Shown one piece after another: positions 1-64,000 of a stretch of DNA of 64,000 bases. Source of the stretch: Diatrype stigma (taxonomy: Eukaryota > Ascomycota > Sordariomycetes > Xylariales > Diatrypaceae); assembly GCA_022225965.2 (NCBI GenBank), contig JAKJXP020000003.1, forward strand, positions 310,001-374,000, in the 5' to 3' direction. The notes beneath the pieces are model-generated. The model ran no database searches and was not told the DNA's origin. It saw only the letters and a program-made list of their open reading frames with translations. The stretch's first letter is position 1. The number at the start of each line of letters is the position of its first letter. The translations under genes and the position numbers were made by a program.

Positions 1-58
1 GGACTCTGATGATAGTGCGCTTGAGGACGACAGCGACGAAGGCTACAACGACGACTGA
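1..58 (+). CDS. C-terminal end of an upstream gene (partial)
   Basis: Reading from base 2, an open frame runs to a TGA at 56-58 and encodes a strongly acidic tail (DSDDSALEDDSDEGYNDD). It has no start in the window, so it would be the last codons of a gene that begins outside. Acidic Asp/Glu/Ser tails are common on nuclear and chromatin proteins, but that is only an association. Only 18 codons are visible, so a chance open frame is possible and function cannot be assigned. Confidence 0.4.
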   Translation, partial: DSDDSALEDDSDEGYNDD

Positions 59-302
59 GAGGACAATGCTAGGTAAGCTATTCAGGACACATAATAAAAT
101 GGTGGCACGTACTATTGTTTGCAAGTCTGAACTACAATCATTGTCCGCGACATTTAACGGCCATTTGGCCATCGTGATGTAAATAGACACCTTGTATTGC
201 CGTAAACAATGTCGTTGTAAGAAGGATATTGAACTAGTTCGAACAAGGAATGTAATATTGAGATGGTGAATGTGTATAAAATGCTTTCATCTCCCATAAG
301 AG

Positions 303-1763
303 ATGGCTTTCATTGAATTCAATTATGAATGCGTGCCTGCCAGGAACATTTCAAAGGATTGCAAGATGTGGATCGATCTATTTGTTCATCGCACCACCGC
401 TGAGCACGAGTCCCGCTGGGTCAGCGTCATCAATCCAGCGACAGAATATGCGGTAAGAAGCCCCTTTCAGCACCCGTTCCTCAAGACTTGCGAGCTTTCT
501 TGCATACGGGAACCTATACTACCCTACCAGCGATGTGAGTGGCACGGGTCGTGTTGCAGGGTCGATTACCAACGGCTTCTTTGCCTCAACCCGGGACAAC
601 ACACTAGACCCCCTATCTGCTTTCATCTTTACGAAGGTGAGCTTGAGAAGCTCCCACCAGGATTTCTGGATTACCTGCAGTTTTCCGACCCGTTGCTGGT
701 AAGTACTCTCGTCGCACTATTCCTGACGGGCATCGAGCTCTCTCTGTCCACGCTGTTCAAACAGCAGCTGAACCACATTCTTGCTAATCCACTGTCAAGC
801 CAGCTCAGCGCCACCGACCACGCCTACATGATAGAACGGGCTAGCTTTTTCGGCAACTACATCAGCAAGAGTGTCGAGTTTCTTGGCCAGCTTGCCCAAT
901 TCTTCGACTTGCACAATGCGTCCGGCGCATTCTTACCGCGTCCTGGGAAAGAGAGCCAGCCGGACCTGAACATGACCGATCCCTATTTCTCATTTCTGAA
1001 GGTCGTCTCTTGCTCCGGGGCAGATAGCAATCCGACGCCATGGCCGAGCCGCGTGCTGTTGTGGCCGAACACCGAGGCCGTAATTCGAAAACATTCAGAC
1101 ACCGGCAGCCTCGTCCCCTGGGCGAAAGGTATGCCGATTCAACTTGGCAGCACGTTGATCTCCGTGGAGCACCTCATTCCGTTACCAAACGTGGTGTCTA
1201 TGCTGGAAAACAACAACACGTCTCTGCAGAATTCGCCCTCTTCATCGGGGCGTACAGGTACTTCGGTGATCCGTAGAGCGGGACTTCAGAAGGAGGCTTC
1301 TGACATCAGTGAGGTAGAAACCTGGCTATCTCAGGTCGAGCCCAACTCGCCCCCGGTACGCAATGGGTCTGGCCTCGTATCGACCAACCGCAGATCGCGT
1401 AATTGCAGATCCGGAGCGAGCAGCACTGATTCCTCGCTCGATGCCGAGTGCGAATCAGATCCGGTGGATTTGGCTCAACTTCGAAGCGTAGGCACTAATA
1501 GCAACAGCGACGACAGCGACAAGGACTCGGCGTATCCCGTAGAGGCATTGATAAGCCATAGGCCGCCCATCTCCGATAGGTCCAAGGTTCGGTCGTACAA
1601 AGTAAGATGGCTGGGGGAGTGGCCAGCACCGCAGAAAGAGACGTGGGAGCCGACTTCCAACATTGCGGTCGATATTGTAGATAGCTATTGGGCTGATCTG
1701 GAACGAGGGAAAAGACGACGGCGCCAAAGCCCAAGGAAGCGGCGGGGGATCAATCGAAGGTGA
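303..1763 (+). CDS. chromodomain-containing protein, 486 aa
   Basis: Single-exon frame of 486 aa. Residues about 411-460 look like a chromodomain: a YPVEAL start, a YKVRWLGEW core, then ETWEP, giving the usual three aromatic positions (Y, W, W) that bind methyl-lysine. A very basic tail follows (KRRRRQSPRKRR), a likely nuclear localisation or DNA/RNA-contact segment. Residues 1-300 match no domain I recognise; they contain several Cys residues and a hydrophobic stretch near 135-155. A Ser/Asp-rich linker (about 360-408) joins the two parts. There is no integrase or reverse-transcriptase sequence, so this is not simply a retrotransposon chromodomain, though domestication of one cannot be excluded. 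A TATAAAA at 275-281 lies only 22 bp before the ATG, so the true start may be further in, for example Met-22. Role inferred: a chromatin reader. Confidence 0.7.
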   Translation: MAFIEFNYECVPARNISKDCKMWIDLFVHRTTAEHESRWVSVINPATEYAVRSPFQHPFLKTCELSCIREPILPYQRCEWHGSCCRVDYQRLLCLNPGQHTRPPICFHLYEGELEKLPPGFLDYLQFSDPLLVSTLVALFLTGIELSLSTLFKQQLNHILANPLSSQLSATDHAYMIERASFFGNYISKSVEFLGQLAQFFDLHNASGAFLPRPGKESQPDLNMTDPYFSFLKVVSCSGADSNPTPWPSRVLLWPNTEAVIRKHSDTGSLVPWAKGMPIQLGSTLISVEHLIPLPNVVSMLENNNTSLQNSPSSSGRTGTSVIRRAGLQKEASDISEVETWLSQVEPNSPPVRNGSGLVSTNRRSRNCRSGASSTDSSLDAECESDPVDLAQLRSVGTNSNSDDSDKDSAYPVEALISHRPPISDRSKVRSYKVRWLGEWPAPQKETWEPTSNIAVDIVDSYWADLERGKRRRRQSPRKRRGINRR

Positions 1764-2749
1764 TTTCTTACGGACTTGACTAGATGTGATCGTGGGTTGA
1801 AGACTGTTCATCAAGGTAAGTTATGGAGGGACGACAGTGGTGAAATGACATTGAATTGATGATCTCAGTACAACCCCTGAGTAGTGTTGTGATCGCCCCC
1901 CTATGAGTGATTGACTGCAGTCTGTAGCGGCCCAATCACAAACGAGCTCCGAGGCAGAACTGGTAATATGTCCGTCTGCGTACTAGCTCTAGCTCGACAG
2001 CTCGACAATCAAAGCCCCCCGGCTTTCCCCACGCATTGCCATTGGGCCGGATAAAGTCCAAACGGGTCGTTTGAGGGAGTGTGAGTGTTGCGCCGAGCGT
2101 AACCCCGATCACTAGATCTAAATGAAGTCACCTACCTTGCCGACTATAGATAGCTCTCGCGAAAATAGGCCCCGTTATGCGGACTATGTAATTAGCTAGC
2201 ATGAATCAGTAAGCGCCCACACACCGTGTAGCCAGGGGATAGACCAGGCGGTGGTCATGAGGGAAAGGGGATTTTCGTTTATAGAAAAGATAGATACCCA
2301 TCTCCTAGGTATTTATTTTATAGAAGGCCAATTGTGTTTTATTCGTCCTTGGTCTAATATGCCAAGGGATGCTTGACTTTGCGAACAAATCAGAGCGAGA
2401 TCCGATGACGTACATGACATGCTGCTGTTCTGCAACGGCAGCATGGCACTTTTATGGGCATGGGAGGTCAAGTAGGGGTCCACCAGGTAGGTAGGTATAT
2501 AGGTGGGGGCGAGGGGCGGACCCTTTTGCAGCGAGGGGTAGTGGATTATAGTGTAGACATCTTCGACGGAGTAACTGTGTATAGGTAGTGTATAGTACCT
2601 AGCCCACATAATGATACTGTGTCCGTACTACGGGAAAGTCATACACAGTAGATACTGCGTCATACCCTTGATCTTTGTCGCAAGAAGGAAAAAGAATCAA
2701 CACACCCCGCGCCACCGAACCGGACTTGTGTGCCCCGCCTCGAGTGAGC
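1764..2749. other. intergenic region, no gene seen
   Basis: About 1 kb between the chromodomain gene and the aldo-keto reductase. The short frames here are interrupted and have no recognisable protein character. No tRNA-like or repeat structure is evident. Confidence 0.5.
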
Positions 2750-2755
2750 TATAAA
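2750..2755 (+). promoter_or_regulatory. TATA-like box of the aldo-keto reductase
   Basis: TATAAA lies about 150 bp before the ATG of the aldo-keto reductase gene, a plausible spacing for a fungal core promoter followed by a pyrimidine-rich 5' leader (tctcccttcttacc, from 2814). Placement is by motif only. Confidence 0.35.
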
Positions 2756-2901
2756 CAACGCAGGCCATCGTACGTCGAACGGAGATATCTTTGGTTCAAA
2801 TAGTTTCCGCAAATTCTCCCTTCTTACCACTACACTCTACACCCCCAATCAACCATCATCTCATCATATCGTAGACTCCTCATATCACAGAAACCGCAAA
2901 T

Positions 2902-4212
2902 ATGGCCGACAACCAGTACACCAAGTAAGCACTCCCATTCCTCTTGGATCGAGACCAAACGCAAGTCGCTAATGCTATTTGATGAATAGGAAGACCTACA
3001 CCCTCGCCTCCGGCGACAAGATCCCAGCAATCGGCCTGGGAACCTGGCAGTCGGGCAAGAATGAGGTCTCCGAGGCCGTGAAGCACGCCCTCTCAGTCGG
3101 TAAGTGTGATGGATCGATAAGCACCATGACATACATGCGACGAACAGAAAGAAGGAAGAACAAGACGGGGCCACAGGATAAGGGTTTCGGCTTGATTGGT
3201 GAATTGGTGACTTGTTGACAAATAACTAACGCATGGGTTACCCCACCCCCTTAATAGGCTACCGCTACATCGACACGGCGTTGGCGTACGGCAACGAGCA
3301 CGAGGTCGGAGAGGGGATCCGGGCGTCGGGAGTGCCGCGGGAGCAGATCTGGGTGACGACGAAGCTGGACAACCCGTGGCACAAGCGCGTGGCCGAGGGC
3401 ATCGACACGTCGCTGAAGAACCTGGGCACCGACTACGTCGACCTGTACCTGATGCACTGGCCCAGCAGCACGCGGCCCGACGACCTGTCCAAGCACTACG
3501 ACGACTGGAACTTCATCGACACCTGGCGCGAGATCCAGAAGCTGGTCGGCACCGGCAAGGTCCGCAACATCGGCGTCTCCAACTTCGGCATCACGAACCT
3601 CGAGAAGCTGCTCAATGACCCATCTACCAAGGTGCGTTCTGTTCTTCCCTTTCCCGCATTCGTTCCCATTCCCATTCCCATTCCCACCAATTCCGACGAC
3701 TATGCGCAGTCCCAAGTTGATACCTCCCTCTCAAATTGAGTTGGGGGATAGGGAGATGGCGTACGTGTGTGCATATAATGTGAAAGATCCAGCACTGACA
3801 GCAAGTCTTTTCCTGCAAACAGATTAAGCCAGCCGTCAACCAGATCGAGCTGCACCCGAACAACCCATCACCAAAGCTGGTGGCGTACTGCAAGGAGAAG
3901 GGGATCCACCTGACGGGGTACTCGTGCCTGGGGAGCACCAACTCGCCGCTGTACAAGGACGAGACGCTGCTGTCGATCGCGCAGGCCAAGGGCAAGACGC
4001 CGCAGCAGGTGCTGCTGCAGTGGGGAATCCGCAACGGCTGGGACGTGATCCCCAAATCCGTCAACAAGGACCGCATCGCGGGCAACTTCGACATCGATGG
4101 CTGGTCGCTCACCGACGAGGAGGTCCAGAAGCTCTCCAGTCTGCCCGACCGCTTCAAGGTCTGCAGCGACGACTGGCTGCCCGTCAAGGTCTTCTTCGGC
4201 GACGACGAGTAA
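2902..4212 (+). CDS. NADP-dependent aldo-keto reductase, 298 aa
   Basis: Four exons: 2902-2924, 2990-3099, 3258-3631, 3823-4212. All three introns are GT...AG and the joins keep the frame (133, 507, then 390 nt). The protein begins MADNQYTK and has the usual AKR length. The (beta/alpha)8 barrel catalytic tetrad is complete: Asp50 and Tyr55 in GYRYIDTALAYGNE, Lys80 in TTKLD, His111 in YLMHWP. The C-terminal IPKSVNKDRI is the family motif that grips the 2'-phosphate of NADP(H). It should reduce aldehydes or ketones to alcohols in the cytosol. The closest family I recognise is the fungal GCY1/YPR1 and glycerol-dehydrogenase group; substrate cannot be read from sequence. Intron 3 holds a CCCATT-type repeat. 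The gene converges on the HIT gene. Confidence 0.93.
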
Positions 4213-4643
4213 GAAGTTGATGATGATGTTGAGGGACTTGAGAGCCACCACCACCACCACCGTAACCATTATTTGCCATCACCGGATGATGACGAAGATG
4301 GCGCGGGAGAGTTGGCGGCCCGGCGGCTGCTGCTACTGTTGCATTGCGAGCGCGGTTGTAGACATAATAGATAGATAGAGACACACACACCCTCATGAAT
4401 AGAAATATCATCGCCGTCACATCACACACAGGCAACGCCTGCATATGCGGACCTTTCACACGATGTGATGTTGTTTGTTTCACACCCAGACAAAAAACCT
4501 GGCTCGTTTGAACACTCACCTTCACCAAGGCAAGGGGAGAAAGAAATCAAAAATCAAAAATCAAAAAGGCAAAAAAGCATTTATTTTAACGTACGAATTC
4601 ATCATCAATCGTCATCATCATCATCGGGCATCGGCATCGGGCA
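4213..4643. other. convergent 3' region between AKR and HIT genes
   Basis: About 430 bp separating two convergent stop codons. It contains low-complexity stretches (CCA repeats near 4245, CA repeat near 4381, ATCA repeats near 4605). No gene is seen; it would hold both 3' UTRs and polyadenylation sites. Confidence 0.5.
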
Positions 4644-5345
4644 TCATAACTTCCCCTTCTGCTGCCCGGCGGCCGTGGTGTTGACCCCGTGCCACTCGCC
4701 CTCCCTCTCCTCCGCGACGACGGCGGCCAGGCACTCGCGCAGCCTGGCGGCGAGCTCGACGGCCTCGTCGTCGTCGAGCTCCTCGCGGGCGCCGCGGCCG
4801 AACATGGTGAAGCTGCGGCGGCTGCGGCCGACGCCGGCGGCGCGCAGCTCCGGGCGCGGGATCAGGTGGTAGTGGCAGTGGCCGACGACCTGGGCGGCAG
4901 CGGCGCCGTTGTTCTGCACGACGTTCCAGTCGGGCACGCCGGTGGCGCGCACGAGCGCGCGCCCCAGCAGGCGCAGGTGCTCGCCCAGGTCCTGGGCCTC
5001 GCGGCGCGTCACGTCCGTCAGCCGCGGGCGGTGCGCGCGCGGGCACAGCAGGATGTGGCCCCGCGCCAGCGGCATGATGTCCAGGAAGGCGACCAGCGTC
5101 GGCGTCGAGAGCACCACGAAGGCGTGCGGCGAGAGCTTGGACGGCGCTAGGCGCGGCGAGTCTGGCCCGGGAGGGTTGGCGGTAGGGAAGGGCGCGTAGA
5201 AGGCGCTGATGTTGCAGAAGGGGCAGGGGTCCTCGTCGGAGGGGAGGGCTGGGTCGAAGTGCTCGAGGGGCGTGCCGCCGGAATGGGGCGTGTGGTGGGT
5301 GTGGGTGTGGGTGGTGGTGGTGGTGGTGGTGCCGGGCGGGCTCAT
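4644..5345 (-). CDS. HIT-family nucleotide hydrolase, 233 aa
   Basis: Single exon, ATG at 5345, stop at 4644-4646. The HIT signature is present as GHCHYHLIPRP (His156, His158, His160), the nucleotide-binding and transfer site of histidine-triad hydrolases. Upstream QNNG (about 144-147) and FLDIMPLARGHILLCPR (about 87-103) fit the HIT core. An N-terminal CPFC (41-44) matches the Cys pair that binds zinc in many HINT-type members. The family cleaves nucleoside phosphoramidates or dinucleoside polyphosphates. Residues 1-30 are a Thr/His low-complexity segment (TTTTTTTHTHTHH) encoded by a GGT-rich repeat. The coding strand is very GC-rich, which creates long meaningless frames on the opposite strand. 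Confidence 0.9.
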   Translation of the reverse strand: MSPPGTTTTTTTHTHTHHTPHSGGTPLEHFDPALPSDEDPCPFCNISAFYAPFPTANPPGPDSPRLAPSKLSPHAFVVLSTPTLVAFLDIMPLARGHILLCPRAHRPRLTDVTRREAQDLGEHLRLLGRALVRATGVPDWNVVQNNGAAAAQVVGHCHYHLIPRPELRAAGVGRSRRSFTMFGRGAREELDDDEAVELAARLRECLAAVVAEEREGEWHGVNTTAAGQQKGKL

Positions 5346-6217
5346 TGTTGCTGTTGCTGTTTGTTTGCTGGGTATCTAAGTCTAAATATGGATGTAGAGG
5401 AGGTAGGCAGACAGGCAGACAGGTAATTATCGGTGAAGGTAAGAGGGGCTGTGATCCAGTATATTGCAGATTAGGTAGGTAGGTAGGTAGGTTAGGTGTG
5501 TAGGTAGGCTTGTAGTGGGAAAGCAATTTTATTTGATCTATTATGTATGAACTGCGTAATCGAAAGCATCCAGCGAAAGCAATTATACAGAGATGAACAA
5601 CGTAAACAACAGGTTCCAAGGTCGCCTTTATACGCGCATGCAGAGTTGTGTAGGTGTAGGTGTGAGTGTAGGTGAGCGTGTGGTGTGAGTGAGTGAGTGA
5701 GTTGGAGCTCGAGTTGCCGAGGGTAGGGAGCTTGGGCTGCTTTGCTCTTGGGGAGGTTAGGAGATCAGCTGGGGCTGGGCCTAGGCCTAGGTGAATGGCC
5801 CAGATAAAAGCTCCGTTATCGATAGTCAGTTAGGCTATGCCATTGTGGTTAGTTAGCTCCGTAACAGCCGTGGATCTTGGAGAGCTTAAGAATAAGCTAA
5901 GCCGCACCTGGTAAGACGGCTTCTTTGGATTCCCAACTTGAACTTCAGCGTTGTTTTGCCTCCTCGCACCGCCATTTTTTCTCGAGTCCGATCCATCATT
6001 CATACAGGCAAAGAGTCGCCATTCGCTCAGTCATTCGCTCGTCCATCACCTCGCCCATCCACTTCAACATCCACATTTATCTTTGTCAGCCAATCACCCA
6101 AACACGAACGAAAGTTTAGATACGGGATATCCCATTATTACATTACCATCTTTGCATCGTTCCGCGGCTACACGTACACACCCGAAGACCAAACAAACAG
6201 AGTTGAAACCGAAAAAC
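5346..6217. other. divergent promoter region of HIT gene and RPB12
   Basis: About 870 bp shared between two genes that start away from each other. It contains a (TAGG)5 run at 5472-5491 and a GTGA repeat near 5686-5702. The 200 bp before RPB12 are C/T- and CA-rich, like a fungal 5' UTR. No coding sequence with family character is seen. Confidence 0.5.
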
Positions 6218-6568
6218 ATGTCTCGCGAAGCTTACCAGATCCCCACGGCAGCCGGCGGCTCCTCCGCCGCCCCGGGCAACGGCACCAACTTCTCGCGCGC
6301 CATCGACCCGACCGAGGGCGCCACCATCCACTACATCTGCGGCGACTGCGGCACCAAGTTCCCGCTGCGTCGTAACGATACCATCCGGTGCAAGGAGTGC
6401 GGTTGCCGCGTGCTGTACAAGGAGCGCACCAAGAGGTGAGTCGAAGTTGTCTACGCCCGCAGTCGGGGGGGAGGGGAACAAAGGGAAAGGGGAAGAGAGG
6501 AAGGATTGTTGAGAATATGCTAATCAATGTGCTTGAAAAACAGAATGGTGCAGTTCGAGGCGCGGTGA
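6218..6568 (+). CDS. RPB12: RNA polymerases I, II and III subunit RPABC4 (Rpb12), 80 aa
   Basis: Two exons, 6218-6435 and 6544-6568; the 108-nt intron has GTGAGT donor, TGCTAAT branch site and CAG acceptor. Splicing restores the hallmark C-terminus RTKRMVQFEAR, shared with yeast Rpc10/Rpb12, so the longer unspliced frame ending at 6439 is wrong. A single zinc ribbon is formed by C41-x2-C44 and C58-x2-C61. This small subunit is common to all three nuclear RNA polymerases and helps hold the Rpb3/Rpb11-type assembly platform. Length (80 aa against about 70 in yeast) differs only in the variable N-terminal part. Confidence 0.96.
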
Positions 6569-7106
6569 TCCTTGGAGCGAAAAACACGTGGATTGAGAGA
6601 ATGAGTCAACGAAGACTTCGGGAAGGAAAGAGCAGGCGTGGAGTTCCTTTGGATGGATGGCTACGGAGATGCCAGTAGATGGGGACCTATGGACGTACAG
6701 ATACGCGCGCGCGCATACAAATATACATGCGAGAGTCGGGCAGATGGGTGGTGGTGGTGCATCATGATCAACGATGGACATAGCACTACGACTTAGTACC
6801 TATGCATGCTTACGGAGTTAGGGGAGTTGTTCGGTTGATAGATGGCACACTCGTTACATACCCATCTAGGTAATTTGTGTGTGCCAGTATCCTTAACTTA
6901 AATCTCGTAAATCAGAATGGTATCAATTACGCCGCCCTTCTATGCTTTCCTCGAGTATATAACAAGATGACGAGTCTCCCTTGCTTGCCCGTTACCTCTT
7001 GCCCCTAGAACTCCGAATACCCACTTAGAGAAGAAGAAAACAGCTTTTCCCGCCCCTGCCTTAATCACACCATCAAAGGTAAACATTCCCCTTCTATCGA
7101 AGCATA
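6569..7106. other. convergent 3' region between RPB12 and GPN1
   Basis: About 540 bp between convergent stops. The sequence includes a CG/CA-alternating tract near 6704-6716. It would contain both 3' UTRs; no gene is seen. Confidence 0.5.
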
Positions 7107-8490
7107 TCATTGTTGTCTCTGGGCGTGCAGGAATTTAGCAAAGCTCGCCTCGTCCATGACCGAATCCTTGCCTGCTTCCATAGCGGCCTCGTACCGGGCC
7201 TGCAGCCCCTCGCGATCATCCTCATCATCCGGGGCATCCTCGTCATCTTCATCGTCGCTGACGACCATGTCGTCATCGCCGTCATCGCCGTCTTCCTTCG
7301 GCGGCTTTGCCATCTTGACACCGCTGCCGCCAGTAGCCATCGACATGCCCTGCATCATCTTGTCGAGCTCCTTCTCGCGCGTGCGGCGCTTCTGCTCGTC
7401 GCGCTCGGCGCGCCTCCGCTCGAGCTCGGGGCGGTAGTCGCGGCGGAACTCGTCGGCCTTGTCGGCGACGGCGGCGAAGAAGTCGTCGACGCCGGCGCCC
7501 GTCATGGACGAGACGCCGACGACGCTCAGGTGGGCGTAGAACTCCTCGAGCATGAGGCTCATCGAGTTGAGCAGGCTGCTCATGTAGCCGCTGCCGCTGC
7601 CGCCGCCGGCGCCGCCCTCGCCGCCCTCGACGCCGCCGAAGGCGTTGCCGGCCTCGTCGCGCGCCAGCGCCGCCTGGAAGGCGTCGTAGTCGGTCATCCA
7701 CTCCGTGGCGAACCCGGCGTCCTGCACGTCCGTCTTGTTGAACACTAGGATCATCGGTAGCTTCGTCTTGTACAGGATCGAGCACGCGTATAGCATGTTG
7801 CTCATGAAGGTCGACGTCGACGCCGTCCGCGGCGTGTCGATCACGTACGCGATCACCGTCGGGAACGAGGACGCGAGCGACTCGAGCAGGATCTGGCCCG
7901 AGGCCGACCACACGAAGACCTCGATCTGCCCGGCTGTATGTAAAGAGGGAAAGGAGAGGTTAGCTAGCTGGTTGGATTGTATGTGGATTGTAGGAGATAA
8001 CAGTGCTGGGAAGGTGCGCGTGTGTAGAGGTGATATGAAGCGAAAAGCAAAACATACGTGTGTCCACCAGGATGTTCTTGATGACCTTCTTGGCCGGGTT
8101 CTCCGGGTCCGGGGCGGTGCGCTTCTCGACGAGGCCCAGGATCTGATCGACCTTGGTGGCGAACAGGTTCAGCGAGGTCAGGATGCCGCCGTTGGGCCCC
8201 AGGTTGTACTGCTTCATGACCTCCTTGTAGTTGACCGAGTCGCGGATGTCGATGTTGCTCTCGAAGGGCACGTTCAGCACGGCCGGGTCGAGGTTGATCA
8301 CGTACGGCGGGTCCTTCTGGCCGTGCAGGTGGGCGTTGATCCGCTGCATGAATGTCGTCTTCCCGGACCCGGCCATGCCCACGCACACGATGGCCACGGC
8401 CTCGGAGGGAGCTGCCGCCGCCGGGGCAGGGGCGGGGGCGGAAGCCGGAGCGGTTGAAGAAGACGGGGAGGGGTCGGATGTGGACGCCAT
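7107..8490 (-). CDS. GPN1: GPN-loop GTPase 1 (Npa3 type), 419 aa
   Basis: Two exons: 8490-8058 and 7933-7107; intron of 124 nt (GTATGT...CAG) falls inside the G3 motif and the join restores LVDTPGQIE. The P-loop is GMAGSGKTT (38-46), the family-defining Gly-Pro-Asn loop is at 98-100 (YNLGPNGG), G3 DTPG at 143-146 and G4 NKTD at 210-213. GPN1 forms a heterodimer with GPN3 and is needed for assembly and nuclear import of RNA polymerase II. An Ala/Pro/Ser-rich N-terminus and a long acidic Asp/Glu segment near the C-terminus are typical of fungal members. An in-frame upstream ATG at 8523 would add 11 residues; MASTS is preferred because conserved sequence begins only later and the extra residues look like leader. 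It lies next to another RNA polymerase gene, RPB12. Confidence 0.95.
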
Positions 8491-10185
8491 TTTGAGGCGT
8501 TGAGATGGGTGAATGAGTCGCAATCCGAGACGTACGATTAGATGTAGAACTTGAATCTACAATTGCACGGTATCGCGATACGATACTTGGGTTACAATTA
8601 CCAGGTTAGCATGAAATGTGTTAGTAGTAGTAGTAATAGCTTGGAGGTAAAATAGGAAAATTGATTACCGTCATTGCGGGGTGGTGGGGTAGCTTTCCGC
8701 TTGTCCTGGATGTATCTCCGTATCCGATTAAACGTTATCACCTCATTAGTTAATAATTAAGTACCACATGTATGTATATATTCTACTGCAGTGAAGCTTC
8801 TAGACGCGCTCCCCATAGGAGGTCTTACAAGACTTCAATAACAGGGGTTATCAACTGGTACTACCTATCAAAGCTACCTATTATTATACCTAGGCATGTA
8901 GGCAACCATGATCTTCACAGCAGGCATGTGTGAAAGAAGGCAAAGCCAATACTTCGTACAAGCAAGATCTTCTACTACTAGCCCAAATCACTAGCACGTT
9001 TACCCGGACGGTTTACGAAGCCGAGCCCTTATATGGATGCCTAGGTTATTTCACCATTGGCATGTCTTCTATCCTCCTATCCTATTGTCCCGTGTTACAC
9101 CCGTGGTGATAGGCAACTTCCTTATGTGAGGTTAGCCATAGCAACCTTAACGGTAAACACCTAAAAACCAGCCCATAATGAAGACTTCCTAACGGCAGTT
9201 TCAAAACATACTAGGTACCCAGTAGCTATTAGGTACATAGTCTTTAGGTAAGTAGTTATACTGTTGGGTGGTTCTCTGGGATTCATGTCACTCAAATATA
9301 TATATATATATATACCACTATTGCGTCATATATACTCCTTACTGTTGCACAGTGAAGCCCCAATTGCCGTGTAACTGCTGGGCTATGCAGTGTGGGCTGA
9401 ATATCTCGATGATTCTCGTATACGACAGCGGCGGTGACCACTTGCAACTCTACCACCTACCTTAAGCTAGACTAGTGTACGGCTGACAACTTCGATGCCC
9501 AGGCTTGGAACATGGTGGTGGAAAAAGGAGTCGTCAGCCCTAAATGCAAACTGAAGCAATGAAGCATTATTGGAAGTGGGACTGGTGCTACAGCCCCCGC
9601 CGCATAATGACCACATGGGGGCGTAATATAGAGACGTTACTCGGTAGCTATTTTCTTCTTTTCTTGTCTCTTCTTTTTTCAAGGCTTGCACGCGCATTCT
9701 GTTGCCTTTACATCTGGCTTCGTATTTGACGTGGTGGCTTCTTGGCAGTCCGACTGGCACCAGCCCGAAGCGACTGTAACCACTGTTACTTATTGTATGA
9801 CATATTTGTTTATTTGAGCTTTGACATACGAACCCTCCACACGACAAGTAAGGAGTTCATAGTGAGCCCATGGGGTTCCCCCGGTATGACTTTCTTATAA
9901 AAATTATATGTGTAGAGCTTGAGTCCTACGGACTATGCATGGGCCAGTGAGCTTTTCCTATGAAACCTTTACCGAACCACATCAGGCTCAACCTGATCAC
10001 GCTCAGGACATCCTAGTATAACATGACGGTATTATACAGTGTCAGGCTGTGATGTCTCACGCCAAGCAACGCCACCTGAGTTTCATATCTAAGATTCGTA
10101 ATCGGAGACGTTGCGTTCTGCAGCCCACGCCATCCTACGATACAGTGGGATAGGATGATCAAGACTTGACTCCGGTACTATTGTC
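8491..10185. other. intergenic region, no gene seen
   Basis: About 1.7 kb with an (AT)n run at 9297-9314 and scattered TAGGTA words. Frames up to 126 aa are present on the minus strand near 9.5-9.8 kb but show no domain, no splice support and no conserved character. I see no RNA gene or transposon. Confidence 0.45.
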
Positions 10186-10194
10186 TATATAAAG
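10186..10194 (+). promoter_or_regulatory. TATA box of the DUF3433 gene
   Basis: TATATAAAG lies 143 bp before the ATG at 10337, within normal range for an ascomycete promoter. It is the only good TATA match in the preceding 300 bp. Confidence 0.4.
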
Positions 10195-10336
10195 ACCAGT
10201 CCATTGTTCCAGTCGCAACTGCGTTGCCCTCCGCTCCGTCTATGTTGTCCGTTGCTTTTTGGGCAGAGATTGATAACAGGTAGCTAGGCAAGTCTAGGCC
10301 ACACCACTCACCATCACCCCTTCAAGGTTGATTCAA

Positions 10337-13300
10337 ATGGATGCTACTCGTTACCAAGCGAGTATTGGTCAATCACAATGGTTTCCACCTTACCTAGGAA
10401 GGAGGGCGCTCACGGGATTCGTGGTCTCGTTTACAGGTTGCGTCATTGCCCTTCAAGCGCTCTTGGCCAAGTCAAACCGGAACAATGGGCTAGCGGAAAG
10501 CTCTCACGACTTCTACTACTTGTGGACATACGGTCCGACAGCTATTTTGACACTGCTCTCGACGTTTTGGTCGCGCGTCGAATACCAATCGAAAGTCATC
10601 GCACCTTGGCTACATATGCATAATGGGCCAACTGCAGCCGCCAAATCAGTCCTTCTAGATTATGTATTGATGCTGCAACCTGAAGCTATATGGAAAAGTC
10701 TGGGGAACAAGGATTATACCGTTGCTGCAGCTACCTCTATTTCAATGATAATACGAGCTATTATTCCTATTTCGACCTCCTTGATAACCCTCTCTTCTAT
10801 ACCATTGTTGCGGTCGAATATTCCCGTTACTCTGAAAAGCGAATTCATCGATGATAGAGATGGACTTGAGCAATACAAGGCATTGGCCCTCCATACGCTT
10901 TTTGGGATGACAGAATTCAATGGCCATGTACTGGATGGTATATCTCCAAGGTATGCCTATCAACTCGTCGAATCAGATCTCCCCTCATCAACACCCATCA
11001 CTACAACTGTTGATGGGCTGTCGATGGATCTTAGTTGCCAACAAGCACACGCTGAATTCCCAGATGCATTGAACGATTCAACGCCAGTGATGTTAGCATC
11101 TGACCAATGCAACTTTACTATCACTATCGGTGACGACCAGGCCATGTACCAGGAAGTTGACAATCATATTCCGGGGCTGGCAGTATACAACAACATAAAC
11201 CGCTACGTTGGTGGAGCCTTGCCGGGACGCTGCAGGGAATCCTCAGATCATGAAGATCAAAGGCTGGGTATCATCTTTGCCTATGTAAATTGTAAGGAGC
11301 CCACAAACTTTGAAGCTTCTTTGACTGAGATGGTCTATTTCCAGATACGATCGAATATATCTGCGTGGACGAGGATTGCATGTCCTCTACGGTTAAATTT
11401 ACCGGTACTGTTATCCGATCTAATTCTCTAATATGTACACCAACCTACAGTATCGTGCCTCTAGACGTTACCCGAAATATGACGGAGAACATCGTAACCC
11501 CTTCGAATAGTTCGGCGTCAAGAAAACTGGAAAACGTCAACGCCTGGGATATCATACAGACACACTATAACAATAATATTAAAGATGTTCGGGACCCTAT
11601 ATGGTATCTTGATATGCTCGTCGGCGACCCCGAACTTCCAGTTTACAGCGATTTGTATATGAATTTCGCTCTTCTTTTGGCGAACGCCACAGGAGGGATT
11701 CCAAGCCCGGAAAAACTCCTTGAGTTCGAAGGAGCACGGGATCTTATGACGAAGTACTACCAGCAATATACAGCTATATTGGCCCATATGTCACTCATGG
11801 CGCCAACGTCCACCCCATCAACAGCATCGGCTTGGGTTCAGGAAGACCGCCTTGTTTTTCATGGCATTACTGCCTATTGGATGTCGGCATTGTTTCTACT
11901 AGCTCTCTGTTTAGTAACAACTGTTTGGATTTCATCTCCGCACTTTGCGTTCTTGCCAACAAACCCCAGCAGTCTTCTTGGCACAGCGACGATCTTGTCA
12001 CAAAGCAAGGCCTTGCTCGAAGCCTTGAACCACATGGGAGCTTGTGGACAGTCAGGTTTGGCCGAAATAACCAGCTGCTGGCATTACTCTCTTCATGCGG
12101 AGAAGTGGTGTAAAGGACGCAAAACAGCAAGTTGTAAGATCCAAGCTGACTTGAAAATCCCTGGCAATGACGATTTAGAGATTTATGATTTCAAAGATCC
12201 TAACTTCCGGCCTTTGTCTCTACATCCAGTGGTCCGGTCCGTCGTCCTAGTTGCAATATGTGCCATAATTTCCGTGCTAGAAATCACTCTGAGGCAGTCT
12301 CAGCACCATAACGGATTTGGAGACGCACAAGAATATACGTACATTCATTATGCATGGACTATATTCCCGGCATTGCTTTTCAGTCTCCTAGGGGTCTACT
12401 TTGGCTCCGCAGATTTTGATACACGATATCTGACACCATACTCTCACCTCAAAATGGGCTCAAACTTCAAGTCAACCATAGCTCTTGATCTCCTCGACTC
12501 AAGCATATTTCTAAGGATAGCAAAAGAGCTTCAGTCTCAAAGCTTCAAAGCCTTTGCATCGACATTAGCAGCGGTACTCACTTCATTGATCCCTATTTTT
12601 TCTGCATCTATGTTCTACGCGACGTGGATACCAAGTGTTCGGTCAACAGAATTTCAACTCTCAGGACTTAAATTCAACCCTGCCGGAGCTTCACTATCGG
12701 AAAAGCATACATCCCTACTAATCCTGATGAGCAACTTGAGTTACCCTCCGTTGACCTACGAAGATCTCATATTTCCTGAAATTGTTGGAGTGGATGATAC
12801 GCCTGAAGGATCATCTTTGAACAGTGCATCGAGACTGGTTACCAACCTCAAAAACATTGCTTTTCGTTCACGACTGGACTGCCGATTGTACAACAGTTCA
12901 CACATTCACACCAGCCTTCGGACGAACTCTACCTGGAACAATGAGCCCACGATTTCTAATGGTACCTCCGGGGAGGCTGGTGGTTCCCTAAGCGTGGAAA
13001 TTTCAGAAGAGTCGATCGATGGTGCAAACATAGACCTCTCCTTTGGCCCAACCATTTACCAATCCTCCTATTTTGGTGCATCTAGTGGTGGACCATATGA
13101 CAGCCCTCTGATCGCATATGGCTATAGCGACTGGATTTGGATCTGGGGCTACTGGAACATCACTGCGCATAATCCCATCACTTCAGTAAATGCAATGGGG
13201 TGCAATGAGACACTACATGCAATTGAAACCGACACAACATTACTTGGAGCAGAGCTGTCCATCGACGTACAAAGACCCCCTATACCAGACGAGGGAACTA

Positions 13301-14214
13301 GTAGATTCGTTGCTAATCTGCCCATCCCTCCAAATCTTTACGCGGGTTTTCCTACTTTACCCTCGGCAACGGAGAAATTGACCGCCTGTTTCGCACTGGC
13401 TACAAGTTCCCGCTATGCCATACCAGTTGAATATCTCAAGATGGACACCAAGGCCGACATTGTAGCTGACGCGCTTCGTTTTCAGCATGGGATTATTCGG
13501 GCCCAGTCAATCAATCAAATACGACAGGACCCTAAGCGACCCGATGAACCTGGCCCTTTCACAGGCGAAATCCAAGATTTCATCACCTTCAATAGTAGTC
13601 AAAAGAACGGGACAGTTACGGACGCCTTTGCCTCTCGCCGGGTCATTCAGGACCCCATTTCTACACGCATAGTTCAGGCACTTTTAGCTGCCACCGTGCT
13701 CGCTTCTGGGATGAGCTGGCTGCTCATGGGATCTTCGCGAATCGTCCCACGGAGACCTACCAGCATCGCTAGCGTAGCGGCGCTTCTGGCAGACAGCAAC
13801 CTGTTCGAGTATCTCCCAGAGAGCACCCCTTGGCCTAACGGTGATGAACTGGCTCAGAATTTCGAGGGGAAAGTGAAGTTCCGTCTGGGATGGACAGAAA
13901 CACAGGACGAGGCCCGAGAGACCAGAAGAGCCTTCGCAATTTACGTAGATCCCGTGATCGAGGGAAGTCACTCGACGGAGTCGAAGCCGCGTGATGTAGA
14001 CCGTCCATCGATATCTCAACCGATGGTATGCGAGTCGGACGTGGAACTGGCCTTGCTTGATAATCGAAGCCGAGACCCTCAAGACCATATAGCCACACCT
14101 AACCGGACCGACGATGAAGTGTCAAGTTTACACGAAAGCCATTGTAGTATCCCAGAGGCAGCAGAGACGGGCAGTGTCTATGCGATGCCACAGCGGCGAG
14201 TCTATACAATTTGA
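10337..14214 (+). CDS. DUF3433-type multi-pass membrane protein, 1274 aa
   Basis: Two overlapping frames are joined by one intron at 11292-11344 (53 nt, GTAAGG...TTTCCAG), giving exons 10337-11291 and 11345-14214. The splice moves frame 2 into frame 1 exactly and reads AYVN then YTIEYI. The first ATG is at 10337. The protein has two similar halves, each with hydrophobic helices (about 25-44, 130-155 in the first; near 11875-11930, 12235-12290, 12355-12410, 12550-12620 in the second), large loops rich in NxS/T glycosylation sites, and a last helix near 13670-13740 (LLAATVLASGMSWLLMG). This layout matches the fungal DUF3433 family (about 1200 aa), whose biochemical role is unknown to me. Likely at the plasma membrane or secretory system with glycosylated loops outside. 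Codon use is more AT-tolerant than in the HIT, AKR and GPN1 genes. Confidence 0.8.
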
Positions 14215-14834
14215 TAACACATATCGACCTTTTCTTTTTCTTCTAGATGGGCAACCTTGCAGGATAGGCAAAGGTTGGGTGTGAAGTCATGTACGGCGCT
14301 ATATTTCTGGGAATGTTTTATTTCAGTTAGTCAGGAATTGAATAGAACTGTGGTGTTTCTGCTATTATTTACCTCTTTGTCTTCTGCGCATTGCTTTATC
14401 CGCCCTAGCGAGCTCCGAGCTTCAGAGCAACTAGATGACCGACTACCGGTCGTCCAAGAAGCTCGTGATTGGAACCGGCGATCGCGCAACCCTCTCAAGA
14501 CCGGATTATAGCCAATCATGAGACGCTACCACCCCCTTTCGGCTGGTTGGCATCTGAGGCATCGTATAAGGAGGGCATATTAGTGAGCACATTGCGATGG
14601 CGCGAGCCTGTGACGTCCATATCAAGAGACTCCGCATTTGAACAAGGTATTGTGAGAGTTGTCACTGGCAGACGTAATAGACTGATGCGACGCCATTGGG
14701 GGCCAATGGCTGCTAGGCATCAGCGACGCCTCCTTTTTCGATACCCCACGATGAGCCAATCTTGCGCAATCGCCGGATATATACAACATGCTATCTTGGG
14801 GCGGGGTCAAGGCTTTTTGACATAGAGTACTTAT
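14215..14834. other. intergenic region, no gene seen
   Basis: About 620 bp between the DUF3433 stop and the dioxygenase promoter. A frame of 118 aa near 14.5-14.8 kb has no recognisable features and no upstream context for a start. Nothing else is evident. Confidence 0.45.
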
Positions 14835-14840
14835 TATAAA
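14835..14840 (+). promoter_or_regulatory. TATA box of the dioxygenase gene
   Basis: TATAAA followed by an A-run lies about 110 bp upstream of the ATG at 14948, the expected spacing. Motif evidence only. Confidence 0.35.
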
Positions 14841-14947
14841 AAACCCCATCGCACCGCATTATATGATCCAACACACTGAGAAAGGCTCAATCTATAGCAT
14901 ACAGGGCGGACTTGATACTAGCGATAAACCGACAAGTGAATATCAAA

Positions 14948-16642
14948 ATGGCTCCGTCGGCAACAGAAGCGGTCACTAACGTGGCCGAGCACATCAAAGA
15001 GAAGGTCGTTCCAGGAGGAAAGGAACTATCGAATGGCAGCAATGGTAGTCAGAAGACAAATGAACCAAACGACTTCGGTGTCAAGACGGAGGAATTGCCC
15101 AAGGTGAACACGGCTCATCGGGAACCTCTTAAGCTCGCCGGTGTCCTCGACCAGTTCGAGCAATTTGACGTTACTCCGGTCATCGGTAGGGAGTTTGCTG
15201 GCGTGGACCTCGCTGAGTGGCTCAGAGCCCCTAACTCTGACGAGCTGCTGCGGGATCTAGCTATCACAGGTAATGATATGGATGTCCTCTTCACTGTATC
15301 TCTCTTTTCCCCGTATATCCATCGAACCATTCTTCAAGAAGATAGAGCTCTCCTACTTCGAAGGGAACACATGATCTCATCGTACCTAGTTTTCCCGCTG
15401 CTGCCCACCTGAAATCTGTTCGATTTTACTAACGGAGTGATGCACCCCCAAAAACAGTGTCCCAGCGCGGGGTCGTCTTCTTCCGCAAACAGGACAACAT
15501 CACCAACGAGCTGCAGAAGGAGCTAGTGCAGCGGCTGGGGGAACTCTCGGGCAAGCCGGCGACGTCGCGGCTGCACATCCACCCGGTCAGCAACGGGGCG
15601 CGCGAGCACGGGGCGGCCGGCGACGACGAGATCAGCGTCATCTCGTCCGAGGGCGCGAAGAAGCTCAACCTGCGGCGCTTCCTCAATTACGACAAGCGCC
15701 AGAGCCAGAAGGGCCAGTGGCACTCGGATATCACCTTCGAGCCCATCCCTAGCGACTACGCGCTGCTGCGGATGACTCAGCTGCCCAAGACTGGAGGGGG
15801 TGAGTGTGGAACGTTTTATACAGCTGACTCACTTCACTTTACACGCTCAGATCAGACGAGCATGCATGGAAAGCAGACAGATTCCATAGCCCAAGAAATC
15901 GGAAGAAAAGAAGTACTGACTGAACAACTACACAGACACGCTCTGGGCTTCTGGCTACGAGCTCTACGACCGTATCTCCAAGCCTCTGCAGAGCTTCCTA
16001 GACTCGTTGACGGCTTTATATGCCCAGCCCGGGTTCAAGGAATCGGCCGAGGCCAACGGGTTCAAGTTGTACTCCGAGGAGCGCGGGGCGCCTGAGAACA
16101 TCGGCGACATCCTCGAAGCCATACACCCCGTGGTTCGGACCAATCCCGTGACGGGCTGGAAGAGCGTAAGTCACTCACATCCATCCATCCATCCATCCAT
16201 CCAATCAACACCACCGTGTCCAACCCCAAAGTCCCCGTCCGCCCCTATACTAAACTAACCCCCTTTTCTGCTCCCACGAACAAACAAACAGGTCTTCGCC
16301 GTCGGCCACCACGTGCAGAAGATCCACGGCCTGACGGAGGACGAGTCGCGCGGCTTCCTGGACTGGTTCGTGCGGCTGATCGTGGAGAACCACGACCTGC
16401 AGGTGCGGTACCGGTGGCAGAGCCCCAACGACCTCGCCATCTGGGACAACCGCAGCGTCTACCACGCCGCCACGCCCGACTACGTCTTCGACGGGCTCGG
16501 CGAGCGCTCCGGCGCGCGCGCCGTCAGTCTGGGCGAGAGGCCCTACTTCGACCCCCTGAGCGCGTCGCGGAGGGAGGCGCTGGCTACCGGCGCTGCTGCT
16601 GCCGCTGCTGCGGGTGTCGGCACCTCCCAGACGTCGAGCTAG
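14948..16642 (+). CDS. TauD/TfdA-type Fe(II)/2-oxoglutarate dioxygenase, 414 aa
   Basis: Four exons: 14948-15269, 15458-15799, 15936-16165, 16292-16642; three GT...AG introns, the first with a CTAAC branch site, and all joins keep the frame. The iron-binding facial triad is visible: His196 and Asp198 in QWHSDITFEP, and the distal His356 in NRSVYHAATPDY. Arg374 (GARAV) fits the 2-oxoglutarate carboxylate anchor. VVFFRKQD near 113 is the usual TauD beta-strand. The family oxidises taurine, alkylsulfonates, phenoxyacetates or, in fungi, various secondary metabolites; fungal relatives of yeast JLP1 use sulfonates. Substrate cannot be read. The N-terminal 50 residues are low-complexity and hydrophilic. 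Intron 3 contains an (ATCC)n repeat at about 16180-16202. It is the first of three same-strand genes (dioxygenase, SDR, regulator-like). Confidence 0.9.
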
Positions 16643-17740
16643 TTGGTGGACGGGGAGGTTGGTCGAGTTGATGTTGGGGGTAGCTACGTCTCCCATATAG
16701 TACAGTCTGAAACTGAGAAGTGTGTATATCTATGAATGGGATGCAGGCTTCACATCATAGGTATACTTGAGTGGGTTGCGCACGTCGAGGAATATCTAAT
16801 GGCAACAGACTTTTTCACTGGGATTCTACCTTGACGACCTCCCTTTGATTATGATTTTCACATCGTCAGGCAACCAGTAGATAATGATCTGCCATATTCA
16901 AGAAGTACAATGCAAGAGTAAATCTCGCCAATAACCAAGTACATCCCACCCCCCTTGACAAGAAGTCAATTCAGGCCCGGTTCCCTGGTGTAAGCAAGTA
17001 GGCGGGGCATAAACCTTACACAACCCCCATCTAACGATTCTACAACAGAGGTAACCACGGATTATACCATCTGCTGTGTCTTTCCTTGATACCAGCAATC
17101 AACTTGCATCCAGTGATGTCGAACACTAGTAAGAAACGATGCTGTCTCCCTGCCTACCCGGGCTATCCCGTCAATAATCTCGGAATAAACGAGACTACAA
17201 TGCTACTACACTGCTCGGGCTAGATGAATCCCAAACTTCGCAATGATTTATGATTATTAATTAAAATCGTCTGCCATTTAGCTCTACCTCTATTTCTAAG
17301 CCAGTCGTCTGACCTGACAGGATCTCGTCGGCTCTGTGCCTTCAGAGGCTATATTTAATGCCAAGACGCCAAGACGCCAAGACGCGGGTGAGAATCTGCA
17401 GGACAAGGGTCACCTATTTCCGTTTTGGGATAAAACCTGCCCATCCTGGGAGGTAATTGGACCAATTAGCAGGCAGGATCTTACCCCCGGACTCTTCGGC
17501 GTTAGCTGGCTTTGTTACAAATTTCCCCGTGCCGGCGCCAGAGGGAACGCACGATGAGATCGCGCAACGCTAATTACTGCTGACTATCCCCATATATGCG
17601 AGATGCAAGGCAGCAGGGCGACACCTTTTTCTCGAAGCGGCAAGGCGTCGATATGGTGTAGTCCATTTTCAAAGGGGTCATGATTCCTTAACACCGCGAT
17701 CGTTGCGGCATGCTGAAGTAAACCTACCGGGCGAGCCAGT
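16643..17740. other. intergenic region with a short tandem repeat
   Basis: About 1.1 kb. The only structure I see is three perfect head-to-tail copies of an 8-bp word (GCCAAGAC) at 17360-17383. No coding sequence is supported. Confidence 0.45.
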
Positions 17741-17748
17741 TATAAATA
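17741..17748 (+). promoter_or_regulatory. TATA box of the SDR gene
   Basis: TATAAATA lies 133 bp before the SDR ATG at 17881, with a C/T- and CA-rich leader between them, as in many ascomycete promoters. Confidence 0.45.
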
Positions 17749-17880
17749 CGATGGGCTCTCCTTCCCAAGAGTCTCAATATCATGCCCTTCTTCCAAGCCA
17801 CTTAGCACCAGATCCCCTTCCACTTTCTCATAAGATCAACCCCGTATTCAACCAAAAGACTCTTCAGCACATCACCCACA

Positions 17881-18783
17881 ATGCCTGTCGATACGTTGTC
17901 GCTGGAAGGCAAGGTCGCCATCGTGACTGGTTCTGGCCGTGAGAATGGAATCGGAGCTGGAATCGCTATGGCCCTTGGCCGCAACGGGGCCTCCGTTACC
18001 ATTAACTACGTGACGGACTCGGTCGCTGAGCGTGCCCAAGCCGTCGCCGACAAGGTCAGGGCCGTTGGCGGACGAGCCACCGTCGTGCAGGCATCTGTCG
18101 ACACTCCCGAGGGTGCCCAGCGTATCGTTCAGGAGACGCTGAAGGCTTTCGGGACAGATCACATCGATATCCTAGGTAAGTTTTCACTCCGGGGGAGGGC
18201 TGAGGGAGAGAGCATCGTATCTAACCGTGCCTGGGCTTAGTCAACAACGCTGGATCTGGCTGGCTGGGCGGTACACTTGACCACAAGCCCGAGAATGTCC
18301 AGAGTGTCCTCGACACCAACATCAAGGGGCCCATCTTCGTCTCCCAGGCTACCGTCCCTCATATGCCGCCCGGAGGTCGGATCATAAATATCAGCTCGAC
18401 CGCTTCGAAGCTCGGGCTGGACGACTTGCCCATCTACGGCGCGACCAAGGCCGCCCTGGACTCCTTGACGTTTTCGTGGGCTAAGGAGGTACGTAACTCT
18501 AAATTCATATGTCTCACAACCGGATGCTAACGTAACGGGGGTATAGTGGGGACGAAGCAGGGGCATTACCGTGAACTCTGTTGCTCCGGGCCCCGTCGTG
18601 ACGGACATTGTCCCAGCAGCCTTCGTTGAGCAGGCCCAGGCACCACAGATACAAATGACGAGGGCTGCTAACAGAGCCGGGACCCAAGAGGACCTCGGCG
18701 ATGCGGTGCTCCTTCTAGTCTCTGAGAAGTCACGATGGATCACGGGGCAGTACATCTCTGTTAGCGGGGGTGTTACCAACTGA
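17881..18783 (+). CDS. classical short-chain dehydrogenase/reductase, 259 aa
   Basis: Three exons: 17881-18175, 18241-18488, 18547-18783; introns of 65 and 58 nt, the first with a CTAAC branch site. Joined frame is exact (295, 543 and 780 nt). The Rossmann cofactor motif is VTGSGRENGIGAGIA (about 15-29), followed by VNNAG (99-103), the catalytic Ser at about 151 (NISSTAS), and YxxxK as Tyr164/Lys168 (YGATK). The C-terminal VAPGPVVTDI and SGGVTN endings are standard. Residue 40 region (ITINYV) suggests an NADP-type SDR related to glucose/ribitol dehydrogenase and tetrahydroxynaphthalene-reductase-like enzymes. It would catalyse NAD(P)H-dependent carbonyl reduction or the reverse; substrate unknown. 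It sits between a dioxygenase and a regulator-like gene on the same strand. Confidence 0.93.
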
Positions 18784-19052
18784 TTGTCTCGAGGCGTTTG
18801 TGGCAGGTTTAGCTAGACTGAAAATCGTAATGACACTCTAATCAGGTAGATATTATACATTTGCCGAACTTTATAATGTGAGGCTAGAATTTCTATGCGA
18901 GCTGCCTGTCGTAAGTAGACAGACGCTTTTGCGACGTGGGATAGTCCTCTTCCACCTACCCGTATTAGCGATGACTTGCCGTGAGATGAGTGTGTGGGGA
19001 TGCAGGTTCAGAGAGTCTCCCGTATTACAGGCATCTTGAAAGGGGTTCGGTC
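18784..19052. other. SDR 3' region and upstream region of regulator-like gene
   Basis: About 270 bp of ordinary intergenic sequence. No gene or repeat is seen. Confidence 0.4.
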
Positions 19053-19061
19053 TATATATAA
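19053..19061 (+). promoter_or_regulatory. TATA box of the regulator-like gene
   Basis: TATATATAA lies about 155 bp before the ATG at 19216. It is the only strong TATA motif between the SDR and this gene. Confidence 0.4.
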
Positions 19062-19215
19062 CGGACCCACAGTCGGGACCTGCTTACAAATTGAATAATT
19101 CGACATTTATAGTCAATCGTTACCACCCCATTTCGTAGTTTACTACAAATCATATAATGTTATTTGAGTCTTGGTGCTTTTCCGTTTTTACCTCAGTTTT
19201 ATCCCCGCTAAAGCC

Positions 19216-21056
19216 ATGCCGAGAAAGCCGGAGTGCAATGTGGGAGCAACCGGAGGAGTCCCGGCCTCAAAGTTGGAGTGGGTCACTGTCACGCACCCGG
19301 ACCAGGTCAAAGATCGGGCTTATCAGAGGAGAATTCACAACCACGTAATGAAAGATATAGGAGCAAGCAGGAGGAAGAAGCCACGGAGGGCGGAGGTGGT
19401 TCTTCACGTGCCACTCCATCTTCAAGGGGGCTCTGCCGGGGCGCCTTCTTTCCAACTTTTATCCCACATGTTTCCATCTCCGATGAATGACCGATACTTC
19501 ATTCCTCGGGGCATATCTGCGCGCTACCAGGCACTGCTCGATTTCTGTATGTACAACTCGAGGAGCTACCACCCGGGGAAGAGCCGAGACCGGCTCCTAA
19601 CTCTCGCTAACCACCCACACGCGTGATAGTCAGCATGCGAAACATACAGGTGTGCGAGATGCTGCGGTACGTCTGCTTCGCGCTGGCGTTGAGGGAGGAC
19701 AGCGCCATGTCGCTGGCTCTAGCAGCTTCCGCCGCCAGCACCGCGCCGCCTATTCGGAAACCCTGCTTGTTCGAAACCACGAACGCGCTGGCGCACTATA
19801 CGGCCTCGCTCGGGTTTGTGCGCGAGAGGTTAGGCCGTGCTATTAACGTTGGGCATAATGAGATCATCGCTACGGTGGTCGGTGTCGCCGCTTACGATGT
19901 GAGTCCCATTGGAAGTTGTTCCCTTGTTACCGGAGAAAAAGGAGCCTTCTAACAGAATGCAAATCATCCAGCTAAGCCTCGGTAGATTCGACCGATGGGT
20001 TGTCCATATGGCGGGCCTGAGGGATATGATTGAACGGCAAGGGGGCCTAGAGACAATAAATTCATATCCCATGCGTCTAGCAATAACCTGGTACGCTAAC
20101 TACCCCCTGCCTAAGTCATCCGTCGTATCCAGCATCGCTGCTACCTACTCAGCCTTTCGCATCAAGGATTTCCCCTTTACTGATCATTGCCACTCCACAC
20201 ACCCGCAAACAGGACGGAGCTGGTCGGATCGCTCAGGCTAGACATGCCGTCCCCGATCGCAGCGGCGCTCGTAGATGCTACCAAAGGCAGCCTCCCGAAG
20301 CACGAGGCGTCACCGGCCCTAGCCTGGACCGTGGCGGTCCTCCAAGCCCGCTCAGCACCGCAGCAGCAGCACCACCTCCTCTCGGACATCTGTCGCGTGC
20401 TGAAGTCGCTGTCAGACCTCGCGCAGCTGTTTTCCGGCCGAGACCTCAGCCGCTGGCTCGACGACAGCAGCCTAGGCGAGCCGCTCAGCATCGTCTTGTC
20501 CGAGGCCCTCGCCCTGCCTCGGCTCGGTGGGATCATACCACCACCGCCGCCGCCGAGAGGTGGCGGCGATGAAGAGGGCGATGGTGATGGCAATGGCGCG
20601 TCAGGGGTAACAGCAGCAGCAGCAGAAGCGGCGGCGGTGAACTTAACGATACGGGAGGTACTCCGGCTGACGTCGCTGCTGCTCCTCGTGGGCCCCGTGG
20701 ACTCGTTCGCCTGCAACGGCGACCTCGCGTACAACCTGCGGGGCCGGGTGCCGATGCTGCTGCGGGATCTCGAGGCGTTGCAGCGCGAACGGCCTGGTGC
20801 GGGCTGGGACTGGGCGGTAGCCGGCCTGGAGGAGCTCGAGCTCTGGGTCTTGGTCGTCGGCGCGCTGGCCGAGGTGGACGGCGCCGAGGAGAAGGCGTGG
20901 GCCGTCTCGCGGCTGCGCCGCGTCGTGAGGGCGCGCCGTCTCGGGTGGGACCAGGTCCTGGATGCCCTGCGGCAGATCGCGTGGTTCGAGGAGGGCGTGC
21001 TGGCTGAGGGGATGGAGGAGCTGCGGATGGAGGTGGAGGACGTCGTCGTGGACTAG
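19216..21056 (+). CDS. fungal-specific transcription-factor-like protein, 520 aa
   Basis: Four exons: 19216-19546, 19630-19898, 19972-20090, 20213-21056. The three introns (83, 73, 122 nt) have GT...AG ends and the first two show CTAAC branch sites. The joined frame is exact (331, 600, 719, 1563 nt). The N-terminus has the pattern (hydrophobic)V-HPDQ-KDR...R-H-HVMKDIG-RR-K typical of fungal proteins annotated as fungal_trans_2/DUF3468. The middle carries VGVAAYD and GRFDRWVVHMAGLRDMIERQGGLETI, which is the family's regulatory helix region. No Zn2Cys6 cluster is visible; only one Cys occurs in the first 50 residues. So this may be a regulator without its own DNA-binding domain, or one whose first exon I missed. 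The C-terminal part has a Pro run followed by a Gly/Asp-rich loop, then long helices. Local regulation of the dioxygenase and SDR genes is possible but inferred. Confidence 0.75.
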
Positions 21057-21388
21057 TTGGTTAGTTATGGGCACTTTCGAAGTATGGTTTTTTCCCTCAA
21101 CGTGCACGCTTCGCGGTGGGTTAGGTCTACTATAAGGCTTATGGCAGGCGCAGCGAATATTCAGAATTTAGGTCTTCCAAATTGATTACGGAGGATGTTA
21201 AAGTCATTGCCACTTGTCATCGAATGAAAAGTAACCCGAATGCTCTATCGTACCCCTTAAAGCACCTTAATCATGGAGTACCCAATTTGCCAAGAATCCC
21301 TCCTACTATCTCCTGAAGTCCCGTCAACCAAACATTCTAAGAGGAAAATCACTCGACCCTGAACCAAAGTCGACACCCCTCTACTCGC
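21057..21388. other. convergent 3' region
   Basis: About 330 bp between the stop of the regulator-like gene and the stop of the SurE-like gene on the opposite strand. Nothing beyond presumed 3' UTRs. Confidence 0.4.
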
Positions 21389-22357
21389 CTAGGCTTCCTC
21401 GGCATGGTGCTCCCCATCAACATTCGCTGAGGTGCTTCTAGAATCGTAGCCACCCTGTCCGCCTCTGCTGCATGCAAGAAGTCCGTTCAGTCTCTCCTTG
21501 ACAAGTATTTGGTCCTCTCGAGGCGCACTTCGTTGTCCGTCTGTGTTAATGCTGATGCAGATTCGGTTCAAGCACCTGCTCAATACAGTCTGCTCCGCCG
21601 GGAGGTTGTCAAGGTCGCAGTTATCGAAAGTTCCATCATCCACAAGTGATTTTACCTTCCAACTGCATAAGAACTCTGAGTTCCCCTCAATACGGGCTAG
21701 CACCCACTTGAAATCATCCTCTTTGGGGACAGGACGTCGTAGTACGGGAAAGTGTACGCTCAACCACACGTTCTCAGGAAGCAGGGGCTTCCCGGGCTCG
21801 ACGAGCGCCTCGACGAGCTTGGTGACTAAGCCTGCATACAGCACCGCGGCGGCGCCCTTGCTGTGTGGATGGGCATCTTGTGCCGAGACAGCGATAGCCG
21901 GTATGTTTCTTTTTACCGCAGCGTACTGCGCGATGTTGAGTGTGCCAGACCCCCAGACATTGTACCCCGTGTTCCAGCCCCAGCTGGGCCCTGAAATAAC
22001 CAGGTCGCAAGGTTTGTCGCTCCATAGCATCGGACCAAAGAGGTCTAGGCCGAAGCGGGCGGCAGTCACTGGATGCGAGTTGACCCAGTTAATTCGCTCA
22101 TTGGGAAGAGTACCCGTGATATCGCCGTCTTCCGGGTTCGGTTCCTCGTCTCTCGCCCCTGGAAGACATCAGTAAGTCGGCATCGACACTATAGTTGATT
22201 ACTCAGTGTCTTTCATCGACATACCTGCACCTGACTGACTCTCCTTTGGGGCTGAGAGGACAACATCATGGCCTACCTCATCAAGCTCTTGGTAAACCCA
22301 TATAAGTAAGGTACTGGCATACCCATCGTCGTTCGTTACCAGTATACGGAGGCCCAT
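21389..22357 (-). CDS. SurE-like acid phosphatase / 5'-nucleotidase, 300 aa
   Basis: Two exons: 22357-22225 and 22158-21389, intron 66 nt (GTATGT...CCAG). The first exon supplies the SurE hallmark: MGLRILVTNDDGYAS, where Asp10-Asp11 are metal ligands, and APKESQSGAG, which carries the conserved Ser. The second half of the site reads SGPSWGWNTG; the usual pattern is SGxNxGxN, so the first Asn is replaced by Ser while the second is kept. The C-terminal part (CLNRICISINT ... LLACSRG) matches fungal SurE proteins. The family removes phosphate from nucleoside monophosphates or acts as an acid phosphatase. No signal peptide is visible, unlike many secreted fungal members. It is the last gene before the AT-rich block and converges on the regulator-like gene. 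Confidence 0.87.
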
Positions 22358-22929
22358 CTTGGTAAGAAAGACAGTATTGGTGGTATGCGAATTGTTGTGG
22401 GGGTGAATGAAGCTGTATTTCGTATCTTAGTCGTATATAAGGGAATACTGGGAGTTATAAAGGATTTACCGCGCTTTTATATGTATGCCCAGCTGTGTTG
22501 GTAAAGCATGACTCACGTTATTTCCCAGTTTGTTGCCCGAGTCGTTTCCTCGCATTACATGCCTAGAGGCATTACCTCAGTTATTCATACCTAGGGGCAA
22601 TCAGATATGTTTGATGAGTCTTTCAGGTACCACAGAGTAAAAATGACTGTAAGTACTTGATCTGAGGAATGCATTTGTCATGGGTCACGTCATATCGACG
22701 CTGATCCAGATATAAATGCCCCATGGTGTTCACTCAAGGTTACATGACCGAATACCGGAACATCATCCATAGTTTGGCAAACAGCAGAATTCCTAGCGGT
22801 GTTATCCTGATGTTTCACAGACGGCACTGTTCGGATGTAATTGAACCAAGAATGAAGAACTATACGTAGTACATGATGGTCCTAGGAGTAACTGGCCGTG
22901 ACCAACCACATATCCTAGTTTTAGCAATC
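22358..22929. other. upstream region of the SurE-like gene, edge of AT-rich block
   Basis: About 570 bp of GC-normal sequence leading into the RIP-mutated block. It should hold the SurE promoter. No other gene is seen. Confidence 0.4.
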
Positions 22930-23169
22930 AGCCTAACATACGTACTTATAAGAGTTAAGCAAATTAGGAAATAAAAAAGCTCTACACATAAACCCAGTAA
23001 AAAGATATTATATAAAGATAAAGGATTTTTATTTATATCTTAGTTTTTATATCTTAGTTTTTTAAATTACTTATATTTAGCTTAATAAAACTTCTATCAA
23101 TTCGTTTTTATTACGAATTTTTTAAAATTAAATTCTTTTTATTTTACTTTATTTTTATTTTTTCTTACT

Positions 23170-23581
23170 TTGCTTAAAATAATAATAATAATAACGTTTA
23201 TACTTATAAGTACGTAATTAATGTATTTAAAAGGTTTTATAATTATAATAAATAACGCGTTAACTTTTAAATAATATTTATTAAGTTATAATAAGTTATA
23301 TATAAAGCGTTAAAAGAGTTTATAATTATTTCGAAATTAATATTTAATAGCTTTTTACTTTTTTATTTTACTTATAGGTTATTTTATTAAAAGTAATCGA
23401 AAAAATAATTAAGTTTTAATAAGTACGAAATTTATATATATATTTAATAATATTAAAAAGGCGTTTATTAAAACTTATTATAAAAGTATTTATAAAGAAA
23501 TTAATATAAAACAAATAACATATTTAAATAAAGCCGTATTACTTAATATTAAAAAACTAAAATATAAAAATTAAAATATAA
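23170..23581. repeat. left arm of an inverted repeat flanking gypsy element B
   Basis: Reads inward from a TAATAATAA tract, through TTATAAGTACGTAATTAATG, to the left TSD of element B. The same order of words appears in reverse complement at 54110-54530, most clearly over about 130 bp at the outer side and about 90 bp next to the element. The arms differ in the middle. RIP has degraded both. It probably represents the two ends, or two inverted copies, of an older repeat into which B inserted. Confidence 0.6.
23577..23581. repeat. target-site duplication of element B, left (TATAA)
   Basis: TATAA immediately precedes the LTR edge at 23582 and is repeated at 54105-54109, immediately after the other LTR. 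A 5-bp duplication is standard for LTR retrotransposon integrase. Confidence 0.85.
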
Positions 23582-23787
23582 TATTATAAACGTTCCGGAT
23601 TCCTTGCTTTTAGTTAGAAGTGCCGGCGGCGTCGATAACGTCGATTATATATAAGGGCATAATACTGTTATATAATGCTTAATATTATTTATTACCAATA
23701 TAGGAATAAAGTTATAAAATAATAAAAACATAAATTGCTATAAAATATTAAGAATTCTAAGGATTTTTATATAATTCTTAATAATAT
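23582..23787 (-). repeat. 3' LTR of element B, part 1 (206 bp)
   Basis: Matches the last about 206 bp of the 260-bp gypsy LTR in reverse complement, up to AATAATAT at 23780-23787. The remaining 55 bp of the same LTR lie at 26168-26222, so the LTR was cut by an insertion. Confidence 0.85.
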
Positions 23788-26167
23788 ATATATATAATAT
23801 TACGCGGTCGACGGCCCAAAGGGCCATGTTAATATACGTTTAATTTTAGCATAATAGGAAACCTTAAACCGAAATCGAAAAGAAAAACCTATTGATTCGT
23901 ACCGAAGTCGTTTTTTTAGTTATATACAAAAGGTATTTAAAACGGTTTTTATCCGTTTCTTGTTATAAAAAGGTCCAAAGCTATTTATTAAATTAAAATA
24001 AGATTATAACGCAAAGCCGGTTCGATTTCGCGCCGCAAATATACGGCATACGTATTATTAAATATAATGCCGATATATTAAATAAGCGAAAATAAATTAT
24101 AAAGGAAAAAAGGGCGATACGGAATGGCCCGTATGCCCGGTATATCGCTTCGAATATAAATAAACCATCTATTCCGGCCGGCGTCGACGCGACGACGACC
24201 TAATCGGCAAAACAAATTATATACCGCCTTTAAGATATAAATACCCTGCTTTTTTTTCGTCCGGAAATTTTTCCTTTTTTTTTTTTAATAATAATAACCA
24301 ATCCGATACGTAATTTTTTTTCGTTATCGATTCGACCCTTAGAAATAAAGGCTCGGACCGATTTTTTATTATTTTTTAATTTACTGCAATTATTTTTTTT
24401 ATTCTTTATATTATATGCGAATTCGGGTCGCTTTTGGACGTCCGGAAATCCGAACGTTTAAAATCGATCCGAATTCGCGTAGTTCTTTATTGCTTCCGAC
24501 GTTAATCCGACGTTTATTGATTTCGATAATGTATTATATAATCATTTAATTTTACTTATCCGTTCGCTTTATAATCGATTTCGCTTTGTTTTTTTCGTTT
24601 TATCGTTTTATTACCGTTTTCGCGGCTTAGCCGCTTCGATTTCGTAACGATATTGGGCCCTTTTAAAAAGTCCGTTTCCGATATTTCGATTTATTTCGAT
24701 CTTTTATTAAAAAAAATAAAATACGTACTTTATATATACCGCATAACGAAAAATTCCTTTTTGTTTTATTACGACCGTTATAAGTCGTTTCGTTTTCGTA
24801 TCGTTATATTTCGATATTTAATCGACATAATTAATAAATTTCGTCGATATATTACGTATAAACATTATAAAAAAATCATTTCCGATTGTTACGAAATAAG
24901 CTTTTCGTTTTTTTTTCGAAGTCGTTTTGATTTCGCTTAATTCGCCGATAGTTTTAAGCCCGAATTTCGAAAGTTTTAGTCGTTTATTACGAAATGCCAG
25001 GCGGATCCTATCGAAAACGCGTAAAAGATAAACTAAGATCTTTTATAAGTCGGTTCGTATTAATTCCGTTTTAAAACGTTAAACGTATATACGATATTTT
25101 ATATAAGGCTCGATTCGTTATACGTAAGCGTATTAAAAAGTTATCCGTTTATACGTCGTTTTCGGGCGATTTTTTCGGTAACGTCGTAATAATTACGTTT
25201 ATTTTTATTTGCATTTCGGTCCGTATTTATATTTTAATTTTTTCCGTTTAGGTCCGTAATAAAATAAAACCGATTTTGCGTTTTAAATTTTTAAGTATTA
25301 ATATTTTTTAATTATTAAAGTTTATTAAAATATATCGTTACGATTTTAATCCGGCCTTTTTGTTTAATCCTAACTTTATTCGTAATCGTTCGGCGATCGC
25401 CGTTTTTCCTTTTTCGGCGGTAACGAAAGCTTTTTTTGCATCCAATAAATGCGTTTCCGGCACGTTTTCGGCCGGCTTTCGGGCCGGTCGTTTTTCGTTG
25501 CATTAACGATTAGGTTATAATATTAATGCGGCATATATTTCGTCGTAATTTTAGTTAGCCCTTGTATCGTTTTTGAATTGGCATTAAGCCGTTCGTTTTT
25601 TAATTTATGCATCGTAATTAATTTCCTTGCTTTCGGTAAAACGTCGTTTTATTTTTTTTTCGGGATCGGCTTATAATAAATAAAACTATTTTTGCGGTAA
25701 TTTATTCGTATTCGATACGTCGTTAATCCGTATATATTAAGTCCTATTCGATAAGGAATTAACGTTTCATTTTAATAATAATTTCGACATTAACTTATAT
25801 TATTCGAACCGGCCGAAACGTATTAATTATTTCGTTACGTAATTGGTTAAATTTATGGTCGATAATGCTTCGTCGTATCGAAAATTTTTTAATCCTATTA
25901 GTAATGCCGGTTAAAAATGAACTGCGTTTGGGTAATAATTCAGATAATACGGCAGCGTTTTTTTTTATTACTTATAGGCGTATATCGAAATAATATCGAA
26001 AATACGTCGCTTTACCAAAAAGCTACGTAAGCCAATCTTTTCGGTTTTAGCCTATATTAATATCGAACTTTGGAATTTCGCCAGCGTCTGGTATAATCGA
26101 AGAATGTTTTCGTCGGGTTTGGTTTAGGCCGGTATACGTCGGATTTCCGTTTTATATCGGATTAAGT
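23788..26167. mobile_element. unidentified 2.4-kb RIP-degraded insert inside B's LTR
   Basis: This stretch separates two abutting pieces of one LTR, so it must have arrived after B. It starts with an (AT)n run, then GCGGTCGACGGCCCAAAGGGCC, and ends near CGGATTTCCGTTTTATATCGG. I could find neither terminal inverted repeats nor direct terminal repeats, and no clean target-site duplication (at most one shared base). CpG is kept and CpA nearly absent. Frames of 60-95 aa occur on both strands without recognisable domains. It could be a truncated non-LTR element or a degraded DNA transposon. Confidence 0.65.
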
Positions 26168-26222
26168 TTAAATAAGGATACGTAATATTAAATAATCCTA
26201 GGAATTACTATATTACGTAATA
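26168..26222 (-). repeat. 3' LTR of element B, part 2 (55 bp)
   Basis: Reverse complement of the first 55 bp of the gypsy LTR (ends TATTACGTAATA at the outer edge, corresponding to TGTTACGTAA in the least mutated copy). Together with 23582-23787 it makes one full 260-bp LTR. Confidence 0.85.
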
Positions 26223-28428
26223 TATGTTTTTTTACGAAATGCTATTTACGTTTTCGTAATGGATAATATTTAATATACATAAAAGATACGTAATATTTTT
26301 AATTCTTATAAATTAAAAAGCAATACTCAATTACTTAATAATTTAATCGCATAATTAAAATTAAAAATTTAATTACATATAAATTTAATTCTTATATTAA
26401 AATATTTTGCTTTATTTATTACGTACGAAAATCTTAATATTATTTATATCGTATTATCCATTTGATTTTTTATTTTAAAAGCTATTAACAGTTCCGAATA
26501 TTTTATATTCCGTTTATTTATTTATTCGGTTTGCCCGATAATATATAATATTAATAACTTAAGCTAATTTCCGCGAAATATTCGGCAAAGGTTTCAATAT
26601 TTCATGGTTTGCATGTATTCGTCGTAATTGTTAAAATTTGGTTTAAAATTACGGAATTCGGTTTTAAAATTAAAGGTATATAAAAGCCGGCTTACGGACG
26701 AAATACCAAAAAAAAGCCGGTTCGTAAAAATAGCCTTTTCGGATATTTCTTTTCGGAATTACGGAATACGCGCCCAATAAAAGGCAACGTCGTTAAAGGC
26801 CATAATTTTCGCGTTATTTCCGCATATAATTCGTATGCATTCGATAATATAATTAGCGATTCGTATTTGCCGTTAATTAATATTATTTTGCGTTATTATT
26901 TATAATGTTTCGTTTTTATTTATGGCGAAAATCGCATTCGGCATTTTTTTATTAATAAACCGGAATATTATTTCCGTAAATATAACCAAAACGGCATTTA
27001 GCCGTTAAATAATAATAACTTTTATAACAATAATTTATTATATTTAAATGCTATCGAATTAACAAATATCGATAGCGATTATTAAAAATACTTAAATAAT
27101 ATTTAGGGAAATTTTTAAACGGTAAATTAATAAAAATAAATTATCGGTAAAAGATATTACGGTACCGATTAAATTAAGTTCGTACGAAAAATTAAGATTT
27201 AGTCGGCATTAAATACCGCCGGCGGATATATTTAGCGATATCGTTAAATCGCTAAATAATAAGCGTCCGTAAAAACCGCTAAAAAATAACTAGCTATATA
27301 AGCCGCTTAAAAATAATTTTCTTTATAAGCCATTCGAAGGAATTTTTTTCGAAAATTCATTTTAATTTACTTTTTTTTTATAAGTTATTAAAAAACAACC
27401 TTTTATGTAAGGCATTTATAAGGACTTTTATTTTTAATAATTGCGATATTCGTAAATCATTTTTATTTTCGATAATAATCGGGGCCTATTATTAAGCCGA
27501 TTAAAACGGACGTTATTATTGGTTTTGTTAAAAAAACGCATTAAAGAATATTTAAAAGTTAAGAATTATCCGTAAGTTTCGTTCGTAATTATTATTTAAA
27601 TAATACGAATAATTATTTAAATAACGATAAATATTATTTCGAATATTATTACGGCTAAAACCCGCCTTTATTTATTTTATTAATTACTTTTAAATATAAT
27701 TTCCGATAATTAAAATGTTTTCGAAATATGCTTTAAATAGTTCCTTTTATAAATATTCGGAAATTTCCATTATTACCGTAATTTCGGTATTTCGAAAAGC
27801 TATTAAAAAGCGATTAGCCATTTTAAACGGCAGCGAAATATGTATTATTATGTTTGCCTAAAATATTCGTAATTAATAAATAATAATTAGGGAATTTTAT
27901 ATAATAAAGGGGCTAATAAGTATTACCGGAAATTAAGTATTAAATATATTATATATTATATTAAAGCAAATATATAAATAAGTAATGTTTATTATTTTAA
28001 ATAATTAATAAATAAATTAATAATTTTTTAATAATAATTATTAGCATTATTAATTATTTTTATATAATAAATAAATTATATTATATTAAAAAGGAATATT
28101 AATAAATGCTAAAAAATCGAAATAAAATAAAAGGTAATTGGTTAAGTTATTAAGTTAATATTATAAAAAGAAAGAAAATTATTAAAATATATTATATATT
28201 ATTAAAATCCCTTTATGCGCCTTTTTATATTAATAAGATCGTTTCTATTATTTATATTATTTGCTTTAAGGGAAATCTTTATATTATTAAATTTATTAAT
28301 TAATTCGTATAAATATAAATAATATATAAATAATAAATTAAAAGTTTAAATAATTAAGGAAAAACGATATAATTATTTTTTCGGCATTATTGCCGTTTGT
28401 TTTTGTTTATAAAAGTTTTCGTTTGCTT
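26223..28428 (-). other. element B tail between chromodomain region and 3' LTR
   Basis: About 2.2 kb collinear with 46679-48884 of copy A. It lies downstream of pol on the element's own strand and has no identified function. Near 27.2-27.4 kb it contains degenerate tandem copies of an approximately 26-bp unit that, read on the plus strand, would encode repeats around Tyr-Lys-Pro-Leu. Confidence 0.5.
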
Positions 28429-28436
28429 TAATTATT
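28429..28436. other. empty site for the terminal-inverted-repeat element
   Basis: Copy B has a single TAATTATT here (AATAATTA in the element's orientation). Flanking words match those on either side of the 780-bp insertion in copy A (left AAAGGCGGTCGTTTCGG, right AAGGCAAACGAAAGC). This is the uninterrupted state of the insertion site. Confidence 0.85.
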
Positions 28437-28499
28437 AGCAATTCGTTAATCGAAACGACCGCTTTTGTTTTGTTATAAGTTCTTACTTATTTGAACCTT

Positions 28500-31400
28500 T
28501 TTTTCGGGCTTTATTCGAATTTTTCGCAATTAATTTAAGGGATTAAGCAAAAAGCCTTAGCCGCTTTCGGTTACGTTTTCTTTTTTTTGATATGGTAATA
28601 ATAAATAACGGTTTTCGTATTGGCACCGGAAATTCGTAAAGTTCTTAATTTATGAATACGTCGAATTTTGGAATATATCTTATTTCTTTATCGCATTTTT
28701 GCATTTTTTCCTTAATTGTATTAATTAAATTTTATTATAAATGCCATTTGTCGTATACGGCGTTAAAACTTATTTATCGTATTAAGTATTTAATTTTTTT
28801 CCGGATTATTCGTTTATTTAGTAGCCTTTTTATTTCGAAATATTCATAAAGTTTCCTAAAAATTTCCTTATTTTCTTTAATTTCCATAGCTAATTCTTTA
28901 TGTAACAATATCGAAATTCGTTAATACGGATTATTTCTTGGCGCAATTGCCGGTTTTAAATAAATTATTAATATTACCGAATATATATTCCAAGCCTTAT
29001 TAAAGTTTAATTCGTAGGCTAAATTATTTATTTTATATATTACCTTAAAAAGGCCTACGAATCGAAGGGCCATTTTTTTATTAGGAATATGTAGCAATAA
29101 ATATTCTTTATATAAACGCATTTTAATTTATAATCTCTTTTCGAATATTATCGGCTTATGTTTAGCGTTATATTTTTGGGTTATAATATGAATTATTAAC
29201 GATTCCGTAATTTATGCCGTTTTTCGGAATATTGCAGTTATTAACTAATTAATGGGCCGTTATAATGGTGGTTTTTTTAGGTATATTCGAATATTTATGA
29301 AATATTCGTTAAATAAATATCCAATTCCCATTAATTTCTTATTATTAAGTACCGTTATAAGCCATAATATAGCTTTTGCTTATAACTTTTTAAGATATAT
29401 TTAATTCTAATACCGAAATGCCGTTTTTATCGTTTAATTCTTACGTTTAAATAAATTATTTACTTATAAATAATAGGTTATTATGTATTATTAATATATT
29501 TTTATTGCTAATTATATTTTATATTATATTTCTTATACGAATTTCGTGTTTTTATTCGTAATAATTATTCTTAGGATTTTCCAATTACTTATTAATAACT
29601 ACCGATTAATCATAAATCTCCAATTTTTATCGGAATATTATAAATGCTTTAAAACAATTAAAATTATTTTAAATGCTTTATTTATAATTATTATAAATGC
29701 ATTAAACGAATCGAATTCGGAAATCGACCATTTTATATGGGCAAATTTTATTAATAACATAGCCGTAACGATATTTAACGTAACCGTATAAAACGAAACT
29801 AAAAATGCCTAAATTGGTTACAACTTTTTATATAACTAATAACGCAATATTCGAATATTATTACATATTAAACAGTACTTTATATATTTTTTTATACTTT
29901 TTTATATTTATAAAATGTAATACGATAATATAAATTCTTTTTACGTTGCTATAATGCCTTAATAAAAGCGTTTATTATAGCATTTTTTTAATACTTTTTG
30001 TTTATATATATGGAATATATATAAGCGTTTATTTAATAACGGACTTTTAAAATATAACAATTCATTTTCGTTAAAACGAAACGTTACGTTTTTTATTGGC
30101 TAATTGTTATTACGTAACTTTTTTAGGTTTTTTACGACCTTACGTTATTATTTCCGATTATCGATTTTATATTTTTCGCATATCCTTTTTTTAAAATCCT
30201 TAATAAGGCTTATTATATTCGCTTAGTTTTTATTTTTAAGGGCTTTTTTTATTAATAAGTCCTTAATTAGGAATATCGTATTTAAAGTATTTTCTTTTAA
30301 AAAGGCATTATTATTGCGAATCGATAATCGTAATAACGTATTTAACATTATATTAAAGTTTTTAAATATATATATTATCGATAACGAATATTCCTTTAAA
30401 AATATTAAGGCCGTTTATAACCGATAATTAGCTTTCGTAATATTTTGGGTTTTTAAATTTTTTTTAATAATGCTTTTAATAATATTATAATTAATAAGTA
30501 CTATTATCGAAAGCTTTTTCGTAAATTTAATATATATCCGTAATTTCTTAATTGCTTATATTAAATATATTACTTTTAGCTTTATAGGCCAATATATTTT
30601 TTTCGCTTGGCTAATGCATTTGCTTAAATATAATATAAGGCGCATAATTATTTTAAATATTTAGCTTTTTCCGTTTTAGGAATATTCCGGAATTATATGG
30701 AATAGCATTATTTCGAAGCCATTTTTGAACGCATTTAATTAAATAAACGCCTATGCAATCAAATCGAAATAAATTAAGATGGTTTTTTTAAGTAATGCAT
30801 TCTTAATGCGTTAAAAAAATTCCAATTTCTTATTTTTTAGTTAAAAACTAATATTACGGATATAAACATTACGTTACTGCTTATTAAAAATTTTGCTTTG
30901 GTTTCGTTTTTGTTTTAATAGCTAAATCTTAAAATATTTAAGGGACTTATTATAATGGGCATAATTTTTTATTAAGTGCTTTAATTAATTTATAAATCCA
31001 ATTTAATACTTTAAATTATTAAAATTCGTAAAGGGCTTAATGCAACGAATGGCTTCCAATTTCTTTTCCGTTATTTATAATTTAAAGCCGTTTATTCGAA
31101 AGCTTAATAATTATATTAACGAATATCTTATAAAGGATTTCTTAAAAAAAAGTAACAATTTAATATTTTTAAATACTATAAATATCTGGTTTAAATATTT
31201 TAAATACTGTTTTTAATTATTAAAGAATATTATAATATCGTTAATATAAATTACTAAATAATGCTTATAAGGCTTTAAAATTCGGTTAATTTATTGTTAT
31301 ATAAATAAGGGTAAATTTTTAAAGCTTATGAATAATACATTTAAACGTTTTAATCCTTTATAATTAACGATAATAAAAATGTTTTGGAATCCTTTTTATA

Positions 31401-31993
31401 TTAAAAACTAATAAAAAAACTTTTTAATATTTATTATAATAATGAATTTTTTTTTACGCAATTTCGCCGTTATTTCGTATTATTTAAATAATAAATATGC
31501 GTTTTTTAATATTACTTTATTTTATAATCGTAGGTTTATAATTATTCGTTTTTTATATATGCTATTTTTAATAATTCAAATTACGAAACAAATTATCGCA
31601 AAAAAAATAATTCGTAATTAATAATTTATGCGGCCCGTATTATATAATAATTAAAAGATTTTATTAATAACTTTTTGCTTAATAACGCTTTATAAATAAA
31701 GCCTAGCTATAATTTTATGTTTATATTATTTTAATATTAGCTTAATAATTATTTGCTTTTTTTTAAAAAAAATCGATAATATCTTTATTTTTTTATATTT
31801 TCGTATGTCGTAATAATAAGTTTTAAATACGAATTAAAAATGTTTTATTCTTAATATAAATATATATTTCTTTAAACGTTTTCGTTTTTTTTAGATTATT
31901 AAAACGCCTTGCTTTAAGTTTAGGATTCCGATTTTTGATTAATTTATTTAGGAATTTCTTTTTATTTTTTTTAATTATTAAAAATACGATATC
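28500..31993 (-). pseudogene. gypsy pol remnant of copy B (RT, RNase H, integrase, chromodomain)
   Basis: Collinear with 42326-45820 of copy A in reverse complement. The RT catalytic box falls near 31237-31248 and reads YIND rather than YIDD, a single G-to-A change of the RIP type. An integrase C-terminal segment with readable frame is at 28921-29121 (VIYKINNLAYELNFNKAWNIYSV). Multiple stops make it non-coding. Confidence 0.75.
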
Positions 31994-32178
31994 TATTAAT
32001 AGGTACGTACGTATAATCAAAGAAAGCAAATAATAATTGGGCGAGACGGTTATATATTAAAGTATTTAAAATAGGAAGAAATTTATTTAAAGAATTGCTG
32101 GCGAAAACTTGCAATTATATAGAACTAACTTACTTATATAATGGCAACGCGTGCCAGCGCGTTGGAATATAACCATTA
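31994..32178 (-). repeat. 3' LTR of copia element X (185 bp)
   Basis: Same length and sequence order as 49361-49545, differing mainly by transitions. Ends are TA...TA, consistent with TG...CA after RIP. It carries a 7-bp-stem palindrome (CAACGCG, loop TGCCAG, CGCGTTG) at 32145-32164, unchanged in both LTRs. Confidence 0.85.
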
Positions 32179-33149
32179 TTTACTTTGTTTTCTTTCGCGA
32201 TTTAATCGCAAACTATGCCGTCGGCTTAACTATATAATTCTTTATTTTTTAAATTATTACTTTCTTTTTATTCATTCTTTTAATTTTAGATTAATTTCGT
32301 TACGATTAATTAACGACTTTATCGATTCATTAAGAAACGCCTTCGTTATGGCGTTAACCGGATTACAGCTGCTATAAATTTATCGAATCTTATTTATCTC
32401 CTTATTTTTATATAATTAACGAAAAGCCATAAAATTAATTATTAATCGCTTTTCGTTAATGCTTTCCATTTATACCAAGCATTAATATAAAAAAAAGGAA
32501 TTCGTATAAAAAACGAACGAAACGCGGAAAAAAGTTAAACGTTTTAGAATCGTATTAATAATGCAATAAATGACGTATTTAACGTTAAAGCCTTATATTA
32601 TGTTATAAATTTCGCTAGCAAAAACGTTCCGAATTATTTTTTTACATTTAATAAACGACCAATAAATAACATTATTAACGACGATAAGCTTATTAATTTA
32701 GGACATAAATTTTTCGTTTTTAAATATAATAACGTATTTAATTTATAAGTTTAGGTCCTTATTATTCGTAAAAAATCCATTAACGAAAACATATAATCGA
32801 AAATCCTAAGGATTTAATTAAATATAATTAAATCCGCGGTTTTTATTGTTTATTTATTACTAAATCCGGGCGTTTAATAACTTAGCCTTTTTAAAGCCAG
32901 GTTTCGTATATTAAGCAATCGTAAAATAATTAAAAGCTATTTCGGATTAGCAGATAAAAGAAATATAAGCTTTTCGGGCTTTTTGTTTAACATATTTTTT
33001 AAATATATCCGATACCTTAAGATCGAATAATGCCAGCTTTTTAACTTGTTCTTTTTGGGTCGCTAAAAAGCCGTTTTCTTTTAAATAAACGATTAAACGT
33101 AAACCGTTAAAGTCCTTTATAGCCCCGTTTTTTAGGATTTTTTACGGAC

Positions 33150-33520
33150 GCGCCTTAATGTTAATTTTAATTAATGCTTTTTTTTTTATAAAGTTTATTA
33201 TGCCAATATTAAGAATATTATTAATTTAAAGGCCTATTATGCCAAATAATTATTCGATATGGATTATTAATAGGCATAAATTAAATGGCGAAAAATTTAT
33301 GTATAGCTTTTATTAATAATGGCGAAAATAAGTTTTAAATTAATATATACCCGATTTAATTAATCCGTATAGCGGCTTTATAATACGCAATATCGTTTTT
33401 TCGGGATACTTATTTTTTAATTCCAATAACAGTCGTATAAAAATAATACGTTTCATAAACGTTTTTAATTAAATATAAACCATTATAATGTTTCGAATTA
33501 TAACCTTTATATTTTAATAT
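33150..33520 (-). pseudogene. copia reverse transcriptase remnant
   Basis: On the minus strand the segment reads ILRIIKPLYGLIKSG, then FKTYF, FNLCLL, FGIIGL and the degraded DD box (NNI). These blocks occur in the order expected for fungal Ty1/copia RT. A stop replaces a Gln codon just before the DD box, as CAA to TAA would by RIP. Confidence 0.7.
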
Positions 33521-35099
33521 CGTAACGTAAATGCTAAGGCCATAATTAATCGTTAATTTGCCTTTTAAATAATAAGGGCATACGTTATTATAAAATTTTT
33601 ATCGGGATTTTTATATTCTTAAACGACCAGTCGGAACTTTTTATAAGGGCCTAATATATTTTTTTCTTTTATTTCGCAAATCATTCAGAACTTAAAAATA
33701 ATAGCCTTTTAATAAATGGCTTTATTATAAATAACCGATTATAATATACCATTTTCGAATAAGGCATTAAGTTCCTTTATATCCGAGGCTTCGTATGGTT
33801 TGCTAGGAACTACGATTTTACCTTTTATTCGTAACTTAATTGCTAAGGCGCGGTTATGTTTTTTTTTTGCGCTAAAATACGTTACGTTAAAAAATAATAT
33901 ATTAAGGTTTTTTTCCGGGATAATGTCGTAATTCGCTAAATTAAAGCCTGGTTTTGGTTTGGATAATTTAATTTTTAAGTTTTAAGGCGGCTTTGTATTA
34001 TTCTTAAATTGCATATATGGCTTAATATACGAACTTTTAAACGTAAAGATTTTTCCAAATATATTCGAAGCGATTATAACGTCTTTATTAGTAACGGCGA
34101 TAATTTTATATGGATCTTGCCATTTATTTTTTTTGCGGTATATAAATATTTCGCTACCGAAAGATAATAATATGAATAACGTTTTCTAAATATTAAGGCC
34201 GTTCTTAATATTTAATGCGTTCCGGATTAAACGCTGGGCCTTAATCCTTTTAATTTCGGCCATTACTTTTTGGACTACGATTGCCCTTTAGGTTTGGAAC
34301 GGCATAAACGGCGAATTCATATTAATTTTCGGATAAGCCCTAAAAACCAATAAAATAAATACAAAACTATCTGGATTTGCTGTATTATTAATAGCCTTAA
34401 CGGTTATTTATAATCGGAATACGCATAAGCCTTATATTTCTTTAAAGATAATTTTATACGTTCGTCGGATAAGTCCGTAATATTTTTTAACCTTGCCGAT
34501 AAATTAATAGGCTTTTATTAAAACCTGTTTATACGTAATACCGATAAATCAAGCTTTATTTCGGAATTCGGTATTATTAAAATTAATACCGGCATCGTAA
34601 ATAAAAATATTAAGGGATTTTAAATAAGTATCGATTTAATAAAACTTAAGGGCTTTTTAAATTTCCTTTATTAATATATTAGCTATAAATCGTATTACTT
34701 AAAAACTTATAACCGTATCGATAATATAAAAAACGAAACGTTTATCGAAATATATAACGTCCATAATAACCTCGTAATTAAAATCTAAGTTCGGATTTTT
34801 AAGGATAAACTTAAACCGTTAAAAAGCCTTTTTTTTAATTTAGCAATAATAACAGAATTTATTAATTTCTTTAATGTTTTTTAAATTAATATCGTATCTT
34901 GTTTTTTTTAATAAGTCTTAAAGCTTAACGACGGAAAAATGGCTAAAGCGAATATATAAACGACGCAGCTTTATTTTTATAAAAAAGATTGCGTTATTAA
35001 AATAAAACCATAAATGTTCCTATTTTCGATTAATAAGAACCGTAATATTATTTTTATAAATTAATTAATTAATAACGTTATTAAGATATACGTTAAATT

Positions 35100-35980
35100 A
35101 ATCCATGTTTTTAAGTAATAACAAAAACGGGATATCGATTTTTATTATATGGAAATTAACCTATTTAAAAAATATATTAACGGTAATTGTTTCGAATAAC
35201 TTTATAAATAATTCGTTTTTAAAGCGAATATTGGCTTTTCCGGCGCGATTCTTATTAAATAACATAAGACGATCGGAAAATTCCTTAATTAAGGCAAAAT
35301 ATTAACTTTTGCTAACAATTAAGATTCGTATTATACCTATATCTGGCATAATCTTTTGGAAAATGTGCTTAACGTATTAATTAAAAATAAAGGCAATATC
35401 GAACTTGAATTATTTAATAAATAAAAACGTAATTATGTAATAATAAAAAGCTTAATTAAAAAAGCATGCGGCAGTTATTTATTAATTATTATTAAATTTA
35501 TGATTCGAAAAAATATTGTCGTATTTCTTATTAAACTTTAAGTCCGTATCGTTAACTTTTTCGTATTTAGCCAAGAAAATGGCGTAATTGTTTTTTCGGC
35601 CTTTTTTGCGGTTCCTTTATTAGATACGAACGTTTTTCTATTTCTTTTCGGTATGCTTAATAAACCAATAACCTTTTTTTTTATATATCCAATATTTGCG
35701 TTTCCATATACGGGCTAGGCGTTTATTATTATTATACCGATTTTTTCGATTATTGCAATAATATTTACGATCGACGTAATATTAATTAAATTCCTTATTA
35801 TTATCGTTATCGTTACTTTTATTAACCAAATATTACCGCGATATACCTTTAAGGTTTTTATAAGTACCAATAAATATACGGAACTTATTAGCCATGTTTT
35901 TAAATCTAATAAAAGGCTCGAAAAAAACGTATTAAAATTAAAACACGTTGCGGTATATATAATAAATTGCGGCAATAAAC
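35100..35980 (-). pseudogene. copia zinc-knuckle/protease region remnant
   Basis: Minus-strand reading gives a YWIYKKKGYWFIKHTEK segment (fungal copia GCWSTxHT-type region), followed at 35.38-35.1 kb by a protease-like order: IMPDIG, RAGKANIRF, VNFHIIKIDIPFLLLLKNMD. Asp-x-Gly survives in part. Stops interrupt it. Confidence 0.6.
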
Positions 35981-37768
35981 TATTATTTCCTTTTAAAGTC
36001 GGGTTTTAATGCCTTTTGGTATAAAGAAAATTTATCGAATATGGCTTAAAATATTTCTAAATTTAATTTGTCTTAATTATTTTTATTAGCCTTGGTTCCG
36101 AAAAAAATAATCGAGGTTTAATTAAGGTAATATTAAACCTTATTTTGTTTCGTATTAAAATAACGTTTTATAACGAAATATATATCGATAAAGCACCAAT
36201 AACGGAATATATTATATAAAAAATAAATAGCAATTCGTTTTAATAAAATAATTAAAAATACGGCGTAAAATTGGATTTAACGAATATTCGTAATATAATA
36301 AACGTTTAAGAAAAATCTAAACTTGTTTTTGAAAATGTTATATATTTCCTTTATATAATTGTTTTCCTTATTTTAAGCCTTTTTAAAATATTCGATAATA
36401 ATTAATAAGTACATTTCATTTTAAATTCGTATCGGCGAAATATTATAATATATTAATTAAATTTAATTACCGACCGGCATAAAAATTAATTTTGGCATAA
36501 GCGATGGTATTATCGAAAAAAAAAAACCGAAATTTCCTAATGGTTTTGGAGGACTTAAGGAATCGGGTAATCCTTATTTTCCGTTTGGGCGTCCGAAAGA
36601 AAGATTTGGTTATTAATCGGATTTTGGTAAGAATTAATATTTTAGGATTTAAGAATATCTTAAAAAAAATATATACGAAAATCCAATTTGGGATTATCCT
36701 AAAGAAAGCATGGTTTCCTTAATTAGATCGTTCGTTTCGACCGTCGAATACGGCGATACGTAAGAATTTCCTTATTTTGGCATATAAAAGGCCCATGGAT
36801 TATATGCCATATTATAATCCATATATGGATAATTAAAATACGGGGAAAATCCTATTAGAAAATACTTTGGTTAAATTGGATATTTCGGAAATGATTGGCC
36901 ATAATATTCCTAAAACGGCGGAAGCGATTATTATCGATTAAGGCGAAAATTAAGGCAAAAATTAACGCATAGGCCTGGGCGTTAATTAATACGGGAATTA
37001 AGGCGTTAATCCGAATAATCAGAATTTTTTTTAAACCCAATTGGTAATCCTTAAAGGCCTTAGGTATTAAAAGCTTTAAAGGCGGGCTATTAATTCGAAT
37101 CGAATTAGGATTGGATTTAAAATATAAGGCGGCGTAATAAAAGCGGGTTATAAAATAAGAAGAAATTAAATAATTCGTTTATTGGTATATATAATAACCG
37201 GGAACGGATTTAATTTTAAGGGCGTTTCGGAAAATATATAATTCTTTAATCGGTTTCGATTATTAACGTTTTTTATGTTAATGCATTAAGCCATTTGGCC
37301 TTAATTGCCTTTAATTCCTTTATATTTCAAATAAAAAATACTTTCGTAATAACAAAATTAATAAAAGCCTTATTAAATTTAACGTTACCTTTATTAACGT
37401 AAATCCTTTATCGCATAAATGCATTTTTTAAACTGGTTCGTAATAAAAATGACATTATTTTAAAGTTTCTTATTATAAAGCCTTATAACCGGCCTTAATA
37501 ATTTTCGAACGTTTTTTTGGATATTCGGACATTAAAAATACTCGAATTTATATTTTCGAAATCGGCCAATATTATTAATACCTATATTAACTTTTAACGA
37601 TAATTTATTATATCCGGATCGAATTTTTCTTAATTAATTACTATCGGATTAAAATAATTAAGTATTACTAATAAGCGATTAATAATAATAAAAATTAATT
37701 TAAACAGCCGTATTTAAATTTTTAAAATAATAGGGTCGATTTTTAAAAGGTTATTAAAAAGGCCTGTC

Positions 37769-38028
37769 TATTACGTAATACAGTAGTCCCTAGGATTATT
37801 CAATATTACGTACCTTTACCTAATATTGCCAAGAACTATATAAAAGTCCTTAGAATCCCTAGTATTTCATAGCAATTCATGCTTTTATTACTTCATAACT
37901 TTATTCCTATATTGGTAATAAGTAATATTAAGCATTATATAGCGATATTATGCCCTTATATATAATCGACGTTATCGACGCCGCCGGTACTCCTAATTAA
38001 AAGCAAGGAATTCGGGATATTTATAACA
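37769..38028 (+). repeat. 5' LTR of gypsy copy A (260 bp)
   Basis: Starts TATTACGTAA (TGTTACGTAA in less mutated copies) and ends CATAACA-like ATAACA. Same length as 48885-49144, 53845-54104 and the solo LTR 60138-60397; the copies differ mostly by C/T and G/A. Confidence 0.92.
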
Positions 38029-38099
38029 TATAATAGCATTTTTGGTTAAAATCCAATATTAATTGTTTATAATTTATTAAATTTCGAGAACGACGCGTA

Positions 38100-40890
38100 A
38101 CCGTTAAAAACGTAAATCCCTTTAAATTTTACGATAGGCAAAAAAGGTTAAAAAGCCCGAATTGCTTCGAAATAAACTAATTAAATATCGGCTTGGATAA
38201 ATAAAATCCTAATTATTTTGAAGGAATTATTTAAATTGGATAACGAATTTACGGACGAAAACGTAACATTGTTTACGGCTTTTTATAAAACCTTTTTAAT
38301 AACCTGTTATAACGCGCTTTATAAATAAAAAAAGGCGTTTCTTGCTTTATACGAAAATTGGCTTTAATTGCTAGCAATATAGGAATTCGAATTTATTAAT
38401 TTATGGCTTACGATTATAGGTTTAACAAACGCCTAGGATTTTCCGAAACCTTAGTTTATTTTTTTAATGCGAATTAAAGAAATTATGCAATAAGTAAAAA
38501 CGATATACGATAAAGAACTGGATATAATTATATAGCAAATATCGAAACCGGCGGTTTTTATGATTTCGTAAAAAAGTATTAAAAAAGGAATTTAAAGGCT
38601 TTAAAATTCCCTAATACTGTTACGTTAATAAAAGAAATCGCTAAATTCTTTAACGAATAACATTATTAAGGCGAAGCTTTTGTTAACCAGAAAGTTTAAA
38701 CGTTCGAAAGGATTTTTTCCTTTCTTGGAACGCATAGCTAATACGAAAGGATTAACGGCTTTTTTAATAAGATTAATTCCTAAAAAAAAAAGGGCTATTC
38801 CTTAAAAGTCGTTAGCCATTTTAAAGTTCCTTTTATACGATACGTCCGTTATTACCGCGAAAAAGGATAATTCGTTAATATTTAGGAGCCCTTTAATAGG
38901 AAACTTAATTATTTAAAAAGGCTAAATAAACCTAAAGGATTCATTTTAATCGGACGATCCGAAACCAAAAACTTTTGCGCATATAAATCGATACGGAATT
39001 TTCCGATAAATATCGTTCGTTTAGAATTTGGAATAGCCGGTATCGGAAACGATGCGGAAAAGTTTTAAGGAATTAATAATTATACTTAATTTTATTATGT
39101 CCGGATAAAAATAATTTAGTCGTATTTTTATTATGCCGGCAAGTTAATTTTATTTTAATAATAAAAAAAGTTTAAAATAAAGCATTATTTTAAGAAATGG
39201 TTTAAATAATTTAGGATATTTATAGAAACCATAGGAAAGGATATTTTTATCGGAAAAAACCGTCGCTACGAAAAGAATATCGACTTTTAATATTATTAAT
39301 AACCGTCCGTTATTAAGGAAACCGATTATTTCGTTAACGAATTACGTCGCCTAAAGGAATAATCCTATATAAGGCCATTTGGATTATATATGCCGAATAA
39401 TGCATTATAACGATATAAAGAATATTTTTATAAAGAACCATTTAATGCTTAAACGTAAGCGGAATCCTTTAATAGTTATTATGTTATTAATAATATTAAA
39501 CGGAATTCTTAAACGCATATACGAAACGGAGCGTTATTATGGGAATATTTATTATAGCAAAACGAAATACCTTTTAATAACCAATTATCGGTATATATTT
39601 AATAATTTGTATTACGTTCGGAAAATTTTAAAAACGATTAATTATTTTTCCGGTTTTAATAATTATGGAATGCATTAAAATAAGCCACCTAAATTTTAAA
39701 ACGACCGGAATACCGAAGCCGCTTTATGAATACGGACGCCCCCGACGGTTCCGAATGGGCTATTCGATTATTAAAGGCCCTAATTAAACGTATAAATAGC
39801 AATACGGAAACCTAAAAATTCCGCATTGAAAATTTTGGGTTTTTCGATTTTTAAAATTACCGAAAGCGCTTGGAATTTATTTCGATTGCTGGTTTTAACG
39901 GATCGATAATATGGTTCAGTTATATTCCGTAATTAAAAAAATTCGAGACTTAAGCATTTAAGAATTTCGAAATTATTAGAAAAATCCTATTTAATTTTTA
40001 TTTTTATTTTAAAAACGAAACTGCGAATTAATAAATAATCGAATTTATTTATAAAAAGCGCTAAGTAATTTATAATAAATAATTATTAAATATATTACGG
40101 AATTATTTTAAGGCCCGTTTTAATATAAAGCAATTAGCAGCAATCCGGACGTTTCGAATATATAAATACGGTTAGGATTAAATTAAAGAATTCGAACCAA
40201 AAGCCTAAATAACGCAAATCGAAGCGCTAACCGAAATAACGGATTATATTAATTAGGAATTAAAAAATAAAGTTCGTATCTTATTGTTTTTAAAATTGCG
40301 TATAATATTATTTATATTGGATTATTTTAATAAGCAATGCATTATTAAAAGAATTATTTAAGCCATAAACGCTTATATGCTTAATTGGATTAATATGAAA
40401 CCTTTTCGTAAATCTTTTTTTAAAACCACCGTATTACGTAATACTAATAGGGTCCGTTTCGATAGCATTGCGTTTTTTTCCGACGAACGCCCGACTTATC
40501 GCCGATAAGAACGTCGATCGGGTTTTTTAAAAGCCGAAAAATTCGAAAAACAAACCAGATCGGCATTACGTATTAATAGCCGGTTTTAAATTGGCAAGGC
40601 TTCGGAAATAAAAGGTAAAAGTACGAATAAAACCTAAAAGCGTATTAATGTCGTAAATACGCCCGAGGCTAATAGCGGTATTAACGATAATAATAATAAC
40701 AATTCTTAATTAAAATACGGCCCAAAAAAAGAATCGTATAATAAGGTTTGGCAAATAATAAACGATAATTTGTTTTATTACGAAGATTATTATTTTAAAT
40801 TTATAACCGATAATAACCTGAAAATTTATATTTAGTTTTAGGAAATTATCGAAAGGCGCCTTTATTGTTTTAATCTAGCCGAAAAAGGTC
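38100..40890 (+). pseudogene. gag-like region of gypsy copy A
   Basis: RIP-degraded coding region between the 5' LTR and the protease. A readable piece at 39379-39678 (99 codons) matches 52194-52493 in copy B at most positions (both MDYI...YNDI...NHLMLKRKR-like), confirming a once-coding segment. No zinc knuckle could be read. Confidence 0.55.
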
Positions 40891-40899
40891 GCTGCATTT

Positions 40900-43800
40900 T
40901 AGTAGCCCTCCCGGAATTCGTTTTAAAACCCAATAGGTTCGGATATGGCCTAAAGGACTTTACGAATTATTTATACATAAAAATGTATTTATGCGACAAA
41001 ATTGGTTAAGTATTATCCGATACGGCTTATATTAATACCGGCGCGAATATTTAGCTTATTAAAGAAAATATCCTATATAAATGCGAAAACGTAATTATTA
41101 ACGAAACGCAAATACGAAGAATAACCGAAATAAAAAGATAAGAAATTCGCAACTTAACCAAAATAACGGGCATATTTATAATAATAAGCCAGCACTTAAG
41201 CCGCCATATAAAGGTACGTTTTTAATTCGAGGCCTAGGTATTTCCGAGATTTTTTGTTGGATTATTATTAAGAAATGGCTTTTTATATTAATACGGAATT
41301 AATATATTCGTCCAAAATCGTTATTTGCGTATTAATTAATATAATAACGTTAAAATAAACATTACGTTTTATTTAAAGGCGAATAAGCAAAAAATTAAAA
41401 CATACGTTAAAAAGTAATTCATTTTGCGTTTAAGGAATAGCATTATATGTCCAGTTCGTATTAAAAAAAAAAACGCTTAATTACGATAAGGCATTAATTA
41501 TTATTTTAATTCCGATACGTTAAAAGTAATGCCTTGCATTATTAACGAAAAACGGCAAATTAAGGTCGTTAATATTAAGCAAAGCTTTATAAGTATATTA
41601 AAAAGCTAAAAGTTAAGCTATTACATGCCATTAACCGAAATAATATAATACTTCCAGTATTATAATAATACCGATCCAAAAATACCGACCGAAATATACT
41701 GGCCATTAAAAAGTTATAAAAAGGCCCGTCGAATTATTGGCATACGCATAAATCCAGTAATTCATATTAAATTTAACCCGATATTCTGAATTAAGGCAAA
41801 TAATAAATCCAAATTTTTAAGGCTTATAAATAATAATGCCAAATCTTTTAAAAAAACGTTAACCGTTATGGCCGAAAAATAAAGCAAGTACCTAGCAATA
41901 ATAAAAGCTAATAAACATATTTCAAAACCGAAAAAAGAACCAGCTAATATGGCTAAATAAATAGTCAAATATTATAAGCCAAAGCTTAAAAATATGGAAA
42001 AGCTAATTAGGAATATTAAAAAATTATTTAAAGGTAATAAGTAAATGGCTAAAAGCATTAAGAAATTACTTAAAAGCGATAAGTAAATGTCCGAAAGTAT
42101 TAAAGAACCGTTTAAAAGCGTCGAAAAGCCATTTAAAAGCATCCATAAACATATTAAAAACAAAAGAAAACGAAATAATACAAAAAGTTAATCCTTAAGT
42201 TTAAAAAGCGAAATAGCAAATACGGAAAAGCAACTTAAAATATACGAAAGTTATGAAAAACTAAAAGGAATATTCCGGCAAATATGGCAAATAACTTTAC
42301 GTAAGGCAAAGAAAATAAATACGGATATCGTATTTTTAATAACTAAAAAAAACGAAAAAGAATTCCTAAATGGATTAATCGAAAATCGGAATTTTGGATT
42401 TAAAGCAAAACGTTTTAATAATTTAAAAAAAACGGAAACGTTTAAAGGAATATATATTTATGCTAAGAATGAAACATTTTTAGCCCGCATTTAGGACTTA
42501 TTATTACGATATACGGAAATATAAAAGGATAAGGGTATTATCGATTTTTTAAAAGAAAAGCAAATAATTATCGAGTTAATACCTAAATGATATAAATATA
42601 AAATCGTAATTAGGCTTTATTTATAAGACGTTATTAAGCAGAAAATTATTAACGAAACCTTTTAATTATTACATAATACGGGCTGTATAAATTATTAATT
42701 GCGAATTATTTTTTTCGCGGTAGCTTGTTTCGTAATTTGGGTTATTAAAAGTAACGTACGTAAAAAACGAATAATTATAAACTTACGATTATAAAATAAG
42801 GTAATATTAAGAAATGCATATTTATTATTTAAATAATACGAAATAACGGCGAAACTATACGGAAAGAAGTTTATTATTATAATAAATATTAAAAAGTTTT
42901 TTTATTAATTTTTGATATAGGAAGGATTTCGAAATATTTTTATTATCGTTAGCCATAAAGGATTAAAACGCTTAAATGTATTACCTATAGGCTTTAAGAA
43001 TTTACTTCCGTTTATGCAACGACAAATTAACCGAATCCTAAAGCTTTATAAGTATTATTTAGTAATTTATATTAACGATATTATAATATTCTTTAATAAT
43101 TAAAAGGAGCATTTGGAATATTTAAACCAAATATTTATAATATTCGAAGATATTAAATTATTATTTTTTTTTGAAAAATTCTTTATAGGATATTTATCGG
43201 TATAACTGCTGGGCTTTCGAATAAACGGCTTTGGATTATAAATAATAAAGAAAAAATTAAAGGCCATTTGTTACATTAAGTTCCTTACGAATCTTAATAA
43301 TTTAAAGCATTAAATTAAGTTTATAAATTAATTAAGGCATTTAGTAAAAAATTATGCTTATTATAATAAGCCTTTTAAATAGTTTAAGACTTAATTATTA
43401 AAACAAAGCCGGGATTAAAGCAAAATCTTTAATAAGCAATAACGTAAGACTTATATCCGTAATATTAATTTTTAACTGGAAAGTAAGGAATTAAAATCGT
43501 TTTAGCGTATTAAAAATGCATTATTTAAGGAGATTATCCTAGCTTATTTCGATCCGATTATATAAGCGTTTATTTAATTAGATGCGTCCAAAAATGGCTT
43601 CGGGATAATGCTATTCCATATAATTCCGGAATATTTCTGGAACGGAAAAAATTAAATATCTAAAATAATTATGCGTTTTATATTATACCTAAATAAATGC
43701 ATTAGTTAAGCGAAAAAGATATATTGGCTTATAAAGCTAAAAGTAATATGCTTAATATAAGCAATTAAGAAATTACGGATATATATTAGGTTTATGGAAA

Positions 43801-45780
43801 AGCCTTTAGTAATGGTATTTATTAATTATAATGCCATTAAAGGCATTATCGAAAAGAAAAATTTGAAAATCCAGAACGTTACAAAAATTAATTACCGGCT
43901 ATAAGCGGTTTTAATATTTTTAAGGGAATATCCGTTATCGGTAATACATATATTTAGGAATTTTAATATAATGCCAAATACGTTATTATAATTACCGGTC
44001 CGCAATAGCAATGCTCCTTTAAGGGAAAGTATTTTGGATATGATATTCTTAATTAAGGATTTACCAATAAAAGAAATTTTTAAAAGTAAAAGCTAAACGA
44101 ATATAATAGGCCTTATTAAGGATTTCAAAAAAAAGATATGCGAAAAATATAAGGTCGATAGTCGGAAATAATAGCATAAGGTCGTGGAAAACCTAAAAAA
44201 GCTACGTAATAATAACCAACCGGCAAAAGACGCGACGTTCCGTCTTAACGAAAATGGGCTGTTATATTTTAAAAGTCCATTATTAAATAAACGTTTATAT
44301 ATATTCCATATATATAAACAAAAAGTATTAAAAGAATGCCATAATAAACGTTTTTATTAAGGCATTATAATAACGTAAAAAGAATTTATATTATCGTATT
44401 ATATTTCATAAATATGGAAAAATATGGAAAGATATGTAAAGTATTACTTAATATGCGATAATATTCGAATATCGCGCCATTAATTATATGGGAAGTTATA
44501 ATTAATTTAGGCATTTTTAGTTTCGTTTTATACGGTTACGTTAAATATCGTTATAGCCATGTTATTAATAAAGTTTGCTTATATAAAATGATCGATTTTC
44601 GGATTCGATTTGTTTAATGCATTTATAATAATTACGAATAAAGCATTTAAAGTAATCCTAATCGTTTTAAGGCATTTATAATATTCCGATAAGAATTAGG
44701 GATTTATGGTTAATCGATAATTATTAATAAGCAATTAAGGAATTCCAAAAATGGTTATTACGGATAGGAATACGAAATTCGTATAAGGAATATAGCATAA
44801 AATATAATTAATAATGAAAATATATTAATAATATATAATAGCTTATTATTTATAAGCAAATAATTTATTTAAGCGTAAAAATTAAACGGTAAAAACGGCA
44901 TTTCGATATTGGAATTAAATATATCCTAAAAAGTTATGGGCAAAAATTATATCATGGCTTATAACGGTATTTAATAATAAGAAATTAATAGAAATTGAAT
45001 ACTTATTTAACGAATATTTTATAGGTATTCGAATATATTTAGGAAAATTATTATTATAACGGCCTATTAATTAGCTAATAGCTGCGATATTCCGAAAAGC
45101 GGCATAAATTACGGAATCGCTAATAATTCATGCCATAATTTAGAGATATAATGTTAGGCATAAGCCGATAATATTCGAAAAGGGATTATGGATTAAAATG
45201 CGCTTATATAAAGGATATTTATTGCTATATATTTTTAATAAAAAAATGGCCTTTCGGTTTATAAGCCCTTTTAAGGTAATGTATAAAATAAATGATTTGG
45301 TTTACGAATTGGATTTTAATAAGGCTTAAAATATATATCCGGTAATATTAATAACTTATTTAAAACCGGCAGTTGCGTCGGAAAATAATCCGTATTAACG
45401 AATTTTAATACTGTTACGCAAAGAATTAGCTATAAAAATTAAAAAAAATAGGGAAATTTTTAAGGAATCCTATAAATATTTCGAAATAAAAAGGCTATTA
45501 AATAAACGAATAATTCGGAAAAAAGTTAAATACTTAATACGATGGATAGGTTTTAACGTTGCATATGATAAGTAGTATTTACGGTAAAATTTAATCGATA
45601 TAATTAAAAAAAAAATGCAAAAATGCGATAAAAAAATAGAACACATTCCAGAATTCGACGCATTTATAAATTAAGGATTTTACGAATTCCCGGTACCAAT
45701 ACGAAAATCGCTACTTATTATTACTATACTAAAAAGAAAAGGGCGTAGCCGAAAGCGGCTAAGGCTTTTTGCTTAATCCT
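40900..45780 (+). pseudogene. gypsy pol of copy A (protease, RT, RNase H, integrase, chromodomain)
   Basis: Protease active site reads NTGA near 41035 (DTGA expected). RT box VIYINDIIIFF is at 43062-43094, with YIND at 43068-43079 in place of YIDD. RNase H begins LDASKNGFGIMLFHI near 43580. Integrase core shows DRNTKF near 44760 and a KN-TVKTA-RY segment near 44880. A chromodomain (KYLIRWIGF...AYDK) follows at about 45530-45600. Each key Asp-to-Asn change is a G-to-A transition. Many stops show it is dead. Confidence 0.85.
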
Positions 45781-45882
45781 TTAAATTAATCGCGAGAAAT
45801 TCGAATAAAGCCCGAAAAAAAAATCCGGATAAATAGGGACTTACAGCAGGACAAAGGCGGTCGTTTCGGCTAGCGAGTCGCT

Positions 45883-45890
45883 AATAATTA
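45883..45890. repeat. 8-bp target-site duplication, left (AATAATTA)
   Basis: AATAATTA precedes the element at 45891 and is repeated at 46671-46678. Copy B has one copy at the same site. Confidence 0.88.
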
Positions 45891-46670
45891 GAGAATTGCT
45901 AAATCTGCAGTGATTTCCATTGCTAGATCTGCAGTGGCCCGCATTGGCAGCTGTCATAACCGTTAGGTTCTGCTAGCCATATATTAAAGCTTCAAATGCA
46001 ATATACTGCTAAATCACACCTATTTTCCATTCCTTCTGCATCATACAACCCCTATACTATACTTTAGCAAATTCGTACAATGTCACCGCCCATAATACCT
46101 CATTGCAGCCTTTAAAACGGCTTCAACCCTCCGTCAAATCAACAGAATCAGCTATAGCCGATTCGGGTACGTATATACCGGGCTCAAGCTCGAAATGCCC
46201 GTCCGGCACACCCGCCGCACGGCGCGCAGCAGCAGCTTCCACCCTTCGGCTGCGCCGAAGGCCTATAACAGCCCCTTTCCATTACAGAAGCCCTCGATTT
46301 TGTAAGCAGTATAAGCCGGGAGTCATTCCGCCCCCCCTGGTGCCCCCTCGAGCAATACCCCCTCGAGCAATACTTCGGCATCGGCAGCCGGCCTACCACC
46401 ATAGGGACCGTCTTCTTCGGGATTCGGGATCGTCGTCATTTTGTAACTGGGAATGGTTGCAGAATAACGTTGTGGAAGGTGGGTGGTTGTTGTTCTGAAG
46501 CTGGTTCGAATTGCTTCAGCAATTAGGTGGGCAACTAGGTGGGCAACTAGGTGGGCAGCTAGGTGGGCAACTAGGTGGGCAGCTAGGTGGGCAGCTAGGT
46601 GGCTACAGCAGGTGGCAGGCGGGTTACTGCAGATCTAGCAATGGAAATAACTGCAGATTTAGCAATTCTC
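45891..46670. mobile_element. 780-bp non-autonomous terminal-inverted-repeat transposon (hAT-like)
   Basis: A GC-normal segment inside RIP-mutated gypsy copy A. Ends are 45-bp inverted repeats with one mismatch (45891-45935 and 46626-46670), starting GAGAATTGCTAAATCTGCAG. Each end contains two near-identical 16-bp words (TTGCTARATCTGCAGT) 24 bp apart, like subterminal transposase sites. The 8-bp TSD fits hAT or related superfamilies; the terminal bases are not the usual CAG-type hAT ends, so the superfamily is tentative. The longest frame (131 codons, 46103-46498, first codon ATG-like alternatives uncertain) has no transposase motif, and 780 bp is too short for a transposase, so it is non-autonomous. 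CpA and TpG are intact, so it escaped RIP. Confidence 0.88.
46525..46602 (+). repeat. 12-bp minisatellite inside the TIR element
   Basis: Six and a half head-to-tail copies of AGGTGGGCARCT. The only variation between copies is A or G at one position. It lies near the right end of the 780-bp element. Confidence 0.9.
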
Positions 46671-46678
46671 AATAATTA

Positions 46679-48884
46679 AGGCAAACGAAAGCTTTTATAG
46701 GCAGAAGTAAACGGCAGTAATGCCGAAAAAATAATTACATCGTTTTTTCTTAATTATTTGAATTTTTAATTTATTATTTATACATTATTTATATTTATAC
46801 GAATTAATTAATAAATTTAGCAATACAAAAATTTTCCCTAAAGCAAATAATATAAATAACAAAAACGACCTTGCTAATATAAAAAGGCGTATAAAGGAAT
46901 TTTAATAATTTATAATACATTCCAATAATTCTTTCCTTTTTTGTAATATTAACCTAATAACTTAATTAATTACCTTTTATTTTATTTCGATTTCTTAATA
47001 TTTATTAATATTCCTTTTTAATATAATATAACCTATTTATTATATAAAAATAACTAATAGTATTAATAATTGTTATTAAAGAATTATTAATTTATTTATT
47101 AATTATTTGAAATAATAGGAATTATTTATTTGCATATTTGCCTTAATATAGCATATAATATACCTAATATTTAATTTCCGGTAATACTTATTAATTCCTT
47201 TATTATATAGAATTCCCCAATTATTATTCATTAATTACGAACATTTTAAGCAAGCATAATGGCATATATTCCGCTGCCGTTTAAAGTGGCTAGCCGTTTC
47301 TTAACGGCTTTCCGAAATACCGAAATTACGGTAATGATGGAAATTTCCGAATATTTATGGAAGGAGCTATTTAAAATATATCCCGAAAATATCTTAATAA
47401 TTAAAGGTCGTATTTAAAAGCAATTAATAAAATAGGTAAAAGCGGGTCCTGGCCGTAATAATATCCGGAATAATATCCGTTATTATTTAAGTAATTATCC
47501 GCATTATTTAAACAGCAATTACGGGCGAAATTTGCGGATAATTTTTAGCCTTTAAGCGCTTTTTGGCGCGCTTTTTTAACGAAACCAACGATAGCGTTCG
47601 TTTTAACCGGTTTAATAGCAGGCTCCGATTATTATCGAGAATAAAAATAACTTACGAATACCGTAATTATTAAGAATAAAAGTTCTTACGAATGCCTTAT
47701 ATAAAAGGCTATTCCTTAATAGCTTATAAAGAAGAATGGATTAAAATAAACTATTAGGAAAAGTTTTTCCGAATGGCTTATAAAAAAGACTGTTTCCGAA
47801 CGGTTTATATAGCCAGTTATTTTTTAACGGCTTTTATGGACGCCTATTATTTAGCGGCTTAGCGATATTGCTGGATATATCCGCCGGCGGTATTTAATAC
47901 CGACTAAACCTTAATTTTTCGTACGAATTTAATTTAACCGATACCGTAATATCGCTTATTAATAATCTATTTTTATTAACTTACCGTTTGGAAACTTTTC
48001 CGGATATTATTTAAATACTTTTAACAATTATTACCGATATTCGTTAATTCGACGGCATTTAAATATAACAAATCATTATTATAAAAGCCATTATTACTTA
48101 ATAATTAAATGCTGCTTTAATTATATTTACGGAAATGGTATTTCGGTTTATTAATAAAAAAATACCGGATGCGATTTTTGTTATAAATAAGAACGAAGCA
48201 TTATAAGTAATAACGCAAAATAATATTAATTAATAACGAATACGAATCATTAATTATATTACCGAATATATACGAATTATATATAAAGGTAACGCGAAAA
48301 TTATGGCCTTTAACGACGTTGCCCTTTATTGGGCGCGTATTCCGTAGTTCCGAAAAAAAAACATCCGAAAAAGCTATTTTTATAAGCCGGCCTTTTTTTG
48401 GTATTTCGTTCGTAAGCCGGCTTTTACGTATTTTTAATCCTAAAACCGAATTCCGCGATTCCGAATTAAAGTTTAATAATTACGACGAACGTATGCGAAC
48501 CATAAATTATCGAAACCTTTGCTAAATACCTTACGGAAATTAACTTAAATTATTAATATTACATATTACCGGGCAAACCGAATAAGTAAATAAACGGAAT
48601 ATAAAGTATTCGGAATTGCTAATGGCTTTTAAAATGGAAAATCGAATAAATAATACGATATGAATAATATTAAGGCCTTCGTACGTAATAAATAAAGCGA
48701 AATACCTTAATATAAGGATTAAGTTTATATGCGGTTAAGTTTTTAATTTTAATTATGCGGTTAAGTTATTAAATAATCGAATATTGCCTTTTAATTTATA
48801 AAAGCTAAAAATATTACGTACCTTTTATATATATTAAATATTACCCATTACGAAAACGTAAATGGCATTTCGTAAAAGAACATA
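46679..48884 (+). other. element A tail between chromodomain/insert and 3' LTR
   Basis: About 2.2 kb conserved in order with copy B (28428-26223), so it belongs to the retrotransposon family. Fungal gypsy elements usually end soon after integrase. Degenerate tandem repeats of about 26 bp lie at 47760-47880. The best surviving frame (48319-48525, plus strand) is short, and antisense reading of the repeat gives a Tyr-Lys-Pro-rich series. Whether it encodes an extra or antisense gene, or regulatory sequence, cannot be decided here. Confidence 0.5.
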
Positions 48885-49144
48885 TGTTACGTAATATAAT
48901 AATTCCTAGGATTATTTAATATTACGTATTTTTATTTAATATTATTAAGAATTATATAAAAGTTCTTGGAATTCCTAGTATTTTATAGCAATTTATGCTT
49001 TTATTATTTTATAACTTTATTCTTATATTGGTAATAAGTAATACTAAGCATTGCATAACGGTGCTATGCCCTTATATATAGTCGACGTTATTGACGCCGC
49101 CGGCACTCCTAGCTAAAAGCAGGGAGTCCGGAACGTCCATAACA
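48885..49144 (+). repeat. 3' LTR of gypsy copy A (260 bp)
   Basis: Starts TGTTACGTAA and ends CCATAACA, followed by TSD CTGTC at 49145-49149. Differs from the 5' LTR by transitions at many sites. Confidence 0.92.
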
Positions 49145-49360
49145 CTGTCCGTATATTGCTAATAGCACTTTAAGCCGAGGTTTCGGTTTATTTATATTCC
49201 GATATGGCTATTAATGAAAATAATAATAAGGATAGGATTCGAAATATAGGCATATAAAAATAAAAAGAAATTGCAATATTATCACGATGTTTTTAATATC
49301 GTGGTAATAACTTTTTTACCTTATTAATTTATGTTGTTAATATTTAGCAATATTAATTAA

Positions 49361-49545
49361 TATTAATAAATACGTACGTATAATTAAAGAAAGCAAATAA
49401 CAATTAGGCGAAACGATTATATATTAAAGTGTTTAAGGTAAAAAGAAGTTTATTTAAGGAATTGCTGGCGGAAGCTTGCAGTTATATAAAACTAGCTTGC
49501 TTACATAATGGCAACGCGTGCCAGCGCGTTGGAATATAACCATTA
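49361..49545 (-). repeat. 5' LTR of copia element X (185 bp)
   Basis: Pairs with 31994-32178. On the minus strand it begins TAATGGTTATATTCC and is followed by about 211 bp of copia leader before the gypsy A insertion. The palindrome CAACGCG...CGCGTTG is at 49512-49531. Confidence 0.85.
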
Positions 49546-49550
49546 ATATC

Positions 49551-52500
49551 CGTATTTATTTTTTTTGCTTTACGTAAAGCTATTCGTTATATTTATCGGA
49601 ATATTTTTTTTGGCTTTTTATAGCTTTCGTATATATTAAGTTGTTTTTTCGTATTCGCTGCTTCGTTTTTTAAGCTTAAGGATTAACTTTTTATATTATT
49701 TCGCTTTTCTTTATTTTTGGCATGCTTATAAATGCTTTTAAATGGCTTTTTAACGTTTTTAAACGGCTTTTTAATGCTTTCGGGCATTTATTTATCGCTT
49801 TTAAGTAATTTCTTAATGTTTTCGGTTATTTATTTATTATTTTTAAATAACTTTTTAATATTCCTAGCTTGTTGTTTTATATTTTTAAGCTTTGGTTTAT
49901 AATATTCGGCTATTTATTTAACCATATTGGCTTGTTTTTTTTTTCGGTTTTAAAATATACTTATTAATTTTTATTATTATTAAATACTTGCTTTATTTTT
50001 CGGCCATAATAGCTAACGTTTTTTTAAGAAACTTAATATTATTACTTATAAGCCTTAAGGATTTGGGTTTATTATTCGTTCCAATTTAAAATATCGGATT
50101 AAACTTAATATGGATTGCTAAATTTATATGCATGCCAACAATTCGACGGACCTTTTTATAACTTTTTAATAACTAACGTATTTCGGTCGGTATTTTTAAA
50201 TTAATATTATTATAATACTAAAAATATTATATTATTTCGGTTAATGGCATATAATAATTTAATTTTTGGCTTTTTAATATGTTTATAAGGCTTTATTTAA
50301 TATTAACAACTTTAATTTATCGTTTTTCGTTAATAATATAAGGCATTACTTTTAACGTATCGGAATTAAAATAATAATTAATGCCTTATCGTAATTAAGC
50401 GTTTTTTTTTTCGATACAAATTAGGCATATAATGTTATTCCTTAAACGCAAAATAAATTGCTTTTTAATATATGTTTTAATTTTTTGCTTATTTGCCTTT
50501 AAGTAAAACGTAACGTTTATTTTAACGTTATTACATTAATTAATGCGTAAATAGCGATTTTAAATAAATATATTAATTCCGTATTAATACAAAAAGTTAT
50601 TTCCTAATAATAATTCGATAAAGAATTTTGGAAATATTTAAGCCTTAAATTGGAAACGCATTTTTATACGGCGGCCTAAGTGCTGTTTTATTATTATAAA
50701 TGTATCCGTTATTTTGGCTAAGCTGTAAACCTTTTGTTTTTTTATTCCGGTTATTCCTTATATTTGCGTTTCGTCGATAATTACGTTCTCGCATTTATAT
50801 AGGATGTTTTCTTTAATAAGCTAAATATTTACGCCGATATCGATATAAGCCGTATCGGGTAATACCTAATTAATTTTATCACATAAGTACATTTTTATAT
50901 ATAAATAATTCGTAAAGTTTTCTAAACCGTATCCGAATTTATTAGGTTCTAAAACGAATTCCAAGGGGGCCATTGGAATGCGGCGACTTTTTTCGGCTAA
51001 GTTAAAATAATAAAGGCGCCTTTCGATAATTTCCTAAAATTAAATATAAATTTTTAGGTTATTATCGGTTATAAACTTAAAATAGCAATTCTCGTAATAA
51101 AATAAAATATCGTTTATTATTTGTTAAACCTTATTATGTAATTTTTTTAGGCCGTATTTTAATTAAGGGTTATTATTATTATTATCGTTAATACCGTTAT
51201 TAGCTTTAGGCGTATTTACGATATTGGTACGTTTTTAGGTTTTATTTGTATTTTTATTTTTTATTCCAAAAGTTTTGCTAATTTAAAACCGGTTATTAAT
51301 ATGCAATGCCGATTTGATTTGTTTTCCGGATTTTTCGGCTATTAAGGAATCCGATCGACGTTTTTATCGGTAATAAGTCGGACGTTTGTCGGAAAAAAAC
51401 GCAATATTATCGAAACGGATTTTATTAATGTTACATAATGCGGTAATCTTAAAAAAAGATTTACGAAAGGGTTTTATATTAATTTAATTAAGCATATAGG
51501 CGTTTATAATTTAAGTAATCCTTTTAATAATGCATTGCTTATTAAAATAATCCAGCATAAATAGCGTTATACGTAATTTTAAAAATAATAAGGTACGAAC
51601 TTTATTTTTTAATTCCTAATTAATATAATTCGACATTTCGGTTAACGTTTCGATTTGCGTTATTTAAGTCTTTAATTTAAATTTTTTAATTTAATTCCAG
51701 CCGTATTTATATATTCGAAACGTTCGGATTGCTATTAATTGCCTTATATTAAAACGGGCCTTAAAATAATTCCGTAATATATTTAGTAATTATTTATTAC
51801 GAATTATTTGGCGTTTTTTATAAGTAAGTTCGGTTATTTATTAATTTGCAATTTCGTTTTTAAAACAAAGGTAAAAATTAAATAGGATTTTCTTAATAAC
51901 TTTAAAACTTTTAAATGCTTAAGCCTTAAATATTTTTAATTACGGAATATAATTAAACCATATTATCGATCCGTTAAAACCAATAGTCGAAATAAATTCC
52001 AGGCGTTTTCGGTAATTTTAAAAATCGAAAAACCCAAAATTTTTAACGTGAAATTTTCAGGTTTCCGTATTGCTACTTATACGTCCAATTAGGGCTTTTA
52101 ATAATCGAATAGTCCATTCGGAATTATTAGGGGCGTCCGTATTCGTAAGGCGGCTTCGGTATTCCGGTTATTTTGGAATTTAAATGGCCTGTTTTAATGC
52201 GTTCCATAATTGCTAAAATCGAAAAAACAATTAATTGTTTTTAAAATTTTCCGGACGTAATGCAAATTATTAAATATATATCGATAATTAATTATTAAAA
52301 AATATTTCGTTTCGTTATAATAAATATTTCCGTAATAACGTTCCGTTTCGTATATACATTTAAGAATTCCGCTTAATATTATTAATAATATAATAATTAT
52401 TAAAAAGTTCCGTTTACGTTTAAGCATTAAATGGCTTTCCGTAAAAATATTTCTTATATCGTTATAATATATTGTCCGGCGTATATAATCCAAATGGCCT

Positions 52501-53844
52501 TATATAGAATTATATTTTTAGGCGACGTAATTCGTTAACGAAATAATCGGTTTTTTTAATAACGGACGGTTATTAATAATGCTAAAAATCGATATTTTTT
52601 CCGCGGCGACGATTTTTTCCGATAAAGGTATCCTTTTTTATGGTTTCCATAAATATCTTAAATTATTTAAATCATTTTTTAAAATAATGCTTTATTTTAA
52701 ATTTTTCTTTATTATTAAAATAAAATTAATTTGCCGATATAATAAAGGTACGATTAAATTGCTTTCGTTCGGATATAATAAAGTTAAGCATAATTATTAA
52801 CTTTTCAAAAATTTTTCGTACCGTTTTCGATGCCGGCTATTTTAGGTCCTGGACGAACGATATTCGTCGGGAAATTCCGTGCCGATCTGTATGCATAGGA
52901 ATTTTTAGCTTTAAATCGTTCGGTTAAAATAAATTCCTTGGATTTATTTAGCTTTCTTAAATAGTTAGGTTTTTTACCGAAAGGTCCTTAGGTATTAACG
53001 AATTATTCTTTTTTGCGATAATAACGAACGTATCGTATAAAAGGAATTTTAAAATAGCTAACGACTTTTAAAAGGTAGCTTTTTTTTTTTTAGGAATTAA
53101 TCCTATTAAAAAAACCGTTAATCTTTCCGTATTAGCTGTACGTTCCAAAAAAGGAAAAGATTTTCCCGAACGTTTAAACTTTTTGATTAACGAAAGTTCC
53201 GCCTTAATAATGTTATTCGTTAAAGAATTTGGCGATTTTTTTTATTAACGTAATAATACTAGAAAGTTTTAAAACTTTCGAATTCCTTTTTTAATACTTT
53301 TCTATAAGGTTATAAAAACTACCGATTCCGATACCGGCTATATAATTATATCCAGTCCTTTATCGTATATCGTTTTTATCCATTACATAATTTTTTTAAT
53401 TCGCATTAAAAAAATAAACTAAAGTTTCGAAAAATCCCAAATATTCGTTAAATTTATAATCGTAAGTTATAAATTAATAAATTCGAATTCCTATATTACT
53501 AGCAATTAAAGCCAATTCTCGTATAAAGCAAAAAACGCCTTTTTTTGCTTATAAGGCGCGTTATAATAAATTATCAAAAAGGCTTTATAAAAAGCCGTAA
53601 GCAATGTTACGTTTTCGTTTATAAATTCGTTATTTAATTTAAATAATTCCTTTAAGGTAATTAGGATTTTATTTATTTAAATCGATACTTAATTAATTTA
53701 TTTCGAAACAGTTCGGGCCTTTTAATTTTTTTTGCCTATCGTAAGATTTAAAGGGATTTACGTTTTTAACGGTTATGCGTCGTTTTCGAAATTTAATAAA
53801 TTATAAACAATTAATGCTGGATTTTAATTAAAAATGCTACCATA
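49551..53844 (-). pseudogene. gypsy gag and protease region of copy B
   Basis: Reverse complement collinear with 38029-42322 of copy A (position in A plus position in B is constant at about 91,873). The matching 99-codon segment is at 52194-52493. It is interrupted by RIP stops and ends at the copia insertion, beyond which pol resumes at 31993. Confidence 0.8.
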
Positions 53845-54104
53845 TATTATAAACGTTCCGAATTCCTTGCTTTTAATTAAAAATGCCGGCGGCGTTAATA
53901 ACGTCGATTATATATAAAGGCATAATACCGTTATGCAATGCTTAATATTACTTATTACCAATATAAGGGTAAAATTATGAAATAATAAAAGCATAAATTA
54001 TTATAAAATACTAAGAACTTTAAGGATTTCTATATAATTCTTGGCAATATTAAATAAAAATACGTAATACTAAATAATCCTAGGAACTACTATATTACGT
54101 AATA
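53845..54104 (-). repeat. 5' LTR of gypsy copy B (260 bp)
   Basis: Reverse complement of the gypsy LTR, bounded outside by TATAA (54105-54109). Inside, the leader TATGGTAGC matches TATAATAGC of copy A after two G-to-A changes. Confidence 0.9.
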
Positions 54105-54535
54105 TATAAATAAAAATATTTTTTAATTATATTTCTTCGTTATTTATAAGAAATACTCTTATTTAAATCTTAATTTTTACATTTTAATTTTTTAATATTA
54201 AATAATAACGCTTTTCTTATTAAATGCGTTATTATTCTTTATACTTATCGCCTTTTTATAAATAATCTTATAATAATATAAGATTTAATTAATAGCTGTT
54301 TTATATTACTTAATTTATATATAAACCTAGTACTTTTTAAAGTTCGATTATTTATATGGCTTTTCTTAATAATGCTTTATATATAGCCGCTTATTATAAC
54401 TTAACGAATAAATATTACTTAAAAGCTAAGGCATTACTTATTATAACTATAGGGCCTTTTAAATGCACTAGTACTTATAAATATAAGCGTTGTTATTATT
54501 AAACTTGTTATTATAAACCCGTTTAAAAAGAAAGG
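54105..54535. repeat. right arm of the inverted repeat flanking gypsy element B
   Basis: Reverse complement matches 23170-23581 in order and spacing (for example ATTTATAAGTACTAGTGCATTT against ACTTATAAGTACGTAATTAATGTATTT shapes). A roughly 70-bp stretch next to B (54110-54180) has no partner on the left and may be the original spacer between arms. The element's own identity is unknown. Confidence 0.55.
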
Positions 54536-54736
54536 AAATAAACAGCCTGGAAGCACTTAACTTATAGGCGCAGGTGCAGGTGGCTGGCAAAGATTCGCGA
54601 CAGTGGTGGACCGTCAGAGATTTATCGGGCCGATTACAGGTGGTACAGAAAACTAAGGTGTAGAAACTAAGGTGTGAATAGGAGTACTCCTTATAAGGGC
54701 ATTCCCCGACGTCTCTGTATGTGGCCTTGAATTATT

Positions 54737-57700
54737 TCACAAGTCCCAACTACGAAACCACCCTTGGAGGACGGATTTGTCTATCGGTGGAACTTCGACA
54801 TGGGAATCTTCCAGTGCCCGCGTAGTGGAATATGACAAACTTTCTGTCCCATCACCCAGCTCTTCCAAGAAATCCAGCATAGCCAGAGCAGGCATCACTG
54901 CTACGCCTTCGCCGGAGTCTGCGACGCTCTTGAGTTTTGTGATCCAGTCTTGTAGAGGGAGTGTGTCGGTGACACCAAGTAATTGGCAGAGAATGTCAGC
55001 TACTGGTTGCCACGGCTCTGGCTTAGGCTGGCAAATGTGATAGAACTGTGCCTTGCTTCGAATCGGCTGGTGAATAAGGTTGCATATCATATTAGCAGCA
55101 ACATCAACAGCCAACCAATCAACCGCTGTAACCTTTGTGGGAACACATTTGATAGCCTTGGCTGTTCGCGCCAGAGCCGAAATCCAGGGCTGGTCGGCCC
55201 ATTTGAGACCACCGTGGGTAATAGTCGGCCCACCAAGCTGGCAAACCCGAAAGATTGTGACAGGAATGCCGTATCTTTCATTTGCAGCGACAAGAATCAG
55301 CTCAGTGGCAAGTTTGGATTGCCCATAGCCCATTTTGAATGCAGCTTGAGGGTCTTGAATAGGCGCCTCCGGAACAGTGGTGTCCTTTGCAAGATTGGCA
55401 ACCGATGCCAGCGAGCTGACGAAAACGATACGCATGTTTCCCTTTGCAGCAAGCGAAAGAGATACAATATCGCTTGCTATACGCAGGAAGGTGTTGAACG
55501 ACTGGAGACCACGATTGAAGTCTAGCCTCCAGGCGTTGTAAACCACAACGTCGAAATCGAAGCTCTCATATTCATGTTTGGGGAGTCCCAGGAATGGTTC
55601 CTCAAAGTCAACTTGTATGTACTCCAATTTGTGTAGCAGCGCTACCAAGTTCTCATCTATTGTGCGAAGACTGTTTTCTTGCCTTTGCTGTGCATCGCGA
55701 GAACGATTAAGACAATAGATCCGACGGACCTCGGGGCTTCTCAGCAAAACTGCAACAATATGAGAACCAAAATAGCCGGTCGAGCCGATAATCGCAACTG
55801 TAGATATGTTGCTAGCTAGTAGGCCGGGTGGTTTTGCGGCTGGCAAGGTAGGCATTTTAGGCAGTCGGTTTAGGGAAGCTGCTACGGCGTCGTTTATTGC
55901 GTGTGCGAGGGTGAGATCCGAGCCCTTGGTAGGTATCACGCCCTTATTAACAAACTCGATGAATATTTGGGAAAGTTTGTCAATTGTCGGGTTTTGGAAG
56001 ACGGTCCAAGGCGAGATCCACTCGACCGTGGTGGACTGACTGCGGAGACTGCGTTTCAGGTTCGACACAATTTCCAATATTTGGATAGAGTCTAAACCGT
56101 GCGAAGTCAAGTCCTGATGCTCGCTAATGACATTGGCCTCCGGAAAGGATAGAGCAAGAACATCTCGTAAAAACTTTACCATTGTGGTTCCTTCACAGAA
56201 GGGCTTGGGAGCTGGGATTAGAGTCACTGCCTTGCCCCCACTTGGATCGTTCGTGTATATATCCTCGATCTCCTTTTCGTAATCTGCTTCTGTCAACCTC
56301 CGGACAATGGTGCCTTTGCCAGTTCGCCTGAAGGGCTTGTCTGGTAGAGCGCAAATCACTTTGCCATGATAGATACGTCCTTGACCCGCAACGAGCAGGT
56401 TTGCATTCTGGATGTCTGGCCAAAGCCCTTCGATGAGGCTAGCTCTTCCTTCAACATCAAGGGGCTCTTTCGGTTCTACAAGCAGGCTTGCTTGTGTTCT
56501 TCCGTTGCCAATCACCAATACGCCTTTAAGAGCAGAATGGGTTTGCAGACTCAATTCCAGTGGAATTGGGTTGGTTTTCTCCCCATTGCTGAAGACGATA
56601 ATATCGTCTCTGCGGCCATAGTATTTGAAGAGTCTCAGGTTCGTTGGATGTCTTGTGAACAAGTCTTTAGTCCTGAATTGGCCAACTCCGGGTAGGTTAT
56701 GGAAAACAGCGGCGGTGTCCTTTGTGCTCGGATCAGCCAAGATGACTAATTCATATGTGCCTTCATCAGGGTCATAGAGCTGCATTTCCTAGATGGAAAG
56801 ATGAGTCAGCTCCACGATATTCAGTCCATCATTGCCATCGAATGTTGTTGATTATAGCTGATAGTAAGGCTTCCTTTGCACCACAAGGAACTGTCGTTCT
56901 AACATGATGGGAGAACATGATGTTGTGTTTGAGCACTTACATGCTTCACGAACGGATTGAATTCATGCCAGGGCCAGTCCTTGCGATCAATAGGAGCGAG
57001 TTCAGGCTGGGGATACGTTTCTGTGGAGCCGAAAGGGGAAACTAATTCGACAACCTCCGAAAGCTGGTCCCCTATTGTATGGTGGAAAGGGGCTCCACTG
57101 TAAGCCAGGAAATCGAGCTTTCTGAAGAAGTCCATCCCGTTCGGCTCCAGTAAGAGTTGCTCCGCCAAACTGGGCGGCAAGAGCAAAGCTCTTAACTCCT
57201 GATGTCGCATTACTGTTTTCAATAGCGTTGCATCTGGAACCATGTTGGGGGGTCCTAGGACTATCGAGGTGTTGCAAAAGATTGTAGCCGCTTAAGTTGT
57301 ACGTAGTTAATTAAGAGGATTAGAAAGTTTGAAGATATGATGATATCTGAAGGATTCGCATACCAGTGAGCATCAGAAATCCCCCGAGCTGTAAATATAT
57401 TAGTACCAATATGTACTTTTTAGAGCACACCACACTTACATGAAAAAACGGGAACATGGTATACACGCGGCCTCCGCCATTGAAACTCCACATTGACCAA
57501 TCTCTTCTCCTGCGGCCAGGAATATCAGGGAGATTGTGTTCGTTGTCAAGCACGGCGAATGAGCCATGTGTCATTACAATTGGCTTTGGGAAGCCTGTAG
57601 ATCCTGATGAATGGAGCACAACTGCTGGATCATCCCTAGCCTCTTCGAACGATTTCTCGTATGGAAAAGGATCTGGTGCAGTATTCATCATTGCTTCGAA

Positions 57701-58202
57701 GGAGGGAACTGCTTTAACGTCAACTCTCGGTGCTTCTGTCTCCACCTGCCGAACCAATGTCGCAGCTTCCAGGGCATATAGTAGCTTGGTGCTTTCTGTC
57801 TGCCGCATCAAGCATACATTCGTCGAGGGCGGGTTTCGAGGAGAGAGTAGCAATATCTAAATCTAAGGTGTCAGAATAGATCGGTATGTGATATCGAAGG
57901 AAATAAACCTTATATCCACATTTCACAGCCGCTTGGAAGATTATAGGTCCACGAAGGTCCGCCACACCGATATAAGTGATAGTTTCAAAGCATTCGTTAC
58001 TACCGAAGGTGTTCTGAATCCACCTTGCCGTAAAATTGATGCAGCGTGCGATGTCAGCTACTGTCACATCAAGGAAGCCGTCTTGTAGATCTGGTGATTT
58101 GGGTATTGCGGCATATAATCTAGTTGGATCAGTCCTTGCTAGATCGTCTAGAACTGAAGGCATAAGCCTTCTTCCGTATGCTGGCTGCCGGAATGCATCC
58201 AT
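54737..58202 (-). CDS. NRPS-like carboxylate reductase (A-T-R), 1045 aa
   Basis: Five exons: 58202-57909, 57856-57440, 57388-57364, 57290-56941, 56788-54737. Introns are 52, 51, 73 and 152 nt; all GT...AG, intron 1 with an unusual GTTTAT donor, branch sites CTGAC or CTAAT. The joined frame is exact. The adenylation domain carries LHSSGSTGFPKP (about 179-190), PFGSTET near 320 and FRRTGKGT (about 515-522). The thiolation motif is SHGLDSIQ with the phosphopantetheine Ser at about 596. The reductase domain has GSTGYFGSHIV (about 697-707), a Ser near 821 and YGQSK (Tyr850, Lys854), as in SDR-type NAD-binding_4 domains. There is no condensation domain. Such enzymes activate a carboxylic acid with ATP, hold it as a thioester and release an aldehyde using NADPH. 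Substrate unknown. It is intact although AT-rich RIP blocks lie on both sides. Confidence 0.92.
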
Positions 58203-58799
58203 GACTAGGGTCGTGTGAACATAGCAGTAAATGAATCATGCAATTCCTAAGATCAAGTCCAACGAATTCGATCTATAACTGCACGTAAGAGTGAAGTTGG
58301 AACCTAGACGTTTATGTGAACTCTCGGGGAGGGGTAATTGTTTCGCTGGCGGCTGTCGTCTTCCAAATCAAATCATTAGGACATAGGGGAAGGTAAGGGG
58401 AACCTGGGGAGGTGGGATGGGGGAGGGGGGTCCCTACAATTATGGGTGGGGTGACCTTAGGGAGGATCGCTTAACCTGTCATGTAATACAGTAATACAAT
58501 ATAACCAATACGGCTTGTACAACACACCATTACTTCCAACTAGCAATGAGAGCCTTGTCTCAACGATATCCGGCGTTGGGTAGGACCAACTGTCTTGTAC
58601 TTGTGTCCAACTTCATCCCCGGCGAACTACTTGTGTCTCAGCTTCAAGGGTTCTATCCTAGGCTTCCGAGCCACCATCCATTCATTCGACAAATCCGCCC
58701 TATGGTTATCCATTGCAAGTCGGTAAATAACCACTGGTTCCCCATTTGCTAAGAAAAATCACCTAAATCTCCACTTAAAAATCTCTACGCCAAGCTACG
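58203..58799. other. upstream region of the NRPS-like gene
   Basis: About 600 bp of GC-normal sequence with a G-rich tract at 58385-58436. It should contain the promoter. A 68-codon plus-strand frame (58546-58752) has no recognisable features and is not called. Confidence 0.4.
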
Positions 58800-58925
58800 C
58801 TAAGCCGGATTTTTTATATAATATTATACGAAAACTTCTTTTTATTTTGTTTTATTTATCTTATTTAACGTATAAATTAATAAATTAATTTTTTTCGATT
58901 TATTTATTTATAATTATATAATTAA

Positions 58926-58976
58926 TAAAGCTTCGTTATATGAAATTCATAATATAAAATTTAATACGAAGCTTTA
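58926..58976. repeat. short hairpin in AT-rich block 2
   Basis: TAAAGCTTCGT at 58926-58936 is the exact reverse complement of ACGAAGCTTTA at 58966-58976, with a 29-nt AT-rich loop. It lies near the block edge and could be a transposon end or chance structure. Confidence 0.4.
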
Positions 58977-60137
58977 CTTAATTAAAGTTTATAAAGGGGC
59001 CTTTTCTTTAAAGTAACTAAGCGTAATAAAAAATATAATTAGTTAAAAGCATGCCTACATAACCTCGCCGAAAACGCAAGCGCTATAAACTAAAAGAGTT
59101 CCAAGGGGTTTCTTCTTAAAAGCCCGCCGCAGGCAAAAGGGGAATTTAAGAAAATCCCTCCCCGAAATTCCAAAACTTCATAATAAAAATCCGAATGCAA
59201 TATTTTCTTTATTAATTTTATACCTTATTATATATTAAAATCTAATTCTTTATATTTCGAAATATATTATTATAAAATTATTTCGAATTAAAGATTATAA
59301 GTTACTTATTATTACTTTTAATCTTTTATATATTACGTATTAGTTATTTTTTTTATTGCGCTTATTACTTTCGATTTATACGCATTAAATTAACCCATAA
59401 ATTAATCCATTATTTAAAATTTTATTTACCTTTTTTATAACGTTAAAGATTTATAATAAAAACGACAAAAATTAATAACGTTATTATAAAGATATTTTAT
59501 TTTTTTATTTGGAATTAAAGCTTTCGTCGATATAGCCTACTTTTTTCCGATTAAAATCCATCAATGTTCCATTTAGTTCTTTTTATTTAATCCTTTCCTT
59601 TAATATACCGTTTAATGCGATATTAAGGATTTTCGAAATTGCTGTTAGCTTAAAAATTCGCGGATCTTTAACCGAATAAAAACATCGCCGATTTATCCTT
59701 ATTTCATTCCTTATTTTACTTTTTTATATATTTGGACGTATTTTTCGCTAACCTTTATGTAATATTAATAATAAATTCTGGCGCCGGTTTTTCGAAATCC
59801 CCTTTTTGCGGTAATAAAAAGCCTTTTTAACGTAATAATAAACGCAATTATTCTTACGGCCGTTTTTATAGCCGTAGTCGTTTTCGTTTAAAACGCCCTT
59901 TCGTTCTTAATTATTTTTATAATCGTTAATCTCGGTAATATAATACCTGTCATTAATAAAAAGCCGATAAAAAATTTTTAACTTCCGGTATTTAAAAATG
60001 CTTTAATTATACGGCCGCTTATATTAAAAAATAACGTCGTCGTCGTAACCTCGTTATTAAAACTTTCTTTACGTATAAAATGGCTTCTTTAAAAACTTTT
60101 TTTAGCAATTCTTTAGCCATATCCTTATTTGCCTTTT

Positions 60138-60397
60138 TGTTACGTAATACAGTAATCCCTAGGATTATTCAGTATTACGTACCCCTACCTAATACTGCCA
60201 AGGACTATATAGAAGTCCTTGGAGTCCCTAGTACTTCATAGCAATTCATGCTTTTATTACTTCATAACTTTACCCCTATATTGGTAATAAGTAGTACTGA
60301 GCACTACATAGCGGTGCTGTGCCCCTATATACAGTCGACGTTATCGACGCCGCCGGCACTCCTAGCTAGAAGCAGGGAGTCCGGGACGTCCATAACA
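60138..60397 (+). repeat. solo LTR of the gypsy family, nearly unmutated
   Basis: 260 bp starting TGTTACGTAA and ending CATAACA, flanked by CTTTT on both sides (60133-60137 and 60398-60402). The length equals the other four LTRs. Unlike them it keeps many CA and TG dinucleotides. No internal element sequence adjoins it, so it is a solo LTR left by recombination between the two LTRs of a full insertion. Confidence 0.93.
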
Positions 60398-63300
60398 CTT
60401 TTATTTTAATTGAAATTTTCCGTTATTATTGTTTTTAATTTATATATTCCGCTTTATTATCGAATATTCCAAAATATTAAGCATTATTTATATTATATAA
60501 CTCTTTTTCGCCGTAATTAAAACCCGAATAATTTTTTATCGATTCGTAATATTCGATGTAAGCAAGAAATTATTCGGCGATTTTATCGTATAACTTATCG
60601 TAATAATAAAAAACATTCGCTTATGTCTTTTTTAAAAACCTTAAAAAGGAAGCAAAACAGTTTTTCCGGTTTTAAAAGCTTTTTTTTCCTTAATAATTTT
60701 TTCGGCCCCGGTAATTATCGTTTTTCTTTTCGGTTCCGGTTCCGGTAATCCTTTTAATAATCCCAATCTTCCGGGATTTAATTCGTAATCCGGTTGTTTT
60801 ATTTATTCGGTTTATTATATATTTCATATTTAGGTTTAAAATATTTATAATTTCCTTTTCGAGGCTTATAATTTAATTTATATATATTATTACGATATAA
60901 TAATTAAAAATAATTTCGTTACGAAATGGCATTAATATAAAGGTAATAATTATAAATAGTTACGCATTAAATTTATGTCGGACGTTAATAATTTTAATTT
61001 AAAGATTAACCGTATTAAAAAATCTATGTATTGCCGTTATAAGGTTATTTACGGTATTATAAATAAGTAATTTTTATTTAATTCATTATTTTTTATTTTT
61101 TGTTTTTCTTTTTCGGCATTTTCTTTTTTAAGCCTTATTTTTATTATTTCCGTTCGTTAATTTATTATTCGTATTATTATGGCAGCTACCGCTTATAAAA
61201 ACCGAAATATTCGGCTTAATTAAAATTTCCTTAATTTTAGCGTTAAATGGAACCCTATAAATATTAACGATCTTAATGTTATAATTAACCAATTATAACA
61301 ACCGGCTATAACCGACGTTAACGCAAAGCCTTTAAACGAATTTAATCGCTATATATTTACGTATAACATAAAAAAATACAAACGTTATAATAAGCAATAA
61401 TTTAATATAAAACTAAGTAATAACGTTTATATTAAATGCTGTTAAAAAGATTAAAACTTTTAAGTTATATATTTTTATTTCTTTCGTAATTATATGGATT
61501 TCGATTCCGTTTCGAATAAATTTCCGGAACTTATTTAAGTAAAAAAATGCTTATTACGAAAATTTACGTCGCTATAAAAATCCGTTAATATCGTAAATTT
61601 TAATATCGATATCGTAAATATATTTATACGTTTTTTCGTAATGTTAATAAAATTTATTACGTTTTATTTCTTTTATTTCAAAACCTTAATATTATTATTA
61701 TCGTTTCCTTTAACGAACGTTTTCGAAACGTTTAATAAAAAAACTTCCAAATACGTCGATATATTATTTCTTTATAATTAAAATATTTTATTCGCTATTA
61801 TTTTAGTTATATAAATAATGTTATAAAGGTTTTTAATAAAAACTTTCTTCGTTTTTCCGAAAATGATTTAATTATTAATAACATTTCGACCGAATTTCGG
61901 ATTAATAAATTTATAACCGGTATTAAAAAAGATATTATTAATAATAATTTCGTTAATGCCATAAATAAATACGATCGATTTGTTATTTTTAATTTCTTAA
62001 TTAATCGTACGAAAATCGAGCGTTTTCGTTAATACGCTTTCGCCGTTAATAATATTATTAATTATACGACGAAACTTGCCGTAAAAAGCCGAATGAAAAT
62101 GCCTAGCTTCCGTTTAACTTTTATTAATAAGTTTAATAATATTATTTCTTTATTATTTATTGCTTTTCTTTTCTTTTCTTTTTAATAGCGCGGATAAATG
62201 TTTTATGTAACGTAAAAGGCCGCCTTTTTTTAAAAATTAAATCGAATATGCTATTAAATAAAAGAACGGTCGTTTTTTTCGGTATTTTCGGTTTGCGTTC
62301 GTTATATTTAATAAGCTTATAAAATAATATATTAATTAAAACAATTCCTTTTACGTTAATACCTTACGTCGTTAAGGTAATCGTAAATATATCGTTAATA
62401 AGCTACGTCGTTTTTTCGAAAATAACCCGTAACGAATACATAAAAAATAAACCGAAGCTAATGTTTTAATTAATTTCATTATTCGAAATTCTTATAAAAT
62501 TCGAAATATGCGTCTTTATTAACACAATAAAAAAAACGAATTGGATTTTATAATTAACGTTCGTAATTATTTCAGCTTTTCTTTTTTTTTTACCTTTATT
62601 GCCGTTAATTACCATTAAAACGATTAAATGCGTTATTTACTTAATTATTTCTAATGGCATATTAAAACGAAAGGCATTACGAAATTTCGTTTTGTTAAAA
62701 AAAATATTATATAAAACCCTTGTATTATTGCTTAATATTTTTATTACCGTTTTAATTCCTTTATAAAAATCGTCGTTTGCCCCAAGTTCCGTATTAAGAG
62801 CTATTGGAATAGGTTCGAATAATAAGATCGAAATACGCCTTATAACGATGGCTTTAATTGGAAGCAAAAAGGTTTTATTTTAAAAGCCGACATGATATCG
62901 GAAAAATCCCGAAACATTTTCGCTTAATTCTAAGGGTTCCATATTTCTGCTATTAATTTCATTCCCCTTAAAAGCCTTAAGAAACCCGGCCCTAAAAATA
63001 ACGTATTTTTTTTGTTATTACTTTGAAATAATTTTTTATTTGGAATTATTTTAATAAATTATTATTACGTATTTAAATCCATATTTGCGCTTTTATCCGT
63101 TACTTTTTAAAAAAAAAAAAACGACGTAATCATTAATTTACGCCGGAAAATCGTTTTGAAATACGTATTCTTAATTCTGTATAAATTCAGGTTTATTATA
63201 ATAAAGCTTTCGGTTTCGGCCAGGCTGCTTTAAATTAATTTAATTAAATAAGTATTTTCCTTAATAATCTTTAGTATCGTTTTTATTTCCTCCGTTCCTT

Positions 63301-64000
63301 ATAGCTTATTTTTTCCGTTAATAAGAATTTTAATCCAAAGCATTGGTTTTTTTTAACGAAAAAAATCGATTAACGAATTAATTAATATAATTCTGTTTTT
63401 ATAATCGGTTAAAAGGCCAATTTTAATATTACCCTTTATATAAACGTTTATGTCGTTAAGAAATATCTCGCTAAATATACGGCTAAGGCTAAAATAAAAA
63501 CCAAATCTTTTAAAAATCTCTGTATTAAAATTCTTTCTTATTTTGCTAATAAAAACCCCCTTTTTTCTTTAGTTTATCGTTTATTAAATAAGTTTTTCGG
63601 CGAAGAAAACTGGTCCTATATGGAAATTCATTATTAATTGTTAAATATTCCGTTAATTTAATTTTTCCGAACCGTAATTACCGTAAATTACCGTTCGAAG
63701 CATAATTAAGTTAATCCGTTTTATATTAAAGCCGGTAAAATCACGGCTAAACGAAATCGTTTAATAAAATATAAGGATCGTATAATTACGTAGCAACTTA
63801 AAGGCGTTATTTATTTTTAATGGCTAAGTTTATATAATTAAAGTAATACTTTTCCTTACGTTCGTTTTAATATAAAGCTTTGTATATTACAGTATTTTCC
63901 GAAATGCAAGCTTAATATTACGAAATACGATAATTATTATCGTATTAAAATAATGCTTTAATATCTTTTCCGTAAAATTAAAAATCTTCTTATTATAAAA

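What the first reader, a model, noticed from the sequence alone, without database searches (positions are those of the whole stretch)
22930..54560. Five-layer nested transposon stack resolved by target-site duplications
Four insertions have perfect duplications: B (TATAA), copia X in B (ATATC), gypsy A in X (CTGTC) and a TIR element in A (AATAATTA). Removing each restores continuous sequence, and the internal lengths of A and B then agree to within a few bases (about 10,068 and 10,065). This gives a relative order: inverted repeat, then B, then X, then A, then the TIR element, with a further insert in B's LTR at an unknown later time.
Basis: seen in the sequence. Interest (0 to 1): 0.75.

Follow-up and report, generated by a model that had tools for sequence, protein, structure and literature searches.

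The report
Nested, RIP-mutated transposon stack in fungus
A 31-kb stretch of a wood-dwelling fungus's genome is a set of mobile elements that jumped into one another in a readable order and were then heavily mutated, most likely by the fungus's own anti-transposon system; it is a clear example of a common thing.

Summary
Four insertions have exact target-site duplications at element ends: B (TATAA), X (ATATC), A (CTGTC), TIR element (AATAATTA). Relatives read through the unoccupied site, cleanly for X, A and the TIR element, and only 14-23 bases past the junction for B. After subtracting inserts, LTR-to-LTR spacing is 10,328 (A) and 10,325 (B), against 10,323 in two other copies. The nest is five deep. 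Two parts left open are resolved: the "inverted repeat" under B is two oppositely oriented copies of a ~0.55 kb MITE, and the insert in B's LTR is a 5'-truncated LINE (2,381 bp). A/B are Ty3/gypsy-type (RT over Pfam cut-off; integrase zinc finger and chromodomain weak). X as copia is only weakly supported. All 90 LTR-LTR differences (698 sites) are transitions; A versus B shows 1,555 transitions, 28 transversions in 10,385 sites. That is repeat-induced point mutation (RIP) of a recently spread family. The host matches Diatrype stigma, whose published assembly is short-read, so long reads are still needed. Nested, RIP-mutated islands are well known in ascomycetes; this is an ordinary but unusually clean case. 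In passing: RIP here prefers (A/T)C(A/T) and largely spares CpG, and the innermost element is unmutated.

The parts
23020..23581 (.). MITE copy Lm, left part (rest 54110 to about 54121): the element that B inserted into; no matching 8-bp duplication found for this copy
   Evidence: body and end match to genome relatives L058-L068 and to copy R; left end placed by eye
23577..23581 (.). target-site duplication TATAA of B, left copy (right copy 54105-54109)
23582..54104 (-). B: Ty3/gypsy-type LTR retrotransposon, interrupted by LINE and X; left LTR 23582 to about 23786 + 26168-26222, right LTR 53845-54104
23787..26167 (-). 5'-truncated LINE inserted in B's left LTR; (TA)n tail and 3' end at the left; no clear target-site duplication
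   Evidence: copies anchored at this 3' end with variable other end; longer copies carry an RT, L036 over Pfam RVT_1 cut-off, L039 not; junctions
31989..31993 (.). target-site duplication ATATC of X, left copy (right copy 49546-49550)
   Evidence: unoccupied site in A
31994..49545 (-). X: LTR retrotransposon (probably copia; strand rests on that reading), LTRs 31994-32178 and 49361-49545, interrupted by A
37764..37768 (.). target-site duplication CTGTC of A, left copy (right copy 49145-49149)
   Evidence: unoccupied sites in 8 X relatives
37769..49144 (+). A: second copy of B's family inside X, opposite orientation; LTRs 37769-38028 and 48885-49144; RT motif near 43068, integrase zinc finger near 44325, chromodomain near 45528
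45883..45890 (.). 8-bp target-site duplication AATAATTA of the TIR element, left copy (right copy 46671-46678)
   Evidence: unoccupied sites in B, L034, L035
45891..46670 (.). 780-bp non-autonomous TIR element, not RIP-mutated (GC 0.51); terminal inverted repeats begin GAGAATTGCTAAATCTGCAG
   Evidence: same 8-bp duplication rule in the C36 copy, TATATAAT twice
54151..54689 (.). MITE copy R, opposite orientation to Lm; duplication TTTATAAG 54143-54150 / CTTATAAG 54690-54697 (one C/T difference); RIP-type excess only in about its first 200 bp

Best explanation
A sequence of ordinary transpositions built the stack in one AT-rich island of a chromosome that matches Diatrype stigma. (1) A MITE (Lm) was present; a second copy (R) lies beside it in opposite orientation. 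(2) Gypsy-type element B integrated near Lm's end. (3) LTR element X integrated in B. (4) A, another member of B's family, integrated in X about 210 bp inside the LTR at 49361-49545. (5) A 780-bp TIR element integrated in A. At some time after B, a 5'-truncated LINE landed in B's left LTR. RIP mutated C to T in the repeated layers, so that LTR divergence measures RIP and not age. Shown: nesting, duplications, unoccupied sites, collinearity, transition-only LTR divergence. Inferred: that each layer moved by the mechanism of the family named, and that RIP (rather than another C-to-T process) made the transitions.
For: Exact duplications; unoccupied sites in relatives; collinearity A-B; LTR-to-LTR spacing of other copies: gypsy 10,323 in C55 and C61, X 5,913-5,994 in eight other pairs against 5,986 here; LTR pairs A 42 ts/0 tv in 260 sites, X 21/0 in 185, B 27/0 in 253; A-B 1,555 ts/28 tv. 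Domains. RIP load: on a piece of about 1.55 kb in 10 family copies B has the highest share of mutated variable sites (0.574) and A the third lowest (0.467); B has 3 private transversions (as has L055) against 1 in A, as expected if B is older but far too few to be significant. The genome holds DNA_methylase frames (PF00145: 7 matches, 6 of them without stops).
Against: The published D. stigma assembly is Illumina-only (passages of PMC12217926), so no read spans 31 kb. X has no domain hit. Lm and the LINE have no clear duplication, and the unoccupied site for B rests on 14-23 bases beyond the junction. Other A/B-family pairs are spaced 10,233, 10,754 and 16,557, which I did not examine. Transversion counts are too small to confirm the order independently. 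Methyltransferases were not sorted into RID or DIM-2.
Confidence: 0.93

Rival explanations
1. Assembly artefact: reads from similar repeats were joined so that separate insertions look nested.
For: Short-read assembly; the families have many copies (40 candidates scored each for X LTR, A LTR and LINE, more not scored).
Against: False joins would not be expected to place exact duplications at four pairs of element ends or to keep collinearity and length. RIP makes family copies about 13-18% different, so short reads should tell them apart (inference).
Confidence: 0.04
2. Some layers arose by recombination, inversion or gene conversion between copies (A is inverted relative to B) and not by insertion.
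For: A and B lie in opposite orientation in one locus; Lm and R are adjacent and inverted with no duplication found for Lm.
Against: A has its own two LTRs and a duplication in X, and X relatives read through the site. A and B are no closer to each other in transversions (0.16 and 0.37% on two pieces) than to other copies (A 0.11-0.40%, B 0.26-0.45%). For the Lm/R pair a rearrangement is not excluded.
Confidence: 0.03

Closest known systems
AT-rich, RIP-mutated nested transposon islands of ascomycetes (e.g. Leptosphaeria maculans; recalled, with search listings)
   Same: Gene-poor AT-rich block made of nested, transition-mutated LTR elements next to normal genes
   Different: Here five levels are resolved at base level with duplications and unoccupied sites; the RIP context includes CpT
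Nested LTR retrotransposons of plants (search listing and start of abstract of PMC6911290)
   Same: LTR elements inserted in LTR elements
   Different: LTR-LTR divergence cannot be used as age here because it is RIP-type only
CpA plus CpT RIP signature of Magnaporthe oryzae, Botrytis cinerea, Sclerotinia sclerotiorum (passages of PMC4352252 and PMC2621366)
   Same: C-to-T changes at CpA and CpT in transposons; there associated with a RID/Masc1-type methyltransferase
   Different: Here the base 5' of C also matters (A or T favoured) and CpG is little touched; the papers' passages that I saw give dinucleotides
RIP in Pestalotiopsis fici (passages of PMC4320822; a genus found in a search for Xylariales)
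   Same: Low RIPCAL indices for both CpA (0.35) and CpT (0.42)
   Different: Its authors call the pattern classical CpA to TpA; no nested stack in the passages seen

Membership tests
Ty3/gypsy (A and B) | Reverse transcriptase of the retroviral/gypsy type | tested here: met
   RVT_1 2.6e-7, 31.0 bits over cut-off 29.6, on a 274-residue piece of A with X at stops; same motif in B at 31248 by pattern
Ty3/gypsy (A and B) | Integrase downstream of RT | tested here: inconclusive
   Integrase_H2C2 0.0009 (19.8 bits, cut-off 25.5) downstream of RT; the rve piece gave no match
Ty3/gypsy chromovirus | C-terminal chromodomain | tested here: inconclusive
   Chromo 0.0099, 16.2 bits under cut-off 25.1
LTR retrotransposon (A, B, X) | Paired direct LTRs flanked by a short duplication | tested here: met
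   260/260, 185/185, 260 with an insert; 5-bp duplications
Ty1/copia (X) | RVT_2 reverse transcriptase | tested here: inconclusive
   No RVT_2 hit in Pfam for pieces of X or of L011 and L013, none in X with a local profile of 8 RVT_2 copies, no protein-database hit, none of the 98 listed genome RVT_2 matches lies in the window; weak hhalign match in the expected register, probability 15.8, E 0.0016
LINE (insert in B's LTR) | Non-LTR reverse transcriptase in longer copies | tested here: met
   RVT_1 1.8e-7 over cut-off in L036; the L039 piece gave none; two frames of the window copy gave none, as expected since the RT lies beyond its truncation
LINE (insert in B's LTR) | Shared 3' end, variable 5' truncation | tested here: met
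   38 of the first 40 of 57 rows (window's own row included) begin at query base 1 and end at varying points (40 of 62 candidates scored)
LINE (insert in B's LTR) | Target-site duplication | tested here: inconclusive
   none clear; at most about 1 bp by eye, masked by the (TA)n tail
hAT-type non-autonomous TIR elements (45891-46670; MITEs Lm, R) | 8-bp duplication and terminal inverted repeats | tested here: met
   TIR element: window copy and C36 copy exact. MITE: of 4 relatives with both ends found, L060, L064 and L065 exact, L059 7 of 8; of the window copies R 7 of 8, Lm none found. 8 bp is not unique to hAT (recalled)
hAT-type non-autonomous TIR elements | Related autonomous transposase | not tested
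   No transposase search was made; one 161-residue frame of the TIR element gave no Pfam family over cut-off
RIP | C-to-T transitions in repeats, context-biased | tested here: met
RIP | RID/DIM-2 methyltransferase | tested here: inconclusive
   DNA_methylase frames present (7 matches), not classified

The most novel reading that the evidence does not exclude
The stack works as a RIP clock that needs no outside dating: nested layers of known order all carry RIP, and the innermost element carries none although relatives of it look mutated (C204 against C60: 131 ts, 18 tv; C60 against the window copy: 41 ts, 1 tv). This would mean that RIP in this lineage weakened or stopped between the insertion of A and of the TIR element, and that its RIP enzyme reads (A/T)C(A/T) while sparing CpG.
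Probability: 0.2. Interest if true: 0.45.

Novelty: new member of a known kind. Interest (0 to 1): 0.25.

Why it matters
It is a clean, base-level record of the order in which several transposon families were active in a Diatrypaceae genome, and it shows that LTR divergence in a RIP-active fungus must not be read as age. It also gives a trinucleotide RIP context for a Xylariales genome; the one Xylariales-related RIP report whose passages I saw (PMC4320822) gives dinucleotide indices.

Tried and rejected
Copia identity of X: Pfam on X-masked pieces, tblastn of intact stretches from RVT_2 loci against the window (no hit), a local RVT_2 profile (with one row in the wrong orientation, repeated correctly: best E 0.89, in an X-family locus, L012; none in the window's X), protein database (none at E 0.001 among 511 candidates). 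Only hhalign gave a weak match. Kept as probable only.

Pfam on ten stop-to-stop fragments gave nothing over cut-off. rve over the genome: 12 matches, none in the window. Rfam: none in the window at gathering scores.

TSD letters as a snapshot of RIP state at insertion: uninformative. AATAATTA and ATATC have no preferred site. CTGTC is intact in both copies here and altered in 7 of the 8 relatives.

Local copy hypothesis (A made from B): not supported.

Reading all low GC in MITE R as RIP: rejected. Its core is also AT-rich in relative L060; excess T/A states lie mainly in 54151-54350 (38 of 45 transitions, against 12 of 24 in the rest; one relative only).

RIP papers on Eutypa lata: PMC9007359 has none of the RIP terms in its main text.

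Full report
Setting. The window lies in a 49.0-Mb, 224-contig fungal genome. The ORF at 54737-56785 (minus strand) is 100% identical over its length to a 784-aa protein named SLS62_000723 of Diatrype stigma on a 994,876-base contig, the length of our contig C3. A paper that calls its D. stigma assembly the only public one gives 49.15 Mb, 420 contigs, Illumina NovaSeq (passages of PMC12217926). That it is the same assembly is my inference; the held copy has fewer contigs, for a reason I did not find. GC by kilobase falls from about 0.45-0.65 to 0.17-0.33 between 23 and 55 kb, apart from 0.42 at 46-47 kb where the TIR element lies, and is 0.21-0.30 again from 59 kb.

Nest. Self-comparison shows the inverted blocks between A and B and the direct LTR pairs. 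Exact ends: B 23582-54104 with TATAA; X 31994-49545 with ATATC; A 37769-49144 with CTGTC; TIR element 45891-46670 with AATAATTA. Random agreement of 5-mers in the block is 0.0050, of 8-mers 0.00026. Unoccupied sites: 8 of 11 other X loci for A-in-X; A for X-in-B; B, L034 and L035 for TIR-in-A; for B-in-MITE five relatives, 14-23 bases beyond the junction.

Lengths. A less the TIR element and one duplication has LTR-to-LTR spacing 10,328; B less X, one duplication and the LINE 10,325. Same-strand neighbours elsewhere give 10,323 twice, 10,233, 10,754 and 16,557 (40 of 92 candidates were scored). X less A and one duplication gives 5,986; eight other pairs give 5,913-5,994, one 5,446, and three neighbours lie 12 kb or more apart (40 of 80 scored).

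Bottom layer. The arms called an inverted repeat are two copies of a short TIR element in opposite orientation. Relatives L060 and L065 show terminal repeats of 43-45 bp starting about GAGTACTCC. Of 11 relatives scanned, 4 have both ends recognisable: L060, L064 and L065 have exact 8-bp duplications, L059 7 of 8. Copy R (54151-54689) has TTTATAAG / CTTATAAG. Copy Lm (23020-23581 plus 54110 to about 54121) holds B near its right end; I found no duplication for it.

Insert in B's LTR. It is 2,381 bp (23787-26167; the left edge is uncertain by a few bases in a TA run). Genome copies share the left end and stop at variable points on the right; longer copies continue and carry a reverse transcriptase about 3.3 kb from the 3' end, over the Pfam cut-off in L036 but not in L039. 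So it is a 5'-truncated LINE on the minus strand. It is younger than B; its order relative to X, A and the TIR element is unknown.

Families. A: RVT_1 over cut-off, then integrase zinc finger and chromodomain below cut-off, in gypsy order; the rve piece gave nothing. X: reads on the minus strand by recalled resemblance to fungal copia polyproteins; tests were weak or negative. The TIR element has four further copies or partial copies (C36, C60, C204, C86) and a 69-base fragment on C37.

Mutation. LTR pairs: A 42 transitions in 260 sites, X 21 in 185, B 27 in 253, no transversions. The first, crude alignments of B's LTR included bases of the LINE and flanks and showed 3 and 11 transversions; aligned without those bases there are none. 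A against B: 1,555 transitions, 28 transversions, 10,385 sites (27 in the separate alignment). Among the gypsy pieces compared, pairs show 0-0.51% transversions and about 13-18% transitions; on 1,550 gap-free columns of 10 copies there are 12 private and 1 shared transversion sites, a star-like pattern of a recent spread followed by separate RIP. B carries more one-sided C-to-T type differences than A (959 against 596).

Context. The estimated mutation chance per copy is highest for TCA, TCT, ACA and ACT in the gypsy pieces and the LINE; in X the order is TCA, ACA, TCT, with TCC (0.34) just above ACT (0.30); NCG is 0 to 0.10 throughout. CpA plus CpT signatures are known from M. oryzae, B. cinerea and S. 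sclerotiorum, and Pestalotiopsis fici has low indices for both.

Escape. The TIR element is not RIP-mutated (GC 0.51; 718 matches, 10 transitions, 4 transversions against C36), while C204 shows 131 transitions and 18 transversions against C60, and C60 41 and 1 against the window copy. Either it came after RIP weakened, or its small copy number or length let it escape; these cannot be told apart here.

Literature. Searches for nested, RIP-mutated islands and for relative dating by nesting gave listings. I saw passages of five papers (PMC12217926, PMC4352252, PMC2621366, PMC9970103, PMC4320822), a term count of a sixth (PMC9007359) and no whole paper. Of the nine papers in the Xylariales search I opened two, so I cannot say whether this RIP context is already reported for that order.

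Verdict. It is a textbook-type nest in a RIP-active fungus, refined here at its base and at the LTR insert.

Noticed in passing
window 23582-54104 and loci L010-L020, L034-L044: RIP-type changes prefer C between A/T and A/T and largely spare CpG in three unrelated element families, closer to the CpA+CpT pattern of M. oryzae than to pure CpA.
   Followed up: partly
45891-46670: The innermost TIR element is GC-rich and unmutated inside a RIP-mutated element; family copies elsewhere (C204, probably C60) are transition-rich.
   Followed up: partly
54151-54689: MITE copy R shows RIP-type excess mainly in its first 200 bp (against one relative), so RIP seems to fade within about 250 bp of B's edge; R's duplication ends 40 bp from the end of the neighbouring reductase ORF.
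   Followed up: partly
60138-60443: Another LTR of the A/B family with about 45 bp of internal sequence lies in the next AT-rich block, where the match stops.
   Followed up: no
54737-58202: An NRPS-like/thioester reductase gene sits between two AT-rich blocks; its ORFs are split (introns or damage) and the annotated protein (784 aa) lacks the PF00501 domain that many relatives have.
   Followed up: no
37769-49144: The A/B family is long for a fungal gypsy element with 260-bp LTRs (recalled): about 4.5 kb before the RT and about 2.4 kb after the chromodomain without an assigned function.
   Followed up: no
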